A stretch of DNA of 64,000 bases, taken from the NCBI GenBank assembly GCA_031841125.1, contig CM063108.1, positions 41,968,268 to 42,032,267 on the forward strand, read 5' to 3'. The position numbers were made by a program, and so were the translations under genes. A model generated the notes under the pieces. It had not been told where the DNA came from. It did no database searches and was given only the letters and a program-made list of their open reading frames with translations. Positions 1-64,000 of this stretch are shown here, piece by piece. How positions within the stretch are numbered: position 1 is the first letter of the stretch; each line of letters opens with the position of its first letter. This stretch comes from Acanthococcus lagerstroemiae (lineage: Eukaryota; Arthropoda; Insecta; Hemiptera; Eriococcidae).

Positions 1-118
1 TTGTCGGCAAATTTTCCTTCTCCACCCCCCCCCCCCCAAAATTGAAAGTCAAGTAAATCCACCACAATACTATTGTTCTTCTGCGATCTAGTTTTTGCCA
101 TAAATTCTACGATAGATT

Positions 119-475
119 TCATTTTATTGGTAAAATATCCTTTGTATATAATACATAAAAATGAATGTATATGTGTATCTGTCTGTCTGTCTGTTCTTCC
201 TTAATATTTATGGAAATTTCTATTAACAGCACGGCTGCAGACTGCCGGTGTCTTCTACAGAGACACGTATTGAAACATTTTATATGCTTTTGTACTCTGA
301 TACAAGAAATTTCCATAAAAATTTCTATTAACAACACACGGCTGCAGACTGTAATTGCGGAGGGCGCAGCAAAGATCAAGATCAATGAGCGTAAGGCTGG
401 ATGAAAAATAAATTTCCATTGAAATGTCAACCACTAAACTGAACTGTCACCATTGAAGAACTAAATCATACGGAC
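119..475. repeat. Dispersed repeat family, copy 1 (possibly Helitron-like, non-autonomous)
   Basis: The block contains ATATAATACATAAAAATGAAT, a short CTGT tandem run near 180-195, a twice-repeated CACGGCTGCAGACTG-type motif (about 231 and 340) and the ending GAACTGTCACCAT...AAATCATACGGACTGG. The same string of motifs recurs at 53590-54130 and 54925-55110, so it is an interspersed family. No coding capacity is seen. The Helitron suggestion rests only on the general look of the AT-rich head and is weak. Confidence 0.55.
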
Positions 476-480
476 TGGCT

Positions 481-1135
481 TTGAGTCAGGGGGCATGGAA
501 ATTTCTATATTCTAAAAAGGATAGGAATAAAGAAGAAAGTCAAGTTATTTTAAACTTATATAACAGACAGAAAGCTACATTAAGAACAGAAGGAGAGAAA
601 GGAGAGGCAAATATGAAAAAGAGTGTACGGCAGGGGTGCTCATTATCTCGAGCATTATTTAATTTGTACATAGAGTGGGCTATAAAAGAAAAATTTGAAG
701 CAAGTGTAATTATACATGGAGAGCGAGTAAAGATGTAAAGATGCTCAGGTTTACGGATGTTATTGCCTATTACTGATTTAGAAACTATTTTTAATGGGGT
801 GGAGGAGATTTTGAGATAGAATATTGTATGAAAATATTTAAAAAAATAAATAAAACTAAAGTGATGGTATGTAATCGATGTGAACATGACAGATTAAAAT
901 AAAAATATTGGTCAAGGAAAAATTGGGGATGTAAGCAAAGCTGTATCAGGTGTCAAATAATAAAAGGTGGAAGGTGTACAAGGGATATTAATAGTAGAAC
1001 AGCACAAGCTACATTAGAGTTTTATCGAAAAAGTAATTTATTCCAATCAAAAACAAATCTGGAAATCAAAAATTATTCTTGAAAACTTATGTTTGGAGTG
1101 TATCGTTGTATGGATGTGAAACTTGGACCACATGC
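481..1135 (+). pseudogene. Decayed non-LTR (LINE) reverse transcriptase fragment
   Basis: An open stretch at 481-738 encodes an RT-like segment with the VRQGCSLS-x-ALFNLYIE signature of LINE reverse transcriptases. Further downstream, in broken frames, about 1083-1130 encodes a KTYVWSVSLYGCETWT-like thumb segment. Stops and frameshifts lie between these blocks, so no functional protein is made. It resembles the craniofacial-protein-like LINEs elsewhere in the window (12160-13464 and 33540-34550), but whether they are one family cannot be told by eye. Confidence 0.7.
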
Positions 1136-1140
1136 CAAAA

Positions 1141-1534
1141 TTCAAGACGTGGGCACTAACGTAGCAAATTTTGTTCTCGTAAAAGTACAGATAGGCGCCC
1201 GATTGGTACACAATTTATAACTTACATATTTAGTCAAACTCGATTTTTATGTGCGGTTAGGTACTCATTTCGTACACTGATAGAAACAATTTTCTATATT
1301 TGTTCAGTATACTTTGTTTTTTCCAAAACTGTGGCACATTCTATCCTGAGTGTAAAATTTCAGATGTTTAACGTCAATGGGAAAAATGTTTTTGAAATCT
1401 CGGGAACCTACAAACATTTTTCGGGAACTATACAAGCCAATTTAGCGCTTCAAACGTTTCTTCGACTCCAAAAAATCATTTTCTGCTCTTAACCCTTATT
1501 ATATAGCACACATAGAATTTTACATAAGTGGCAC
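1141..1534. other. Intergenic, nothing recognised
   Basis: AT-rich stretch without a supported ORF, repeat or RNA. It ends where the GC-rich R1 LINE tail begins. Confidence 0.5.
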
Positions 1535-1589
1535 ACATCGGCGAATTCCGCCGATCATTAAATTACAAAACCTATTATACCAATCTTCT

Positions 1590-1905
1590 TCGTCACCACT
1601 CGCTTGCGTCGCCACACGGACTAAGACGAGGAGGTGAGGGGTGAGTGAAGAGGAAGCACGTCCGGCTGCAGGGGACCTGAATTCCAGGCGAGTGCTCGGG
1701 GAGCGCGAACCTCGGTCAATAGGGAACCCCATGGTGGCCTTTGCAGGACGCGCGCACCAGAAGTGGCACGGCGAAATGGGGACTCGGGCCCGGCCCCATG
1801 GCGTCTCTCCGGCCACTGATGCGATACTCGAAAGGGTGGTTTCCGGGGCCGGGGTGTGGTGTCATAGGGGCCACTTTGGCAAGTCTCACCGCACCATACC
1901 AATAT
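1590..1905 (+). mobile_element. R1-clade LINE 3' tail, copy 1 (severely 5'-truncated)
   Basis: A GC-rich island in AT-rich DNA. From about 1607 (GCGTCGCCACACGGACTAAG) to about 1905 it matches 3715-4025 with many substitutions. Shared blocks include GACGAGGAGGTGAGGGGTGAG, AGTAGGGAACCCCATGGTGG-like sequence and CATAGGGGCCACTTTGGCA. At 3715-4025 this sequence follows an R1-type ORF directly, so it is that element's 3' untranslated region. The short frames found here are incidental to GC content. Confidence 0.75.
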
Positions 1906-1910
1906 TCTTA

Positions 1911-2630
1911 GATTATGATAAAATAAGCATATAGAAATATAGTCTGAACTGGTTGAGGGAGAATAATAATTTTTTCAAGGGAATAAGTTATTACTACGAT
2001 TATAAATTAAGTAGTTCAACATTAGTTATGAATTCATTTAGGTGTAAACCCCCTATGGAACTCCAAAGGGGGGTGATATTTTTTTCATATAAGAACAAGG
2101 CTCATTAATACACTGTACCAACAATTACAGAGATAAAAATACGTTTAAAAATTTTAGCATCTAAAAATACTCGAATTCCCCCCCCCCTTCTCATTCCAAA
2201 ATTTCCAAACAACGTACAATTAAAATTAAGAGATCCTCCTGCATTTGTAACTCGCAAGAGATAAACCAGTTAGGCGCCTTCGCATTTGTATATACACCAC
2301 TATTCATACATGCGTGGTGTGCGTAAAAATGCGGTGTGCCATTTAAGGGTTAAAGGGTGTTTTCGGTACTATTTTTAGCATTAACGTTCATTCTGCCAAT
2401 TTTCGGCAAAATGAAACTTTGCAAGAAGCTTCTAAGATCGAATTACGTCCAATCAACATTTTTCTACTGACAAAGAAAAAAAAAAACAAAAAAAACCCAT
2501 AACCAGCACCTCCGGTCTTTATTGTTCACTTATCTATACGAAATTATACTATATTACAGCCATTATAGCTGAACTTTCAGCCTGTTGAAGTTGTATTATA
2601 TGTGTTCCAATTAATAAGAACTTCGTATTT
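1911..2630. other. AT-rich intergenic, nothing recognised
   Basis: Several poly-C and poly-A runs (about 2178-2189 and 2466-2497) but no gene or clear repeat. Confidence 0.5.
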
Positions 2631-2633
2631 CAC

Positions 2634-3650
2634 TACCTGCCTCCACCCACCTTTGTCCTGAAGGGTGTGGAGATTGGGCTCTGTACAGCCCTGAAGTACC
2701 TGGGGCTGTGGTTCGACGGGAAGTTGCATTTCCGAGAGCACTTCCGACGGGCAGCTGAGAAGGCGGATCGAGTAGCCGGCCAGCTGTCCCGTCTGATGTC
2801 GAACCTAGGGGGGCCGAGAGAGCAGCGACGTATGATGTACGTCAACGTCATCATGTCGGTCCTCCTATACGGGGCGCCAGTATTTGCCGACGCCATCGAG
2901 ACACCATACAGGAGAGCGGAGATGGAGAAGATCCAGCGAAAAGCCGCGATAAGGTGTGTCAGTGCGTACCGCACTGTTTCTTCGGATGCAGTAGGCGTGT
3001 TAGCGCGTATACCGCCGATCGAACTCAAGGTCGGCGAAATTGCGGCGGTATACGGTGCGAAGAAGAAAGCGAAGACGAAACGGGAGGCACTTCGGGTCAA
3101 GCGAGTCATCCAGCAGGACACGCTTCGGAAGTGGAAGGACGCGCTCGCCCATTCGACCAAGGGCGAGTGGACCCGAGCGCTGATACGCGACCTCGACAGA
3201 TGGGTAGGAAGAACGCACGGAGCGCTTAACTTCCACCTTACCCAAGTACTGAGCGGCCACGGGTGTTTCGGCACGTACCTATATCGGATGTCGATAGCGC
3301 CGAGCCCCGTGTGCGCGCGCTGTGATCGAGGGGCGGAGGACACACCTTGGCACACCCTGTTCGAGTGTGAGGCCTGGGAGCAGGAGAGGCGCGGGACGGC
3401 CACAACAGCGATCGATCCCGGCGGCGACGATGAAGAGGAGGACGACGACGTCGGCGTGATCAGCCGTCTCGCGCCGGACACCCTGGTTCCGGAAATGATG
3501 AAGAACGGAAGCAGCTGGAACCGGGTGTCGGCCTTTGTCTCGGCCATCATGAAGAAGAAGATGGAGACGGAGTGGTCGAGACAGAGGGCCGGCGATTCAT
3601 CAAGCTCGGCCCACACCATCGATCAGGAGGTGAACTCTGTACCATCCTAG
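2634..3650 (+). pseudogene. R1-clade LINE ORF2, C-terminal part (5'-truncated copy)
   Basis: The frame is open from about 2634, with no genuine start codon, to the TAG at 3648. It covers the end of the reverse transcriptase: ALKYLGLWFDGKLHFREH near the start, the thumb VNVIMSVLLYGAPVFADA, and a C-terminal zinc-knuckle-like segment C-x2-C-x9-H-x4-C (CARC...HTLFEC), typical of R1/LOA-type elements. The upstream reading PPTFVLKG fits the RT just before the KYLG motif. The N-terminal endonuclease and catalytic RT motifs are missing, so this is a dead-on-arrival copy truncated during target-primed reverse transcription. GC content is far above the surroundings. The long open frame on the opposite strand is a shadow. 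Confidence 0.85.
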
Positions 3651-4030
3651 AGAAGAGCTGCTGCAGCTGCACTGCGGACCCACCGGCAGGGCTCACCCGT
3701 CGCCACCACCTGCCTGCGTCGACACACGGACCAAGACGAGGAGGTGAGGGGTGAGTGAAGAGAGGCAGCGCGTCCGGCCGTGGGGGACCTGAAATTTCCA
3801 GGCGAGCGCTCTGGGAGTGCGGACCTCGGTCAGTAGGGAACCCCATGGTGGCCCTGGTAGGACGCGCGCACCGTTCCGGCACGTAGAAATGGGGGCTCGG
3901 GCCCGGCCCCAAGGCGTCCCTCCGGTCACTGACGCGATGCTCGAAAGGGTAGTTCCTGTGGCCGGGGGTGCGGTGTCATAGGGGCCACTTTGGCATGCGT
4001 GCATCGCCATACGTCCCACCACACAGTACC
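3651..4030 (+). mobile_element. R1-clade LINE 3' untranslated tail, copy 2
   Basis: Directly follows the R1 ORF stop. It is shared with the copies at 1590-1905 and 8387-8520 (GATGCGATGCTCGAAAGGGT, GGTGTCATAGGGGCCACTTT, GCGTGCATCGCCATACGTCC). It ends in AT-rich host DNA near 4030. Confidence 0.75.
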
Positions 4031-5650
4031 TGAGAGATAAGGTTGATTTTAAAACTTACGTCAACAGGCATAAATTTAAGAGAAGGGTTGAAAGTTGTAA
4101 TGAATTCTACCATTCTTTTCTTGGTATCAAATTTCCCATTTTGTGAGTTGTAAAGCACTGCCAATAAAATGAAATATTTAAGCCAGTTCGAATTGTTAAT
4201 AGTTTGAGAAAAGTAGGTTTAAAAAAAAACTGAGAGTAAGCTTAGTTTTGACGGAAAGTTAGGTATGAAGTGCCAATCTACATACTAAAAAACGACTAAT
4301 ATTTTTAAAAAGGTTAACCCCCCCCCCAAAAAAAAAAAGAAGAAAGAAATTATTATTTTCTACCGATTGTAGATGCGGCGGAAATACTACCTACGTCCCT
4401 CAGCCTTTCTACCCATTTTCACCGTTTTAATAAATATTTTTTATACGAGTATATTATTTGTATCATATTTTTAGACAAAACCTTCTTTTTTTTCCAGTCT
4501 AGCCTATTCGGTCTATTGAGCTTTTCTAGACGAGTCAGGAAATTTTGAAGCCAATGACCTAACTTTGATAAGGTTTTTTATAGACTACTTTCCCTTAAGA
4601 ATGACATTTTCTCCTAAAATTTATATTTTTAAGACTTTTTTTGGGACTATTTCGAATACAAATCCAATTTTCGAGACTATTTTGTCAATGTTCAATTTTT
4701 AGAGAAAAAAATTTTCAATTTTTAACAAGTATTTTAAGAAACATTTTTTCTAAAATCCATTTTACTTGCAAAAAAATTTGAAAAATCGTAACAACCTTAT
4801 TATGTATTTGTTGAAATAAAGTATTTTGATTCAAAATTGTTAAGGTGTACGTAGTTTGGGAGGAACAGAAGAATAAAAATTAGGTTCAGTCTTCCAAGAC
4901 ATTTAATTTGATATCCACGACGCTATAATTTTGTAGCAGGGTGTTTAACAAATTTGAAAATCAAAAATATTGGACTTTTATTGACTCTTTTCGGGCTTTT
5001 TATATGGGCAAAATTTGAGTTTGCAAGACACGTAGTAATCGAAGTTGAGTTTTCGACAACACTACATTATTATTATTATTCCTCATTTTTCAATTTCTAT
5101 TGAACCTACATTAAAATTCTTGAACTTTTATTGGATTTATTGGACCATTTTCCAAATATTGGACTTACTAGACTTATTGGCCCGGTAGACACCTGGTATA
5201 GGGACTTTTTGGGACTATTTTACTTTTTTAAAGACTTTCACTTTTATAGAGACTTTTTATGGACCATTTAGGCCCTGTTAGAGACTTTTAATAGGGCTTT
5301 TTTGACTTTTTATCGTCTAAAAATCTGGGCCCCGAATTATTTTTTTGTTAAATGAAAAATTGGCTTCGTCAAATTGTAACAGAAATTTGACAAAGGGTTA
5401 TGATAAGAGAACTGTTTTAAGTTGTTCTTTTGTTATGATTAATATTTCAATAATGGAAAGGAGTAGAGACGTGCGGGCAGATTCTTCAAAAAGCGAAAAT
5501 GTTGTCGGTACTTAGCAACTTTAGTGAAATCTAAGTTTTCAGTTAATAACACTTTTCTTCAGAATAAACTCAAATAATGAGTGAAACCTTCTGAAGAAGA
5601 AAAGCTGAAACATGGTGAGGTGTAAAGGTATTCTACAATCTCTCCCATAA
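4031..5650. repeat. AT-rich tract with degenerate GACTTTTT/GACTATTTT motifs
   Basis: Between about 4550 and 5330 the words GACTTTTT, GGACTATTTT and AGAGACTTTT recur at irregular 10-40 bp spacing without a strict unit. No gene is seen. The rest of the interval is plain AT-rich DNA with a poly-C/poly-A run near 4316-4340. Confidence 0.45.
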
Positions 5651-8230
5651 ATAATGAAGGGAGGTGCTGTCACAAGTAAAATTATGTCAAATTGCAGGAA
5701 TGTGACGGAATTTAAAAAAATCTTCAGTGATTTTTATTTGAGATACAATTATGACGGACTCACCCACAAAAACATACATCATTTCAAATTAATTCATGAA
5801 AGGAGAGAAAAATCGCAATTTCTGAAATGTAACAGTTTTCTTCCAGACCGGCAATATGTTGACTATGTCTCTTACTTCATGTCCTATTAACTGGAGTTCC
5901 TTTTTTCGGAGGATTCTTTCTTGGTAAATAAGAAAATTCAGAGGAAAAAAGGAGTACAAAGCCAGGAGGATGTCCTAACCAACATCTAAGGGGGTCCTCA
6001 CCTCCTCCTTCGGCAACTCTTATACGCAGTTCAAACCCCCAGTCAGTTTTTTTTTTTTAAATGTCGAGTATTACGGAAATTGAAACATTTCCAACCAAAA
6101 ATTGTTCTACATTAGATTCTCTGTACAAATGGTCTCTATGTACCCCAGAAACGTCACAAATGAGGGGTTCAAACAGACCTTTCCAACAGCCCAGTTCAAC
6201 ACAGGCGTTATGGAAAAAAAAAGTTTCTAAGTTTTTAAGTTGTTTATTTTTTTTTTGTTTTTTCTTTTCCATTTCAAATTTTTAGAATAGGGAGTTCCAA
6301 TTTTACACACTCTCGACTTACCACCTCCATAGCTTTCTATCCTGGGGAATTTTTATTCCGCTTCATCTCCGTATTCTGGATACCACATTATATTAAAATG
6401 TATGTTTTTGTTTTTCACTGGTTTGGACAGGCAGTATTTTGAATTCCATCGTCATATTGGTTGTAGGGTATTCGAGGACCTCAAATTCAATTTTGGTACA
6501 GTTTGCAAGAATTGTGGCACCAGGGGCTGGGATCAAAGTCAAAAATGTCATAGAAAGCAATATTATAGGAATGAAGTGTAGGTCTTTAAGGTCACTGAAT
6601 TCATTTTTCATATTATTTTGACTCTAATTTCATAATAAGGACATCTAAAAATTCATTTTGGAAAAATTTATTGGCATTTTTTTCATATTTGAGAGGAATA
6701 AATGATCTTTCATGGATGGGTTTGAAACTTCTGAAGAAATTAGCAGAAGGGGTAGGGCTTGGGAATTTTAGTAGGTACAAGTAAGGAATAAACCGTTATC
6801 TGAGGATTAGGGGACTAAGCTCCTCTCCCGTCCATTTGCACCCATATGCTCTTAACAAAGGACAGTTTTCCTAAAAAGGTACTTTAATTAACAAAAGTAA
6901 GCTCACTATGAGTGATATTCTCGATTCTTAATATAATTTTCTGTTAAAGCACTTTCTTCACTTTTGGATTCCTACGCTGGCAGGTATAGTAACGGCGTTC
7001 TGGCATCACTGAGACGGGCACCTATTGATTAGGTACTAGGTAAATCAGAAAACAATAATCTAAATCAGTCCAAGCACTATAATGCAGGCCCCTAATGAAA
7101 TCCCTCTAACAATATGTCGACAGTTTGTTTTTTGTGAAATTTTTTGCACTGTTAGGCACAAACCTGTCACGGCTCAGACAAAGTTCATACAAGGTACGCC
7201 AAGTTGGCGAAACATTTCTTTTGCTTTCACGTTTGTGCGTGTAGTATTACGTATGAAAAGTTGACAATTTACAAATGATATCTCGGTATCTTAGTGCGAA
7301 ATCCGGATCACCTCGTAGAAAAATTTCACACTTCGTTCAGCTGGACAGCCTTCCGTGCATTTGGCATTCGGTTGAACCGGCAGTCACGACCACGACGGTA
7401 GACGTAGCTCGCTCGCTGCATATCTTTAGCAACCTCCTCCGAATCGTAAATTTTCTGTCGTTATTAAATTTTACGGTATCGAAACGATCGAGTTCGATTG
7501 ATATTCGATAATATTAAACCTGTTTGACAAAATACATAATGCTGGTTTTAATTAAATCGAGTTCGTGACCAATGCGGACAATGATAGATGAACGGCGATA
7601 CCGAACAGGTTGCGATCAGTCGAGTATATAGTTTATCTGCGACCAGCGATTGCGACCATATATACTAGTCCTGCTCCTTTCTACAGGCACATATTTGAGG
7701 CAGCATGCAGGTATAAGCTAGCCATCGGGCAATGATATAGATATTGGGTACCGTAAAATGGAGTATTTCGGTACAGCCGTGTGTGTTTGAGCAGTGACAT
7801 AGACAGTGAATTCTCAGGCCTGAATTCTACTACTTTCCTCATTCTGGGTTTCTCATAAGGTAGACAGGTAGACACCTCATCAGAAAAAAGTAGCAAGCGA
7901 GCTACCTTATTAGTCCAGTCGGTCAAAACAGGTACCGGACGTTATTGCTCTACCGTCCTTGAGGAAAGTTTAAACATAGGGACCTTAAAACTTCACGTGA
8001 CGCAAGCATTTCTAGCAAATAGGACCACAGGAACCTTCTTCCCACGGGTCTCCCCCACCACGACAGAGATGACCTCTAAGTTTGCTTGGCCTCATATCAA
8101 ATATTAAACGCAAGGCCATTTATTCGATAAAACATAGGCCTTAATGAGGGAAAAAACTTGAACATCCCCTTCTCAGTGTGATACCAACATTTTTGATTTT
8201 TTTCCCCGACAAATATATGTAGAAAAATGA
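5651..8230. other. Intergenic, no supported gene
   Basis: Only short frames without recognisable motifs, for example 78 codons at 5654-5890. No splice-site-bounded exon chain, RNA gene or clear repeat was recognised. Confidence 0.4.
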
Positions 8231-10760
8231 TGGGAAAACTTTACTGTTTCAGATTTTTTTTTTCTTCTTCAAATTTGCTTGAATACCTTTAAAACTGCTT
8301 CAAGCTCGTTTAAGATGTTTCAGAACATGTTTAAGATTTGTTTAATAATTCAAGTCTATCCCTAGACTAATCGAGACTTCCTCGGTACTGATGCGATGCC
8401 CGAAAGGGTAGTTTCCGGTGCCGGGGGTGCGGTGTCTCAGGGGCCACTTTGGCATGCGTGTATCGCCATACGTCCCACAACACCAATCAAATAAGGGGGT
8501 TGAAAAAAAAAAAAAAAAAAAGACTAATCGAGATTAAGAGTCAGGATTTTTTGAAAATTTCTTTGAGATTTTCAATACTTTCTTTAGACTTGCTAAGACT
8601 TTTGCATTTGAATCGTTACTTGTTTAAGGCTCTTGAAAACTGATTTTAAACTTTGGGGACTCATCCACATGGTTTAAAATACTTTGTAACACTTTAAGGC
8701 CTTGCTCAAGATTTGTAATGCAAAGTTTACATACTTTAAGATTCTTGCCGACATGTTTATAATTCCCTCATTAACACACTTTCGAACAAGTTCAAGACAA
8801 TCCCGGGGTGATCGAAACTTTTTAAGAATTTAGGATTTCTTTGGGATTTCTTCGCATTTTTAAGACATTGCTTTGACTCACCAAAACATCGTTTTTTCCC
8901 CTTCAATTTGTATCTCTTTAAGACTTGTAGACTAATTTCGGACTTTTAGAGACTCATCCAGACGGGTTTAAGACTGTGGCGTGGAAACGCGCGAATACAC
9001 GCGTCAAAATTAAACGTCACGGAGTTCTCCTCTCTTCATTCCGGCAACCGCTTTTCCACCTTCCCCCTCGGTCCACCTTGATCTTCCTGCATGAAAACTC
9101 TTGCAGATTTCTTCCCTCCACCCCTTCCGCACCACCTCAATGCTAATGGCACCGATGAGTGCGATGTGGCTTTTTCCATTCCGTGCTAGCCGTTTTGGCC
9201 TTATTACATACGATTTACTTCCAGTTTTCGATTTTTATACTTTTTTCTCGCTTTCTTTCAAAGTTTTTTTTTCCCCGAGAATTTTCTGGCGACCGTTTAA
9301 CCACGCCGAATACCGCGACCAGCAGCGGGTTGTGTTTTTTTTTTTTTTGGAGTTTCCGTGACCTGCTGAACGCCGTGATGATTGCCTATATCTTTTTCCG
9401 ACCGCAAGGTGAACCGTGTGTTCGCGAGTCTTCGCGTGGCCCTTTTTGCCAGCCGTCCACTCCGCGACCGTCACCGCCTCCGGCCGAATTTCAGTTTCTT
9501 TTCAATTTTAATAAATGTAGTATCGATGTTTACTATGCACTTTGTTCATTATCGTTACCAGCACCACATCGACCGCGCCTAATGGCGTAAGTACGTAATT
9601 GTAAGAGAGAATGTAAAGGACCATAGCTTAGAGAGATGCCTTAGCTTTCTTTTTATTTTCTTGCTTCTGGCTCCGGGACTATAGAATAACTGCCTTCCAA
9701 ATCCCTGGCACCTCCTGCACCATGGGCGAGTCTCGTTGAGCTAGTCGTGGCTTTTCCCAGCCCCCCCCCTTCGGATGCTTACATTTTTTTGCGTTTACGC
9801 CGAGTTTGGATTTAACCACGTACCCACTGACCAGCGGGACAAATGTGCGCATCCACCCTGTATTCTTTTGTGTTATGTTTCTCTTCTTTTGGGTCGGTCG
9901 TTCATAAAAATGCCACGTGACAGCCTCTTTAAGGTTTTGTCTAATATTTCTGAGGCAAAGTTTTAGCTCCTTTAAGATTCTTGAAGTCATTTTAAGACTC
10001 ATTAACACTTTTCCGGACTAGTTCAAGATCAATCCAGGCTTAGTCAAAATAAATTTTTCTAAGGATTTTTTGAGGATTTTTAAGGTTTTCAAGACTTTTT
10101 CTAGACCCAGTAAGTTTTTTTTTTTTGAACTGTTACTTCATTAGGATTCTTTTAGGCTGATTTCAAACTTTTACAGACTCATCCAGACGGGTTGAGGACT
10201 CTCCAAGATTCTTTAAGGCTTTTCCGAACTTGTTTACGACTTTTAAAGATTTCTTTAGAACTCTTCCAGATATGTTTCAAATCATCTCTCCAAGGCCGAT
10301 CCGGACTCTTATCAAGTCTCTTCCAGGTCTTTTTATGTGTTCACGACTCTTGCTCATATAACTCACAGATAGTCAAGATTTTTAAATACGTATCCAAACA
10401 TGTTGAAGACTATTATTTGAAGCTTTTTAAAGTTTTCCAAAAGTTTTTCAAGCCTCTTCAAGACTTTTGTAAGACTCTACAAAAATTATCTAAAATTCCC
10501 CAAACCTCTACAGACGTCTTTCAGGCTACCTTTATTATTTAATATACTTCCAGACTTATTTACAGTAAACGCTTGATCAATATCTTTAAGACTATACTGT
10601 ACTTGATTAAGACTTTCTGTGGCCAAGGCTTGTTTAAGACTTATTCGGACGTGTTTAATATGCTCTTTGAGATTCTCGAAGGCTTCTTCAAACGTGTTTT
10701 AAGATTCGGTCTGTATGTTTTAACCACAAAACAAATCTGAAATTGTCTTAAACAAACCTT
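8230..10760. repeat. Long array of degenerate TTTAAGACT-like motifs
   Basis: Variants of TTTAAGACT, TTCAAGACT, GTTTAAGATT and ACTCATCCAGACGGGTT recur dozens of times at 8230-8990 and 9960-10760 without a fixed period. The array is interrupted by the R1 tail at 8387-8521 and by a GC-richer segment at about 8990-9950. Reverse-complement versions (AGTCTTGAATAGTC and similar) fill FBXW5 intron 2 at 49380-50110. No coding function is visible. Confidence 0.5.
8387..8521 (+). mobile_element. R1-clade LINE 3' tail, copy 3, with poly(A)
   Basis: GATGCGATGCCCGAAAGGGT through GCGTGTATCGCCATACGTCC matches the other two tails. It is followed by CAATCAAATAAGGGGGTTG and an A run of about 19 at 8503-8521. 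This is an extreme 5'-truncated insertion, and the only copy here that keeps a clear poly(A) end. Confidence 0.75.
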
Positions 10761-12080
10761 AGAAAGTTTTTAAAAATCTCTGGAGATCCTGCGGAATAGT
10801 CTCAAATAAGTCCAAAAAGATAATATCTCTCGAATTAGAAATTAGTTTTTTTTTGGCGAAAGAAGCATGAAAATCGAAAACAAAATTTTTTCGTGATGCC
10901 AGATCAATCTACATCTTCAAGAAATAGCGAAAAAATCGGCAATTTTTTTGTACGCGATTGCTCTCATACAGAATCATCTCCCCAAATCTTTTCTTTTTTT
11001 GCTTTCTGATAAATTTGATTCGGAGTGGTGATTGTCAATTTTCAATATTTTCAGCTATCAAGTCTCCTCTATCTTCTTTTTATCCTTCCTCCTGCCAGAG
11101 TTGGCCCCTTCAACGCTTTGCCTAAAAAGGTAAATAAAAGTAGAGCTGTACAATGATTTCGTTTTTCCAATGTTTACGCTCTGTTTCTTTTTTCGAAATT
11201 TTCATTTCTTCTCTGCGGCATTGGAAGAAAGTGGTACAGATATCATTTACCCCCCCCCCTTCCCCTTTAGTAAAAATGAAAACTGAGTATTCAGCAAGTT
11301 AATAAACAGACGCATCGAAAAAATTACGAGATTCCTGTAATCTTACGAGATTTTTTTCATTTCTTTCACTTTTTGAGAGACAGGAAAACATTTTTCTTTC
11401 GACTTTAATTTCAAAATTTGTACCCCCCCCCCTCTCTAAAAAAAACAACAACCTGCTGGTGCCACTGTTTTTTCTTCTTTTATGTCTAACATGTGCACTC
11501 GTAATTAGAATTAAAACATTCGAAGAAAGCACGAGTCTGCTACTTTTATGGTCTGTTTTACTGCTTTTTAAAATATTACCTGCCCTTTTTTTTTTCTCAT
11601 GTAAATAATCGAAGAGTAATTTTCCAAAAAGACTCACCATCGTCCATTCTTACCTTTTTTCCAACTTTGAACCTCCCAACCGATCACTAACTTACAGTCC
11701 TCCACATCCTTTCTCTTGTTCCACTACTAAACGACTCTTCAGGTTTCGGATTTTTCGTCTACAATACAATTTTTCTTCTTAAATTGTCGGAATTTCCGAG
11801 TGGGTTTTAAGCAGACATTTTTCTTTCTTTTCTCCGGTGTCCTGATTTTGTTTTCTCGATGTCCCTGCCCGAAACGCAGTCCCGTAGAGAGAAAGGATCG
11901 GGGAAATTTCCATGGGCCCCCCTCTACTTCCAATTTATTTTGTTCTTTTGTCAGATGGAAAATTGTAAGCTACGGGATAATAGGTTTCTTTTATGGCGTA
12001 AGGAGTAATTGCTGATTTGATGTACATTATAGCCGTATAGGCACCAAAAAAATGTATGTTAGAAATAACACAAAAGGAAT
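10761..12080. other. Pyrimidine-rich intergenic, nothing recognised
   Basis: Many poly-T and poly-C runs (about 11250, 11424, 11588). No ORF with family features was recognised. Confidence 0.45.
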
Positions 12081-12159
12081 AGAGCCCCAACCAGGGAGGT
12101 AGGCACCTTGGGGCTGTTAGCCCACAAAGATCCGTCACCCAGACAACAAAACAGAAGAA

Positions 12160-13464
12160 ATGGGTAAAACAAAAATAAAGACCGAAAATATGAGAATTTC
12201 TTTCTTCAATTGCTAGGGGTTGGCGAACGAGGAAAGATTTTTGGAATCGGAAAATGCGTTGGAGGTGCTAAAGTGGGATATAATTGGGATATCAGAAACA
12301 AAACGGAAAGGGGAAAATTTATCCAAAAGGAGAAATGGTAATTTCTTTTATTATTTTGAGTCAACAATAGGGTACAGGGGAGTAGGTTTCTACATCAAGG
12401 AGCAGTGGGTGCCCCACGTAAAAGAAGTAAAGGGTATAAGTGAACGCATAGCAGTGCTGAAAATTGATATAAATAAAGGAACCAAACTTTCGATAATCCA
12501 AGTTTATGCTCATACACTAGACTCTTCAGCGGTGGAAATCGAAAAGTTTTACGGCCAGTTAAGCCAAATTTATGAAAATGAAAGAGAATACTTATACATG
12601 GGGGACTTTAATGCCAAGGTTGGTAAAAATAGGGGAAATAGAAGAAATGTTGGTAAATATACTAACGGAGAAACAAACGAAAATGGGGAAAGGCTTGTAG
12701 GATTAGCTGATCAATATAATTTAAAAATAGCTGGATCGTTTTTCAGAAAGAGTGGTAACAAGAAATAGACATGAAAGTCACCTAATGGGAAGTCAAAAAA
12801 TGAAATAGATCATAATATTTTGATCAATGAAATGAGAGTTTTAATGAACGTGGCTGTTATTTCAAATTTATACTTCAGATCAGATCGCAGGATAGGGAGG
12901 TGCAAATTAAAATTTCCAAATATAACGAACATTCTAGTAAGTACATCAAAGTAAAAAATGAAAATAAGAGGTACATTATCCCTATTTATAAAATACCGCA
13001 AGCTTTGAACATATCACAAGAAGAATTGGAAACAGTAGTTACCATTGAGAGGATGCAAGCAAAATACGATAAAATTGAGACAGAAACAAAGAAACAATGT
13101 GGGAGGTGGGGAGTCTAAAGATTGAGACACAAACAAATGACAAACTGAGTATACAAACAAAAAACCTTATAGAAAGAAAAATGACACTCAAGAAAAAGAA
13201 ATTGAAAACTCGAGTAGAAAGTACTGAGCTCACAAAGATGAACAAGCTAGTCAAAAAAAAAAAAAAAAAAAAAAAATTATTAGTAAATACGAAACTGAAA
13301 TGATAAAAAATGTACTGGAGGAAACATGGTCAGTAAAAAAGGCAAAAAAAAATCCAAAGGTACTAACATCTTACCCAAAATCAAGGGTGATAATGATTTC
13401 ATATTTGAGAGAAGGAACAAACAGTAAAAAAAGGAACGGAATTTTATGAAACGCTGTACAGGGT
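12160..13464 (+). pseudogene. LINE ORF2, 5' half (AP-type endonuclease), interrupted by the Polinton
   Basis: The frame opening at ATG 12160 is broken by a TAG at 12214 and then open at 12220-12768. It encodes an exonuclease-endonuclease-phosphatase domain as in craniofacial-development-protein-2-like LINEs: KWDIIGISETKRKGE, GYRGVGFYIKEQW, IIQVYAHT and YLYMGDFNAKVG (catalytic Asn/Asp region). Past 12768 the frame continues through TAG and TGA codons where related elements have Trp, up to an EIDH motif (about 12810), and then decays. The last codons (EFYETLYR) run into the CAGGGT target site and resume at 28885. This copy was already a LINE pseudogene or has decayed since; it is the insertion target of the large element. 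Confidence 0.85.
13459..13464. other. Target site duplication CAGGGT, left copy
   Basis: CAGGGT directly precedes the left TIR and is repeated directly after the right TIR at 28879-28884. Six bp is the duplication length characteristic of Polinton/Maverick integration. Confidence 0.93.
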
Positions 13465-13820
13465 AGTAGTATAGAAAGGTTGGGTTCTGGCTCGAGTTCA
13501 CATTTCTGTAAATTTATTGTTGAAAAACATTTTTCTGAATGAATTCTGTTCTCTCTGGCTCGAGTTCACATTTCTGTAAATTTTCTGTTGAAAACATTTT
13601 TCTGAGTGAGTTCTGTTCTCTCTGAATCGAGTTCACATTTTTGTACATTCGATGTTGAAAACACATTTTTGTACATTCGCTGTTGAAAACACATTTGTGT
13701 AAGTTCTGTTCTCTGTAACCAAGTTCACATTTTTGTGTTGGTGTTAAAAGAATTGATATTGTAATATAAAGTGGTCGAGTTTCCATTTTTTTTATCAGAC
13801 CACTTTTTTTTTCTAACTTG

Positions 13821-13847
13821 GATTTCAAGTGATTTTGGTTTGAAATC
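13821..13847. promoter_or_regulatory. 27-bp palindrome GATTTCAA...TTGAAATC in left TIR
   Basis: GATTTCAA-N11-TTGAAATC. The same palindrome in related form lies at 28360-28386 (right TIR) and at 15279-15305, just behind the stop of the 138-aa gene. The third site is outside the TIR, so the motif has probably been kept for a role such as protein binding, RNA 3'-end formation or replication. Role unknown. Confidence 0.5.
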
Positions 13848-14037
13848 TTAATACTAAAAAAAAAATCGAAAATTGATAACCTAGTTTAAAAAAAAAATAA
13901 ATAAAAAAATAAATAAAAAAAATAATAAAAAAAATAAAAAAAAATCGAAAATTGATAACCTAGTTTAAAAAAAAAAAAAAATCGAAAATTGATAACCTAG
14001 TTTAAAAAAAAAAAATAAAAATATTATATATTATAAA

Positions 14038-14823
14038 ATGGAAATGATTGAAAGTAAAAGCAATAACTTTAATTTTGATGACTCTACACACTGTGTATCT
14101 AAAAAGATACCATCAGTGAAAGTGATTAATCAAGAACCTGTAGGCCTCTGGATGTCTAATGAAAATTTGATGTCTTGTGAGTGGAGAAAAAATTGCAACG
14201 AGTCATGTTCAGGTGCCAGCTGTGTAGAACATTTTGTAAATACAAAACCGCACACAATTGAGACTCGAGATGGATCAATTCAAGGTAGGATTATCGATAA
14301 AAATCGTATTTTAATCATTAGACGCCAACTTAAACTTATCAGACTTTCTCGAAATGATTACTCTTTTGCTGGTTATTGGGTAAAAGGAGATACAGACTAT
14401 ATTTCAGCACGTAAGTATCTCTTAGTGTTTCTAGATGAAAAGAATCATCCACTACATAAAGAACCAATCCAACTTACAGCTAGAGGTGTATTTCAGGTAG
14501 AATTTGATAAGAATTTATTAAAGTTTAGAAAAGAATTTAAAACAGTTTATAGTAAAACACGAGGTGTAATGTCAGATTTATGGTATTCTATGCTTGTGTT
14601 CTGTCCTACTTTTGTATCAAACGTAGTAGGTTCTTTAAAAAAGAGTAGAGCATGTTGTATTGAAAATTATATTGTTCCAACAGAATCTAATTTGAACTCT
14701 TTATGTGTAGGTAGAGATAAAGAAGTCTCAAAAATTGTTGAAGCTATGTTTAATGATTCTGAAAAATGGAAAGCTGAAAATAGTAAACCTTTCATAACCA
14801 CATTAGTTCAAGAAAATGAATAA
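14038..14823 (+). CDS. TIR-borne 261-aa Cys-containing protein, left copy (unknown function)
   Basis: Starts at ATGGAAATGA within TATTATAAAATGGAAATG, the start context shared with the 138-aa gene and PolB, and ends at TAA 14821-14823. I do not recognise the family. Residues 47-62 hold a Cys cluster C-x5-C-x3-C-x4-C. The middle (about 80-175) is rich in beta-prone hydrophobic/charged alternation (RILIIRRQLKLIRLSR, KYLLVFLDEKNHPLH, IQLTARGVFQVEF), looking like a compact globular domain. No signal peptide or membrane segment is apparent. The protein is identical to the right-TIR copy (28168-27383), so the gene is present twice per element and both copies read inward. The start motif shared with PolB suggests expression with the replication genes (inference). 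Confidence 0.85.
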   Translation: MEMIESKSNNFNFDDSTHCVSKKIPSVKVINQEPVGLWMSNENLMSCEWRKNCNESCSGASCVEHFVNTKPHTIETRDGSIQGRIIDKNRILIIRRQLKLIRLSRNDYSFAGYWVKGDTDYISARKYLLVFLDEKNHPLHKEPIQLTARGVFQVEFDKNLLKFRKEFKTVYSKTRGVMSDLWYSMLVFCPTFVSNVVGSLKKSRACCIENYIVPTESNLNSLCVGRDKEVSKIVEAMFNDSEKWKAENSKPFITTLVQENE

Positions 14824-14827
14824 TGTA

Positions 14828-14853
14828 TTTTTATATGATTTTTCATATAAAAA
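14828..14853. terminator. Perfect 11-bp-stem hairpin after the TIR gene
   Basis: TTTTTATATGA-TTTT-TCATATAAAAA, 4 bp after the TAA of the TIR gene and ending 5 bp before the inner TIR border. The mirror copy is at 27353-27378. Position behind a stop codon suggests an RNA 3'-end signal, but it could also be a recombination or replication structure. Confidence 0.5.
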
Positions 14854-14861
14854 TAATAAAA

Positions 14862-15278
14862 ATGGAAATGAATAACACTTTTAAAAATTATCATTGCGAA
14901 TTAAAAAACATTGAATTCCTTAAATGTTTTAAATATATTAATATTTATTTGGAAACAGATCTATATAAATTTATGGAAAATATTGTTTATGACTTTATTC
15001 CTGAAAATAAAATTAAAGAATTTTATAAAGATTTAGAAAAAAAAGGCGAGAAAGAATTTGTAGAAGATATTAGAAAGACATTTAAATCTAAAGAACGAAA
15101 AGAAAATCAAAATATTTCAAGAAAAAATATTAATGATACAATGATAGAAACATTTGCTATTAGAACGGGAAAAAGTAAAGAAGATATAAAAAAAATTAAA
15201 ATGCTAATACTTTTAAAAAAAATAACTAAAAAAAATATTACATTTAAAAATGGAGAAATAGAAAATATAGATTATTAA
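14862..15278 (+). CDS. Unknown 138-aa lysine/isoleucine-rich protein
   Basis: First gene inside the unique region. I chose ATG 14862 because it carries the ATAAAATGGAAATGA context shared with the TIR gene and PolB; the frame is open further upstream only because the hairpin has no stop. The protein is very rich in Lys, Ile, Asn and Glu. Residues about 30-70 (YLETDLYKFMENIVYDFI, KEFYKDLEKKGEKEF) and 95-120 look alpha-helical. No catalytic motif, Cys cluster or membrane helix was recognised. The stop at 15276-15278 touches the palindrome at 15279-15305. Composition is as AT-rich as the other element genes, unlike the island that follows. Function unknown. Confidence 0.75.
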   Translation: MEMNNTFKNYHCELKNIEFLKCFKYINIYLETDLYKFMENIVYDFIPENKIKEFYKDLEKKGEKEFVEDIRKTFKSKERKENQNISRKNINDTMIETFAIRTGKSKEDIKKIKMLILLKKITKKNITFKNGEIENIDY

Positions 15279-15305
15279 GATTTCAAACAAAAATTATTTG
15301 AAATC
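15279..15305. promoter_or_regulatory. Internal copy of the TIR palindrome
   Basis: GATTTCAAACAAAAATTATTTGAAATC in two arms, directly behind the stop codon of the 138-aa gene. It matches the TIR palindromes at 13821-13847 and 28360-28386 in both arms. Confidence 0.5.
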
Positions 15306-15306
15306 T

Positions 15307-15965
15307 CTTGGAAAATGCGAAAAAAACTCACGAGAAAATTTTGCAAAACCACTGCCCCCCGCGAACGCCCTGAATTTTTATTTGCATTTTTTTTTGTCCG
15401 CGGGAGGCTGTGGAAACTCTGAGAGTTTTTTTTTTTTTCCACCAAGGCCGTCGATTCACGCATCCGAGACTGATATGGCCGGCTTCATATCAGCTCAGAG
15501 TACGCGAGTCTAAACCCGGTGTTATCTTTTTTTTTTTTTTTTCACTGTAGTTCGACCTCCAAGCACCCAGCGACGCGTGTGCACCCGCGCCATCGGAGTA
15601 CGTCAGAGATCTAGTACAGCGGTTTTTTTTTTTATTTATTTTGCATTGAATGTTACTACCTAATCAGCGCTGATTACAGAGACTTAGTAACTCGACATCG
15701 TCGACCCCGAGATAACACTTTTGATTTGCCGCCGTGACGCTGTTCAGTCACGGTTACAGTTTGTTATCCCGAGGGGAACTAGCCTAGGTGAGGTGTACGG
15801 ACCTTTCCCCTCTTTAGCACTTCCGTCTAATATGGGGAGGAAGCCTAATGTACAGCTCCTAGCTCCGATAGAGTGTTATTTAAAATTTGTATATATACTT
15901 ACGAAGCCCGTAACCAACATTACATATGAGTTTGAAAATGCAAACATAGCACTCTCATATTTATG
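15307..15965. other. GC-richer non-coding island inside the element
   Basis: Between the 138-aa gene and PolB the composition changes sharply: blocks such as CCACTGCCCCCCGCGAACGC, GTGTGCACCCGCGCCATCGG and CGACATCGTCGACCCCGAG, split by three T runs (about 15426-15438, 15528-15542, 15624-15633). No credible ORF is present; the 81-codon frame at 15721-15966 has no features. It may be a host repeat inserted into the element, a captured host segment, or a structured non-coding/regulatory region. A clear target duplication was not found. Confidence 0.45.
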
Positions 15966-16157
15966 AATAAATTATCATCGCCGTATAGATTCGATTCATG
16001 TATAATTTTTTTCAATGCCATGATGGTGTTATCATTTAATTGATTGCGCTAACCTTGTTAATTATTTGGTTGTTTTCGTGCATAAATTAGCGTGTAATGA
16101 AGAAATACGATAAATAAAAAATTGAATTACGTTAAAAGAATAATCATATATAATAAA

Positions 16158-19100
16158 ATGGAAATGATAAATAAAAAATATGCACCGAGAATGTGTATAG
16201 AGTGTAATAAAAAAATTACATACAAAAATTATGCTAGACATGTCAGATCTAAGCATGGAAGGACAACAACAACAGCAAAAGATTTAAGAAATGATTTGCG
16301 AAATTGTGGAGTGAAAGGTGTATCTAAGTTGAAAAAATCTGAATTATTGGAAATTAGAGACAAGATACAGAGACAGAGTTCGAATTTTGAGAGAGAGATT
16401 CTGAATAAATTAACGAAAAAAGAACTCATTAAAAAAGTTGGAGAAAGAAACAAAAATTTAACTAGAGCTAAAATAATTGAAAAATTCTTACAATCTCAAA
16501 ATGTAAAGTATCTCCAAGAATTTAATTTTGATGATGATAGTTTTGATGAGCCTATAGTTCGTCCTAGTGTGAGAAAGATAGATGGGTGTTGGAAAAATAT
16601 GGTAAATCAATTCTCTATAGTATACGAACCTGCAAAATATGATTTAAGAATTTATTTAGACAAAATTACAGAACTTCTTGGTAGAAAGCTTAAAAGTGAG
16701 ATGAAAAAGAAAAAGGCAATAAGCATAGGATTAATAGCAGTTGTAAACTATATAGAAATAGATCACACAACTGGAGATAAAATAGGTGATAAAGAGGCAT
16801 ATTTTCGATCAAAGCATCATATTATAGTAGATTCGAATGCAATTGAAAGTGCATTAATCTCAGCAAAAAATGAAGTTATACAAAAGTATGAGAGTTATAC
16901 TGCTCAAAATACTAAATATAAATTTGATCAAGTTATTGAAATAAATATTCAATCTGATAAAAATGACCCTTTACGTGGTGGGACTTATATTCAATTACCC
17001 AAATTTATTCAATCAAAAAAGTGTTGTATTAATGTGAAAAATATTCAAAATAGAAATTTTAAGTGTCTCAAGCAAGAAGATCTTAGATGCTTTGAATATG
17101 CGTTGGAAAGTATTTTGAATTCAGTTACAATTAATACAGATCGAGTTTCAAATTATGATATCACGAAATATGAAGAACTGAAAATGGAATATCCAGTTAA
17201 TTTAATTCCAGAAAATATTAAAAAATATGAAAAATTTCTAGGTATATCTATCAATATTTATAAGTATGAGGAAGATGAAGAGGGTATTGGTCAATTTTCT
17301 TTAATTTATAAACCAATTAGTAGTGAAAACCATGTAAATTTACTACAGTATAAGGATCATATTGTTGGGATAAAAAACTTGAGTGCTCTATTAAAAGGAA
17401 AAATACATAAATATAATGAACATGTAGAAATTTGTATGAAATGCCATAAAAGATTTAAAGATAAATTAAAATATGGGGAACATTTAAAAAATTGTATAAA
17501 TGATGAGCAAAATATAGAAATGCCAAATGAAGAGAAGAAATTTCGAAAATATTGCACAAATGGGGCAGAACAATATCATCCATACACAGTGACGTTGGAT
17601 TTTGAATGTCTATTGGAAAAAATGCAAAAAGAAACTAAATCAACAAAATATCTCCAGAAACATATTGCTAACAGTTTTTGTTTCTATTCTGACCAACAAG
17701 GAACACAGCTGGTTAGAGACTCGAATGTACAAAACTTGATGAATCAATTCAATTCTTGGTTAATAGAACATGCTCGCGCATACAACAAGATAAGAAGAAT
17801 TAATAAGCCAATGATTTGGGGACAAGATGAAGATATCAAATTCAAAGAAACTTCTCACTGTCATTTATGTAACAAGATTCTTGCAGAAAATGAAAAAGTT
17901 AGAGATCATGATCATTATACAGGAAAATTTCGTGGTGTAGCCTGTGGAGAGTGCAACTCGCATTTAAGAATGCCAAGATTCATTCCAATTTTGATTCATA
18001 ATTTAAAATACGATTCCAAAATATTTTTACAATGGTTGTTAAAATTATTTAGTGGGAATGAGAGGAAGCCTTCTGAGAAACATGATGTGAAAATTATTGC
18101 AGAAAATTGTGAAAATTATAAAACATTTTCCAAAAAGGTGGTGATAGATCATTGTGAAGTAAAACGAGATTCCACTTATTGCTGCACTTGTAAAAGAAAA
18201 TATTGGGACAAAATATTAAAAAAATGTTCCTCTTGTCAAGGAGAAAAACTGAAAATAAGTAGGAAAGGAGATAAAATACCTATAGAAATGGAATTTAGAT
18301 TTATTGACACATTAAATTTTGTGGGAATTAGTTTAGATCAAGCAGTAAAAAATCTAGCAGAAGTGAATGACTGTTTTTGTGCTAGGTGTAAAAAAGTACA
18401 GAAAATTAGGAAAGGACAATTTTTACCAATAAATGAGAATGGCATTTTAAAATATGCAGCAAAATGTGAAATTTGTGATTCTGAATTGACAAAGCCGATT
18501 AATTATAATAAATTTCAAAATATATTGAGAGAATTTAAAAAAGAAGACCTACATTTGGTTTTACAGAAGGGGATTTATCCTTATGACTGGGTTAGTACTT
18601 ATGATAAATTCTCTGAGCAATTACCATTAGATAAAAAGGCGTGGTATTCGATGTTAAATAATAAACATATATCTGATGACGATTTATCAAAAGCAAAAAA
18701 AGTTTACAAATATTTTGGATGTAAAAATTTTGGAGATTATCATGATTTATACTTGAAACTAGATACAATTCTCACAAAAGATATTTTTGATAATTTTAGG
18801 GAAATGTGTTATAAACATTATGGACTAGATCCTGTATATTATATTTCAGCACCACATTTATCAGATAGTGCTTCTTTAAAATTCACGAAACAATCGCTTG
18901 AGCTAATTACTGATCAAGAAAATTATGAAATTTATGAGAAAGGAATAAGAGGAGGGATTTCCAACATTCCTCATAGACACGCTCTTGCTAATAATTGTTA
19001 CTTTTACGATGAGAAAGAAAGAAAAACGATAAAATTAAGCAAAGAAAAAGCCAAAGAGAAAGGAATTTGGGATAGTAAAAAGCATATCAGTTATATTCTA

Positions 19101-20453
19101 TATTTAGATTGTAATAATTTATATGGGTGGGCTCTGAGTCAACCATTACCAATAGGTGAATTCTTGAACTATAATTTGCTAGCCCATCAAATTGAAGATG
19201 CGCAAGCAAAAAATTCCGAAGCAAAGAAATCTTTAGAAAGCAAATTTGAAAAATTGACTTATAAACCATCAGACTTTACTCAAGATGTAATTCTTACTCT
19301 AGATGACAATGGTGAGTATGGATATACTTTTATAGCTGATCTTGAGATTCCTACAGAATTACACGAAAAATTTAAAGATTATCCCATGCTTCCAGAACAA
19401 TATGTACCTAGAGAATCAGAATTGTCAGATTTTCAAAAAATTTTGATTGAACAAAAAATAGGTAATAAACCAAAAATGAGTAAATTAATAAGTACGCTAC
19501 ACCCAAAACATAATTATCTCATTGATTACAGAATGTTGAAAGAATGCTTGAAACAAGGTATAGTTTTAAAGAGTATAAATAATTACATAAGATTCAAACA
19601 AAAAGCTTGGATGAAACCATATATTGATAAGAATACAAGCTTAAGACAAAAAGCAAAAAATGATTATGAGAAAGATCTCTATAAATTACTCAATAATAGT
19701 GTCTATGGAAAACAAATGGAGAACGTTAGAAAAAGATGTACAGTACAAATAGTGACTACTTTAGACTCATTTCTTAAACAGAATGAGTTTGAAACAAGAG
19801 TTGTTCTTGATGAAGAAACTGTTTTACTTCACATTCAAAATAAGAAAGTAAAGTTGAATAAACCAATATTTGGGGGGTTTGTTGTTCTGGAGTTGTCAAA
19901 ATTATTAATGTTCCAGTTCTACTACAATGTTTTAAAAACGAAATATGGAGACAAAATAAGATTATTAGGAACTGATACAGATTCATTGATTGTTTATATA
20001 GAATGTGATGATGTTTATGAGGACATAAAAGAGAATCTAGATTATTACGACACTTCAGATTATTTAATGGATTGGATGCCTCAAGTAAACAAAAAAGTTC
20101 CAGGATTATTCAAGGATGAATACTTAGGAATCCCAATAAGAGAGTGGGTAGGACTAAGATCAAAAATGTACTCCTTCAGAAACGACACATCGAAAGAGAA
20201 AAAAGTGTGTAAGGGAATTAAAAGATTGAATATAGAAAGAATGAAATTTGAAATGTACAAAAACTGTTTGTTCAATAGCAAGCAAACTAAGGAAATTGTG
20301 CATGGAATTGTTTCCAAAAAGCTGAAATTGTATACTATATCAATCAATAAAATTGCACTATCTCCTTATGATGATAAAAGATACTTAATTGATGAAATGA
20401 ATACACTTCCATATGGCTATAAAAAATATTGTATAATAAATGAAACGAACTAA
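16158..20453 (+). CDS. PolB: Protein-primed-type family B DNA polymerase
   Basis: Replicates the element's linear genome from its ends. I take ATG 16158 (same TATATAATAAAATGGAAATG context as the TIR gene) rather than 16122; it gives 1431 aa. Numbered from 16122: a C2H2-like zinc finger near 25-45 (CIECNKK...HVRSKHG), a SAP-like stretch after it, exonuclease motif I LDFECL (Asp493), a Cys/His segment CHLC...RDHDHYTGKFRG...CGEC (HNH-like fold, usual in Polinton-type polymerases), motif A YLDCNNLYGWALSQPLP (Asp996), motif B LLNNSVYGKQ, and motif C GTDTDS (Asp1285, Asp1287). All catalytic residues seen are kept and there is no internal stop, so the enzyme looks functional. Length is in the usual range for Polinton PolB with an N-terminal extension. 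The last 14 bases overlap the ATPase gene. Confidence 0.95.
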   Translation: MEMINKKYAPRMCIECNKKITYKNYARHVRSKHGRTTTTAKDLRNDLRNCGVKGVSKLKKSELLEIRDKIQRQSSNFEREILNKLTKKELIKKVGERNKNLTRAKIIEKFLQSQNVKYLQEFNFDDDSFDEPIVRPSVRKIDGCWKNMVNQFSIVYEPAKYDLRIYLDKITELLGRKLKSEMKKKKAISIGLIAVVNYIEIDHTTGDKIGDKEAYFRSKHHIIVDSNAIESALISAKNEVIQKYESYTAQNTKYKFDQVIEINIQSDKNDPLRGGTYIQLPKFIQSKKCCINVKNIQNRNFKCLKQEDLRCFEYALESILNSVTINTDRVSNYDITKYEELKMEYPVNLIPENIKKYEKFLGISINIYKYEEDEEGIGQFSLIYKPISSENHVNLLQYKDHIVGIKNLSALLKGKIHKYNEHVEICMKCHKRFKDKLKYGEHLKNCINDEQNIEMPNEEKKFRKYCTNGAEQYHPYTVTLDFECLLEKMQKETKSTKYLQKHIANSFCFYSDQQGTQLVRDSNVQNLMNQFNSWLIEHARAYNKIRRINKPMIWGQDEDIKFKETSHCHLCNKILAENEKVRDHDHYTGKFRGVACGECNSHLRMPRFIPILIHNLKYDSKIFLQWLLKLFSGNERKPSEKHDVKIIAENCENYKTFSKKVVIDHCEVKRDSTYCCTCKRKYWDKILKKCSSCQGEKLKISRKGDKIPIEMEFRFIDTLNFVGISLDQAVKNLAEVNDCFCARCKKVQKIRKGQFLPINENGILKYAAKCEICDSELTKPINYNKFQNILREFKKEDLHLVLQKGIYPYDWVSTYDKFSEQLPLDKKAWYSMLNNKHISDDDLSKAKKVYKYFGCKNFGDYHDLYLKLDTILTKDIFDNFREMCYKHYGLDPVYYISAPHLSDSASLKFTKQSLELITDQENYEIYEKGIRGGISNIPHRHALANNCYFYDEKERKTIKLSKEKAKEKGIWDSKKHISYILYLDCNNLYGWALSQPLPIGEFLNYNLLAHQIEDAQAKNSEAKKSLESKFEKLTYKPSDFTQDVILTLDDNGEYGYTFIADLEIPTELHEKFKDYPMLPEQYVPRESELSDFQKILIEQKIGNKPKMSKLISTLHPKHNYLIDYRMLKECLKQGIVLKSINNYIRFKQKAWMKPYIDKNTSLRQKAKNDYEKDLYKLLNNSVYGKQMENVRKRCTVQIVTTLDSFLKQNEFETRVVLDEETVLLHIQNKKVKLNKPIFGGFVVLELSKLLMFQFYYNVLKTKYGDKIRLLGTDTDSLIVYIECDDVYEDIKENLDYYDTSDYLMDWMPQVNKKVPGLFKDEYLGIPIREWVGLRSKMYSFRNDTSKEKKVCKGIKRLNIERMKFEMYKNCLFNSKQTKEIVHGIVSKKLKLYTISINKIALSPYDDKRYLIDEMNTLPYGYKKYCIINETN

Positions 20454-21111
20454 AATAAAGAATAAGACTGAAGTTTTAAACTTTGATAATAGTGTTCCAA
20501 CTTGTAGATTGAAGGAAGTGTTTCCTAATATAATGAGATGTTGTATATGTGGTCCTAGTGGGTCTGGGAAAACGAATGTTTTATTGACTATATTAGTGGA
20601 TAGACCATTACCTGATAATGTATATTTATGTTCAAATACTTCTTATCAACCAAAGTATGAAAAGTTTCGCAAAATATTGCAAAACGAGAAACTTAAAAAC
20701 AAAAAATTTCATACAGTATCACTCGAGGATTTACCAGACCCTAATAAAATAGAAAAAGGATCAGTAGTAATCTTTGATGATATCTACACAGAAAACCATG
20801 ATAAAATAGGTAAATATTATTCATGGAGTCGTCATAATGATATTTCATGCTACTATTTATCCCAAACATATTCAAAAATTCCAAAACAACAGATTAGAGA
20901 TAATTTTAATTACTTAATTCTTTTTGAACAAGATCTTACCAATCTGACACATATTTATAACGAATATGCTAGGACCATAACATTTAATCAGTTCAAATCA
21001 ATATGTAATGATTGCTGGCAAAAACCGTATGACTTTGTAGTTATAGATAAAGAATGTGATCAGAAAAATGGTAGGTTCAAATACAAATTTGAGGAAAATT
21101 TTATATTATAA
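20440..21111 (+). CDS. FtsK/HerA-type genome-packaging ATPase
   Basis: A 223-aa protein with Walker A GPSGSGKT at residues 38-45 and Walker B SVVIFDDIY near 106-114. Size and motifs match the A32/FtsK-HerA packaging ATPases of Polintons, which pump DNA into the capsid. The Gln/Asn-containing segment YYLSQTYSKIPKQQIRDN (about 146-163) fits the sensor region of the family. The gene overlaps PolB by 14 nt in another frame and its stop abuts the next ATG. The start lies in GTATAATAAATG. No damage is seen. Confidence 0.92.
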   Translation: MKRTKIKNKTEVLNFDNSVPTCRLKEVFPNIMRCCICGPSGSGKTNVLLTILVDRPLPDNVYLCSNTSYQPKYEKFRKILQNEKLKNKKFHTVSLEDLPDPNKIEKGSVVIFDDIYTENHDKIGKYYSWSRHNDISCYYLSQTYSKIPKQQIRDNFNYLILFEQDLTNLTHIYNEYARTITFNQFKSICNDCWQKPYDFVVIDKECDQKNGRFKYKFEENFIL

Positions 21112-21957
21112 ATGAGAAAGCTAACAGATTATAATTCAAATGATATTGATTTTGTTGTAAAACAACGTGCACTTCTACAAAAAAATATTGAATGTGCAAA
21201 GTTAGGTCAAGTGAATAGAAAACTAGAAATGGAAGAAAACTATAAACCAATCATTGATACAATAAAAGACCTTAAGCCTGTAATACAACAACCAGTATTA
21301 CCTATGATTGCTGACAAACCAAGAGAAATTACCTATGAACGGTCAGAGGAAACACCAGGATTTGATATGTCTCAAAGTCTTGCATGTAGATATTTGTCTT
21401 ACTATACTAATAAAAAAATACCTACCGATTCAACTTTTGGTATTAGATACGAAAATAAAGATTATTATATAGGAAATGCACGACTCATGGAAGTTCATCA
21501 TTATGCTGATAATGATCGTGCTGATATTAAGCTAAGTAATGACACTACCCTTTATCCAGGAACACAAGGACTATGGGAATTACTAACTATGCAAAAACCT
21601 GAAAATTATACTGATGAAGACCTGAAAAATTATCAAAAAATTATTCTCAGTACAGAATCTTATCGTTCTGAGAATGGACAAATTAAAAGTAGTCGTGGGT
21701 ACAAATATTTAAATTTCATCCAACCTATGTTGATTGAGAAGGAACTCATACTTTCACATCGTGGCTCTGGTCTTAAGAAAATTTATACCAATCAGACTGA
21801 TTATAAATACTGGAACGATCCTAAAGAATTAATTGATCGATTTACAATACTGAAAGGTATGTGGGAAGCAGGTAATCATAATCCACAAATATTCAATGAA
21901 ATGACCAACATTCGGGAGGAACTGATAGAAGCCAAAAAAAATTTAAAAACCTTATAA
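21112..21957 (+). CDS. Uncharacterised 281-aa protein, Polinton-associated
   Basis: Begins right after the ATPase stop in TATTATAAATG. I do not know the function. The N-terminal quarter is helical and charged (residues 15-60). The central part has a pattern I associate with proteins of unknown function in arthropod and cnidarian virus-like elements: TFGIRYENKDYYIGNARL, then YPGTQGLWELLTMQKP and YTDEDLKNYQKIIL (about 105-175). The C-terminus is again helical (WNDPKELIDRFTILKGMWEAG, then a Lys/Glu-rich tail). No membrane segment or enzyme motif was recognised. Position between ATPase and structural genes would suit a packaging or virion role, but that is inference. Confidence 0.8.
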   Translation: MRKLTDYNSNDIDFVVKQRALLQKNIECAKLGQVNRKLEMEENYKPIIDTIKDLKPVIQQPVLPMIADKPREITYERSEETPGFDMSQSLACRYLSYYTNKKIPTDSTFGIRYENKDYYIGNARLMEVHHYADNDRADIKLSNDTTLYPGTQGLWELLTMQKPENYTDEDLKNYQKIILSTESYRSENGQIKSSRGYKYLNFIQPMLIEKELILSHRGSGLKKIYTNQTDYKYWNDPKELIDRFTILKGMWEAGNHNPQIFNEMTNIREELIEAKKNLKTL

Positions 21958-21960
21958 TAA

Positions 21961-22578
21961 ATGTTTACTAGAAAAAATCATCATTATTTGTATGAATCAG
22001 TTGAAAAAATTCAGAATAACACGGGGAAAATCTTAGAGTCTGTTCTGAAAATTGTCATAAAAGATGTTGGCGAAATTTCAGATATGATAATACAATGTAT
22101 AAAAAATGTCATTAATAATGAAAATTATACTGTTGGTATAATAGAGTATGCTAATGGTGTGAAAGAGTACATAAACAATATAAAGGATAACACAAGCAGT
22201 ATTTTACCACAACTGAAAAAGATTACTGAACATGATCAATCAGCTGTAACTGAACTGAAAAATATTACGCGGCAGGTAGTTGGATTGGCTACCACCTGCG
22301 AGAATTCACTTTTCAATATTACCCAATTAGGAGCAATTTTAACAGAATTGAAAAATATATCAAAAACAAATCAAAATATTCAGAAAATATTGGAGGAAAA
22401 TGTTCAAGAAATATTGGAGGGAAATTTACCACAAACAACTGAAAATATTCAGAAAATATTGGAGAAAAATTCACAAAAAACTGGAAATATTCAGAAAATA
22501 TTGGAGGAAAATTTACCACAAACAAATGAAAATGTTCAAAAAATATTAGAGGAAAAGACAGAAATGTTCAAAATGTAG
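21961..22578 (+). CDS. Repetitive coiled-coil protein, 205 aa
   Basis: Starts in CTTATAATAAATG, 3 bases after the previous stop. Much of the protein shows heptad-like hydrophobic spacing (ESVEKIQNNTGKILESVLKI; ITRQVVGLATTCENSLFNIT). The C-terminal third consists of repeats of NIQKILEEN with linkers LPQTTE, SQKTG, LPQTNE (about residues 138-199), matched by DNA repeats at 22370-22550. It looks like an elongated trimeric or dimeric rod. Such proteins in adeno-like viruses can be fibres or scaffolds, but nothing here proves either. No signal peptide. Repeat number probably varies between copies. Confidence 0.8.
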   Translation: MFTRKNHHYLYESVEKIQNNTGKILESVLKIVIKDVGEISDMIIQCIKNVINNENYTVGIIEYANGVKEYINNIKDNTSSILPQLKKITEHDQSAVTELKNITRQVVGLATTCENSLFNITQLGAILTELKNISKTNQNIQKILEENVQEILEGNLPQTTENIQKILEKNSQKTGNIQKILEENLPQTNENVQKILEEKTEMFKM

Positions 22579-22620
22579 GTTATCATGAAGGTCAATAGAA
22601 AATGTCAAGTAATATAAAAA

Positions 22621-23436
22621 ATGCAGTCATTAGTTGAACTTGAAGCCAAAGAACTTCATAAACCTGTGATAAAAAAATTTCAGAAAAGAAAAATTATCAC
22701 AAATGAAATCAATGAAATCTGGACAGGTGATTTATTAATTATGTCCCAGTATTCAAAAGAAAATAGGGGTTATAAGTATATGTTAGTAGTTATTGACACC
22801 TTCTCAAAAGTACTCAGGATAAAACCCCTCAAGGAAAAAACAGGGAAAGAGGTTTCTCAAGCTTTTGAGAAAATTATTGAAGAAAGCGAATATGGTCCAC
22901 CTAAAAAATTACATGTCGACAAAGGTACAGAATTTGTAAATTCAGTTTTTAAAAAATTAATGGGAAAATATAATATTCATATGTATCACACAGAGAATGA
23001 GGAAAAATCAGCAATTGGTGAGAGAGTAAACAGAACCATTAATGGGATGTTGAGAATAATTTTTGAAATTCATAAGAATCATAAATGGGTTCCATTTATA
23101 CCAGAGATATTGCACGAATATAATAATGTGAGGGTACATAGAACAATAGGAATGCGTCCTTGTGATGTGAATAAAACAAATGAACAAGAAATTTTTCATA
23201 GAATGTATTCTTCAAGTTTCTCCACGCAACCAAAATTCAAGGAAGGAGATCGTGTGAGAATACCCAAAAAGAAAGAAACTTTTGAGAACAAGTATAAGAA
23301 CAACTGGACAAGAGAAATATTTGTAGTTGACAAAGTATTCCACACAAACCCTCCCGTCTATTCTATTAAAGATTTGAAGGGTGAAGAAATTTTAGGTAAA
23401 TTTTATCGCCAGGAACTTCAAAAAACAGTTTTCTAA
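22621..23436 (+). CDS. INT: Retroviral-type (rve, DDE) integrase
   Basis: Inserts the element into host DNA, producing the 6-bp duplication. The 271-aa protein has the DDE triad at Asp37 (WTGDLL), Asp100 (HVDKGTEF) and Glu134 (AIGERVNRT). The C-terminal part (FKEGDRVRIPKKKETFENKY...WTREIFVVDKV...YRQEL) fits an SH3-like DNA-binding domain as in Polinton and Ty3/gypsy-type integrases. A complete N-terminal HHCC zinc domain is not seen. No reverse transcriptase or LTR is nearby, which excludes a retroelement origin. All catalytic residues are present and the frame is intact. Confidence 0.95.
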   Translation: MQSLVELEAKELHKPVIKKFQKRKIITNEINEIWTGDLLIMSQYSKENRGYKYMLVVIDTFSKVLRIKPLKEKTGKEVSQAFEKIIEESEYGPPKKLHVDKGTEFVNSVFKKLMGKYNIHMYHTENEEKSAIGERVNRTINGMLRIIFEIHKNHKWVPFIPEILHEYNNVRVHRTIGMRPCDVNKTNEQEIFHRMYSSSFSTQPKFKEGDRVRIPKKKETFENKYKNNWTREIFVVDKVFHTNPPVYSIKDLKGEEILGKFYRQELQKTVF

Positions 23437-23453
23437 AATTTTCTACTATAAAT

Positions 23454-24824
23454 ATGAGTAAAAACTGTGGATTATCTAAAAGAGGTGGTGATATTGTGGA
23501 TACAATTGGTAAATATGTACCATTTCCACTTCACTGGCCCGGATATAAAGCTCTTGGTCCTGGTTCGAATACAGACCTCGATATTCAAAAAGGTGTAAAA
23601 CTGAAAAATAAATTAGATGAAATAGCTATGGATCATGATGTAGATTATGCAAATACAGATGATCCTAATGAACGTGATTATGCTGATAACAGATTCACAT
23701 GGCGAGCCTGGGAGCGTGTCAAAGATCCTAATGCTAAATTAGATGAAAAAATTCCAGCATATGTAGCAGTAAATTTAATGAAATTAAAACAGAAGTTAGG
23801 TTTAGGAATTTATAAAAAATTTTATAATATAAATAATATGAGTAAAAACTGTGGATTAGGACAACATTTGCGATTACCTAATGAAATATTACCTAAAAAA
23901 GGTGACGGATTTTATATTGATCGAAAAACAACCACTAATAATCAGAAAACAGAAGGCAAAGGATTTTATATTGATCGAAAAACAACCACTAATGATCTCC
24001 CAGAAATAATGAATTATTTGAATAATTTATATGTTAACAAACAGAAAAAAAAAGGTAAAGGATTTTATATTTATCGGGAAACAGCTATCAATGGTCGAAA
24101 CAAAAAAGGGGAGGGTATCAAAGTAAGTAGATACATTAAATATCCTATCAATCCAGATAAGGAACAACTTGACAAAATTAATATTGGTGTTGAGAAAGGG
24201 GTACCTGTTGTACTAAATTTAGGATACGAAAATTTAATCAGAACTAAAAATAGCACACAGAACGAAACATATTTACCTCTAACAAAAGCACAAGTGAATC
24301 AAATTGAGACAGCAAAAACCAAGGAAAAAGGTTTAAAGCTAAAACTGAACAAAACACAACTGAAGCAGGTTAAAAATGGTGGATTCTTCCCACCAGCTAT
24401 CCTAGCAGGATTGGCTGCTATTGCAGCAGCTAAACCTGCTGTAGAAGTAGGTACTAAAATAGTAGAAACTGTAGGTAATTTAATATCAACCGCCAAGCAA
24501 GCAATTGATAATAAGAAAGCCAATGACGAGTTAGTAGAAGAGAGAAAACGTCGTAATGAAAAGTTGGAGTACAAGTCTGGTGAAGGCATAGGACAATATC
24601 TACAAATACCTAACGAAGTTCTAAAGAAAAAGAGCGTTAAAAAAATAAAAAATGGCGTTAAAAAAATAAAAAATGGCGTTAATGGTAGTATTCAAAAAGA
24701 CTGTTTAGGTGTTGAGAAAAATAAAAGAGGCGTTAAAAAAATAAAAAATGGCGTTAAAAAAATAAAAAATGGCGTTAAAAAAAATGCGATGGCGTTAAAA
24801 AAAGAAAAATTGGGGGTGACATGA
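23454..24824 (+). CDS. PLA2-like domain fused to a minor-capsid-like protein, 456 aa
   Basis: The N-terminal part matches the parvovirus-VP1 type of phospholipase A2: calcium-loop GPGSNTDL (35-42), catalytic MDHDVDY (His61, Asp62) and YADNRF (Asp78). In parvoviruses this activity opens endosomal membranes during entry; here the role is inferred. From Met129 (ATG 23838) a second segment begins with nearly the same MSKNCGL start and its own TATAATATAAATAATATG motif. It carries GFYIDRKTTTN repeats (about 148-180), a hydrophobic Gly/Ala stretch FFPPAILAGLAAIAAA (about 311-326) like membrane-active minor capsid peptides, a second GQYLQIPNEV, and a tail of GVKKIKN repeats coded by a 21-bp repeat (24634-24800). 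The tail overlaps the protease start (ATGA). It may be made as one or two proteins. Confidence 0.82.
   Translation: MSKNCGLSKRGGDIVDTIGKYVPFPLHWPGYKALGPGSNTDLDIQKGVKLKNKLDEIAMDHDVDYANTDDPNERDYADNRFTWRAWERVKDPNAKLDEKIPAYVAVNLMKLKQKLGLGIYKKFYNINNMSKNCGLGQHLRLPNEILPKKGDGFYIDRKTTTNNQKTEGKGFYIDRKTTTNDLPEIMNYLNNLYVNKQKKKGKGFYIYRETAINGRNKKGEGIKVSRYIKYPINPDKEQLDKINIGVEKGVPVVLNLGYENLIRTKNSTQNETYLPLTKAQVNQIETAKTKEKGLKLKLNKTQLKQVKNGGFFPPAILAGLAAIAAAKPAVEVGTKIVETVGNLISTAKQAIDNKKANDELVEERKRRNEKLEYKSGEGIGQYLQIPNEVLKKKSVKKIKNGVKKIKNGVNGSIQKDCLGVEKNKRGVKKIKNGVKKIKNGVKKNAMALKKEKLGVT
23838..24824 (+). CDS. Possible separately started minor-capsid-like product
   Basis: An in-frame internal start. The 21 bases ATGAGTAAAAACTGTGGATTA at 23838 repeat the true start at 23454, preceded by a TATAAAT-type motif, and the intervening codons (KKFYNINN) look like translated intergenic DNA. 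This suggests two ancestral genes joined because no stop separates them. Content as described for the full-length frame. Confidence 0.5.
   Translation: MSKNCGLGQHLRLPNEILPKKGDGFYIDRKTTTNNQKTEGKGFYIDRKTTTNDLPEIMNYLNNLYVNKQKKKGKGFYIYRETAINGRNKKGEGIKVSRYIKYPINPDKEQLDKINIGVEKGVPVVLNLGYENLIRTKNSTQNETYLPLTKAQVNQIETAKTKEKGLKLKLNKTQLKQVKNGGFFPPAILAGLAAIAAAKPAVEVGTKIVETVGNLISTAKQAIDNKKANDELVEERKRRNEKLEYKSGEGIGQYLQIPNEVLKKKSVKKIKNGVKKIKNGVNGSIQKDCLGVEKNKRGVKKIKNGVKKIKNGVKKNAMALKKEKLGVT
24634..24800 (+). repeat. 21-bp tandem repeat in the 3' end of the PLA2/minor capsid gene
   Basis: GGCGTTAAAAAAATAAAAAAT repeated about five times with one interruption. It encodes GVKKIKN and gives the protein a basic tail. 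Likely unstable in length. Confidence 0.8.
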
Positions 24825-25246
24825 TCACTCAACAAGTAATTAAAAAAATCTTAGATAATGAAAAAAAAAAAAAAATAACCATCAAGAATGACGCATTAAC
24901 TAATTTTGAAATAGAAGCATATGCTGAAAAATTGCAAATACCTCATTTCAGAGGAGTTTTTATGCTTGATGAGCTACCACCAAAAATCAAAAAATATGAA
25001 TGTGGAATTGTAAATTTAGACACTTCAGACCACTCTGGAACTCATTGGACTGCTTACTGTAAGAATGATTCACAAGTTGATTTTTATGAACCGTTTGGTA
25101 ACATTCCACCACCAGAATTAGTGAAATATTTTGGACAGTCTAGAATTACTTATAATTATACGCAGGATCAAAAACTTGATGAAACAAATTGTGGTAGACG
25201 GTGCATAGAATATTTATTAAAAATTAAAAAAAAATACTATAAATGA
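24821..25246 (+). CDS. PRO: Adenain-like cysteine protease (maturation protease)
   Basis: A 141-aa protein of the adenovirus protease/Ulp1 clan. The order of catalytic elements is right: His75 in GTHWTAY, acidic DFYEPFG (Asp87/Glu90), Gln117, and Cys124 in TNCGRRCIEYLL. The 7-residue Gln-to-Cys spacing equals that of adenovirus adenain (Q115/C122). It is expected to cleave capsid precursors during particle maturation. The start overlaps the previous stop as ATGA. It is shorter than adenovirus adenain (about 200 aa), as is usual in Polintons. The frame is intact; codon 17 onward passes through an A14 run, a slippage-prone spot. Confidence 0.92.
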   Translation: MITQQVIKKILDNEKKKKITIKNDALTNFEIEAYAEKLQIPHFRGVFMLDELPPKIKKYECGIVNLDTSDHSGTHWTAYCKNDSQVDFYEPFGNIPPPELVKYFGQSRITYNYTQDQKLDETNCGRRCIEYLLKIKKKYYK

Positions 25247-25960
25247 AATATATAAATGGTTCTTACAGTATGCTTATGAGCGGTACAGATTCTGTTCTTT
25301 ATCATGATTTTAGTGGAGTTGATGACATTATTAGACTCAACCCTAATAAAGAATGGGAAATTGGGTTAGAATCTTTCCACACATCTTATCGTTTTTTTCA
25401 ATATAACTGTAACTAAAAACAATTCACTTACTTTTTATAAGGAGGTGAACGAATTACCTACAACTATAGTACTTGATCCTGGTATTTATGAAGTAGCTGA
25501 TATTATTAAATGTATACATGAAAGTAAACATGCTAGGGCTGCTAATATAACCTTGAAAATAAATAAATACGCTCATACCATAATAATGGGGAGTCCATCA
25601 CATATAATAGATTTAAGAGATGTGACTTCTGTTGGTAATATATTGGGTTTTACTAAGCAAATTATACCAGCTGGAAAAGAAGTTGAATCTGATAGCCACG
25701 TTAAAATTTTTCCTATTGAAAGCATTAAGGGGATATGTAATGAATGTAATAACGGTAATGAAAAAATACTTTTTTATTTTCCTATATCATCACTACCCGG
25801 AGAAAAAATAATCTATACACCAAATGAAACTCAATATTATAGAGTGAGAAATAAAGAAATAAGCGAGATTGTATTAAACCTTTATGATCAGAATGGCAAT
25901 CCACTTGAAAATAATGGTGAAACATATTGGGCATTTTTAATCATACGTGAAGTACGATAA
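25243..25960 (+). pseudogene. Penton-like minor capsid protein, frame broken once
   Basis: Begins with ATG 25243 in AATACTATAAATG, overlapping the protease stop region by 4 nt. The first frame runs 57 codons, with a typical penton-type N-terminus (NPNKEWEIGLESF), then meets TAA at 25414. The rest is open in the neighbouring +1-type frame through to TAA 25960 (LPTTIVLDPGIYEVADII, VGNILGF, ISSLPGEK). The two frames overlap around the T7 run at about 25391-25397, so a single-base length change in that homopolymer explains the break. It could be a real inactivating mutation or a base-calling error. Identification rests on position between protease and major capsid gene, size (about 238 aa) and single-jelly-roll-like beta pattern. 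Two consecutive beta-rich halves, no enzyme motif. Confidence 0.75.
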
Positions 25961-25988
25961 TTAAAAAAAAAAAAAAAAAATACTATAA

Positions 25989-27170
25989 ATGAATGGTTAC
26001 GAAAGTTTTGAATTAATAGAATTCTCCACTGCTAATAATATTGATATAAATAAAAAAGATGAGGAAATTATAATTGAAATAAATACTCCTAATATTTGTA
26101 CTTTACCTTGGAAAAGCGAGGTAGTTATAGCTGGTCGTCTGATAGTACGTGATAAAGACAAAAAAATTGCGAGTTTCGATCGTAGTACAGTACAAGTAAT
26201 TAATAATGGGTTTCTCCATATTTTTAGGCAAATTATTTATAGAATTTCTGATGTTCAGGTAGATATATTGGAGTATCCAGGTGTAGCCAGCACCATTAAT
26301 GGTCTCGTTTCACTGTCCAAAACCACCAAGTATTCTAATGCAGGATGGAATCTAAATAATGATTACATGAATGTTGATGCGAATGGTTACTTCAAAGTTG
26401 CATTACCTTTCGATATGTTTCTAGGTTTTGGAACTTATAAAGAAATTCTCTTTAATGTTAGTCAATCCTTGATACTAGCAAGAGAACAACATGGTGTTAC
26501 AAATATGCTACAAGTTGACCCAAATTTAAAAGATTATACTGTGGAATTGAATCTGAAGTATATAACTTGGAGAATGCCAGTGGTGAAGCTTTCATTACAA
26601 CTTGAAAAAGAAGTTTTACCATTGTTAAATAAAGACATACCAATTCGTATGAATTTTGAGCATTGGCAATGTTTAAAGAAACCTGCTGGTAGTGTATCAG
26701 GAAAAGAATTTAGGTGGTCAATTCCTACAGATATTACATCACAATATGCTTTTGTAGTTTTCCAAAATAAAAGGAACAATGATCTCTTTGCTGATAAAAG
26801 TAAATTTGATCATTGTAATCCTTATGATGTACGTTTCAATGTCAATGGTTATGAATATCCTCGTCAGCAAATGCGATTAAATTTTAATGAAAAGGATTCA
26901 GGAGCTTTATATACATATTTTAAAAATTACAATGGAAAAGACGATGTTTTAATTGATCTTGTGCAATTTGAAAAAGAATATACTATCTTTTGCTTTGATC
27001 TTACAGGACAACCTGACGCTCTACAAACAGATGTAGCCAATGTACAAATTATATTCTCATGGCGTGATGATTTTCCTAATACAGCTGAAATATTTGTTCT
27101 TTTGAAACAACCTGTTTGTTATGAATACAAACCTATATCTAGAGCGGTTAGACCTGCTCCTAAAAACTAA
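25989..27170 (+). CDS. MCP: Double-jelly-roll major capsid protein (hexon-like)
   Basis: A 393-aa, strongly beta-patterned protein with few charged helices. NGFLHIFRQIIYRISDVQVD followed by PGVASTINGLVSLSK (about 76-112) is the pattern found near the start of Polinton/adintovirus major capsid proteins, where the protein forms pseudo-hexameric trimers. The second half (FRWSIPTDITSQYAFVVFQ ... VNGYEYPRQQMRLNF ... DVANVQIIFSWRDDFP) fits the second jelly roll. The start is in TACTATAAATG just after an A18 tract (about 25963-25980), the motif shared with the penton-like gene. Last large gene before the right TIR. Frame intact. It is shorter than many Polinton MCPs, which fits the adintovirus-like group. 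Confidence 0.85.
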   Translation: MNGYESFELIEFSTANNIDINKKDEEIIIEINTPNICTLPWKSEVVIAGRLIVRDKDKKIASFDRSTVQVINNGFLHIFRQIIYRISDVQVDILEYPGVASTINGLVSLSKTTKYSNAGWNLNNDYMNVDANGYFKVALPFDMFLGFGTYKEILFNVSQSLILAREQHGVTNMLQVDPNLKDYTVELNLKYITWRMPVVKLSLQLEKEVLPLLNKDIPIRMNFEHWQCLKKPAGSVSGKEFRWSIPTDITSQYAFVVFQNKRNNDLFADKSKFDHCNPYDVRFNVNGYEYPRQQMRLNFNEKDSGALYTYFKNYNGKDDVLIDLVQFEKEYTIFCFDLTGQPDALQTDVANVQIIFSWRDDFPNTAEIFVLLKQPVCYEYKPISRAVRPAPKN

Positions 27171-27206
27171 AAAAAAAAAAAAAAAAAAATATTCTTATAA
27201 ATAGGT

Positions 27207-27398
27207 ATGCAATCAGAAAACAATTCAGAGAACAATTCAGAAAATAAATTCAACTGGATGTGTATTATAATTTTCTGTTGGAATATTATCGAACAGGTGT
27301 TTAAAAAAATGAGAAAAAAGAAAAGAAAAAAAAGACAGTCAAATAAGTATTATTTTTATATGAAAAATCATATAAAAATACATTATTCATTTTCTTGA
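27207..27398 (+). CDS. Small membrane-anchor/basic-tail protein, 63 aa
   Basis: Residues 15-30 (FNWMCIIIFCWNIIEQVF) form one short hydrophobic segment, followed by KKMRKKKRKKR. The N-terminus repeats SENNSEN. The start follows an A20-22 tract and TTCTTATAAATAGGTATG, similar to the other late-type starts. The last 17 codons lie inside the right TIR and its stop overlaps the 3' end of the minus-strand TIR gene by 16 bp, so the C-terminus is dictated by TIR sequence. It could be a membrane protein or a DNA-condensing basic peptide; unproven. Confidence 0.55.
   Translation: MQSENNSENNSENKFNWMCIIIFCWNIIEQVFKKMRKKKRKKRQSNKYYFYMKNHIKIHYSFS
27353..27378. terminator. Mirror copy of the TIR hairpin
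   Basis: TTTTTATATGA-AAAA-TCATATAAAAA, lying between the convergent ends of the 63-aa gene and the right TIR gene; on the minus strand it is the same structure as 14828-14853. Confidence 0.5.
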
Positions 27399-28168
27399 AC
27401 TAATGTGGTTATGAAAGGTTTACTATTTTCAGCTTTCCATTTTTCAGAATCATTAAACATAGCTTCAACAATTTTTGAGACTTCTTTATCTCTACCTACA
27501 CATAAAGAGTTCAAATTAGATTCTGTTGGAACAATATAATTTTCAATACAACATGCTCTACTCTTTTTTAAAGAACCTACTACGTTTGATACAAAAGTAG
27601 GACAGAACACAAGCATAGAATACCATAAATCTGACATTACACCTCGTGTTTTACTATAAACTGTTTTAAATTCTTTTCTAAACTTTAATAAATTCTTATC
27701 AAATTCTACCTGAAATACACCTCTAGCTGTAAGTTGGATTGGTTCTTTATGTAGTGGATGATTCTTTTCATCTAGAAACACTAAGAGATACTTACGTGCT
27801 GAAATATAGTCTGTATCTCCTTTTACCCAATAACCAGCAAAAGAGTAATCATTTCGAGAAAGTCTGATAAGTTTAAGTTGGCGTCTAATGATTAAAATAC
27901 GATTTTTATCGATAATCCTACCTTGAATTGATCCATCTCGAGTCTCAATTGTGTGCGGTTTTGTATTTACAAAATGTTCTACACAGCTGGCACCTGAACA
28001 TGACTCGTTGCAATTTTTTCTCCACTCACAAGACATCAAATTTTCATTAGACATCCAGAGGCCTACAGGTTCTTGATTAATCACTTTCACTGATGGTATC
28101 TTTTTAGATACACAGTGTGTAGAGTCATCAAAATTAAAGTTATTGCTTTTACTTTCAATCATTTCCAT
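27383..28168 (-). CDS. TIR-borne 261-aa Cys-containing protein, right copy
   Basis: Encodes the same 261 residues as 14038-14823, without a single amino-acid difference. It reads inward, convergent with all the unique-region genes. Start context TATTATAAAATGGAAATG is also kept. Complete identity implies a recent copy or active homogenisation of the TIRs. Function unknown; the Cys cluster is at residues 47-62. Confidence 0.85.
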   Translation of the reverse strand: MEMIESKSNNFNFDDSTHCVSKKIPSVKVINQEPVGLWMSNENLMSCEWRKNCNESCSGASCVEHFVNTKPHTIETRDGSIQGRIIDKNRILIIRRQLKLIRLSRNDYSFAGYWVKGDTDYISARKYLLVFLDEKNHPLHKEPIQLTARGVFQVEFDKNLLKFRKEFKTVYSKTRGVMSDLWYSMLVFCPTFVSNVVGSLKKSRACCIENYIVPTESNLNSLCVGRDKEVSKIVEAMFNDSEKWKAENSKPFITTLVQENE

Positions 28169-28359
28169 TTTATAATATATAATATTTTTATTTTTTTTTT
28201 TTAAACTAGGTTATCAATTTTCGATTTTTTTTTTTTTTTTAAACTAGGTTATCAATTTTCGATTTTTTTTTATTTTTTTTATTATTTTTTTTATTTATTT
28301 TTTTATTTATTTTTTTTTTAAACTAGGTTATCAATTTTCGATTTTTTTTTTAGTATTAA

Positions 28360-28386
28360 GATTTCAAACCAAAATCACTTGAAATC
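28360..28386. promoter_or_regulatory. 27-bp palindrome in right TIR
   Basis: Inverted counterpart of 13821-13847; see also 15279-15305, which matches it best read in this orientation. Confidence 0.5.
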
Positions 28387-28878
28387 CAAGTTAGAAAAAA
28401 AAAAGTGGTCTGATAAAAAAAATGGAAACTCGACCACTTTATATTACAATATCAATTCTTTTAACACCAACACAAAAATGTGAACTTGGTTACAGAGAAC
28501 AGAACTTACACAAAAGTGTTTTCAACAGCGAATGTACAAAAATGTGACTTCAACAGCGAATGCTCAGAAAAGTGTTTTCAACAGTGAATGTACAAAAATG
28601 TGAACTCGATTCAGAGAGAACAATACTTACACAGAAATATGAACTCGGTCTAGGATTGTACAGAACTTACACAGAAAAATGTTTTCAACAGTGAATGCTC
28701 AGAAATGTGAACTCGAGCCAGAGAGAACAGAACTCACTCAGAAAAATGTTTTCAACAGAAAATTTACAGAAATGTGAACTCGAGCCAGAGAGAACAGAAT
28801 TCATTCAGAAAAATGTTTTTCAACAATAAATTTACAGAAATGTGAACTCGAGCCAGAACCCAACCTTTCTATACTACT

Positions 28879-28884
28879 CAGGGT
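28879..28884. other. Target site duplication CAGGGT, right copy
   Basis: Exact repeat of 13459-13464, directly after the terminal CTATACTACT. Confidence 0.93.
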
Positions 28885-30170
28885 ACAAGAGGAAGCAACA
28901 ACTGGGCAAGACATAGAGAAATGAGAATTACACTTGAGAAATCAGGATGAAGTAGAGCCAATTATTGAAGATGATATTACAAAAGCTTTAAGGGAACCAA
29001 AGTTGAATAAAGCAACAGGCCCAGATAAAATTAATAATAGTATTTTGAAGTTATTTTCGGGAAAAATCTCTCAGTCTTTGACTGACATATTTAACGAAAT
29101 TCTAAATACTAGAAAAATCCCTAAACAATGGCTAATATTTGAAATAATCTCATTATTCAAGAAAAGTGATAGATCAGAAATAAATAATTATCGCCCTATC
29201 AGCCTGTCCTCCAATATTTGTAAATTATTTATGAAAATTTTGAAAGCTAGAATATATAAAATTTTGGATTTAGAGCAAATAATAAAATGAGCAAGTTTCC
29301 GGAAAAATTTCAATCCATATGCTAAGGCAAATAACTGAAAAATCAATCGAATACAAACATAGACGTCCACTTTGACTTCAATAAGGCGTTCGATTCAGTA
29401 CACCATGATAAAGCATGGAATGCATTGGCTATACAAAGGGTACACAAAAAAATGATAGGTACAAGTTTTGACTAATCAGTATAAAAATTTGGAAGTATAC
29501 ATAAAACTTGATTAAAAAAGGGGAAAACTTTCGAATTCATAGAGGAATCAAACAAGGAGGCCCCCTCCCAACATTTTCAATAGTATTCTCTAGCAAATAT
29601 TTCGCAAATTGGACTGGAAAGGGAAGAGAATCAAAATAAATGGAAAATGGTGCAATAATTTCAAATTTGCTAATGAAGAGCTGGTGGGGATGGCAAGGGA
29701 ATTGAAACGCGAATGCCAAAAATCAGGACTGGAAATGAATGCTCTAAAAACAAAAATATTATCAAAGAATAAAGAAACAAGTGGAGTATATTTAGATAGG
29801 GAGCTAATTTAAAACGTAAAAGACTTTAAATATTTAGGACAAATACTATCATTTGAAATTAAAATGGAAAAAGAAATCGAAACAAGGATCGCAAATGCAT
29901 GGAAAGTTTTTTGGGCGCAAAAAATAATATTCAAAGGCAAGTTCAGCATTAAAACAAAATCCAAAATATTACAAAATTGTGTATCACCAATTTCAACATA
30001 TGGGGCCCATTTAGACCAGCTACAAGATGGCTGGACGAAATTATAAAATTTGTGGGTCCTCATTGGGTGAGTACAGCGCAAAAGAGGGAGGAGACAGATG
30101 CCTATGCCCAAAGATGGACGAATTAGTAGGGACGTACTACCTAATTCAAAACTGTAATAAAATAAAATTA
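28885..30170 (+). pseudogene. LINE ORF2, 3' half (reverse transcriptase), interrupted by the Polinton
   Basis: Continues the LINE frame from 13464 (VQEEATTGQD). The stretch at 28934-29290 encodes the RT start (DDITKALREPKLNKATGPDKI, NNYRPISLSSNICKLF). Later blocks in broken frames give DFNKAFDSVHH (about 29370-29405, motif A), GIKQGGPLPT (about 29545-29575), a degraded motif C region, FKYLGQILSF (29826-29855) and a C-terminal PHWVSTAQ...YAQRWT (about 30058-30118). Several stops and the lost catalytic YADD make it non-functional. Confidence 0.85.
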
Positions 30171-33100
30171 TGTAGCCGTAAGCGTTGAAATTCAGGCTTT
30201 TTAAAAATATCGGGCCCCGCTTAAAGTCCGGGCCCGGGGTATTTCCCCCCTACGTATCGGTTCCCGATCTGCAACAGCAGCGTCAAAAGACACTCTTGAC
30301 ACTCTTTTTGAGTCAAAATTGTGTCGATCCTTGACAATCACGTAGGCTCCGCCCATTTGTATAGCAGAATTGATCGGTAAAACGTGTGTCAAGAAGTCAA
30401 AAATGTGTCGGAAGGATCTGATTGGTTGAATGATTATCAAAATGTCAAAATACCGTGTCAAAATTCGCAAAGTTGACGCAGGTCAAAATTATGTCAACCC
30501 TTACAGATCGGATTGTGTCTAATGACACTGATAATTAGAAATTTCAAATTCTGAACGTAACCATTTCTGGAAAATTACTTTTCAATTGGAAGCGGTGCAT
30601 ACGAAACTTATTTGCTTTATATTGATGAGAAGACAAACAGTATTGGTCAACGTAAAACTTTTCTTTCAATTTTTTCCTACTATAAGCTCGATTAGAAAGC
30701 ATTCTTCCCTTTCATAACCGCCACTGCATCCCCTCTTAGTGCTTGAGTTAAGGGATAAGCATACTAAACGAATATAAATTTACCGAAACACCAATTAGCA
30801 CGCAAATAATGTTTCTATCGAGCATTATCGATAGCTCAGTAGATTAAACCCGATTACTATCGTCGTTTTAATCGTAATTAATCAAGAATGCACTATTGAT
30901 TAATGATTGCGTTAAAATGACTTTAAATAAAGTAAAGGCCTGCATCGAATGTATCAAAAACACCGTTCGATGGGCAATTGAAAGGGCTCTCAGCTGAAAT
31001 GTTAAACAAGTATTGACAGACCACATTTATATACGAATTAATAATAATTTCTAATTTTTAAATTATAGTAATTAACTCACCTTACGTTTAGAGGTAGTTA
31101 TTCTTCTTCTTTGAGTAGCTTATTCGTAAATGGTTGTTGGCGACAGTGTCATCAAATCTGCTTCCGTATCTTGCTCACGTTTATTTTAAATGGATTTTTT
31201 TTTGGATTTCGGTTGACTTGCATTATCTTCGTTTCCTTTTGGTGTTTATTTTCAACCCCAATAATTGCCCCACCGCTTGTATATTGTAAATCCTCTTTCT
31301 TATCCGCAAATATCATCTGCATACCTCGGGTTATTGGTCTTCTTTTCATTTATATGCCTTTTTCTCCATCTTCAAGAGCATTCTTAAAAATTCATTCGGA
31401 GTATATTTTAGCATCATCGTATTTTCTGCATACCATATAGGCTGTTTATTTGTCTTCCAATCATTTTGATGTACTTTTCTCCATTTTCTAGAGCTTTCTT
31501 GAAAATCCATTCGACGTATATCCTATTACACAGCAGTGGCGTTAGAAATAGAACGTTGTCAGGCTCTTCATCGAAATTTGCAGCAAAAAAGAAACTTAAA
31601 TAGCATTCTTTAGAAACTTCAATAACATTCTTTAGAAACTTCAAACCAAAAAACACAGAAAAAGAAATTGAAAAAACACGTGATCACGCATCAATAAAAT
31701 TGTACATCACTACAAACCGCAATCTTCGATTAGGCACGTTTTTACAAATACGAGTATACCCCCACAGATTCAAGGGAAAGGATTCGGAATAAGTTCATAT
31801 GTGCATTGCACTCGCAGAATTACTTCAGTTTGCATTAATATTTTGCAAATATTCAAATTAAGAATTCTTTAACCCCCAGTATTAGTTTCTTATATCTACC
31901 CAACACCATCTATCTATAACAGCGAATTCAAGCGGGGGAGAAGGGATAACGTAGAAATGCGGAAAATTATGTACACATGTGTAGGTACTTCTGTAAATTT
32001 AGAAATCAATTCGTTCTCATTTCGTCATCTTAATGTTATCAATACATCAATACCAAGGTGGAAATCTGACAAATGTTTGCTTCCAACAGAAGTAAGACAA
32101 ATAATATATACATCTAATTATCTTTTTTTTTGCTTTTACATTGATCTCGGCCACTTTGCAGTGGCTTGTGCACACTATACTTTTTAATATTAATTTCTTG
32201 TTTGCTTGTCTATCAAAAAATACTTCAAGTATCATTGACTTGTAAGGTTCCGTTTATTTCTCAACTATTCCTGGAGTAGGTACCTACTCGATGAAATTAA
32301 AATAACGAAATTATTTTCGTTATAATATGTTATGATAATTAATATTTTAACATAATTAATTCGTCACGTTATGTATGATACTTTAATAAAATTAATTTCA
32401 TTACGTTACGTTATTATTTCGTTAGCGCATTACCTACTACCATATGGGGAAGCTTGAATCACTGTTACCTAAATAAATACCATTAAACTGGAAAGAACTC
32501 ACCCGCTGGAGCGCTTGAAGTACCTACGCGAAAAAGGAAAAACACGACGGGGGCCTGGCTTTACAAATAAACGCGAACGCGAACTTGAAAACACCGCGGA
32601 AGAGCGCACTGAATCTGAATTCGATAATTAAAAATTGTAAATTTAGCCCAGGGAACGCGAACTGAACACGAGGAAACCGCAAACGTCCGAATTTAGCGGT
32701 TTAAAAATAGGAAATACTTGAAACTGAAAGCACTTCATCTTTATACACATTTTGATTTATCTGTGAAAACTGGTTTTTACCCAGGAAAATTCATCGGTGA
32801 AATCAAATGAACGCCGACAAATTTTATTATTCAGAATAGGAAGACCTACTTGTAGGCAGAATTAAAAAAGAGAAAAAAGCTAGGCAAAAGGAAATTCAAG
32901 TAATGTGCACATAACTCCTTGCTTGCTGAAATATTGTAAAAAGATTTTTGATAATTATGGAGTATAATGTATCAGGGATCTGCATAAAATGAAATTCTAC
33001 ATTGTAGAGTTCTACGCTGGATTTATGAAGAAGGAATCATTTTCAAAAGAAACTAAAAACTTCACCATTCTTCAGATATGCATTATTTTTTAGCCATAAA

Positions 33101-33530
33101 ATATTTTTCAGATTTATACTCGGGAGATGCCAATCAAGATATCTATCCATAACACTACTAGTCAACGCCAGCCCATCAAGGCATGGTGGAAAATGAAACA
33201 CGAGGGCTTGGGGTACAATGTGCCCTATCCGATTTTCGTCTGACCTCCGTATAGTAGAACTACTGTTATTATGAACAAGGATCAACTTTTAGCATTTTAA
33301 GGGAATAAACAAGATATACCAGGGAAATTCGGCATATTTGAATTTTTTTTACAAGTTTTTTACCCAAACAGCCGCAGGTTATCTAACAAGTTGAATCAGT
33401 ATTGTCGCGAGGGTGAGTGACTGCCCAACGGTAATCCTCCTCAAAGTTGTTTAAATTTTTTTTTTTAATTTTACAGCACAACGTATTACAAACGTATTAT
33501 ACAGTTATAGTAAGTAATTTTGATCATTCG
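30171..33530. other. Intergenic, no supported gene
   Basis: A segment at about 30268-30515 has many GTGTCAAAA/TTGACA words and short CCGATCTG/CAGATCGG ends, possibly a small MITE. A TTACGTTACGTTATTATTTCG-like region lies at 32330-32440. Otherwise nothing was recognised. Confidence 0.4.
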
Positions 33531-33539
33531 GATCCTACA

Positions 33540-34550
33540 TTAAGTCCCCGACTATGTCGCCCACCGTGGGGCATATGCCTTTGTCACCTTTCTCCATCTA
33601 CTTCTATCTTGTGCCACGCTTGCCCAGTTTGGGCCGACTGCCCTGGAGATTTCATCGAGCCACTTTATCGAGGGACGCCTTTTCCTCCTTTTATGGTATC
33701 TGGGGATCCAAATCGTAGCTGTTATATGTTCCATTTATCCGTATTTCCCCTGCACATATGCCCAGCATATTTAAATTTTAGTTTTTTGTGATATAATTTA
33801 TATCGGTCAGCCCAGACCTCCTAACAATTTCAATTTTGTTAATTTTGTCCTTCAGTTTGATGCCCAGGATACTAGGAATCATGGAGAACTGGGTAACCTT
33901 CAACCTTTTTTCAACTTCAGCGGCAAGGCCCAGGTTTAAGCGCCATATGTTAGCACTGGTAGTACTACACTATTCCGAATTTTCATTTTAGTTTTTATAT
34001 TAAATCTTTCTTTGAAGATATGTTTTGTTTGCCCAAAAGGCTTTCCACGAGTTAGTAATTCTGAGATTTATTTATTTCTCTTATCTATTTTTGTTGAAAC
34101 TCATCGTTTGCCCCAGATATTTACATTCCTTTACCTTGTTGATTTTTGCACTACCTAGAACTATTTCCCCCGGCTCTTCGACTCCGTCCTTACCCGCCAG
34201 TAGCACTGTTTTGCAGGTATTAATTTTTAATCCCAATTTCTCGCATTCTTCAATCAGTTCCCCGAGCATGTTCTTAATTTCTTCATTATTTTTTCCAAAA
34301 ATACTATATCGTCCGCAAATCTTAAGTTTGTCAGCATTTTGCCATTTATTTTTTATCGCTCTATTTTCCTAATTTAGATTTTTAAAAACTTCCTCAAGCA
34401 CTGTTGAAAATGTTTGGTGACAGTAGGTCCCCTTTTTTGATCCACTTTTCCGCCGAGAAGTCCTCCCCTTTTTTGTCCAACACAATACTTGCTGTGGCAT
34501 GTTTATACAGGACATCTATAATGTTTAAATTATTCAGATATTAAGCTAAA
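33540..34550 (-). pseudogene. Decayed LINE reverse transcriptase, minus strand
   Basis: Reading on the minus strand: a degraded QGD-type RT motif region (about 34400-34440), then LIEECEKLGLKINTCKTVLL and KVKECKYLGQTMSF (34269-34081), then the C-terminal block RRKRRPSIKWLDEISRAVGP...AQDRSRWRKVTKAYAPRW (33734-33552). Frames are broken in between. The C-terminus resembles the end of the interrupted LINE at 30058-30118, so they are probably related families. Confidence 0.75.
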
Positions 34551-34639
34551 CCTAACAGTAGGATAAACCAGGCACCAGCGGCTTTAAAATGCTGAATCAA
34601 AGTAGAGTTCCTAGTAGCCCCGAAGATGGGAGCCCTAAT

Positions 34640-35130
34640 CTTCCTCCTATTTCCTCCTGAAAGGTGCGGAGGTTGGACTCCTGTACCACCGTAATGTATC
34701 TCAGGTTGTCGTTTCATGGAAAGCTGAGCTTCCGGAAGCTTGTGCAGAGAGCAATGAAAAGTAGACAGAAACGGGGTCGTCTTCATGGGACTTCTGATAA
34801 CCTCAAAGACGATTGAGAAAAGAACCGAATAGCGTACATGGCTAGCTGAATTTGAGCAGCAATGCTGCTTCAACACGTAACTGTGCAACGTGAAAGAGTT
34901 GTAGGGAAGATGATGACCCATAGCACTCTTTGCCAAAGTGCGATATGTGGAGATGTGAATGAGGTGACTAGCTGACTACATAGCAAGACTGACTAAGATT
35001 GAAAATAGCGTTCGTCACTACCATGATGAGGAAAAAGATGGAGATTGAATAGGAGAGTCGAATATGCAAGGCGAGGCATCATAACATGAACCTGTTTCTG
35101 TAATTGGAAGAAAGAAGAGAATGAAGTAGG
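34640..35130 (+). pseudogene. Decayed R1-clade LINE fragment
   Basis: CCTGAAAGGTGCGGAGGTTG and the following 70 bases align with 2655-2730 of the R1 ORF with many changes. The match fades further on, and later words (ATGATGAGGAAAAAGATGGA near 35020) resemble the ORF end. No open frame. Confidence 0.6.
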
Positions 35131-38100
35131 AAAAATGAGGTCAGGAAGCAACCTGCCCTAAAGTGTTCCCTACGTCTCTGACACAATGTCCAAAACGATG
35201 GATTCTAAGGGTTGAGAAATGCTTGCATCAATACGTACTAGTTTACAGATATATCGATTTCAAATCACAAATTTACATTACGTGGAACGATTGAACGTGA
35301 AAAACAATAATAATAATTTCAAAATTTGTTTTACGAATAAATGAACCCTGATTCAACATCAAATCAACAACAATAGACAGATACTGAGAGAAATATTGGA
35401 TGAGTATAGAGAATCCAAGATCAGATATGGAACATATGATACTTTTTATCATAACCGATTTTAAGAGGAAGGATTTGGGACATAATAACTACCTACCCAT
35501 TTTTTTTATCTCCTGAAAATTGAGAAAATTTTGCTTCCTCAGTTTTCATGTTTTCCATTTCTTTTAGGAAGCGGGGGTTCATACCATAGAATTCACCTCA
35601 TAGAATTTCGTATGAAATATTTTTCTGCAAATTAACTGATTCAGAATAGAGATACATGGAGAAGTCATTACTGACCAAAATTCAAATAATACATAATGTG
35701 CTTTCTGAAATCCGCCTTTTCAAGTGCAAAACAAATACTTATGTTTGCTGAAAAATGTTTACAAATTTGTTTCAAGTATTCAAACTCCTCATTTTGATGA
35801 ATGCCATTTAAAAAATCGAAGAGTGCGAGACCAAAGGTTAAATCAGGAAATAGCAATCGCTGCAAAGTACAATTTGTTTTTACTTTTCAAATTCCTTTCC
35901 AGCATAAGAATTACTTAGTCTACATTGAGATAGAGAAGATACAAGTACCTACTTACTAAAATTTCATACTACCTTAATGAAATAAATTTACGATTAGATT
36001 TCTTTAAGGGAAAATATTGGCGACTACGAAAATGAATCATCGGTAGGCAACTGAGATAATTTGGTTCAAATATCAATTTATCAACAGTGGTAACAAAACA
36101 TTTTTTGTATATGTTAAACAAATAATTCTAATTAAAAGTAAGAATAAATCTATTTCTATACTTCACCAGGCACTCGGAACATTCATGCATTATAACTAAT
36201 CCTACTTAGCATAAAATAAGATATATTTATATCGCTTATTTATAACTGGAGACCAGGACTTTTCTGTTAGATTTATTATTATTATTAAAAAAAAAAAGTT
36301 TTACCAATAACTGTATGCGGTAAATGTTTTGTTACACCTTGCCTCAGACCTTCTACTTTCAAACATTTCAAATTCTCTTTTTTCCCTCTCTTTTTCAGTT
36401 TTTACTCAAGACTGAATGAAAATGTCCAGGTAGACATCAACAAAATTATCCAGAAAATAAACAGACTTCAGTAAGAATGGGCGATGTCTTGGGAGCTATG
36501 GAGCAAAAGCGAGAATATTCGTCGCAATTTGTATATGACATCGTTAGCCACCATGCAATTCGAATTATTAACAAATAACAGGGTGGTATGTAGGAAAATC
36601 AATTGAGAAACCCGGCAATGAGCTGTTTTGTTACCTCGCGTCAAAAATACGAAAATGAAATTCAACTTTTGCAGGCCCGTACGTAGGTATTAATCATTAT
36701 GTGCACATTCCTTTCATAATCCTTTACCAAATTTTAAAACGATAAGTTCTCCCAAGTAAGCAGGACATACCTACTTACTTGAGATCAGCAGTAACTCTGT
36801 CGGAGGCCAGGGCCAGCGCTGTGAGAGTATGGGGTGTCACCCCTCATCCCATTAATTTGTCGGTTTTTGATCATTAATAAATGTACCAAAAATGAATCAA
36901 TGAATAAAAAGTCTTCCAAATATTTTTCCATGGTCCAAAATTACGTAATTGGTACTCGACAGGGACAGATCTGGGGAGTAATCCTAGGAGGAGCAATTCA
37001 AAATGTGTAAAAATTATACATTGTTCGCGCCGGCCCTACTCCAAACGAAATACTGCATTGATGTTTTAAGAAGTTACGTTTCTCTCTAGTTGGAAATCAT
37101 AAAATGCAGGCACTTTCAATTTCAATTTTTCTATCCCATGAAACAGTTAACACTGACTGTTCTTTCCGCGAACTTGAATATTGACAGTACACATTTTCCA
37201 GTCCAAACCTGAAAATACAAAAAGGGAATTACAAATATGTACGACAAAGTGAGAACGAACATGTTTGAAACTTGACATTAGAGGTCTTCTAGTAATTAAA
37301 ATACAGGCTGCTTTTCGTCCACATGTATTCACATTGTATCAGTTAGGCCGACACATTAGGTACAGAGAAGCTCTTCAATTCTTCCATAAACGCGCACCCA
37401 TTTCCTGAACGGTACTTATCATATGGATGGTGTTGCCCATGAATTCAAGTACTTTTTCGAATCTACAGTTATCAGGCAGTAAGGTCAATCTGCTAGAGTA
37501 GAGAACAGACAGAGTGTTTCAAAGCCACAAGAACTCGGATTTGCTAAAGAGAAAACAAAATTCAGGCTTACAATGATGTACTGACTGATGCATATACATG
37601 TAATTTTTGAAAGTGAGTAGGTACAGATCGTTGATTTCGAATACCTCACTGGATTCAGGATCTCGCCCCCCCCCCAATTCTGACCTCAAAACCCTAATTT
37701 CGGACTTGAAAGAGTCAAACAGGTGGACATTTGGATTAGAATATCGAACAAGGAATTGAAATAAGTCTTTTAGACTACTGATTTCCTCTGTGGCTTTAAA
37801 TTTTGAGCCCGGTCCAATTCTAAGCCCGGAAATGGTAGATTTGTGAGGGAAAGACTAATAATTGTTACGGTGAAAGTTTATGAATTCCTCTAAGATACAT
37901 ATTAATCCTTCTGCTCTATTTTTTGAGACGAAAAATTGGACGAAGTCCTTCCATAATGAAAAAGAATATTTTCTTCCTTTCACTAGAAGAAAAGCCTATA
38001 GGTTTCTTAAAAAACGGAAGAGACGATGTTCATCATGTTTATCGTATTTTCTCTGAAGAAAAGAAAACTGGACAGTTCGTTCTTGAGTGAAAACTTCATG

Positions 38101-40240
38101 GATAGAATAATTAATCAGTTTCTCGAAAAACAAGCGGCTTCTTTGTCTTCTCTCTGAACAGAGGAAAGAAAATTGTTTGCCTTTAAAAAAAGAAAGAAAA
38201 TTATCCCCTTCCTCTCCTAAACGAGAATAACTATTTTTTTTTTTTTTTGAAGGGACACGGAGCAGGAATGGACGAATCCATTCACTAAGAAACATAACAG
38301 TCCTACTTTTCTCATAAAAATAATGTTTTCATCACACCGGTGAAGCTACCAAAGAATTTTAATCTGCGGCGACGACAGAGGCGCGCCGAATTTTTCAAAC
38401 GGTGGCAGTGGTGTGAGAAATTGTGGCCGGTGGCGTGGTGCAAAACAGCGCACCGCTCTATAGTAACTATTTACAACAGCGTACCAAGTTCCATTCTCCA
38501 CAAGTCAGAGCGTAGATCCTGGGAAGGTTGAAAGTCCTAAGTTAAAGGTCCGAAAAATCGCCATTCTACAATCTTGGAAATCATGTATCAACTGCAATCA
38601 AAATGAAAAGAAATTATACTTCTTCTCGTCGGTATCTGAACAGAAACCCACAATTTCCTCTTTCTGTCGGAACGAATTAAAAGGATGCGGTATAAAAACA
38701 CTGGCTATTGGCTACAATTCATTAAAAAGTATCTTCTTGGCGTGCTTCAAGTCGAACATAATTCACCCTCATCTAAACATTCCGTTTTGTAGTTCATGGT
38801 AACATCGAGAACGCTTAGATTTATTTTGCAACAAAACGCCCGTTTACATTGCAAAAACAAAAAAAAAAGAAGCCAAAAACTTACCACATTTGACCTTGGA
38901 AAAGGAAACGTTCTTCCAAAAACACAAATACCAAAACAGTCTGGTGAACACGATAGAAATTTGTTCTTCAGTGTTTCAGAAACACGAATAATACGAGAGC
39001 ATTAACTCTGCGAAAGTAGTTTCCCAACTTTTATATGACAACGTAGCTGAAAATATAACAAGAGTTATAGATTCATATATAAACAGATAGATCTATTCTA
39101 CAAACAGATACTCTAAAGAATTTGTTCATACAAACAAATTAATAAATTAAAAAAACAACAAGGAACCTATAAGCGCAGGAGAGCATTTGGGTAGCTTAAT
39201 CCCCTTCCCGATAAATCCCCCGAAAGCCCCCCCCCCTCAAGACTAAAAAACTATAAAAGCGAAACAGATTTTTCAAACATTATTTCGATGTTGATAGGCC
39301 CTCCTCCACCATTCCAGATTGGCTGTTTGCGCTTATGCAAAAATGCAAATAAGAAAACACCAATTAGTATAGGTACCAACCAAACCAAGACTAGACAGAG
39401 CGAGAGAACAATCAAGTTCAATTAGGTAGCTCAAAAGTACCTTCAAATTGAATCAATGTCAGCCAAAAAATATCGGTACCTTTTAGAAGTGGGTATTATT
39501 ATTGAACCTCACACAGTCCCGGATTAAGATTAAGACCGCTTATAAACCCTCGGGCCCCCAGCTGCCTAGCCACAAACTTTTTTAGTATCTGTTCAGTAGC
39601 TTATTATTTACACTGCCGTGTCTGGCTGGTGGCATATGTCATACAATGTGCTGAAGGCAAAATAGCTCAAAATTCGGCTGCCCCTCGAAATCGGCCATTC
39701 CAAGCAAGTGCTTGTTTATCTGTAAGTAAACCCGGGGCTGATCTCTCAAATCTTTTTGTAGAATTGTCAGTTCCTGCGCAATATCAACGTTGTTTACTCT
39801 AATCCATCATCCGTATCTCACAGAGAACTCTCAATGTCTCAAACAACAAAAGATAAATATTGCAACATTATTAACCCACTTGAAAAGTAAACCAACAAAG
39901 AAATCTAATATAGGCTCATAAGTGGAATTTTGTAACCTAACGAAGCATCAGTATATTTTGTTTCGTTTGTAGTAGGCTACAAGCACAATAATCCGTTAAA
40001 AGGCGAAACTGATTTCTTATTACTTACGGCACACATCTTTCAACCTGAATGTAATCCAAAAACTTCAAACATCAGTTTGAGGAATCATTTTAATATCTTT
40101 GAAGAACTCTACAAACAAGCGCGCGCCAACAGTCATCATAAACTGCGCTTCTTACTACATAAATGCCAACTCTGCTATAATATATATTTGTTTCTAGTGT
40201 CAATTTCGGAGTGTGAGTAAACTTGGTAATATTCTATTTG
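35131..40240. other. Intergenic, no supported gene
   Basis: AT-rich DNA with GTAGGTACCTAC-like words and short frames only. A GC-richer patch at 38340-38480 has no recognisable domain. Confidence 0.4.
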
Positions 40241-40246
40241 TGGGAC

Positions 40247-40377
40247 GTGCCAATTCACTTTTTCTTCTTCTGCAGTCCAGAGCGATTTCCGCTGTTATGC
40301 CATCATCATAATGTGATGAGGGCATAACAGCCGGAAGAGCGCTCTGGACTACAGAAGAAGAAAAAGTGAATTGACAC
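40247..40377. mobile_element. Foldback MITE, about 131 bp
   Basis: Near-perfect hairpin: left arm GTGCCAATTCACTTTTTCTT..., right arm ...AAAAAGTGAATTGACAC, arms of about 60 bp meeting near 40312. No coding capacity. Confidence 0.7.
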
Positions 40378-41311
40378 ACCATATACAAATGGAATATAAT
40401 ATATTTGTACTTATTCGAGAACTTACACTTCAACATCCTCCCGAAAAAACGTTTTTTCAGTATGTGGAATACCGAGTAGTGATGGTCAACTTCGGCTTAG
40501 TAAACTGATAAAAATTATTATTAAAGTCCAATGGAAAACGTTCACCTATGTAGACATTCAAGGAAGCATAACTCCTCTGCGGGATTAATGATTGCGGAGT
40601 TCGATGTATAACTACAAGACAATGAAAACTTACCACACAATGGAGCTCATTATAAGTACATGACTCGACAATGGAAAACAAGGATCCAATAATTCAATCT
40701 GCGCGGCGAGATGATATTATTTCTCAAATCCACACTGTGCCTTCAAATCCAGAACTGCCGAACAAAAGGAAATGAACGCCGCGTGTTCGCCTTCATTCCT
40801 TCAGGATGACATAAGATACAAAAACGATTTGCGGTTTGCTCATCATCGCCATTTTGAATAAACACTTTCATTATGGTTATGTTGTGGTTATGGTTATGAC
40901 TCATGAAATTATAACAGTTTTACCATTTCATCAGCATGAATAGTCGCCAAAATGGCATATTATAATAGCCAGAAAATAGTTAAGAATTCGGACGGAGCAG
41001 TTCAGTGCAGCCAGATAGGAAACGCTATACTGATAAAAACGAAGTAGTGATCTGGAGAAGCTTATTTACATTGGCTTACCTATATGAGAAGATAATTTTC
41101 TCCTAGTTTTATCAAGAACGCATTGAATAACCTTTGGTATGCCGAAATATTGAAAATTCAGACATAATTACTGCAAATAAAACGCTTTTTCGACTAAAAA
41201 AACTCTTGAAAATAACAAAATGCATAAGAAATGCAGGCGATGATAAGCTCCGGATCACTACTTCGTTGTTATCAGTTTTACATGGCACTACTGCGTGCCC
41301 AGTCCGAATTG

Positions 41312-41554
41312 TGATGGTGCATTTACACTGACAAACGAACATTGCTATCAGCAAAGTTTCAAAAATGACTAACATGCAACAATAACATACAACATTGCTA
41401 GTTGTTATTGTTAGCCAGTATCTGATTTGAATCGGATAAGTTCTAACATTGCTGTCAGCATATTTCGACTAACTCCAGTGTGAACGAAAAAAACTAATAT
41501 ACAGCAAAGTTGGCTACAGCAATGCTGTCAGCCTCAGTGTAAATGCACCATCAA
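41312..41554. mobile_element. MITE with TIR GATGGTGCATTTACACTGA
   Basis: Left end GATGGTGCATTTACACTGA at 41312 and its complement TCAGTGTAAATGCACCATC ending near 41552. Internal AGCAATGCTGTCAGC/GCTATCAGCAAAGT words are also inverted. Non-coding. Confidence 0.65.
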
Positions 41555-42798
41555 TTTCGAAAAAATAGCTTTTATTACTAACCGCCATCAGTTTAACATA
41601 GCAGAAGGAAAACCAGAGATGTATTTTTTCTGCGCTAAAATTTCAATACTAAAGGGGGAAAATATATAACAAGAAATTCAACAAAATGTATGAAAAACTA
41701 GTGACGATCAGGTAATAAAAGTAGCCTGCGCAATTTTCAATAACTAGGTACTTTCATAATTTCAGTTCAGCCTTTACCCCAACTGGACGCTGTTCAGCAA
41801 AAGGGAACTAACTAGGAAACTAGCAAACTCCACTTTTTGAGAACAGGTGATTCAAAGTTCAACAGCCATGTAGAAACTATATGACATAGCGTTTACTGAT
41901 AAGCTTTTTTCAACGTGAGTACACACTTTTGAATCGAGGGCCCAATTTTGAAAAATTCTACTTTTTACGCTCTTTTCAACGATATACTATATACTAATAA
42001 CTCATTTTGCTTACAAATGTTGATTGGTTCCCTTTTGCTGAACAGCGTCCAACTAAAACTGAGATTTAAAACCATCAGTGATCAGTGAAAACATAAAGCG
42101 AACAATGGTATAATAAATTTTTCATATAGTCGCCAACTTACAACTTTCTTGATAAATCGCTAAAAATGTCCCTTGGCGATTTTTTTTAATGATTTATGTC
42201 ATTATGTCGCAATATTCTACTTCAATTCAGGGATGAGAAGCTTATTGAAAAAACTTCTCTTCCGGCTTCTGGCTTCCATAATTTTAAAAAGCTTCCAGCT
42301 TCCAACTTCTTTCAATTTTGTAATTTAAAAACTTCCGGCTTCCGGCTTCTGATTCCACATCCCTGTTCAATTCGCTAGATCTGGTGACAAAATCGCTAGA
42401 ACAGCAACACTGAGTTATAATATAGCACTGATAATTATTGGACTCTGTTAAGCATAACAGAACCAACTAACATTTGTGGACAAAATGAGTTATTAGTATC
42501 CTTGGAAAGAGCGTAAAAAGTAGCATTTTTCAAAATTGAACCGCCGATTCAAAAAAGTGTACTTCACGTTGAAAAAAGCTTAGGTATCAGTAAACTCTAT
42601 GTCATATAGTTTCTAAAGTCTGGTCCACTTAAGAAACATAATTTACTACCCGCAATACACATAGATAAAGGGTATTTTGAAGTTGGAGGGGAAGGACGAG
42701 TTCAAGAACACGTTAGTAGAGCTGTGAAAAAGTTATGTTTCTAAACTGGACCAGATTTTACATGGCTCTTGAACTTCGAATCACCTGGACTACTATTC

Positions 42799-42975
42799 TT
42801 GAAAAGTTGTTATGCGATGTTATGATAACAACCGGTGTTATAAAAAAGTTGTTATGAGTTGTTACCGGTTGTTACCCATTTACCGCAATGTTGGATAACA
42901 TCTCATAACCACTCATAACACCACCTTGGGACTAGTTGTTATGAGTGGTTATCGTAACAACTTTTCAAGAATACT
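42799..42975. mobile_element. Foldback MITE with TIR TATTCTTGAAAAGTTGTTA
   Basis: Inverted ends TATTCTTGAAAAGTTGTTA and TAACAACTTTTCAAGAATA enclosing repeated GTTATGAGTTGTTA words. About 177 bp, non-coding. Confidence 0.65.
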
Positions 42976-43232
42976 GCTCCTGTTCTCAAAAAATAGATTT
43001 TGTTGATTGGTTCTGTTACCCTTAACAGCGTCCATTTGAAAAGAATTAAGTAGATCGTTAAACAAGGGGCACAGTCTAAGGTTCTTATAAGGCACAGTCT
43101 TTATTTGAACGCTGTGAAGTGTTAAGCAAAACAGAACTGAGAGACATTTGTTGACAACATGAGATAGACGCTGTTAAACAAAAAGTTCCGCAGCGACAAA
43201 ATCTGTTTTTTAAGAAAACATAACATTAAAAG

Positions 43233-44186
43233 CAGGGTTGAAGAAAAAAAAAGACTAAAAAAAGAACAAAACAAGGGTTTTTTGTTTTAAGATTTTTTTG
43301 TTTTAAAACGTTTTTTGTTCTAAAATGTTTTTGTTTTAAAACATGTTATTAATGTTGTTGTTTTTTTCGTTGTCTTAAAACGTGCCCCCTCCTATTTCCC
43401 AGAGGTGCTTAGCCAATCAGATTGGCTAAAACTAACAGCTAAAACTAATTTTTTTTATTAATTGGCTTCGGCTAACGGCTAATGGCTACGGGACGCTGAT
43501 TGGCTAGCTAACGACTAAAGACTAATCTTCATTTTCTGTAAAAATAAAATAGGTGAAGTGGTAACTTGGTTCCAGTTCTTTTTCTTTCCCCCAAATCTGA
43601 GTCTGAGTTCGACCGAGTTTGCAGTTTCTATCCAAAAAGCAAAAAACGAAAATCCATCGAAAAGGAATAGGAAAGAAATTCAGTTTGAATGTAGTCAAAA
43701 GGGAAAAGGCAAGAAATTAGCAAAATGAAATCAGCCGTTAGCTTCCGAGTTTTCATTGGCTTATGGCTAGCTAATGGCTAAAAATTTTTCAATCGGCTAG
43801 CTAACGGCTGGCTAAAAATCTCCCAAAAACTGCAAGCTAACGGCTAACAGCTAATGGCTAATGGCTAGCTAAGCACCTCTGCTATTTCCGACCTTTTGTC
43901 TTACCTTTTTGTTCCGTTATTCGACTTTCAAAGTTTCAACTCTGACATCACACAGTGAGTTACTGTTAGCAAGAATACCCGTTGTTGGGCATTTTTGCGT
44001 GAAATTCTGAAATTAATTTGTACTTGACAAATTATTTTGGTCCCTGTAAGTTCTGAGTGAGAAAATCGCAAAGGAAAAAAAAAACACAAAAAAACATTGT
44101 TTAAAAAAACCCGTTTTGAAACAGTGATCGTTCATTGTTTCAAAAAACATGTTTGAAACAATTTGTTTTACAACACGCCAACCCTG
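43233..44186. mobile_element. hAT-type non-autonomous element (outer), 8-bp TSD ATTAAAAG
   Basis: Ends CAGGGTTG... and ...CAACCCTG with exact flanking duplication ATTAAAAG (43225-43232 and 44187-44194). Subterminal T/A-rich words (TTTTTTGTTTTAA / CATTGTTTAAAAA) are inverted. A second hAT element sits inside at 43400-43881. CAGRG-type ends and 8-bp duplications are the hAT hallmark. No transposase frame. Confidence 0.8.
43400..43881. mobile_element. hAT-type non-autonomous element (inner), 8-bp TSD CTATTTCC
   Basis: Ends CAGAGGTGCTTAGCC and GGCTAGCTAAGCACCTCTG. Exact duplication CTATTTCC at 43392-43399 and 43882-43889. The interior is full of GGCTAACGGCTAATGGCTA-type subterminal repeats in both orientations. 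Non-coding, 482 bp, nested in the outer element. Confidence 0.82.
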
Positions 44187-45473
44187 ATTAAAAGCCAATG
44201 AATTATGCTGGTTTACAGACATAGCATTACTGATAAGCTTTTTGCAACGTAGGTACACATTTTTGAATCGAGGGCCAATTTTGAAAAAATTCTACTTCTT
44301 ACTTCTTATGCTCTTTCCAAGGATACCATTAACTCATTTTGTCAATAAATGTTGTTTGGAAGTTTTTTGTTTAACAACGTCCAGTTATTACTTCTTAGTA
44401 TTGTTGGAACTTGGAAAGAGAGGGTAAAAAGTAGAATTTTTCAACATTGGGCCCCCGGCTCAAACATGATGTATACTTGCATTGAAAAAAGCTTATCAGT
44501 AAACGCTATGTCATAATATAGTTTCTAATTTTCTATGTGGCTATTGAACTTCAAATGGACGTTGTTAAGCATAAGAGAACCAACCAACATTTATAAACAA
44601 AATGAGTTATTGGGACGCATCAGCAAGGTGGCTGATATCTGGTGGACAAATGCAGAAGCTACCCAAAGGGGATGAAATACATAGCGCGTCATCTACTTTA
44701 CATATGGTGGCCAAAAGTGGAAGTACACAAAACTAGATGAAATACACTAGCGCGCCATCAGGGTGATGCGCCCCAATTAGTATCTTTGGAAAGAGTGCAA
44801 AAAGTGGAATTTCTCAAAATTGGGCCCCTAATTCAAAAACATATGTATTCACGTTGAAAACAGCTTCGCAATGTCATATGGATGCTATTCAGCAAAAGGG
44901 AACCTACCAACATTTGTAAACAAAATGAGTTATTAGTATTGTTGGAAATTCAAAAATGTGTACTCACGTTGAAAAAAGCTTATCAGTAAATGCTGTGTCA
45001 TATAGTTTCTACATGGCTCTTGAACTTTGAATCACGTGTTCTCAAAAAAAAAAAAAAAAACAGATTTTGCTGGTTGGTTTTCTAATTTCCTTACACCTAA
45101 CAGCATCCATTTGGTTTCACCTTTCCCAAAACAAGCTATATAGATTGAAAATGGCGTATGTCTTCACTTGGGTTGGTGTCAAGATTATTAGAACAGAGAA
45201 GGTTGGCCGGACCGGGTAGGCAGCCCGCAAGAATTCTCCCGTTTCACCCGTGTCGGAATTCACTTCATAAGATAGTAATGGAAAAATTGAATTTTGTTGT
45301 AGAGAGCTCTTGTTTTTTTTTTTTAATGGTAGCCAATTGAATATTGTATGTCATAAAATAAAAGAAAAATATGTTAAGGGCATAAATTAGGAGTAAAATT
45401 CGCTGAAGTTGGGTATTTAGTGTAGTAGTCTAGTGTCTAGTAGTATGTATTTGGAGATTTGGACCTAGTAGTG

Positions 45474-47322
45474 TAGTGGCTGACATCTGGCGGAAGTTTT
45501 TAAACAACACCCGTTTACACACCATTACCAAAACGCACGCACGTATGTCGTTCTTATCAACGTTAGGATAAATATCAAAGCTAATAGAACATGACGTGAA
45601 AAACTTCAATTTTCGAGTCACTCTGCACCAATTCCAATAAATTTTTTCGCAAAAACTTGTCCTAAATATTATTTAACCGTTACTGGGCTATCTATTTTTA
45701 CTTGAATTGCTATCATAAATGAATTTTTGACGAAATTGGAATGAAACGAAAATCACGATTTTCCCATTTAAATGCATGGAGACGTTCACCGCCATCCTAA
45801 TATTAGTAACGTTGGTGCGGCAAGGGGGAAGACTCGATGCTAGACTAGGGCACGGCCACCTCTATAGAAGGCCATATACCTAGATGTTTGGCAACGCTGC
45901 GTGAAGGTCTATGTTTACACAGCATGTTGTTATGGAAAAAACGTTGAAAAATACGAATAATCTGTTCTTTTGCGAATACAGTGAGTTTCGCGAAAAAATT
46001 GAAGAGAAAACAATTTAAAGAGCAAACGATTTTCGATTTTTTGAGCCAACTCTCAATGGAATTGGTTCATTATGGAACAAGTAGCGATTGTTTGAAAATT
46101 AAAAGTTGGATAGAGGACGAAGTGCGGTACCGTTACACTTTGCCGCTCGCACACCAAAACGTCTACCGTAGTAGGTCGAATTCAGTGTTGTCACATTAGC
46201 TTATAGGGCCTTCTATAGAGGTGGCCGTGACTAGGGCAAGCGCTACACTAGGGCACTACAAACATGAGTATAATCATTCGCCATTTTAATTCACAGCGTG
46301 CCCGTGGATGTCGAGTCCGACTGTGCCACTGTGCGGCTTTTGTGCGGAACTTACCGTGTAATCAATTTGGCATCGACGGGCGCAGTGTGAATCAAAATGG
46401 CAGATTACTGTACCCATGTTTACAGTGCTCTAGCTACACCGCGCTGTCAGTCCGAACCACAGTCCAAACCAAAGTCATACAGATACACCAAGTTAGACGA
46501 CTAGCGCGTTTCCGCGTTCTGCCGTCATGCCAGCGCGCTGCTATCGCTGAACTCCTTTGGTTGCATTGCGCTTATATGGACATTTTTACGTTTTTGCGGA
46601 TTAGCTCAAAAACTATCAATTTTGATGAAAAATTGGAAAGAGCTAAATTTGTTCACCTTGGAATTTCCCATCGAATGCGAGTAAATTCGAAATTTTTATG
46701 GGTACAATTTTGAAACTGATCTTACCTGATAGAAAATAACAGGTAGAATAAATTTTGTTCTTTTCACTTTTTCATAAAACTCGACCGTTATTGAGATAGA
46801 CGCAAAACCTTGTTAGGGCTCCCAACGTTTACATTGAATTCACGGCAGTCGAACGCTGCCAGCGCTGCTATCGGGATAAATTATCGTAACATACGAAGTT
46901 TAACATTGGTTAAATGGAGAGTCGAACGACTTGGTGTATCTATATGACTTTGGTCCAAACGCTTGGTCCGAACTCCGAACGTCTTTGGTGTTTTTATACT
47001 GTTCCTGTAATATTTTCATGCCTTGAAGAATGTTTGTGTTCACTTTTTACTAGTGTTGTCGTTGGTACCGCTCCCGATGAGCCTTTCAAAACGTAGCCAA
47101 AGAAAACGGTCTATGTGCAAATTTTACTTTAAGTTCTTTTTAAAAGTATAATTTGGACTTGAAGGGTCGTCGGCGCGCTAGCGTCGCAATGTCCTATCTA
47201 TGTAGGTAAAATGATCTCTGCGGGCTGTGTGTGTTAGTAGTAGTGCGTGTAACAGAGCTCTCCATTTTACCCTTTTACCTACATGCAAGTTGCAAAAAAA
47301 TTCCACCAGATGTCAGCCACTA
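45474..47322. mobile_element. 1.85-kb element with 22-bp TIRs
   Basis: TAGTGGCTGACATCTGGCGGAA at 45474 and its complement with one mismatch (TTCCACCAGATGTCAGCCACTA) ending at 47322. It contains two further inverted structures: 45851-46229, and a pair at 46450-46504/46916-46970 (CATACAGATACACCAAG and complement). The frames inside (72 and 149 codons) show no transposase motif. Confidence 0.55.
45851..46229. mobile_element. Nested MITE with TIR CACGGCCACCTCTATAGAAGGCC
   Basis: Left CACGGCCACCTCTATAGAAGGCC, right GGCCTTCTATAGAGGTGGCCGTG. About 380 bp. Covers a 72-codon frame without recognisable features. Confidence 0.65.
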
Positions 47323-48139
47323 TTCTTTCAAGTCCGAGTGATAATATCAAAATTTCAAGCAGGGAAATGGGCCTTATTGGAAACACGACTGAAGGGATGA
47401 ATGGATCTTTTTCTAAGATCGTATACATAATCACCGTTTTCACGCTGCGAGAATGTTGACATCAAGTTGACATGTTGACATTTTCCAACATCCTTCTGAT
47501 AGTGCTGATAGTGATTAATGATGTTTCGTAAAGGAATCCCTTTTCTTTATTCTGACATTCTGAAAGTAAGTTGCATGGTCAGAAGCATTGTTCGGAGTCG
47601 GAGCTCGAAGTAGTTTTGTCAGTTGTAATATGAATTTGAATGTTTGAAGAGAACGTTTTTACTTCATGAACTTCTCTCACGTGTCCGTAAGTAATATTAC
47701 TTAATGCCCGCGATGTGAACTCTACATCAATTTATATTCCAGTGTGATCATTGTTCATACCACTGGATTATTAATTCAGAAGTTGGAACAGCCAGTATCG
47801 AATTACTTCTCGTGAAGGTAGAATGATTTTATCTGGATTTATTTGTAATACTGTACCAAACTCGGTGTCCCAGCATAAAAAAAATAAAGTAAAGTATTCG
47901 GAAAATAACTCGATTTGCTTTGAAACCTGACTTTCATTCCCCATACTTGAGAGTCATAGAATTCAGTAAATGTGAGCACGTGTCTCCCAGTTCTTATTAG
48001 TAGAGAGTCATCGAAAGATTCCAGTTTTTCTTTCTAGTGCAATACTGTCTCCTTGGGTGTACTCGTACGTGTCAGTTTGTTGAATCATCAAAATCTGTTA
48101 CAGGGAAGAATATAGTATCAGTTCTTCATTTATTACATC

Positions 48140-51100
48140 ATGAGTATTGAAGACGATTGCCAAGGTTGGGCTTACCTCACGGACCCAATCTTACTACACA
48201 TTTTTCGGCATCTCAGTCCTCATGAAATTTTAACTGCCGGCGCTACTTGCAGAAATTGGAATCTAATTAGTTACGACGAGCTTCTATGGCGAAATAAATT
48301 TCGCAAAAGTTTTAATATCAGTTCGTCTATCGAAATCAAACCAGGTACTATTTCTTGTACATGAGGTGTATAATTGTCTTACATTCGTAAGATATATAAC
48401 TGGCATTTCTTCTAACTTTCAGGTGAGACCTCATGGTTCGAAGAATACAAGCGATTAACCTACCACGCGCCGCTCGTAGAAACAGAAGTCCTGAAATCGC
48501 ATACAGCAGCGGTTCTGCATGTAACTTTTTCGCACGATGGCAAATATTTTGTGACATGTTCCGGTGATGGATTCGTTTTGGTAAATTTGATTGTCATCTT
48601 ACCAGTGCCGAATCTAAAGAAAAAGCCATAGCCCTGTCCAACTTTTCCATGGGATGGTTCATTTTTTTCTCTTTTTTGGGGTGGGGTGTAATAAGCTGTG
48701 CTCTCTTCTGACCCCTTCCCCCGTTTGTTGTTTTAAAAGTCTTCTGCAGTGAACAGAATCACAACACAATTTAGTAATATACCAACATTAACAATTATCA
48801 GTTGACTAGTACGAGTGAGGAATCCCCTGCAGCAGAAGAAAAAGAGGACTCGTGATGGGCATGATCTTTATGTCGAAGACCACTAGATCTTGGAAGTGAC
48901 TTCAGATCAGTTTTAAATTACCTACTTTGATGGTGACCTGAGATTTTTCAAGTAATCGTGCCCATCACACAAAAATTAGTTGCAAAAGGAACTTATACAA
49001 TTAATATTTCCCGAGTGAAATGTAAACAGCTTTAACATTCTGTAACAATGATTATTTATTAGGAAATTAAATGTGTTGTTTAGTTTTAGAAACCAATAAG
49101 CTTTTATTAATAGTAGATTACTGCACAGAGGCGGAAAGTAAGCGATTAATGCCGAGCTAGATAATAATGGGCCATTTACATCGTTGAAATCAGCTGCTGT
49201 AAGTGGATTTAACGAGTATCTTTACATTAAAAAGTATTATCCAGATGACGTTGAACTCATTTTCGATATGCCGTTTGAATCTTCAATGTTAATTTCCCAT
49301 TTAAAATTCAAATCCCAAATACATCGAGAATGAGTATATTATCTGAGTAATATTTTATAATAAAAGCTTGTTATTCTCTAAACCTGTTTGACCAATTCCA
49401 TTCATCTGAGTCTAATAGATAATTAATTAGAGAATTTCGAAGTTTTCAATATTCACACTGGCTCAGTATCAATCCGAGGCCTATTTGATGTTAGGATTTC
49501 TTAAATAGTCAAGATTGGTCCTAAATTACCTAGTAATGATACTCAAAGAATCTAAACATGATCTTGATGGGCATTAACATCTTGAAGATTATTGGTGATT
49601 CTCAAGCTAAGTTTCAGCAAGCTTAATGAGTTTTATCGTGTCGTAATATAGTCTAAACGCATCTTGATAAATCGAAAGACAGGCTCAGCATCTTGAAGTA
49701 GTGTTCACAGAATCTTAGAGTAATCTTAACTAGTCTTGAATAGTCTCAATGCAACCTATATAAATCCTAGCAGAATTCAGTTGAGTTCTGAGATCGTCTT
49801 AAGTAATCTCAATATGTAAGTAAGGTAGTCTTGAATAGTCTTGGAAAATCTAATGTTAAAAGTCTTGAAGGATCTAGTCTCAGAATTGTTTTAATGAGTC
49901 TTAGGAAGGGCAAATTTATTTTTGATCGATCTTGAAGATTCTTGATATCTCACGGTAAGTATGAAGTTGAATTTAAGTTGAATGATCTAAATGTGTGTGA
50001 AGATTATCTTGATAACTTTTGACGAGCTTTAAAATGATGTTAACTGAGTCTCGATAAGTCTTGACCGAATTTCGAATACTCTTGACGAAATCTTCAGAGC
50101 CATCTGGATCGGTTTGGGAAAGAACTTACTCAGCCTCCAGTTGTTGTTCTTAGATTTGCCACTGGTTCTTATAGGTGAAGATTAATGTAGGAAATGCAAT
50201 TTTAACTGTGATATGCATGTCCGGGATAGGTTTGGAATTCGTCGTGTCCAGCTAGCATCAAATATTCTTGTGACATGAAGAAAATAAGTTGGAAATTCAC
50301 CCAGTACTCCGAATTCAACCAATCAGATACTCTGTTACTAGTCTGCGGTAGTCATTTTGGAAAAATCGACGATTCTTCGGGTGAAATTGCAATATTCTCA
50401 TTCGATGGTAATGTTCAAGTTCAGTTTTCCTATCTGAACTGCCATGCATCTTTACTAGTTTCAACATTTCTCATTTTATGTTTCTGAATATTCAGCAGAT
50501 AACATGACCATGATTGCCCGCGTTATAAACAAGCCATACGACGTGTTCGGTACTTTCTACAGTGATGAGTACATTTTTTCCGGACAAGTTCAGCATATTG
50601 GGAATCTCATATGTGCTTCCAGTATTTGGATCCACAAAGCCTACCCTGATGTTACTTCAGAGCATAAGCCTTTGATGAGTCGATTATTTCGTTTTCTGAA
50701 TGTGAATGCTAGCTTAGTGAGAACTCTTCTGGTAGCCGAATGTAAACCAAATGTTTTGACCAAATCTAGTGATGAAAAGAGCCAGTGTACGCCATCTGTT
50801 TCAAATGCTAATGTCGATAAACGAGGTTTCAACTTTGATCTCAATCTCAGGTATGCGTGGTTCCTTATTTTCCTTCTTCTGATACTAATACTGTATTCGA
50901 TAGTTGATATTGTTTTGGTGTTATCTCTTCTAGAAACAAAGCTAGGTCTGAGGGATGCAAAAGCACTGATAAACCACCGTGGTTTCTGTTCAACGAGGAC
51001 TACAGAAGCTCGGAATCTGTTCCGCGACGTGTGTCAGATGCCGGTAACTTTTAACTCGGTAATGGTACACCAGTCTATTTAGCCTAGATTGAAGAATTCT

Positions 51101-52638
51101 GAAGTTTTGCGTCAAATTTTACAGAATTGTCAGAAACTGAAAGTGCCTCCTTGTCCGAAACGCTTTCAGATAACGAAGAAGAATTAGATACCGATAGCGA
51201 TGAGGATCTCTCTTCGCAACCTGAAAAGTACTTAATTTTCACCACGGGATCTAAAACGTACACACCTCATCAAATTGGTAATGTAGATTCCGGCACTCCG
51301 TTATTTAGTTCTACATTGTGAAACGAATTCTGACTTTATACATTGGAATGTATTTAGGATTCAAACGAATAGGACAAATCAAATTTCCCAAGACTTTGGA
51401 CCCAGGACCTTCGCTTGCTGAAAGAATTGCTGAACGTAGAGAACGAAATCAGAGGCCTCCATTAGTCATTGAAGATATTAATATTGATGATCTGAGCAAG
51501 AATTTCGATTCCGTAGACCATCTAATTGAATTACACGGGCATATCATTGGAATGAAATTATCTCCTGATCACAGGTGCAACCACCTTTTTCATTCTATTT
51601 GTCAAGGTTTGAAAACAGTATTGAATTTTGTGTCATCTCATTCATTATTTGTGCGTTATTACGTGTTTCAGGTATCTGTACGTGAATTGCAGACCATGGC
51701 CCGAAGGTTATGTAATTACGAGTGCCTCTGATCCTCCTCCGGTTGCTCAGGAGATTGATATTCATGTGATAGACTTGAGTACTTTTAAAGAAGTGGGCGT
51801 GATGCTGAGAGCCCACAGAGCATATACGCCGAGCGAAGAATGCTTTCTAATATGCTTGGACGTTTGCAATGATTATATAGCCAGGTTAATTTTTTTTTTA
51901 AATTACCTAATTGTACGTACTTTGTATTCAGGCCGTAACTGGATTGTCGGAAAGGGTTTAAAGGTCAGAGACTGCAAAGTGATGAACAATATTGCTGCTT
52001 GCAGTGGAATTGAGTGAAAATGTCTTACATTTTTTGCAAATTTACAACAGATGGACTCACAATCTATTCATCTTCCAATTATATGTTCAGTTTTTCCGAT
52101 ACCGCTCCTAATTTGAGGTCTCTGACTACTGTGCGGCGCTTTGCTTTTTTTTGATTTTGGTTATTCCTAGAGAACTGATTAATGGAAATGGGTGAGGACC
52201 CTTATGACGTATAGTCGAGATGTGGGTAGCTAGAGAGATCGTAGGTCGACAGAAAGTTTTGGGAAACCCTTCCTTTACCCAGGGCGACATTCTCGCTCAA
52301 TATTTTCATCATTACTTCATTTTTCAAACCCAAGAAATACGAATTTCTTGTTCTCCGTTTCTAGTGGATCTGAAGACCAACACGGTTACTTGTGGGATCG
52401 TCACTACGGCATCGGACTGACCAAATTTCCGCATTCTGACGCTGTCAACGACGTCGCATTTAACCCTAAGGATCCCGAAACCATGGTTACCGTTTCGGAT
52501 GATAGAACAATCAAAGTGTGGCGATCTCGAAATCGAACTGCTCAACTGTTCTCTTCCAAAAACGATTACCCGTGGGCTATTAAACTTTCGCCCAAACGCA
52601 GGCCGGATGGGATGCGTGCAAAGAATGTGATAATTTAA
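48140..52638 (+). CDS. FBXW5: F-box/WD repeat-containing protein 5, complete, 9 exons
   Basis: Exons: 48140-48344, 48423-48580, 50230-50407, 50496-50850, 50934-51043, 51125-51277, 51358-51574, 51672-51884, 52365-52638. All introns are GT-AG and the phases agree; the sum is 1863 nt (620 aa plus stop). The protein is a substrate receptor of cullin-RING ubiquitin ligases (SCF and DDB1-CUL4); vertebrate substrates include SASS6 and TSC2. The F-box is at about 12-55 (DPILLHIFRHLSPHEILTAG). WD units are seen in exon 2 (HVTFSHDGKYFVTCSGDG), exon 9 (GSEDQHGYLWDRHY; SDDRTIKVWRS, a DWD-type motif) and between. FBXW5-specific blocks are NKPYDVFG, KYLIFTTGSKTYTPHQIG, DHLIELHGHIIGM and RAHRAYTPSEECF. An acidic low-complexity linker lies in exon 6. 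Exon 4 could instead start at 50499 (tandem CAG acceptor). Intron 2 (1649 bp) is filled with degenerate repeats. Confidence 0.95.
49380..50110. repeat. Degenerate AGTCTTGAA-type motif array in FBXW5 intron 2
   Basis: Many variants of TAGTCTTGAATAGTC, AAGTCTTGAAGGATC and AATCTCAATAAGTC. Read on the other strand they resemble the TTTAAGACT/TTCAAGACT array at 8230-10760. No strict period. Confidence 0.45.
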
Positions 52639-53589
52639 TTTATTCGTCGAGTCAGTATTAAATGTCTCATCGATGGTTTACCTTTATTATCGATCTTACC
52701 TCTCATTTTTCTTTATTTTATCATTAATGACTAGTTTTTTATCGTTTAATTTTTCGTTGTCTCCATAAACACGTTATGCGTGTTCTTTTTGAACGCGTTT
52801 CGATAAATTAAAAGTTTGTTTTTTTTTTCGATTAAAATATACGGATGTTTTTAAAAAAGTTCTTTTTACTGTTTAATTTAGTCAGATTTGACGGGATATT
52901 GTGAAAAGATGAAAACGATTCTATTTGGTGATCAATCAGTTGCTCGTTTCTGGAACCGTTCTCGATTATTTGTTTATCCCCGATTGATTAGGTAATCTAC
53001 AGTGATAGATTATTATTAGCCACGATTATCAAAAGAAATAATTGATCACTATTGACGACGTAAAAAAGATCGTGGATGAGGACCGGGATCCCCAGAAAGT
53101 CCTTAAAAATACGAACTCTTTCTAATTTGAGGATCTGAAAACTACTATAATGTCTTCTATTAAATCTATTGATTCCGAAATGCCTGAGAGTGACCCAATA
53201 CATAACACTACAATTCAAAAGGACTTCTAAATTAATGAAAAAATTGAAAAGCATCGAGTAACAAGGTTTTTGAATCTAATTTAACGAATGAAACAGATTA
53301 GTTGAGGACATTTTGTCGAGTGGGCAGGGATAAGCGCTGTCTCACCTTAGTGTGGGTTTTTATACCCATTCGATGTTTTTTAAATTTCTCTAGAAATTCG
53401 AATGGTTTATGAACCGGCTTCGGTTACAAATTCCATCAAAACGACACTCAAAATGTAATATAATTGATAGTCCAGCGAATAGATTTTGGTCCTGGAATAC
53501 GCTTGGCTCGTCAGTAAGGGGACGAATTAGATATTTTGCCCAACAATCGAATCAGTCCTTAGAGAAAGATGACTCTATCTATATAATAT

Positions 53590-54140
53590 ATAAAAATGAA
53601 GGTATGTTTGTCATTTATATTTTCATGAAAATTATCTATTAACAACACGGTTGCAGACGCAGACTGTAGTCGCGTAGCCACAACATGGCTGCAGACTTTA
53701 CTACACTGTTCATCCGATCGCAATGCGAGAGACTTCGGAAAGTTTTGTTTAGTACACTCCCGCGGTTTCTGGGGGGTGGGGTTGTGCTCACCGACACGCT
53801 CCTGTTACTATGACGTCATACTACTGAGTATACTTGAGCGAAACCAGTGCCTCAGTGGTTGACATTTCCATGGAAATTCCTATTAACAATACGGCTGCAG
53901 AGGCAGACTGCAGGTGTCTCCTACACAGGAGACATGTATTGTAACATTTTATATGCTTCGTACCCTGATAAAAGAAATTTTCATGAAAATTTCTATTAAC
54001 ACGGCTGCAGACTGTAGTCGCGCAGGGCGCAGCAAAGATTAAGATCAATGAGCACATGGCTGGAAGAAAAATAAATTTACATGGAAATGTCAACCACTGA
54101 ACTGAACTGTCACCATAAAGAGGTATATCATACCGGTGAA
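53590..54140. repeat. Dispersed repeat family, copies 2a and 2b
   Basis: ATATAATATATAAAAATGAAGGT at 53581 opens a partial copy. From 53860 to 54120 there is a fuller copy, closely matching 200-450 (TTTCCATGGAAATTCCTATT, ACGGCTGCAGAGGCAGACTG, AAGATCAATGAGCACATGGC, GAACTGTCACCAT). Confidence 0.6.
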
Positions 54141-54144
54141 TCAT

Positions 54145-54872
54145 TGCGTCCCGGCCACCAATTTTTGTCTCAGTTGCGTCCCACTAGGAAACTGGGTACA
54201 TCTTAATTGCGTCCCAGACATGTCTGAATTGCGTCCCTTCTTTTAACAGCTCAATTGAGTCGCATATATTTCCCTTCCCACTTAACCATACTTAGGAATG
54301 GCGGCAAAGTATTGCAGGTGTGGTTAAAAATATCATTGGATCTTGCCCCGAGTGATTTTCATCTGTTTCCATCCTTGAAACGTCATTTGGGCGGGAAAAA
54401 ATTCAACTGCAATGACGCGCTCCAAAAGGAAGTCACAAACTTCTTCAAAAACCAACTCCCTGAATTTTGCCAAATGGGTATTTCGAAGCTGAAGAATCGG
54501 TATCAGAAGTGTATTTGAAGGTTGATAGTGATTATTATAGAGAAATAGTGTAACTCAAATCCTAAATTAATTTGGTGTTGTATTGAATTTTTGTTCATTC
54601 GCAATCATTTTACAGCAAAACAGGACTTACTTTTGGGATTTCCCTCGTATGTAGTTACGTGTCGTGTCATTGTCATTCGCATTGTAATCTACATACACGT
54701 ACTAACATGAAGAATGATTACAGAAGTCATTTTAATTTTAACATCGACTGTCTGTTTCTGGATGCACTTCGGACGCAATTGAGACATGTACCTCTTGTTA
54801 TTGGGACGCAATTGCGATATATCCTTTTTTTACCCTCGCTTACGGGGCGCAACGCGCAACTGGGGTGCAGCC
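54145..54872. mobile_element. Insertion with inverted ATTGCGTCCC motifs, enclosing mariner remnant
   Basis: Four TTGCGTCCC words at 54144-54240 face their complements GGGACGCAATTG-type words at 54770-54815. AATCAT flanks both sides (54139-54144 and 54873-54878), a possible 6-bp duplication. It splits a copy of the dispersed repeat family, whose end (AATCATACGGACTGCC) resumes at 54873. Exact ends are uncertain. Confidence 0.4.
54290..54530 (+). pseudogene. Mariner-type transposase C-terminal remnant
   Basis: The open stretch encodes LDLAPSDFHLFPSLKRHLGG, then KKFNCNDALQKEVTNFFKNQ and ISKLKNRYQKCI. This is the C-terminal end of mariner/Tc1-family transposases, including the D-x-AP(S)DFHLFP signature around the last catalytic Asp. 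The rest of the transposase is missing. Confidence 0.85.
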
Positions 54873-54924
54873 AATCATACGGACTGCCTTCGATTCGCGG
54901 GGGGGGGGGGGTGCGGGGGTGCAT

Positions 54925-55115
54925 CTATGGCTGCAGACTGCAGTCGCGGCAACAACATGGCTATAGACTGTAGTCGCGCAGGGCGCAGCAAATGTCAACC
55001 ACTGAAATCGTGTCGGGGGAGCGTTACTATTTTTACTTAGGTGCACCCATACCTGGAAGAAAATGGAAATATCAACCTCTAAATCGAACTGTCACCATGA
55101 AGAGCTACAGAACTG
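54925..55115. repeat. Dispersed repeat family, copy 3 (partial)
   Basis: GGCTGCAGACTGCAGTCGCG, GCGCAGGGCGCAGCAAATGTCAACC and AACTGTCACCAT match copies 1 and 2. A G11-12 run near 54899-54910 precedes it. Confidence 0.55.
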
Positions 55116-55161
55116 TGAGCTCAACTGAGCTGGAAAATGAGAAAAGAAGTGTTGTCGCGCA

Positions 55162-55540
55162 CAGGGTTGCAAGAAAAACAGTTTTTTAAACCAACTAAAC
55201 AAACTTTTTTTTTGTTTAAAACTGTTTTTTTGTTTTGTTTTGTTCAAAACACTGAAAACGGCTGTTTGAAATTAGAGTGTTTAAAACAGAAAAAGGAAAC
55301 ATAACTAGAAATTGGCAGCATAATAAACATTGCGTCAATCATGTAATCAGTTCTCGCTTCATAAATCAAGCTTGCAAGAAAATGGCGGTGCATTATACCC
55401 GTGAGCAAAGTCATGTTTGGAAAATAAAAAATAAAAACATGTTTTCTTTTCTTTTTTTTGTGTGTGTGTGGGGGGGGGGGAATATGGGGCAGACAACTTT
55501 TTTTTGTTGGACAAAACATGTTTTAAAAATATATATATAT
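55162..55540. mobile_element. Partial hAT-type copy related to the 43.2-kb element
   Basis: CAGGGTTGCAAGAAAAACAG at 55162 with following TTTTTTTGTTTAAAACTG resembles the left end of the element at 43233. The far end contains ACAAAACATGTTTTAAAAAT. A clean right terminus was not found. Confidence 0.4.
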
Positions 55541-55659
55541 AGTACTTAGCCTATATAAGTATACAACTTCCTGAAGTCTACATTTATGACTTTAGTTGCT
55601 ACTATTTATAACATACTGAGTGGAAGTGCCAATATTACGAATTCATAACCAGAGTTTGG

Positions 55660-56090
55660 AAATTGAAATTTTTGACCTAAAAGCTGGAGAATTTTGACGA
55701 TAAAAAGCCAAAGTCAAAAGTTGAAAAGTATTTTTTGATGAGAAGTGAAAAGTTAAAACTTAAAAGCTTTATTTATTCAGCTTTTCCTTTCATTTTTCGC
55801 TCTTTCCCTTTCCAAATCCCTTTTTTTTCTGTCCTGTCCTAAAGCGACATCAAGTTCTATTCTCAACAAAGAACAAACTAATCAACAATGCCTCATAATT
55901 TTTTTTTGAATGAAAAGTCAAAAGTTTAAATTCTTAAGTCAGAATCAAAAGTTGTAACATTTTGACACTGGAAAGCTAAAAGTCAAAAGCTGGAAAATAT
56001 TTCAGTGAAAAGCAAAGAACCAAAAGTTTTCTATGCTAAAATTGAAACATTGAAAGCTAAAGTCAAAAGTGAAAGCTTTATTATTTTACG
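55660..56090. repeat. Degenerate AAAAGTCAAAAGCT-type motif tract
   Basis: Words such as AAAAGCCAAAGTCAAAAGTTG, AAGTGAAAAGTTAAAACTTA and CTAAAAGTCAAAAGCTGGAA recur without fixed spacing. No coding content. Confidence 0.4.
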
Positions 56091-56169
56091 GTTGTCCCCC
56101 ATTGTTCACAACACTTTCCTTTCATTTTTATAAATAAATATTATTTATTCTTTTTTTTCTCTTCATTTT

Positions 56170-56330
56170 TGCTAGAATCGAGTAGGTCGGCAGATTCCAG
56201 TATATTCAACAGATAATTGAGGATGTCAAAAAATGTAAGTTATTTGGAAATGAAAGAACTTGCCCAAGATAGGGAGAAATGGGGAGCTGCATCAAACATT
56301 AAACCGGTCGTAAGACTGATAACCTTATCA
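56170..56330 (+). pseudogene. LINE C-terminal remnant
   Basis: In two shifted frames: VGRFQYIQQIIEDVKKCK and ELAQDREKWGAASN, the usual last block of craniofacial-protein-like LINE ORF2. Frameshifted and short. Confidence 0.5.
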
Positions 56331-57327
56331 TCATCATATCATACTAAACATGTTTTGGTTTTCTTTCGAATTTGTAGAAAGATCTATGGTCATTATTACA
56401 TGGAATCTAAGGAGCAAAATGTGAATTTTTGTAGGAGTATTCTTTTGACTAACGCATTAGAAAAAATGTTCTGAAACAGCTTCGAACTTCGTACTTTACT
56501 TACTTTGGGCACTCACAGACTCACACACATCTGCATTGGTCTTTTGCGTTATCAGTAGGATCACGATTAAGCTCCTCTACAATTTATCCCTCGAAATTGG
56601 AAGATGATGGTATCGAACTTACTTAAGCCCACGGTCTAGATCGCTAGTTATTTGTAACTAAAAATTTAACAATGAATTAGAACACTGCTCAGTATCATCA
56701 TAGACGTTTTTAATTAACCATCTAATTGAAAATTGCCTAGCAATCAAATGATCTCCTTAAACACAGGTTACATTTCCTGTCGGCCTTAATTTCATAAATG
56801 TTATCAACTTCCGAATGTATACCTTTATTTCCCCTCCATTCAAGAGGGGAGTTTCTTCTCGAACTGCTCTAAGTTTAGATTAGAACTATAGATATTGGAG
56901 AAATCAAATGAATTCGAAAAATGGTCTATAATTATTGATCACCCTCAAACATGGATTGATTTGCAATAGACTGTACTACCATTAGTTTTGACAAAAATTC
57001 ACTTTTATATCCTTTCGCATTTCCATGGAATTCAAAAAGTAAACTAGATAAACCTGACAGCAGTTTTTCAGTAGCAATAAGATTTATGCTCAAGAACGAT
57101 TTCTATGGCTGCTTTCATGAAGGGGTAGAATGCAGATTATACCCTGAAAATGGGATGAATTTGCATTAGTTTACTGCAATGTGAATTACAAATTTCTTAA
57201 AAGGCTAGCAAGCCTTCATATATGTGTAACATAAAGTACAACCAAAAGCTCCTCATCATTGTCGAAATAGAGCATGCTGGTCGAAACAGGTCTCCTATTT
57301 ATTTGGAGCACTTAGACACATCTGAGG

Positions 57328-57448
57328 ATTGACATCCGCCATTTTCGTCGCCTGGTGCCCGACGATTCACAATTCACCACGCGGAACGTTTTGCGTATCG
57401 AATTCTGAATCGTCGGGCACCAAGCAACGGAATATGGCGGATGTCAAT
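57328..57448. mobile_element. Foldback MITE, about 121 bp
   Basis: ATTGACATCCGCCATTTTCG...GGTGCCCGACGATTCA pairs with TGAATCGTCGGGCACC...TATGGCGGATGTCAAT. Short central loop near 57385. Non-coding. Confidence 0.7.
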
Positions 57449-58874
57449 ACGAGGGTATTTCCAGAAGCTCTGGTTTAATCAGCTAACTATAAGCGAATAT
57501 CGGCGGGCGAGTTCAGCAGACAAGTGGCCAGGAAATAAAACTCTCAATATTTCTCACCTAAAAGAATAATGATCGTCCAAATCTTGGAATTTTCTATTTC
57601 TTTCAGGATCCGACTCTGTTGGCAGTCTTTCTACACCAGTGACTAAAGACTGAATATTGATAGTGAATAAACTCAAGAATAGAGTGCACACGAGATAAAA
57701 ATAAAATTAAAAAAACCGAAATGTATTGATGTTCCCCCACTCCATTTAGTGAGACAACGCTACCAAACCCGATCGATACATGACCGAGTATGGATTAAGG
57801 AACACATCTGTTACACATCAACAGTTTACTAGGAATTTCATAAAAATAAACAACGGTTAAATAATATTAAAATACAATATAGGTCCGCGTGTACAGAATA
57901 TTCGAAATGGAAACAAATCATAGAAAAATTTGATGCTGTTGTTTGTCCGAGAGTAACAGAAAAATAATTATAGGTACATCAAAAGCCGTCACCAGGACTT
58001 GGGACATCGTTTTCCGCACGATTTGGTACCTACGTATTATTGTGACCAGTGGGAGTGGCTCATGTTGAAATAGCTTGCCACTGTTACAGTAAATCGAATA
58101 CACTGTCTCAAAACCCTTCATTTATTGTGAAATACTTGAGACAATCGAATCCACAATTGTTTTGAAAAAAATTAAATCAGGGCCGTAAATAGTCTCTCAG
58201 GTCGAAGGAGCCAAACCAAGTGTTTTGAAGGGCACATTTCAGCAAGGGGATGAAGTAATACTCATTTTCATTATGGGAGGTGGAAATCTGAGTTGCTAAT
58301 GGACAGTGCTTCCATCTGCAGTCCCTTGAATATGGTCCTGGACTGAATATAAACAAATTTTCCATTCTTTAGGAAGCGAGATGTGAATCTCTTTTGGAAC
58401 AAAAAATGTAGGTATTCAAAAGTCGTACGATGGCGAGTGTTTGACCAATTGAGAAGTCTGACATTTCCTTCACTACTCAGTCTTTCAGTCTTCATTAACT
58501 AGGCGTTCGTAAATCCACAATCTTCCTTAGATATGCTTTACCTGTAAGCAGGTTTCATAATGAGGACATTTACTTTTTTCTGCTATTTCTGTCAGAATAC
58601 ATGTAGAAATACTGGTTAAATAAGTTATTTTTGTGAAATCGCAATCCATTTTCGAAACAAAATTCAGTCAAACGTGTATTCGAAGTATTTGTAAGTCAGA
58701 ACTTTTTTTTAAATAGGGGAAGGGATTACAGGCAATACTTGTCGCACGTTACCAGAATTACTCTCAAACATTAATGCAAAGGGGACTTAGATTTTGGCAC
58801 GCTACACAACCTGTCAAAAGTCATTCAATACCGTTTTTTCAAGATTCAATCAATAATTAATTATATGTTTTAGA

Positions 58875-59119
58875 ATCACCCATTTATGATGAGATTCATT
58901 CCGGTCGATGTAATCAAGAATTTCCTTACTACTGATAAATATTCTCTTCCCACAGCAAAACAGTCAGCACTTCGTGAAAAAGGCAAATCTGGTCGAGATC
59001 GTATACGGAGGGTGGCTCCAGTGGGACGACCCAGGGACCAAGCTCCCTTAAAAATTGTATTAGGCCTGGTCAGACTTCCTGGTTGTTCACCAAAATCGAT
59101 TAAAAGAAAAGCTACTTAA
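58875..59119 (+). CDS. Candidate terminal exon of an unknown plus-strand gene
   Basis: An ATGTTTTAG acceptor-like site (58866-58874) precedes an open frame of about 81 codons to TAA 59117-59119. It is rich in Lys/Arg (SALREKGKSGRDRIRRVAPV, KSIKRKAT at the end). I do not recognise a family and cannot find upstream exons with confidence. It could be chance. Confidence 0.25.
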
Positions 59120-59528
59120 AACATGTAGCAGATCATAAATTTTAATCCAATGATACAAATTTTATTTCGAGGCCCCCCGTTTAGGGTAATTCAAACTATC
59201 TGCGCGAGGAACAGGATTTGTACTTACATTATTGGGTAAAATAAAACAGTACACATCACAATAATTAATTTATAAATAATGTAATCGAAAAATCGTATAG
59301 TTACCGAAGCCTGAAATAAGAATAATGATAATTTCGAAATACAGATGTGATTGATCGAAATCCGAGTTTTCCAGCATTAGCATAATATGAGTAAATCATC
59401 GTTGATATTTGAAACCGACAAGAGATCAACAAAAATGTGCAAAACCAACAACGCGAGTCACATAAACTCAGCTTTCTCGCCACTTGTCCGTCTGCTCAAA
59501 TGACAAGGGTATGTAGCAAAAAACATAC

Positions 59529-60366
59529 TTTGAATGTTCGAGGAACACCTTCTTGCCTGCAAGCGATATACAAGCACGCGGATGCAATAGCATCGTTGGC
59601 TCGACCTTTCAGATTTCGTCCGTCATGTACCTGCTTGAATAACAGGTTCGCACGATCGACTATCGATTTTGGTAGGTTAATACGATCAGCCATGCTACCG
59701 ATTTCACGAAAAGCATTGATCAGGGTACGATCAGACGAACTGATCTGTAAATTCGTATTCGATTAAGACTGATGCTTAAATACTGCGGTCATTTCAGTGA
59801 TACGCTGGAAGCTAATCTTACAGTCTTTCGATTATGATATTTCGACATTCCGAACTCATCTAAGGACGCGTTTCCTCTAGCTGGGCCGATAACAGTGGAC
59901 AAGTCGGAACCACTAAGTAATGGATTCTCGGGCCCACCAACACGAGACGGATCTTCGGTTGTTTTATCATTACTAAATGTTCTCCACTCGGAACCCACGT
60001 CAATAACCCTGGAAAATACAATATATGATCAGGATTTGAGTATTTACACAAAAGTGACGTTTTACAAGATACAGTGACACAGCGAGGGACTTCACCAAAG
60101 TTTTCAATCTTACCGATCACCGACAACTAATCCACATTCAGAACATATTGTATCGCCAGCGTGATAATCTTCGATTAAAGGTGCATCAGGGTGATGCTGA
60201 CAACAAACCTTGTCCATATCACGCCTGAAAATAAGGAAAACAGTACACTGACTTCATGAGATGACTACACATTAGTATGAGAGTTACATATGTCAGATGA
60301 TTTTGTCTAGGGCTAATTCTCTACTGAGTCTGAAACTGAAACTAACCTGTTGCCAAAGTGAGCCAT
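59529..60366 (-). CDS. TfIIB: Transcription factor IIB, first four coding exons (3' part not found)
   Basis: General RNA polymerase II initiation factor bridging TBP-DNA and polymerase. Coding exons on the minus strand: 60366-60347 (MAHFGNR), 60224-60114 (zinc ribbon CCQHHPDA...[11 protein letters not shown]), 60008-59822 (B-reader/linker: [40 protein letters not shown]) and 59744-59529 (first cyclin-like repeat: [48 protein letters not shown]). All are bounded by GT-AG with consistent phases (2, 2, 0, 0) and total 534 nt, 178 codons, just over half the usual ~315 aa. The exon after RTFK, which should continue the first repeat and hold the second, was not found down to the FBXW5 3' end. A long intron reaching further left, a truncated copy or a missed exon are all possible. 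Confidence 0.9.
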
Positions 60367-61008
60367 AGTTCGCGGCTACCAACTGTCTGTAACTATGATC
60401 AATTAATGAAATGTACTACAAAAGAAAACCTCCCAAAAGAATAGAATATTTTAAAGTACTCCTTCAAGCAGAGTAAACGAATCCACGAAACACAAACCAA
60501 GTAACCAAGCAACCCCAATTAGGAAATTTAAAAATCGTTTCTCGAACTCCTCACATAAGACTAGTCAGTGGAAACGATTCGTTTCATGAAAAATTTTAAT
60601 AAGCCATCAGAAAATTTCAGATTTTCCTATCAACCAGAGAACTAGGTACTTTTCAAACCTACAAACACGCAAAAAGTGATAGTGAAGAACTAACTTTTGT
60701 TATGACTATTCGGACCAAAATTCGGACAAATCGGGCCCCGGTTGTCGTGTAGCTTTAGTTTTGTCTTTTGTCCTGTGACGTGAACCGTCACGGATTTTAG
60801 AGTGAGCACAGATTTTAAGTGAGCTAGGCAGCAGCACTGGTGCCGGGTGCTTGGAATCCCCTTTTACAATCGACGACTTTGTCGATGATTTCTGTTCTCT
60901 CGATTATTTCCGTTGTGTTGCGAGTTAGATGCATCTGCCCTTTTTTTTCGCCCTCGCGGTATTTGCGATATATTTCGTCGTTATAAAAATTTATTTGAAG
61001 AAGGAAAA
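60367..61008. promoter_or_regulatory. Probable divergent promoter interval
   Basis: 642 bp between the TFIIB start (minus) and a well-formed short exon on the plus strand. It is GC-richer around 60730-60960 (TGTGACGTGAACCGTCACGG palindromic word, CGCCCTCGCGG). No element was identified with certainty. Confidence 0.35.
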
Positions 61009-61017
61009 ATGTCTACG
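61009..61017 (+). CDS. Candidate first coding exon (Met-Ser-Thr) of a divergent gene
   Basis: AAAAATGTCTACG followed by GTGAGT, a consensus donor. Three codons, phase 0. No following exon could be assigned in the window, since the sequence beyond is repeat-filled. Supported only by the donor and position. Confidence 0.3.
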
Positions 61018-61106
61018 GTGAGTCTATACAACTATTTAATTTTCACATCTTGTTGCACGTGACAATGTGAGATTTAATTTACTTACTGAGATATTTATTA
61101 AATATC

Positions 61107-61206
61107 CCTAGGTCTGGTCGCGCCGCCTTTTGCCCCGGTCGACACCCTTACGCTTTGGTCGACCCCCTTTTGCTTTGGTCGACCCCCTTTTGCTCTGGTC
61201 GTCCCC
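61107..61206 (+). repeat. About 22-bp tandem repeat, 4-5 units
   Basis: Units of GGTCGACCCCCTTTTGCTTT with variants (CGCGCCGCC..., GACACCCTTACG...). Short array just downstream of the candidate first exon. Confidence 0.8.
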
Positions 61207-61489
61207 TTTTTCCTTTTCAATTCTTTGGAATCCCATTCGGTACGAATTTATGGGTAGGCTCACTTGGTATGTGGTTTTGCATACTAAGACTCTCCTTTAA
61301 TTTCAGGTGCCGAATCGGAGGAGGACTTGAAGTAGAGTCGGGGCAAGTCTCCCGAGAACTGTATGGTTGTGCGTTTCATACTTTTGTATATAATTTTAAT
61401 TGCATCTGCTAGTTTACGTTTTTTTTTTGTTTTTTTTTTGTTTTTTTTTTTGTAAAATATACGAGTACCTATACTAAAGCCACCTATAA

Positions 61490-61627
61490 AGATGAGTACT
61501 CGCATACGCCATTCTGGAGCCCATCGTGCCCGTTGATGCCGAATTGACTATGCGGTACGCTCCGCATAGTCGGATTCGGCATCCGTGAGCATGATGGGCT
61601 CCAAAATGGCGTATGCGAGTACTTGTG
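61490..61627. mobile_element. Foldback MITE with ends AGTACTCGCATACGCCATT
   Basis: AGTACTCGCATACGCCATT...GGAGCCCATC...GTTGATGCCGAATTGACTATG pairs with CATAGTCGGATTCGGCATC...GATGGGCTCC...AATGGCGTATGCGAGTACT. Loop near 61555. Non-coding. Confidence 0.7.
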
Positions 61628-61685
61628 TTTATAGTTTATAGGGCTCTACCTTCGACCATATGGTCGAAGGGCTCTACCTATAAAT

Positions 61686-63727
61686 GAGTATGCTAGTTCC
61701 ATAGGTAGACTTTTCCGAATCGTTTCGGTTACTGTACAACACTGCCTACAACGTGACGTCATCGATTATCAAAAAACAACATAAGCGCTCCAGTATGCAA
61801 ACGAAAATTGGTTTAGATTAGAATCATAGGCAGAGATGCCGAACGGGAACGAACGACTCGTTCTTCGTTCCTTCAGCTAGGGAACGACGCCGTTCCGTTC
61901 TTTTTTCGTTCCGGAACGAGGAACGGAACGACGGAACGGCCGTTCCCTTATCAGTATTATTCCCCTATCATTTCGCCGTAAGCCTGATTGTTTATTTTTA
62001 TTCGCAATTTGTAAAATTTTAATTTCTAATGAAGGAAATAGAATTTTTCATGCCTTCACCTTAATTCGCTGCAGGTAGAGGTTGCACTATTTTTATTTTT
62101 ATGAAGAAAGTACCTGCGAGTAAACTGAATCCACCTTTGTTGTTACCTACAAATTTCAAGATTCAGGTACTCCTCATGTTCCTTAATTGTCGATTTGAGA
62201 TCCGTTGTTATCGGCGAAAATTAATGATGATTGGTGTCAAGTCTGTTTCCTTGCCATTCTTGTTGATTGTGAAAACATATTTTTATGAAATAATATTTCT
62301 CTATCTACGCAACATGATAACCAGGGTTGAGATTTTTATGCTTTTGCATATTTTTTGCCATTGCTTCACTGAACACTTACCTTTACGAACTGTAAGCTTT
62401 GAAGTAAAATGAGCCATATATTTAGAAGAGCATTTTTTGTATATTTTATGGGTAGTTGCTTATTATTTTCGACTATTTTTAAAATTCTTAGGGCATTTTC
62501 TGGCATATTTTCACAAATTTACAGTTTTAAGGACATAAAAATGCATCTTTCACTAGAATTACTCATTCTTTCTCAGGAAATGGCAACTTTGTCAAAGGAA
62601 CTTCGAACTTGGTGAACCAAAAGAAAAAGAACAAAGTCGCCTCTTTCTTTCTTCTCTACTATCAAACTTCGTTACAATACTTTTCATTTTTTATTTCAGT
62701 TCAGTACATTATATACTGATGCAGAGCCTATTTTAGGAGAAATTTGGAACTGCATTGTATATGATTCTGCATACAAAATTTTTCGTCCTCCTCCTCACGA
62801 ATAAACTTATAATATTCGGCAAACTGAGGCCATGGACCTGCAGTTTCCGACTGTTCGTTGCACTCATCCGTCATTTAATAAACTTTAAAATGTGAACGAA
62901 AAGTATAATTTAAAAAATATGGAAAGATTTGCTGATATATATACCTACTGAAGTTTTGTTACTCAAATAACTTGAACTGACATGAATCCCCCCCTCCCCC
63001 TCGGAAAGACAATTCGCGCCTATTTTTTTATTTATTGGCAATTGACTTTGGGAACGTCGTTCTTCCGCATTTTCGTTCCGGCATGAGCCGTTCTGAACGT
63101 CGTTCCGGAACGACATGTAAACAGAACGGGAACGGAACGAGGAACGAGCCGTTCTTCTCGACTCGTTCGGCATCTCTGATCATAGGTAGACTTATCCTAT
63201 GGAGAAGTCTGGGTCTGACACGATTATTGTTTTGTTTACAAAACTGTGTTTTTGATAATGAATTAATGTCATCGTGTACTAATGTAAAACAATAAGTAGT
63301 CTTTTCTTTTCAATTATTGCTCAATTTTTTATAACTATATAGCAAAAACTGAATCATGTTGCGTTTTCATTTTTTGTGTATTGATAATAAAAATGTCTCA
63401 TTTTGAAAGGTGAGAACAACTACTGATAATTTCCATTTTATTCCTCTTTTGCAGCCTTTTATAGCAATAATAAACAAAAATTGATAAGCAATTTCAAAAC
63501 ATCGTGTCAAACCCAGACTTCTCCATCTTTGAACGCCTTTTGAACACGAATCGGAGTACTTGAAAAAATTTTCGACCTATATCTTCAATGTGAGCACAAA
63601 AAGTGATCCATCGCACCTAGGCACCTATATCCAACCATTAAGCCCGAACATTAGCTGAGAAACATTTTTTTGCGTTTTCTGGAAAACTAGGTTTTTGGAG
63701 AAGTCTACCTATGGAACTAGCATACTC
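61686..63727. mobile_element. 2.04-kb element with 31-bp TIRs, interrupted by a hAT element
   Basis: GAGTATGCTAGTTCCATAGG plus GTAGACTTTTCC at 61686; complement with one mismatch ending at 63727. Further inverted segments lie inside at about 63198-63220 and 63505-63524 (GGAGAAGTCTGGGT and complement). Removing the hAT insert leaves about 690 bp, a MITE-sized element. No transposase. Confidence 0.6.
61831..63178. mobile_element. hAT-type non-autonomous element, 8-bp TSD ATCATAGG
   Basis: Ends CAGAGATGCCGAACG and CGTTCGGCATCTCTG, flanked by exact ATCATAGG (61823-61830 and 63179-63186). Subterminal zones are dense in CGTTCC/GGAACG words (61850-61950 and 63050-63165), typical transposase-binding clutter. 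Internal frames of about 103 and 68 codons lack hAT transposase motifs. 1348 bp. Confidence 0.85.
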
Positions 63728-64000
63728 AAAATACTACAACAGTGTTGGTTTTCTGAGCTCATGGTACATTCGGGTTTTGTTCGTTTCGTCCGAATTGTGC
63801 GGCGTAACCCTTCTATTTCACTTCCACTGTATAGGTTCTCCTTACTCCTTAGGCCGCAACCCTTTCCCCCTTGTGACGTAATCTCCATCTAGGTCGCTAG
63901 GTTCTAATTTGTGATAGCACTCTGCTTCGTAGTAGTTCGTACAAATTACGAGAAATTTTGACGTTTGTGAAGATACGCGAGAAAAAATACCTAAAATTTG

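What the first reader, a model, noticed from the sequence alone, without database searches (positions are those of the whole stretch)
13465..28878. Nearly intact adintovirus-like Polinton caught inside a LINE, with exact boundaries
The 6-bp duplication CAGGGT, the matched AGTAGTATAG/CTATACTACT ends and the continuous LINE frame across the empty site (EFYETLYR then VQEEA) fix the insertion to the base. The PolB, ATPase, integrase, protease and major capsid frames are all open. This looks like a young, perhaps still competent endogenous virus, not a fossil.
Basis: partly seen in the sequence, partly recalled or inferred. Interest (0 to 1): 0.9.

Follow-up and report, generated by a model that had tools for sequence, protein, structure and literature searches.

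The report
Young Polinton with toursvirus-shared end genes
A 15-kilobase virus-like element of the Polinton (adintovirus) kind sits, with clean ends, inside a dead copy of a jumping gene in an animal-type genome; it looks young and almost complete, but one probable capsid gene is split, and it shares its end-repeat gene with a large insect virus.

Summary
13465-28878 is a 15,414-bp Polinton/adintovirus-type provirus. Its ends AGTAGTATAG/CTATACTACT are flanked by the duplication CAGGGT, inside a decayed LINE whose frame continues across the empty site. The TIRs are 1,394 and 1,531 nt, differ by 3 substitutions plus indels in repeats and homopolymers, and each carries a complete DUF5895 gene. 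PolB, ATPase, integrase, PLA2/core, protease and MCP are open; PolB has the terminal-protein and OTU-type domains of polintons. 'Young' is supported; 'still competent' is not. The putative minor capsid gene is split by a frameshift in a T-run, and no second copy, read or RNA could be checked (genome server did not complete).

Two features were not in the finding. (1) TATAA or TAATAA lies within 12 nt 5' of 11 of 12 gene starts, against 22 of 319 other ATGs; TACTATAAAT occurs in the 64 kb only at the PLA2/core, minor capsid and MCP starts. This is unlike a Pol II TATA box and reminiscent of large-DNA-virus initiators. (2) The TIR gene's nearest named relative is a Dasineura toursvirus protein, 48% identical. 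A virophage-like life with a toursvirus-like helper is possible but untested.

The parts
13459..13464 (.). left copy of 6-bp target-site duplication CAGGGT
   Evidence: sequence
28879..28884 (.). right copy of CAGGGT
   Evidence: sequence
13465..14858 (+). left terminal inverted repeat, 1,394 nt, with 67-bp and 28-bp tandem repeats in its outer part
27348..28878 (-). right terminal inverted repeat, 1,531 nt; longer mainly by repeat-array units (107 + 28 nt)
14038..14823 (+). DUF5895 gene, copy in left TIR (261 aa)
   Evidence: PF19247 E 3.3e-15; 48% identical to a Dasineura jujubifolia toursvirus 2a protein
27383..28168 (-). DUF5895 gene, identical copy in right TIR
14862..15278 (+). orf138, unknown; start chosen at 14862 (earlier in-frame ATGs exist, the first at 14823), just inside the inner edge of the TIR
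   Evidence: no Pfam match above cut-off
15320..16100 (.). ORF-poor, GC-richer (41%) island with T-runs, origin unknown
16158..20453 (+). protein-primed DNA polymerase B: zinc finger-like N-end (by eye), terminal-protein domain, OTU-type domain, Endonuclease VII-like insert, exonuclease and polymerase motifs
20440..21111 (+). packaging ATPase (A32/FtsK type), Walker A GPSGSGKT and B VVIFDD
   Evidence: Pox_A32 E 3.7e-7
21112..21957 (+). p281, unknown
21961..22578 (+). p205, repeat-bearing, coiled-coil-like (by eye)
22621..23436 (+). retrovirus-type integrase (rve); acids D37, D100, E134 picked by eye
   Evidence: PF00665 E 3.8e-13
23454..24824 (+). phospholipase A2-like domain plus basic, repeat-bearing core-like part
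   Evidence: PF08398 E 8.8e-6; HDVD
24821..25246 (+). cysteine protease, adenain-like by eye (GTHW...YEPFG...NCG)
   Evidence: no Pfam match above cut-off
25243..25413 (+). putative minor capsid gene, 5' piece with start signal
25370..25960 (+). putative minor capsid gene, 3' piece in another frame; the gene is split in a T-run at 25392-25398
   Evidence: identity by position only (searches gave no convincing match)
25989..27170 (+). [quoted passage not shown]
   Evidence: PF21738 E 7.4e-38; 52% identical over 98% to P0001 of equal length
27207..27398 (+). small ORF (63 aa), picked by eye, running into the right TIR
23444..23453 (+). start signal TACTATAAAT directly before the PLA2/core ATG
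25235..25244 (+). start signal TACTATAAAT overlapping the ATG of the putative minor capsid gene
25981..25990 (+). start signal TACTATAAAT overlapping the ATG of MCP
16155..16167 (+). AAAATGGAAATGA at the PolB start; also at 14035 and 14859 (+) and 28171 (-), nowhere else in the window

Best explanation
It is a recently integrated provirus of the adintovirus/Polinton kind (Eupolintoviridae-like). Shown here: terminal inverted repeats with a 6-bp target duplication; a PolB that carries its own terminal-protein domain and an OTU-type domain; a packaging ATPase; an rve integrase; and a DJR capsid protein. Inferred from what is known of polintons: the PolB terminal-protein domain primes replication at the TIR ends, the OTU domain frees it, the integrase joins the linear ends to the target 6 bp apart, and ATPase, protease and capsid proteins make particles. 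Each TIR carries a gene for a DUF5895 protein, probably a replication accessory; that role is an inference from one phage context. Nearly all genes begin at a TATAA(A)-ATG signal, most simply a signal for starting transcription or translation. As it stands, the copy has its putative minor capsid gene split, so it is a near-intact rather than a proven working virus.
Confidence: 0.88

Rival explanations
1. A conditional, virophage-like provirus. Its genes start at initiators read by the RNA polymerase of a large DNA virus of the same host (toursvirus, entomopoxvirus or similar), with which it also exchanged the TIR gene; it would replicate only when that virus is present and might blunt it.
For: TATAA/TAATAA within 12 nt of 11 of 12 gene starts against 22 of 319 other ATGs (p 2e-11) and 0 of 23 flank ORF starts; still 9 of 11 against 24 of 320 (p 1.6e-8) under the strictest choice of starts. 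An unsupervised 5-mer search finds TATAA before 11 of 12 starts; 0 of 2,000 random sets of 12 other ATGs reach that. TACTATAAAT occurs 3 times in 64 kb, all at virion-gene starts. Pox late genes start at TAAAT(G/A) (PMC5294985, passages; PMC3061580, passages). Mavirus-type virophages carry the late promoter motif of their giant virus (PMC8547959 and PMC10945749, passages). DUF5895 is shared with toursvirus DjTV2a. Ascoviruses encode RNA polymerase subunits and a VLTF2-like factor (PMC12655742, passages).
Against: The regular expression was chosen after looking at the starts; 6-, 7- and 8-mers are much less striking than the 5-mer (52, 44 and 79 of 2,000 random sets do as well). No toursvirus DNA was at hand to compare. 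The ascovirus MCP motif in print is TAATTAAA, not this. Pox late promoters have a core with T residues upstream, whereas here the stretch before MCP is A-rich. One shared gene can pass between viruses without any helper relation. The one other Polinton at hand, L002, no close relative, has the signal at only 3 of 11 starts.
Confidence: 0.2
2. The TATAA-ATG signals serve translation (A-rich leader, stop codons for re-initiation on long messages) and the element is read by host RNA polymerase II from promoters in or near the TIRs.
For: Several starts overlap or abut the end of the gene before: PolB/ATPase, ATPase/p281, p281/p205 (3 nt), PLA2/protease, protease/minor capsid. Genes are densely packed, nearly all on one strand (coding 84% of the element).
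Against: The signal is also present at DUF5895 and PolB, where no gene ends within 100 nt upstream. Among equally AT-rich ATGs it is still rare (17 of 99 against 11 of 11 starts, p 5e-8).
Confidence: 0.4
3. A fully competent, freely replicating young virus; the minor capsid split is only an assembly slip in a homopolymer.
For: The other long frames are open; TIRs almost identical; the split lies in a run of T.
Against: No read evidence; a true mutation looks the same.
Confidence: 0.4
4. An old insertion kept alike by gene conversion between the TIRs.
For: TIR arms can exchange by conversion (general knowledge).
Against: Open frames across the 12.5 kb between the TIRs, apart from the split gene and the island, are hard to keep without selection or youth.
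Confidence: 0.07

Closest known systems
Adintoviruses (Eupolintoviridae, formerly Adintoviridae), e.g. Drosophila-associated adintoviruses 1-3 (13.3-14.6 kb) and the Mayetiola alpha type
   Same: PolB with OTU-type domain, rve integrase, A32/FtsK-type ATPase, capsid gene, similar size (PMC8363768 passages; PMC11071296 passages; renaming in PMC12451622, passages); best viral structure match is a Drosophila-associated adintovirus 2 protein
   Different: TIR gene of the DUF5895 family; a PolB lineage whose nearest kin are unnamed (P0004-P0008), while the 5 named animal proteins among the 120 listed are 33-40% identical; start signals as described
Polinton/Maverick elements
   Same: TIRs starting with AG, 6-bp duplication (both rules recalled), PolB, integrase, ATPase, protease-like and capsid genes
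   Different: complete gene inside the TIR (no paper on this was found or searched for directly)
Mavirus and EMALE virophages
   Same: integrating, rve integrase, protein-primed PolB, DJR capsid (recalled in part), conserved start motifs
   Different: helper virus unknown and no shared motif shown; this PolB has exonuclease motifs, while the mavirus pPolB lacks the exonuclease domain (PMC11071308, passage)
Dasineura jujubifolia toursvirus 2a (Nucleocytoviricota)
   Same: DUF5895 protein, 48% identical over 94%
   Different: a 142.6-kb large virus; the rest of its genome was not compared

Membership tests
Adintovirus / Eupolintoviridae | PolB with N-terminal OTU-like domain (definition in PMC11071296, passage) | tested here: met
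   Model pLDDT 84; Drosophila-associated adintovirus 2 protein best viral match, E 1.6e-19; Cys311 39 of 40, His401 40 of 40. Solved OTU domains only weakly matched (E 0.014 and worse).
Adintovirus / Eupolintoviridae | hexon recognisable by BLASTp against other adintovirus hexons | not tested
   No named adintovirus hexon was at hand; the MCP search gave one unnamed protein, 52%, out of 1,890 candidates. DJR domain by Pfam.
Adintovirus / Eupolintoviridae | rve integrase with C-terminal chromodomain | tested here: inconclusive
   rve core E 3.8e-13; no chromodomain family reached E 0.1.
Polinton/Maverick | terminal inverted repeats and 6-bp target duplication | tested here: met
Polinton/Maverick | protein-primed PolB with terminal-protein domain | tested here: met
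Polinton/Maverick | packaging ATPase and DJR MCP | tested here: met
Polinton/Maverick | Ulp1/adenain-type protease | tested here: inconclusive
   H...E...C pattern by eye; no family above cut-off
[quoted passage not shown]
   position only; no convincing match; gene split
Virophage (works like) | gene starts share the late-promoter motif of a helper virus | tested here: inconclusive
   motif present; helper DNA not at hand
Virophage (works like) | replication depends on another virus | not testable with these tools
   needs infection data

The most novel reading that the evidence does not exclude
An endogenous animal Polinton that works like a virophage: replication-side genes (DUF5895, orf138, PolB; AAAATGGAAATGA) and virion genes (PLA2/core, minor capsid, MCP; TACTATAAAT) carry two classes of start signal right at the ATG, read by the RNA polymerase of a large DNA virus such as a toursvirus, with which it also shares the gene in its TIRs. 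It would be a silent provirus that wakes on, and perhaps defends against, that virus.
Probability: 0.18. Interest if true: 0.88.

Novelty: new variant of a known kind. Interest (0 to 1): 0.55.

Why it matters
Intact animal polintons with exact ends are useful for asking whether polintons still move as viruses. The gene-start signals and the toursvirus-shared TIR gene turn 'do animal polintons parasitise large DNA viruses, as mavirus does in protists?' into a question that RNA 5' ends and toursvirus-infected insects can settle.

Tried and rejected
The genome search on the window's own assembly was tried 20 times with the same request and never answered. So other copies, the empty site elsewhere and large-virus insertions in the same genome are untested.

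Viral-contig scans with PolB alone, MCP alone, A1, A2 and A3 confirmed no relative. A6 gave one distant Polinton, L002.

The AlphaFold model of the DUF5895 protein from 3 sequences is useless (pLDDT 33) and was not searched. The PolB profile matched no PDB sequence at E 0.01. Absences in the fold lists are not used as evidence.

Pol II TATA box as the meaning of TATAA was rejected: a TATA box lies 25-30 bp upstream of the RNA start (PMC5294985, passage), which here would fall past the ATG. Programmed frameshifting as the cause of the split gene was considered and cannot be decided.

Rfam for the window and the 15.3-16.1 kb island: nothing above a family's cut-off. Of five island stretches folded, z was -3.3, -2.9, 0.8, -1.7 and -0.8; two stretches from genes gave -0.3 and 0.6; the whole island z -2.2 on 20 shuffles. 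A small-RNA array is not claimed.

Papers asked for but not held: PMC7198669, PMC8502044, PMC11426020. Ten paper searches: among the rows listed (titles and starts of abstracts) none speaks of helper-virus promoters in animal polintons; the one paper holding 'DUF5895' is on cyanophages (passage). Lists were capped, so this is no proof of absence.

Against my own count: the twelve gene starts were fixed before the test but after I had looked at their upstream bases. orf138 was given its fourth in-frame ATG, not the first, and the 63-aa ORF was picked by eye. With orf138 at its first ATG it is 10 of 12 against 23 of 319; without the 63-aa ORF 10 of 11; with both changes 9 of 11 against 24 of 320, p 1.6e-8; without both genes 9 of 10.
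Full report
Boundaries. The element runs from 13465 to 28878 (15,414 bp). CAGGGT stands on both sides (13459-13464, 28879-28884) and the outermost bases are AGTAGTATAG and CTATACTACT. Joining the flanks with one CAGGGT restores one frame, EFYETLYR|VQEEATTGQDIEK, with stops before and after, so the host sequence is a dead retroelement copy. Endonuclease and RT pieces lie in order on either side (12217-12768; 28925-29290 and 29335-29472), with weak Pfam scores below cut-off. This fits a real insertion better than an assembly join, since the target is one interrupted gene.

Terminal repeats. The left TIR has 1,394 nt and the right 1,531 nt. A global alignment shows 3 substitutions, one 107-nt and one 28-nt repeat-unit indel and two single-base homopolymer differences; the substitutions and both long indels lie in the outer part that holds 67-bp and 28-bp tandem repeats. 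The inner block 13804-14858 has no substitution in 1,055 nt. With an assumed 3e-9 per site per generation this bounds the age at about 4.7e5 generations; with 1e-9 at 1.4e6. Repeat-unit changes may predate insertion, and gene conversion is possible. The inner edge of the TIR (14858/27348) lies 35 nt past the DUF5895 stop, so each arm holds a whole gene.

Genes. In order: DUF5895 (TIR), orf138, an ORF-poor island, PolB, ATPase, p281, p205, integrase, PLA2/core, protease, putative minor capsid gene, MCP, a 63-aa ORF, DUF5895 (TIR, opposite strand). Motifs present: PolB DFE, YLKLD, DCNNLYG, NSVYGK, DTDS; ATPase GPSGSGKT and VVIFDD; PLA2 HDVD. The integrase acids D37, D100 and E134 were picked by eye, as were the protease residues; D100 and E134 have 33 residues between them where 35 is usual (recalled). 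The MCP is full-length against P0001 (393 aa each, 52% identical, 98% covered; the only protein of 1,890 candidates to pass).

The split gene. Directly upstream of MCP a frame opens at the ATG 25243 and closes at 25413; the longer frame 25370-25960 continues the coding composition (GC1 0.40, GC3 0.17; 5' piece 0.40 and 0.24), and the change falls at a run of seven T. The simplest reading is one gene cut by a frameshift. That it is the minor capsid gene rests on position (recalled from polinton maps); neither piece gave a convincing match to the L002 protein that I took by eye for its counterpart (E 1.6 and 1.1), and the longer piece matched no Pfam family or PDB sequence convincingly. I did not read it through.

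The TIR gene. DUF5895 is PF19247 at E 3.3e-15. Of 121 candidates from the large protein set two passed E 1e-3: a protein of Dasineura jujubifolia toursvirus 2a (48% over 94%) and an unnamed one (48% over 90%). A distant phage relative (tblastn E 0.1; PF19247 E 4.8e-8) sits between an exonuclease and a helicase in a cluster with a DNA polymerase, which hints at a replication role. A place in the TIR doubles the gene dose and puts it next to the ends where protein-primed replication starts; this is inference.

Start signals. Twelve gene starts were tested; they were fixed after their upstream bases had been seen. TATAA or TAATAA lies within 12 nt upstream in 11 of 12 (not the protease), against 22 of 319 other + strand ATGs at 14030-27340 (Fisher p 2e-11). 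orf138 was given a later in-frame ATG and the 63-aa ORF was picked by eye; with orf138 at its first ATG and without the 63-aa ORF it is 9 of 11 against 24 of 320 (p 1.6e-8), without both genes 9 of 10. Among ATGs with at least 10 of 12 A/T before them it is 11 of 11 against 17 of 99 (p 5e-8), and first ATGs of flank ORFs of 80 aa or more give 0 of 23. Without choosing a motif, the commonest 5-mer in -20..-1 is TATAA, at 11 of 12 starts; 0 of 2,000 random sets of 12 other ATGs reach that (maximum 8); for 6-, 7- and 8-mers the same test is weaker (52, 44 and 79 of 2,000). In dinucleotide shuffles of the upstream 60 nt the mean is 1.3 and 0 of 2,000 reach 11. TACTATAAAT occurs three times in 64 kb, both strands, all at virion-gene starts. 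AAAATGGAAATGA occurs four times, at the starts of both DUF5895 copies, orf138 and PolB. A Pol II TATA box would start RNA beyond the ATG; pox late promoters start RNA within TAAAT(G/A) (PMC5294985, passages). Against: the ascovirus MCP motif in print differs (TAATTAAA, same call), the stretch before MCP is A-rich, and L002 shows the signal at 3 of 11 starts (32 of 569 ATGs in all). I therefore hold a start-signal role likely, and a helper virus possible only.

Host. The window has a WD40-repeat gene piece (52234-52638, PF00400 E 1.2e-8), which by recall looks like FBXW5, and retroelements; an animal, perhaps an arthropod, but not identified.

Verdict. A real, young, near-intact adintovirus-type provirus: a known kind of thing with an unusual TIR gene and a striking, so far unexplained set of gene-start signals. 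Competence is unproven and the split gene speaks against it.

Noticed in passing
window 15320-16100: ORF-poor island of 41% GC in an element of about 30% GC, with three stretches of about 100 nt each ended by T-runs (T13, T16, T11); two of these fold better than shuffles (z -3.3, -2.9), the third does not (z 0.8). Captured host RNA gene, SINE or Pol III RNAs are all possible.
   Followed up: partly
window 15278-15306 and 13821-13853: A small hairpin (GATTTCAAA...TTTGAAATC) follows orf138 and recurs, 91% alike over 33 nt, within both TIRs.
   Followed up: no
window 23454-24824: The PLA2/core ORF repeats MSKNCGL and GxGFYI-type modules and has 21-bp basic repeats; possibly several small core peptides cut by the protease.
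   Followed up: no
window 22396-22556: 45-bp repeats in p205, weak matches to phage tape-measure families, probably only coiled coil.
   Followed up: no
window 2500-4000: GC-rich stretch (up to 63% per 1 kb) with a long ORF 2589-3650; no Pfam match at E 0.01.
   Followed up: partly
L002: IMG/VR contig of 17.4 kb: another Polinton, unnamed, with a PolB and, by eye, integrase, ATPase and capsid-like genes, and TATATA stretches before several starts.
   Followed up: partly
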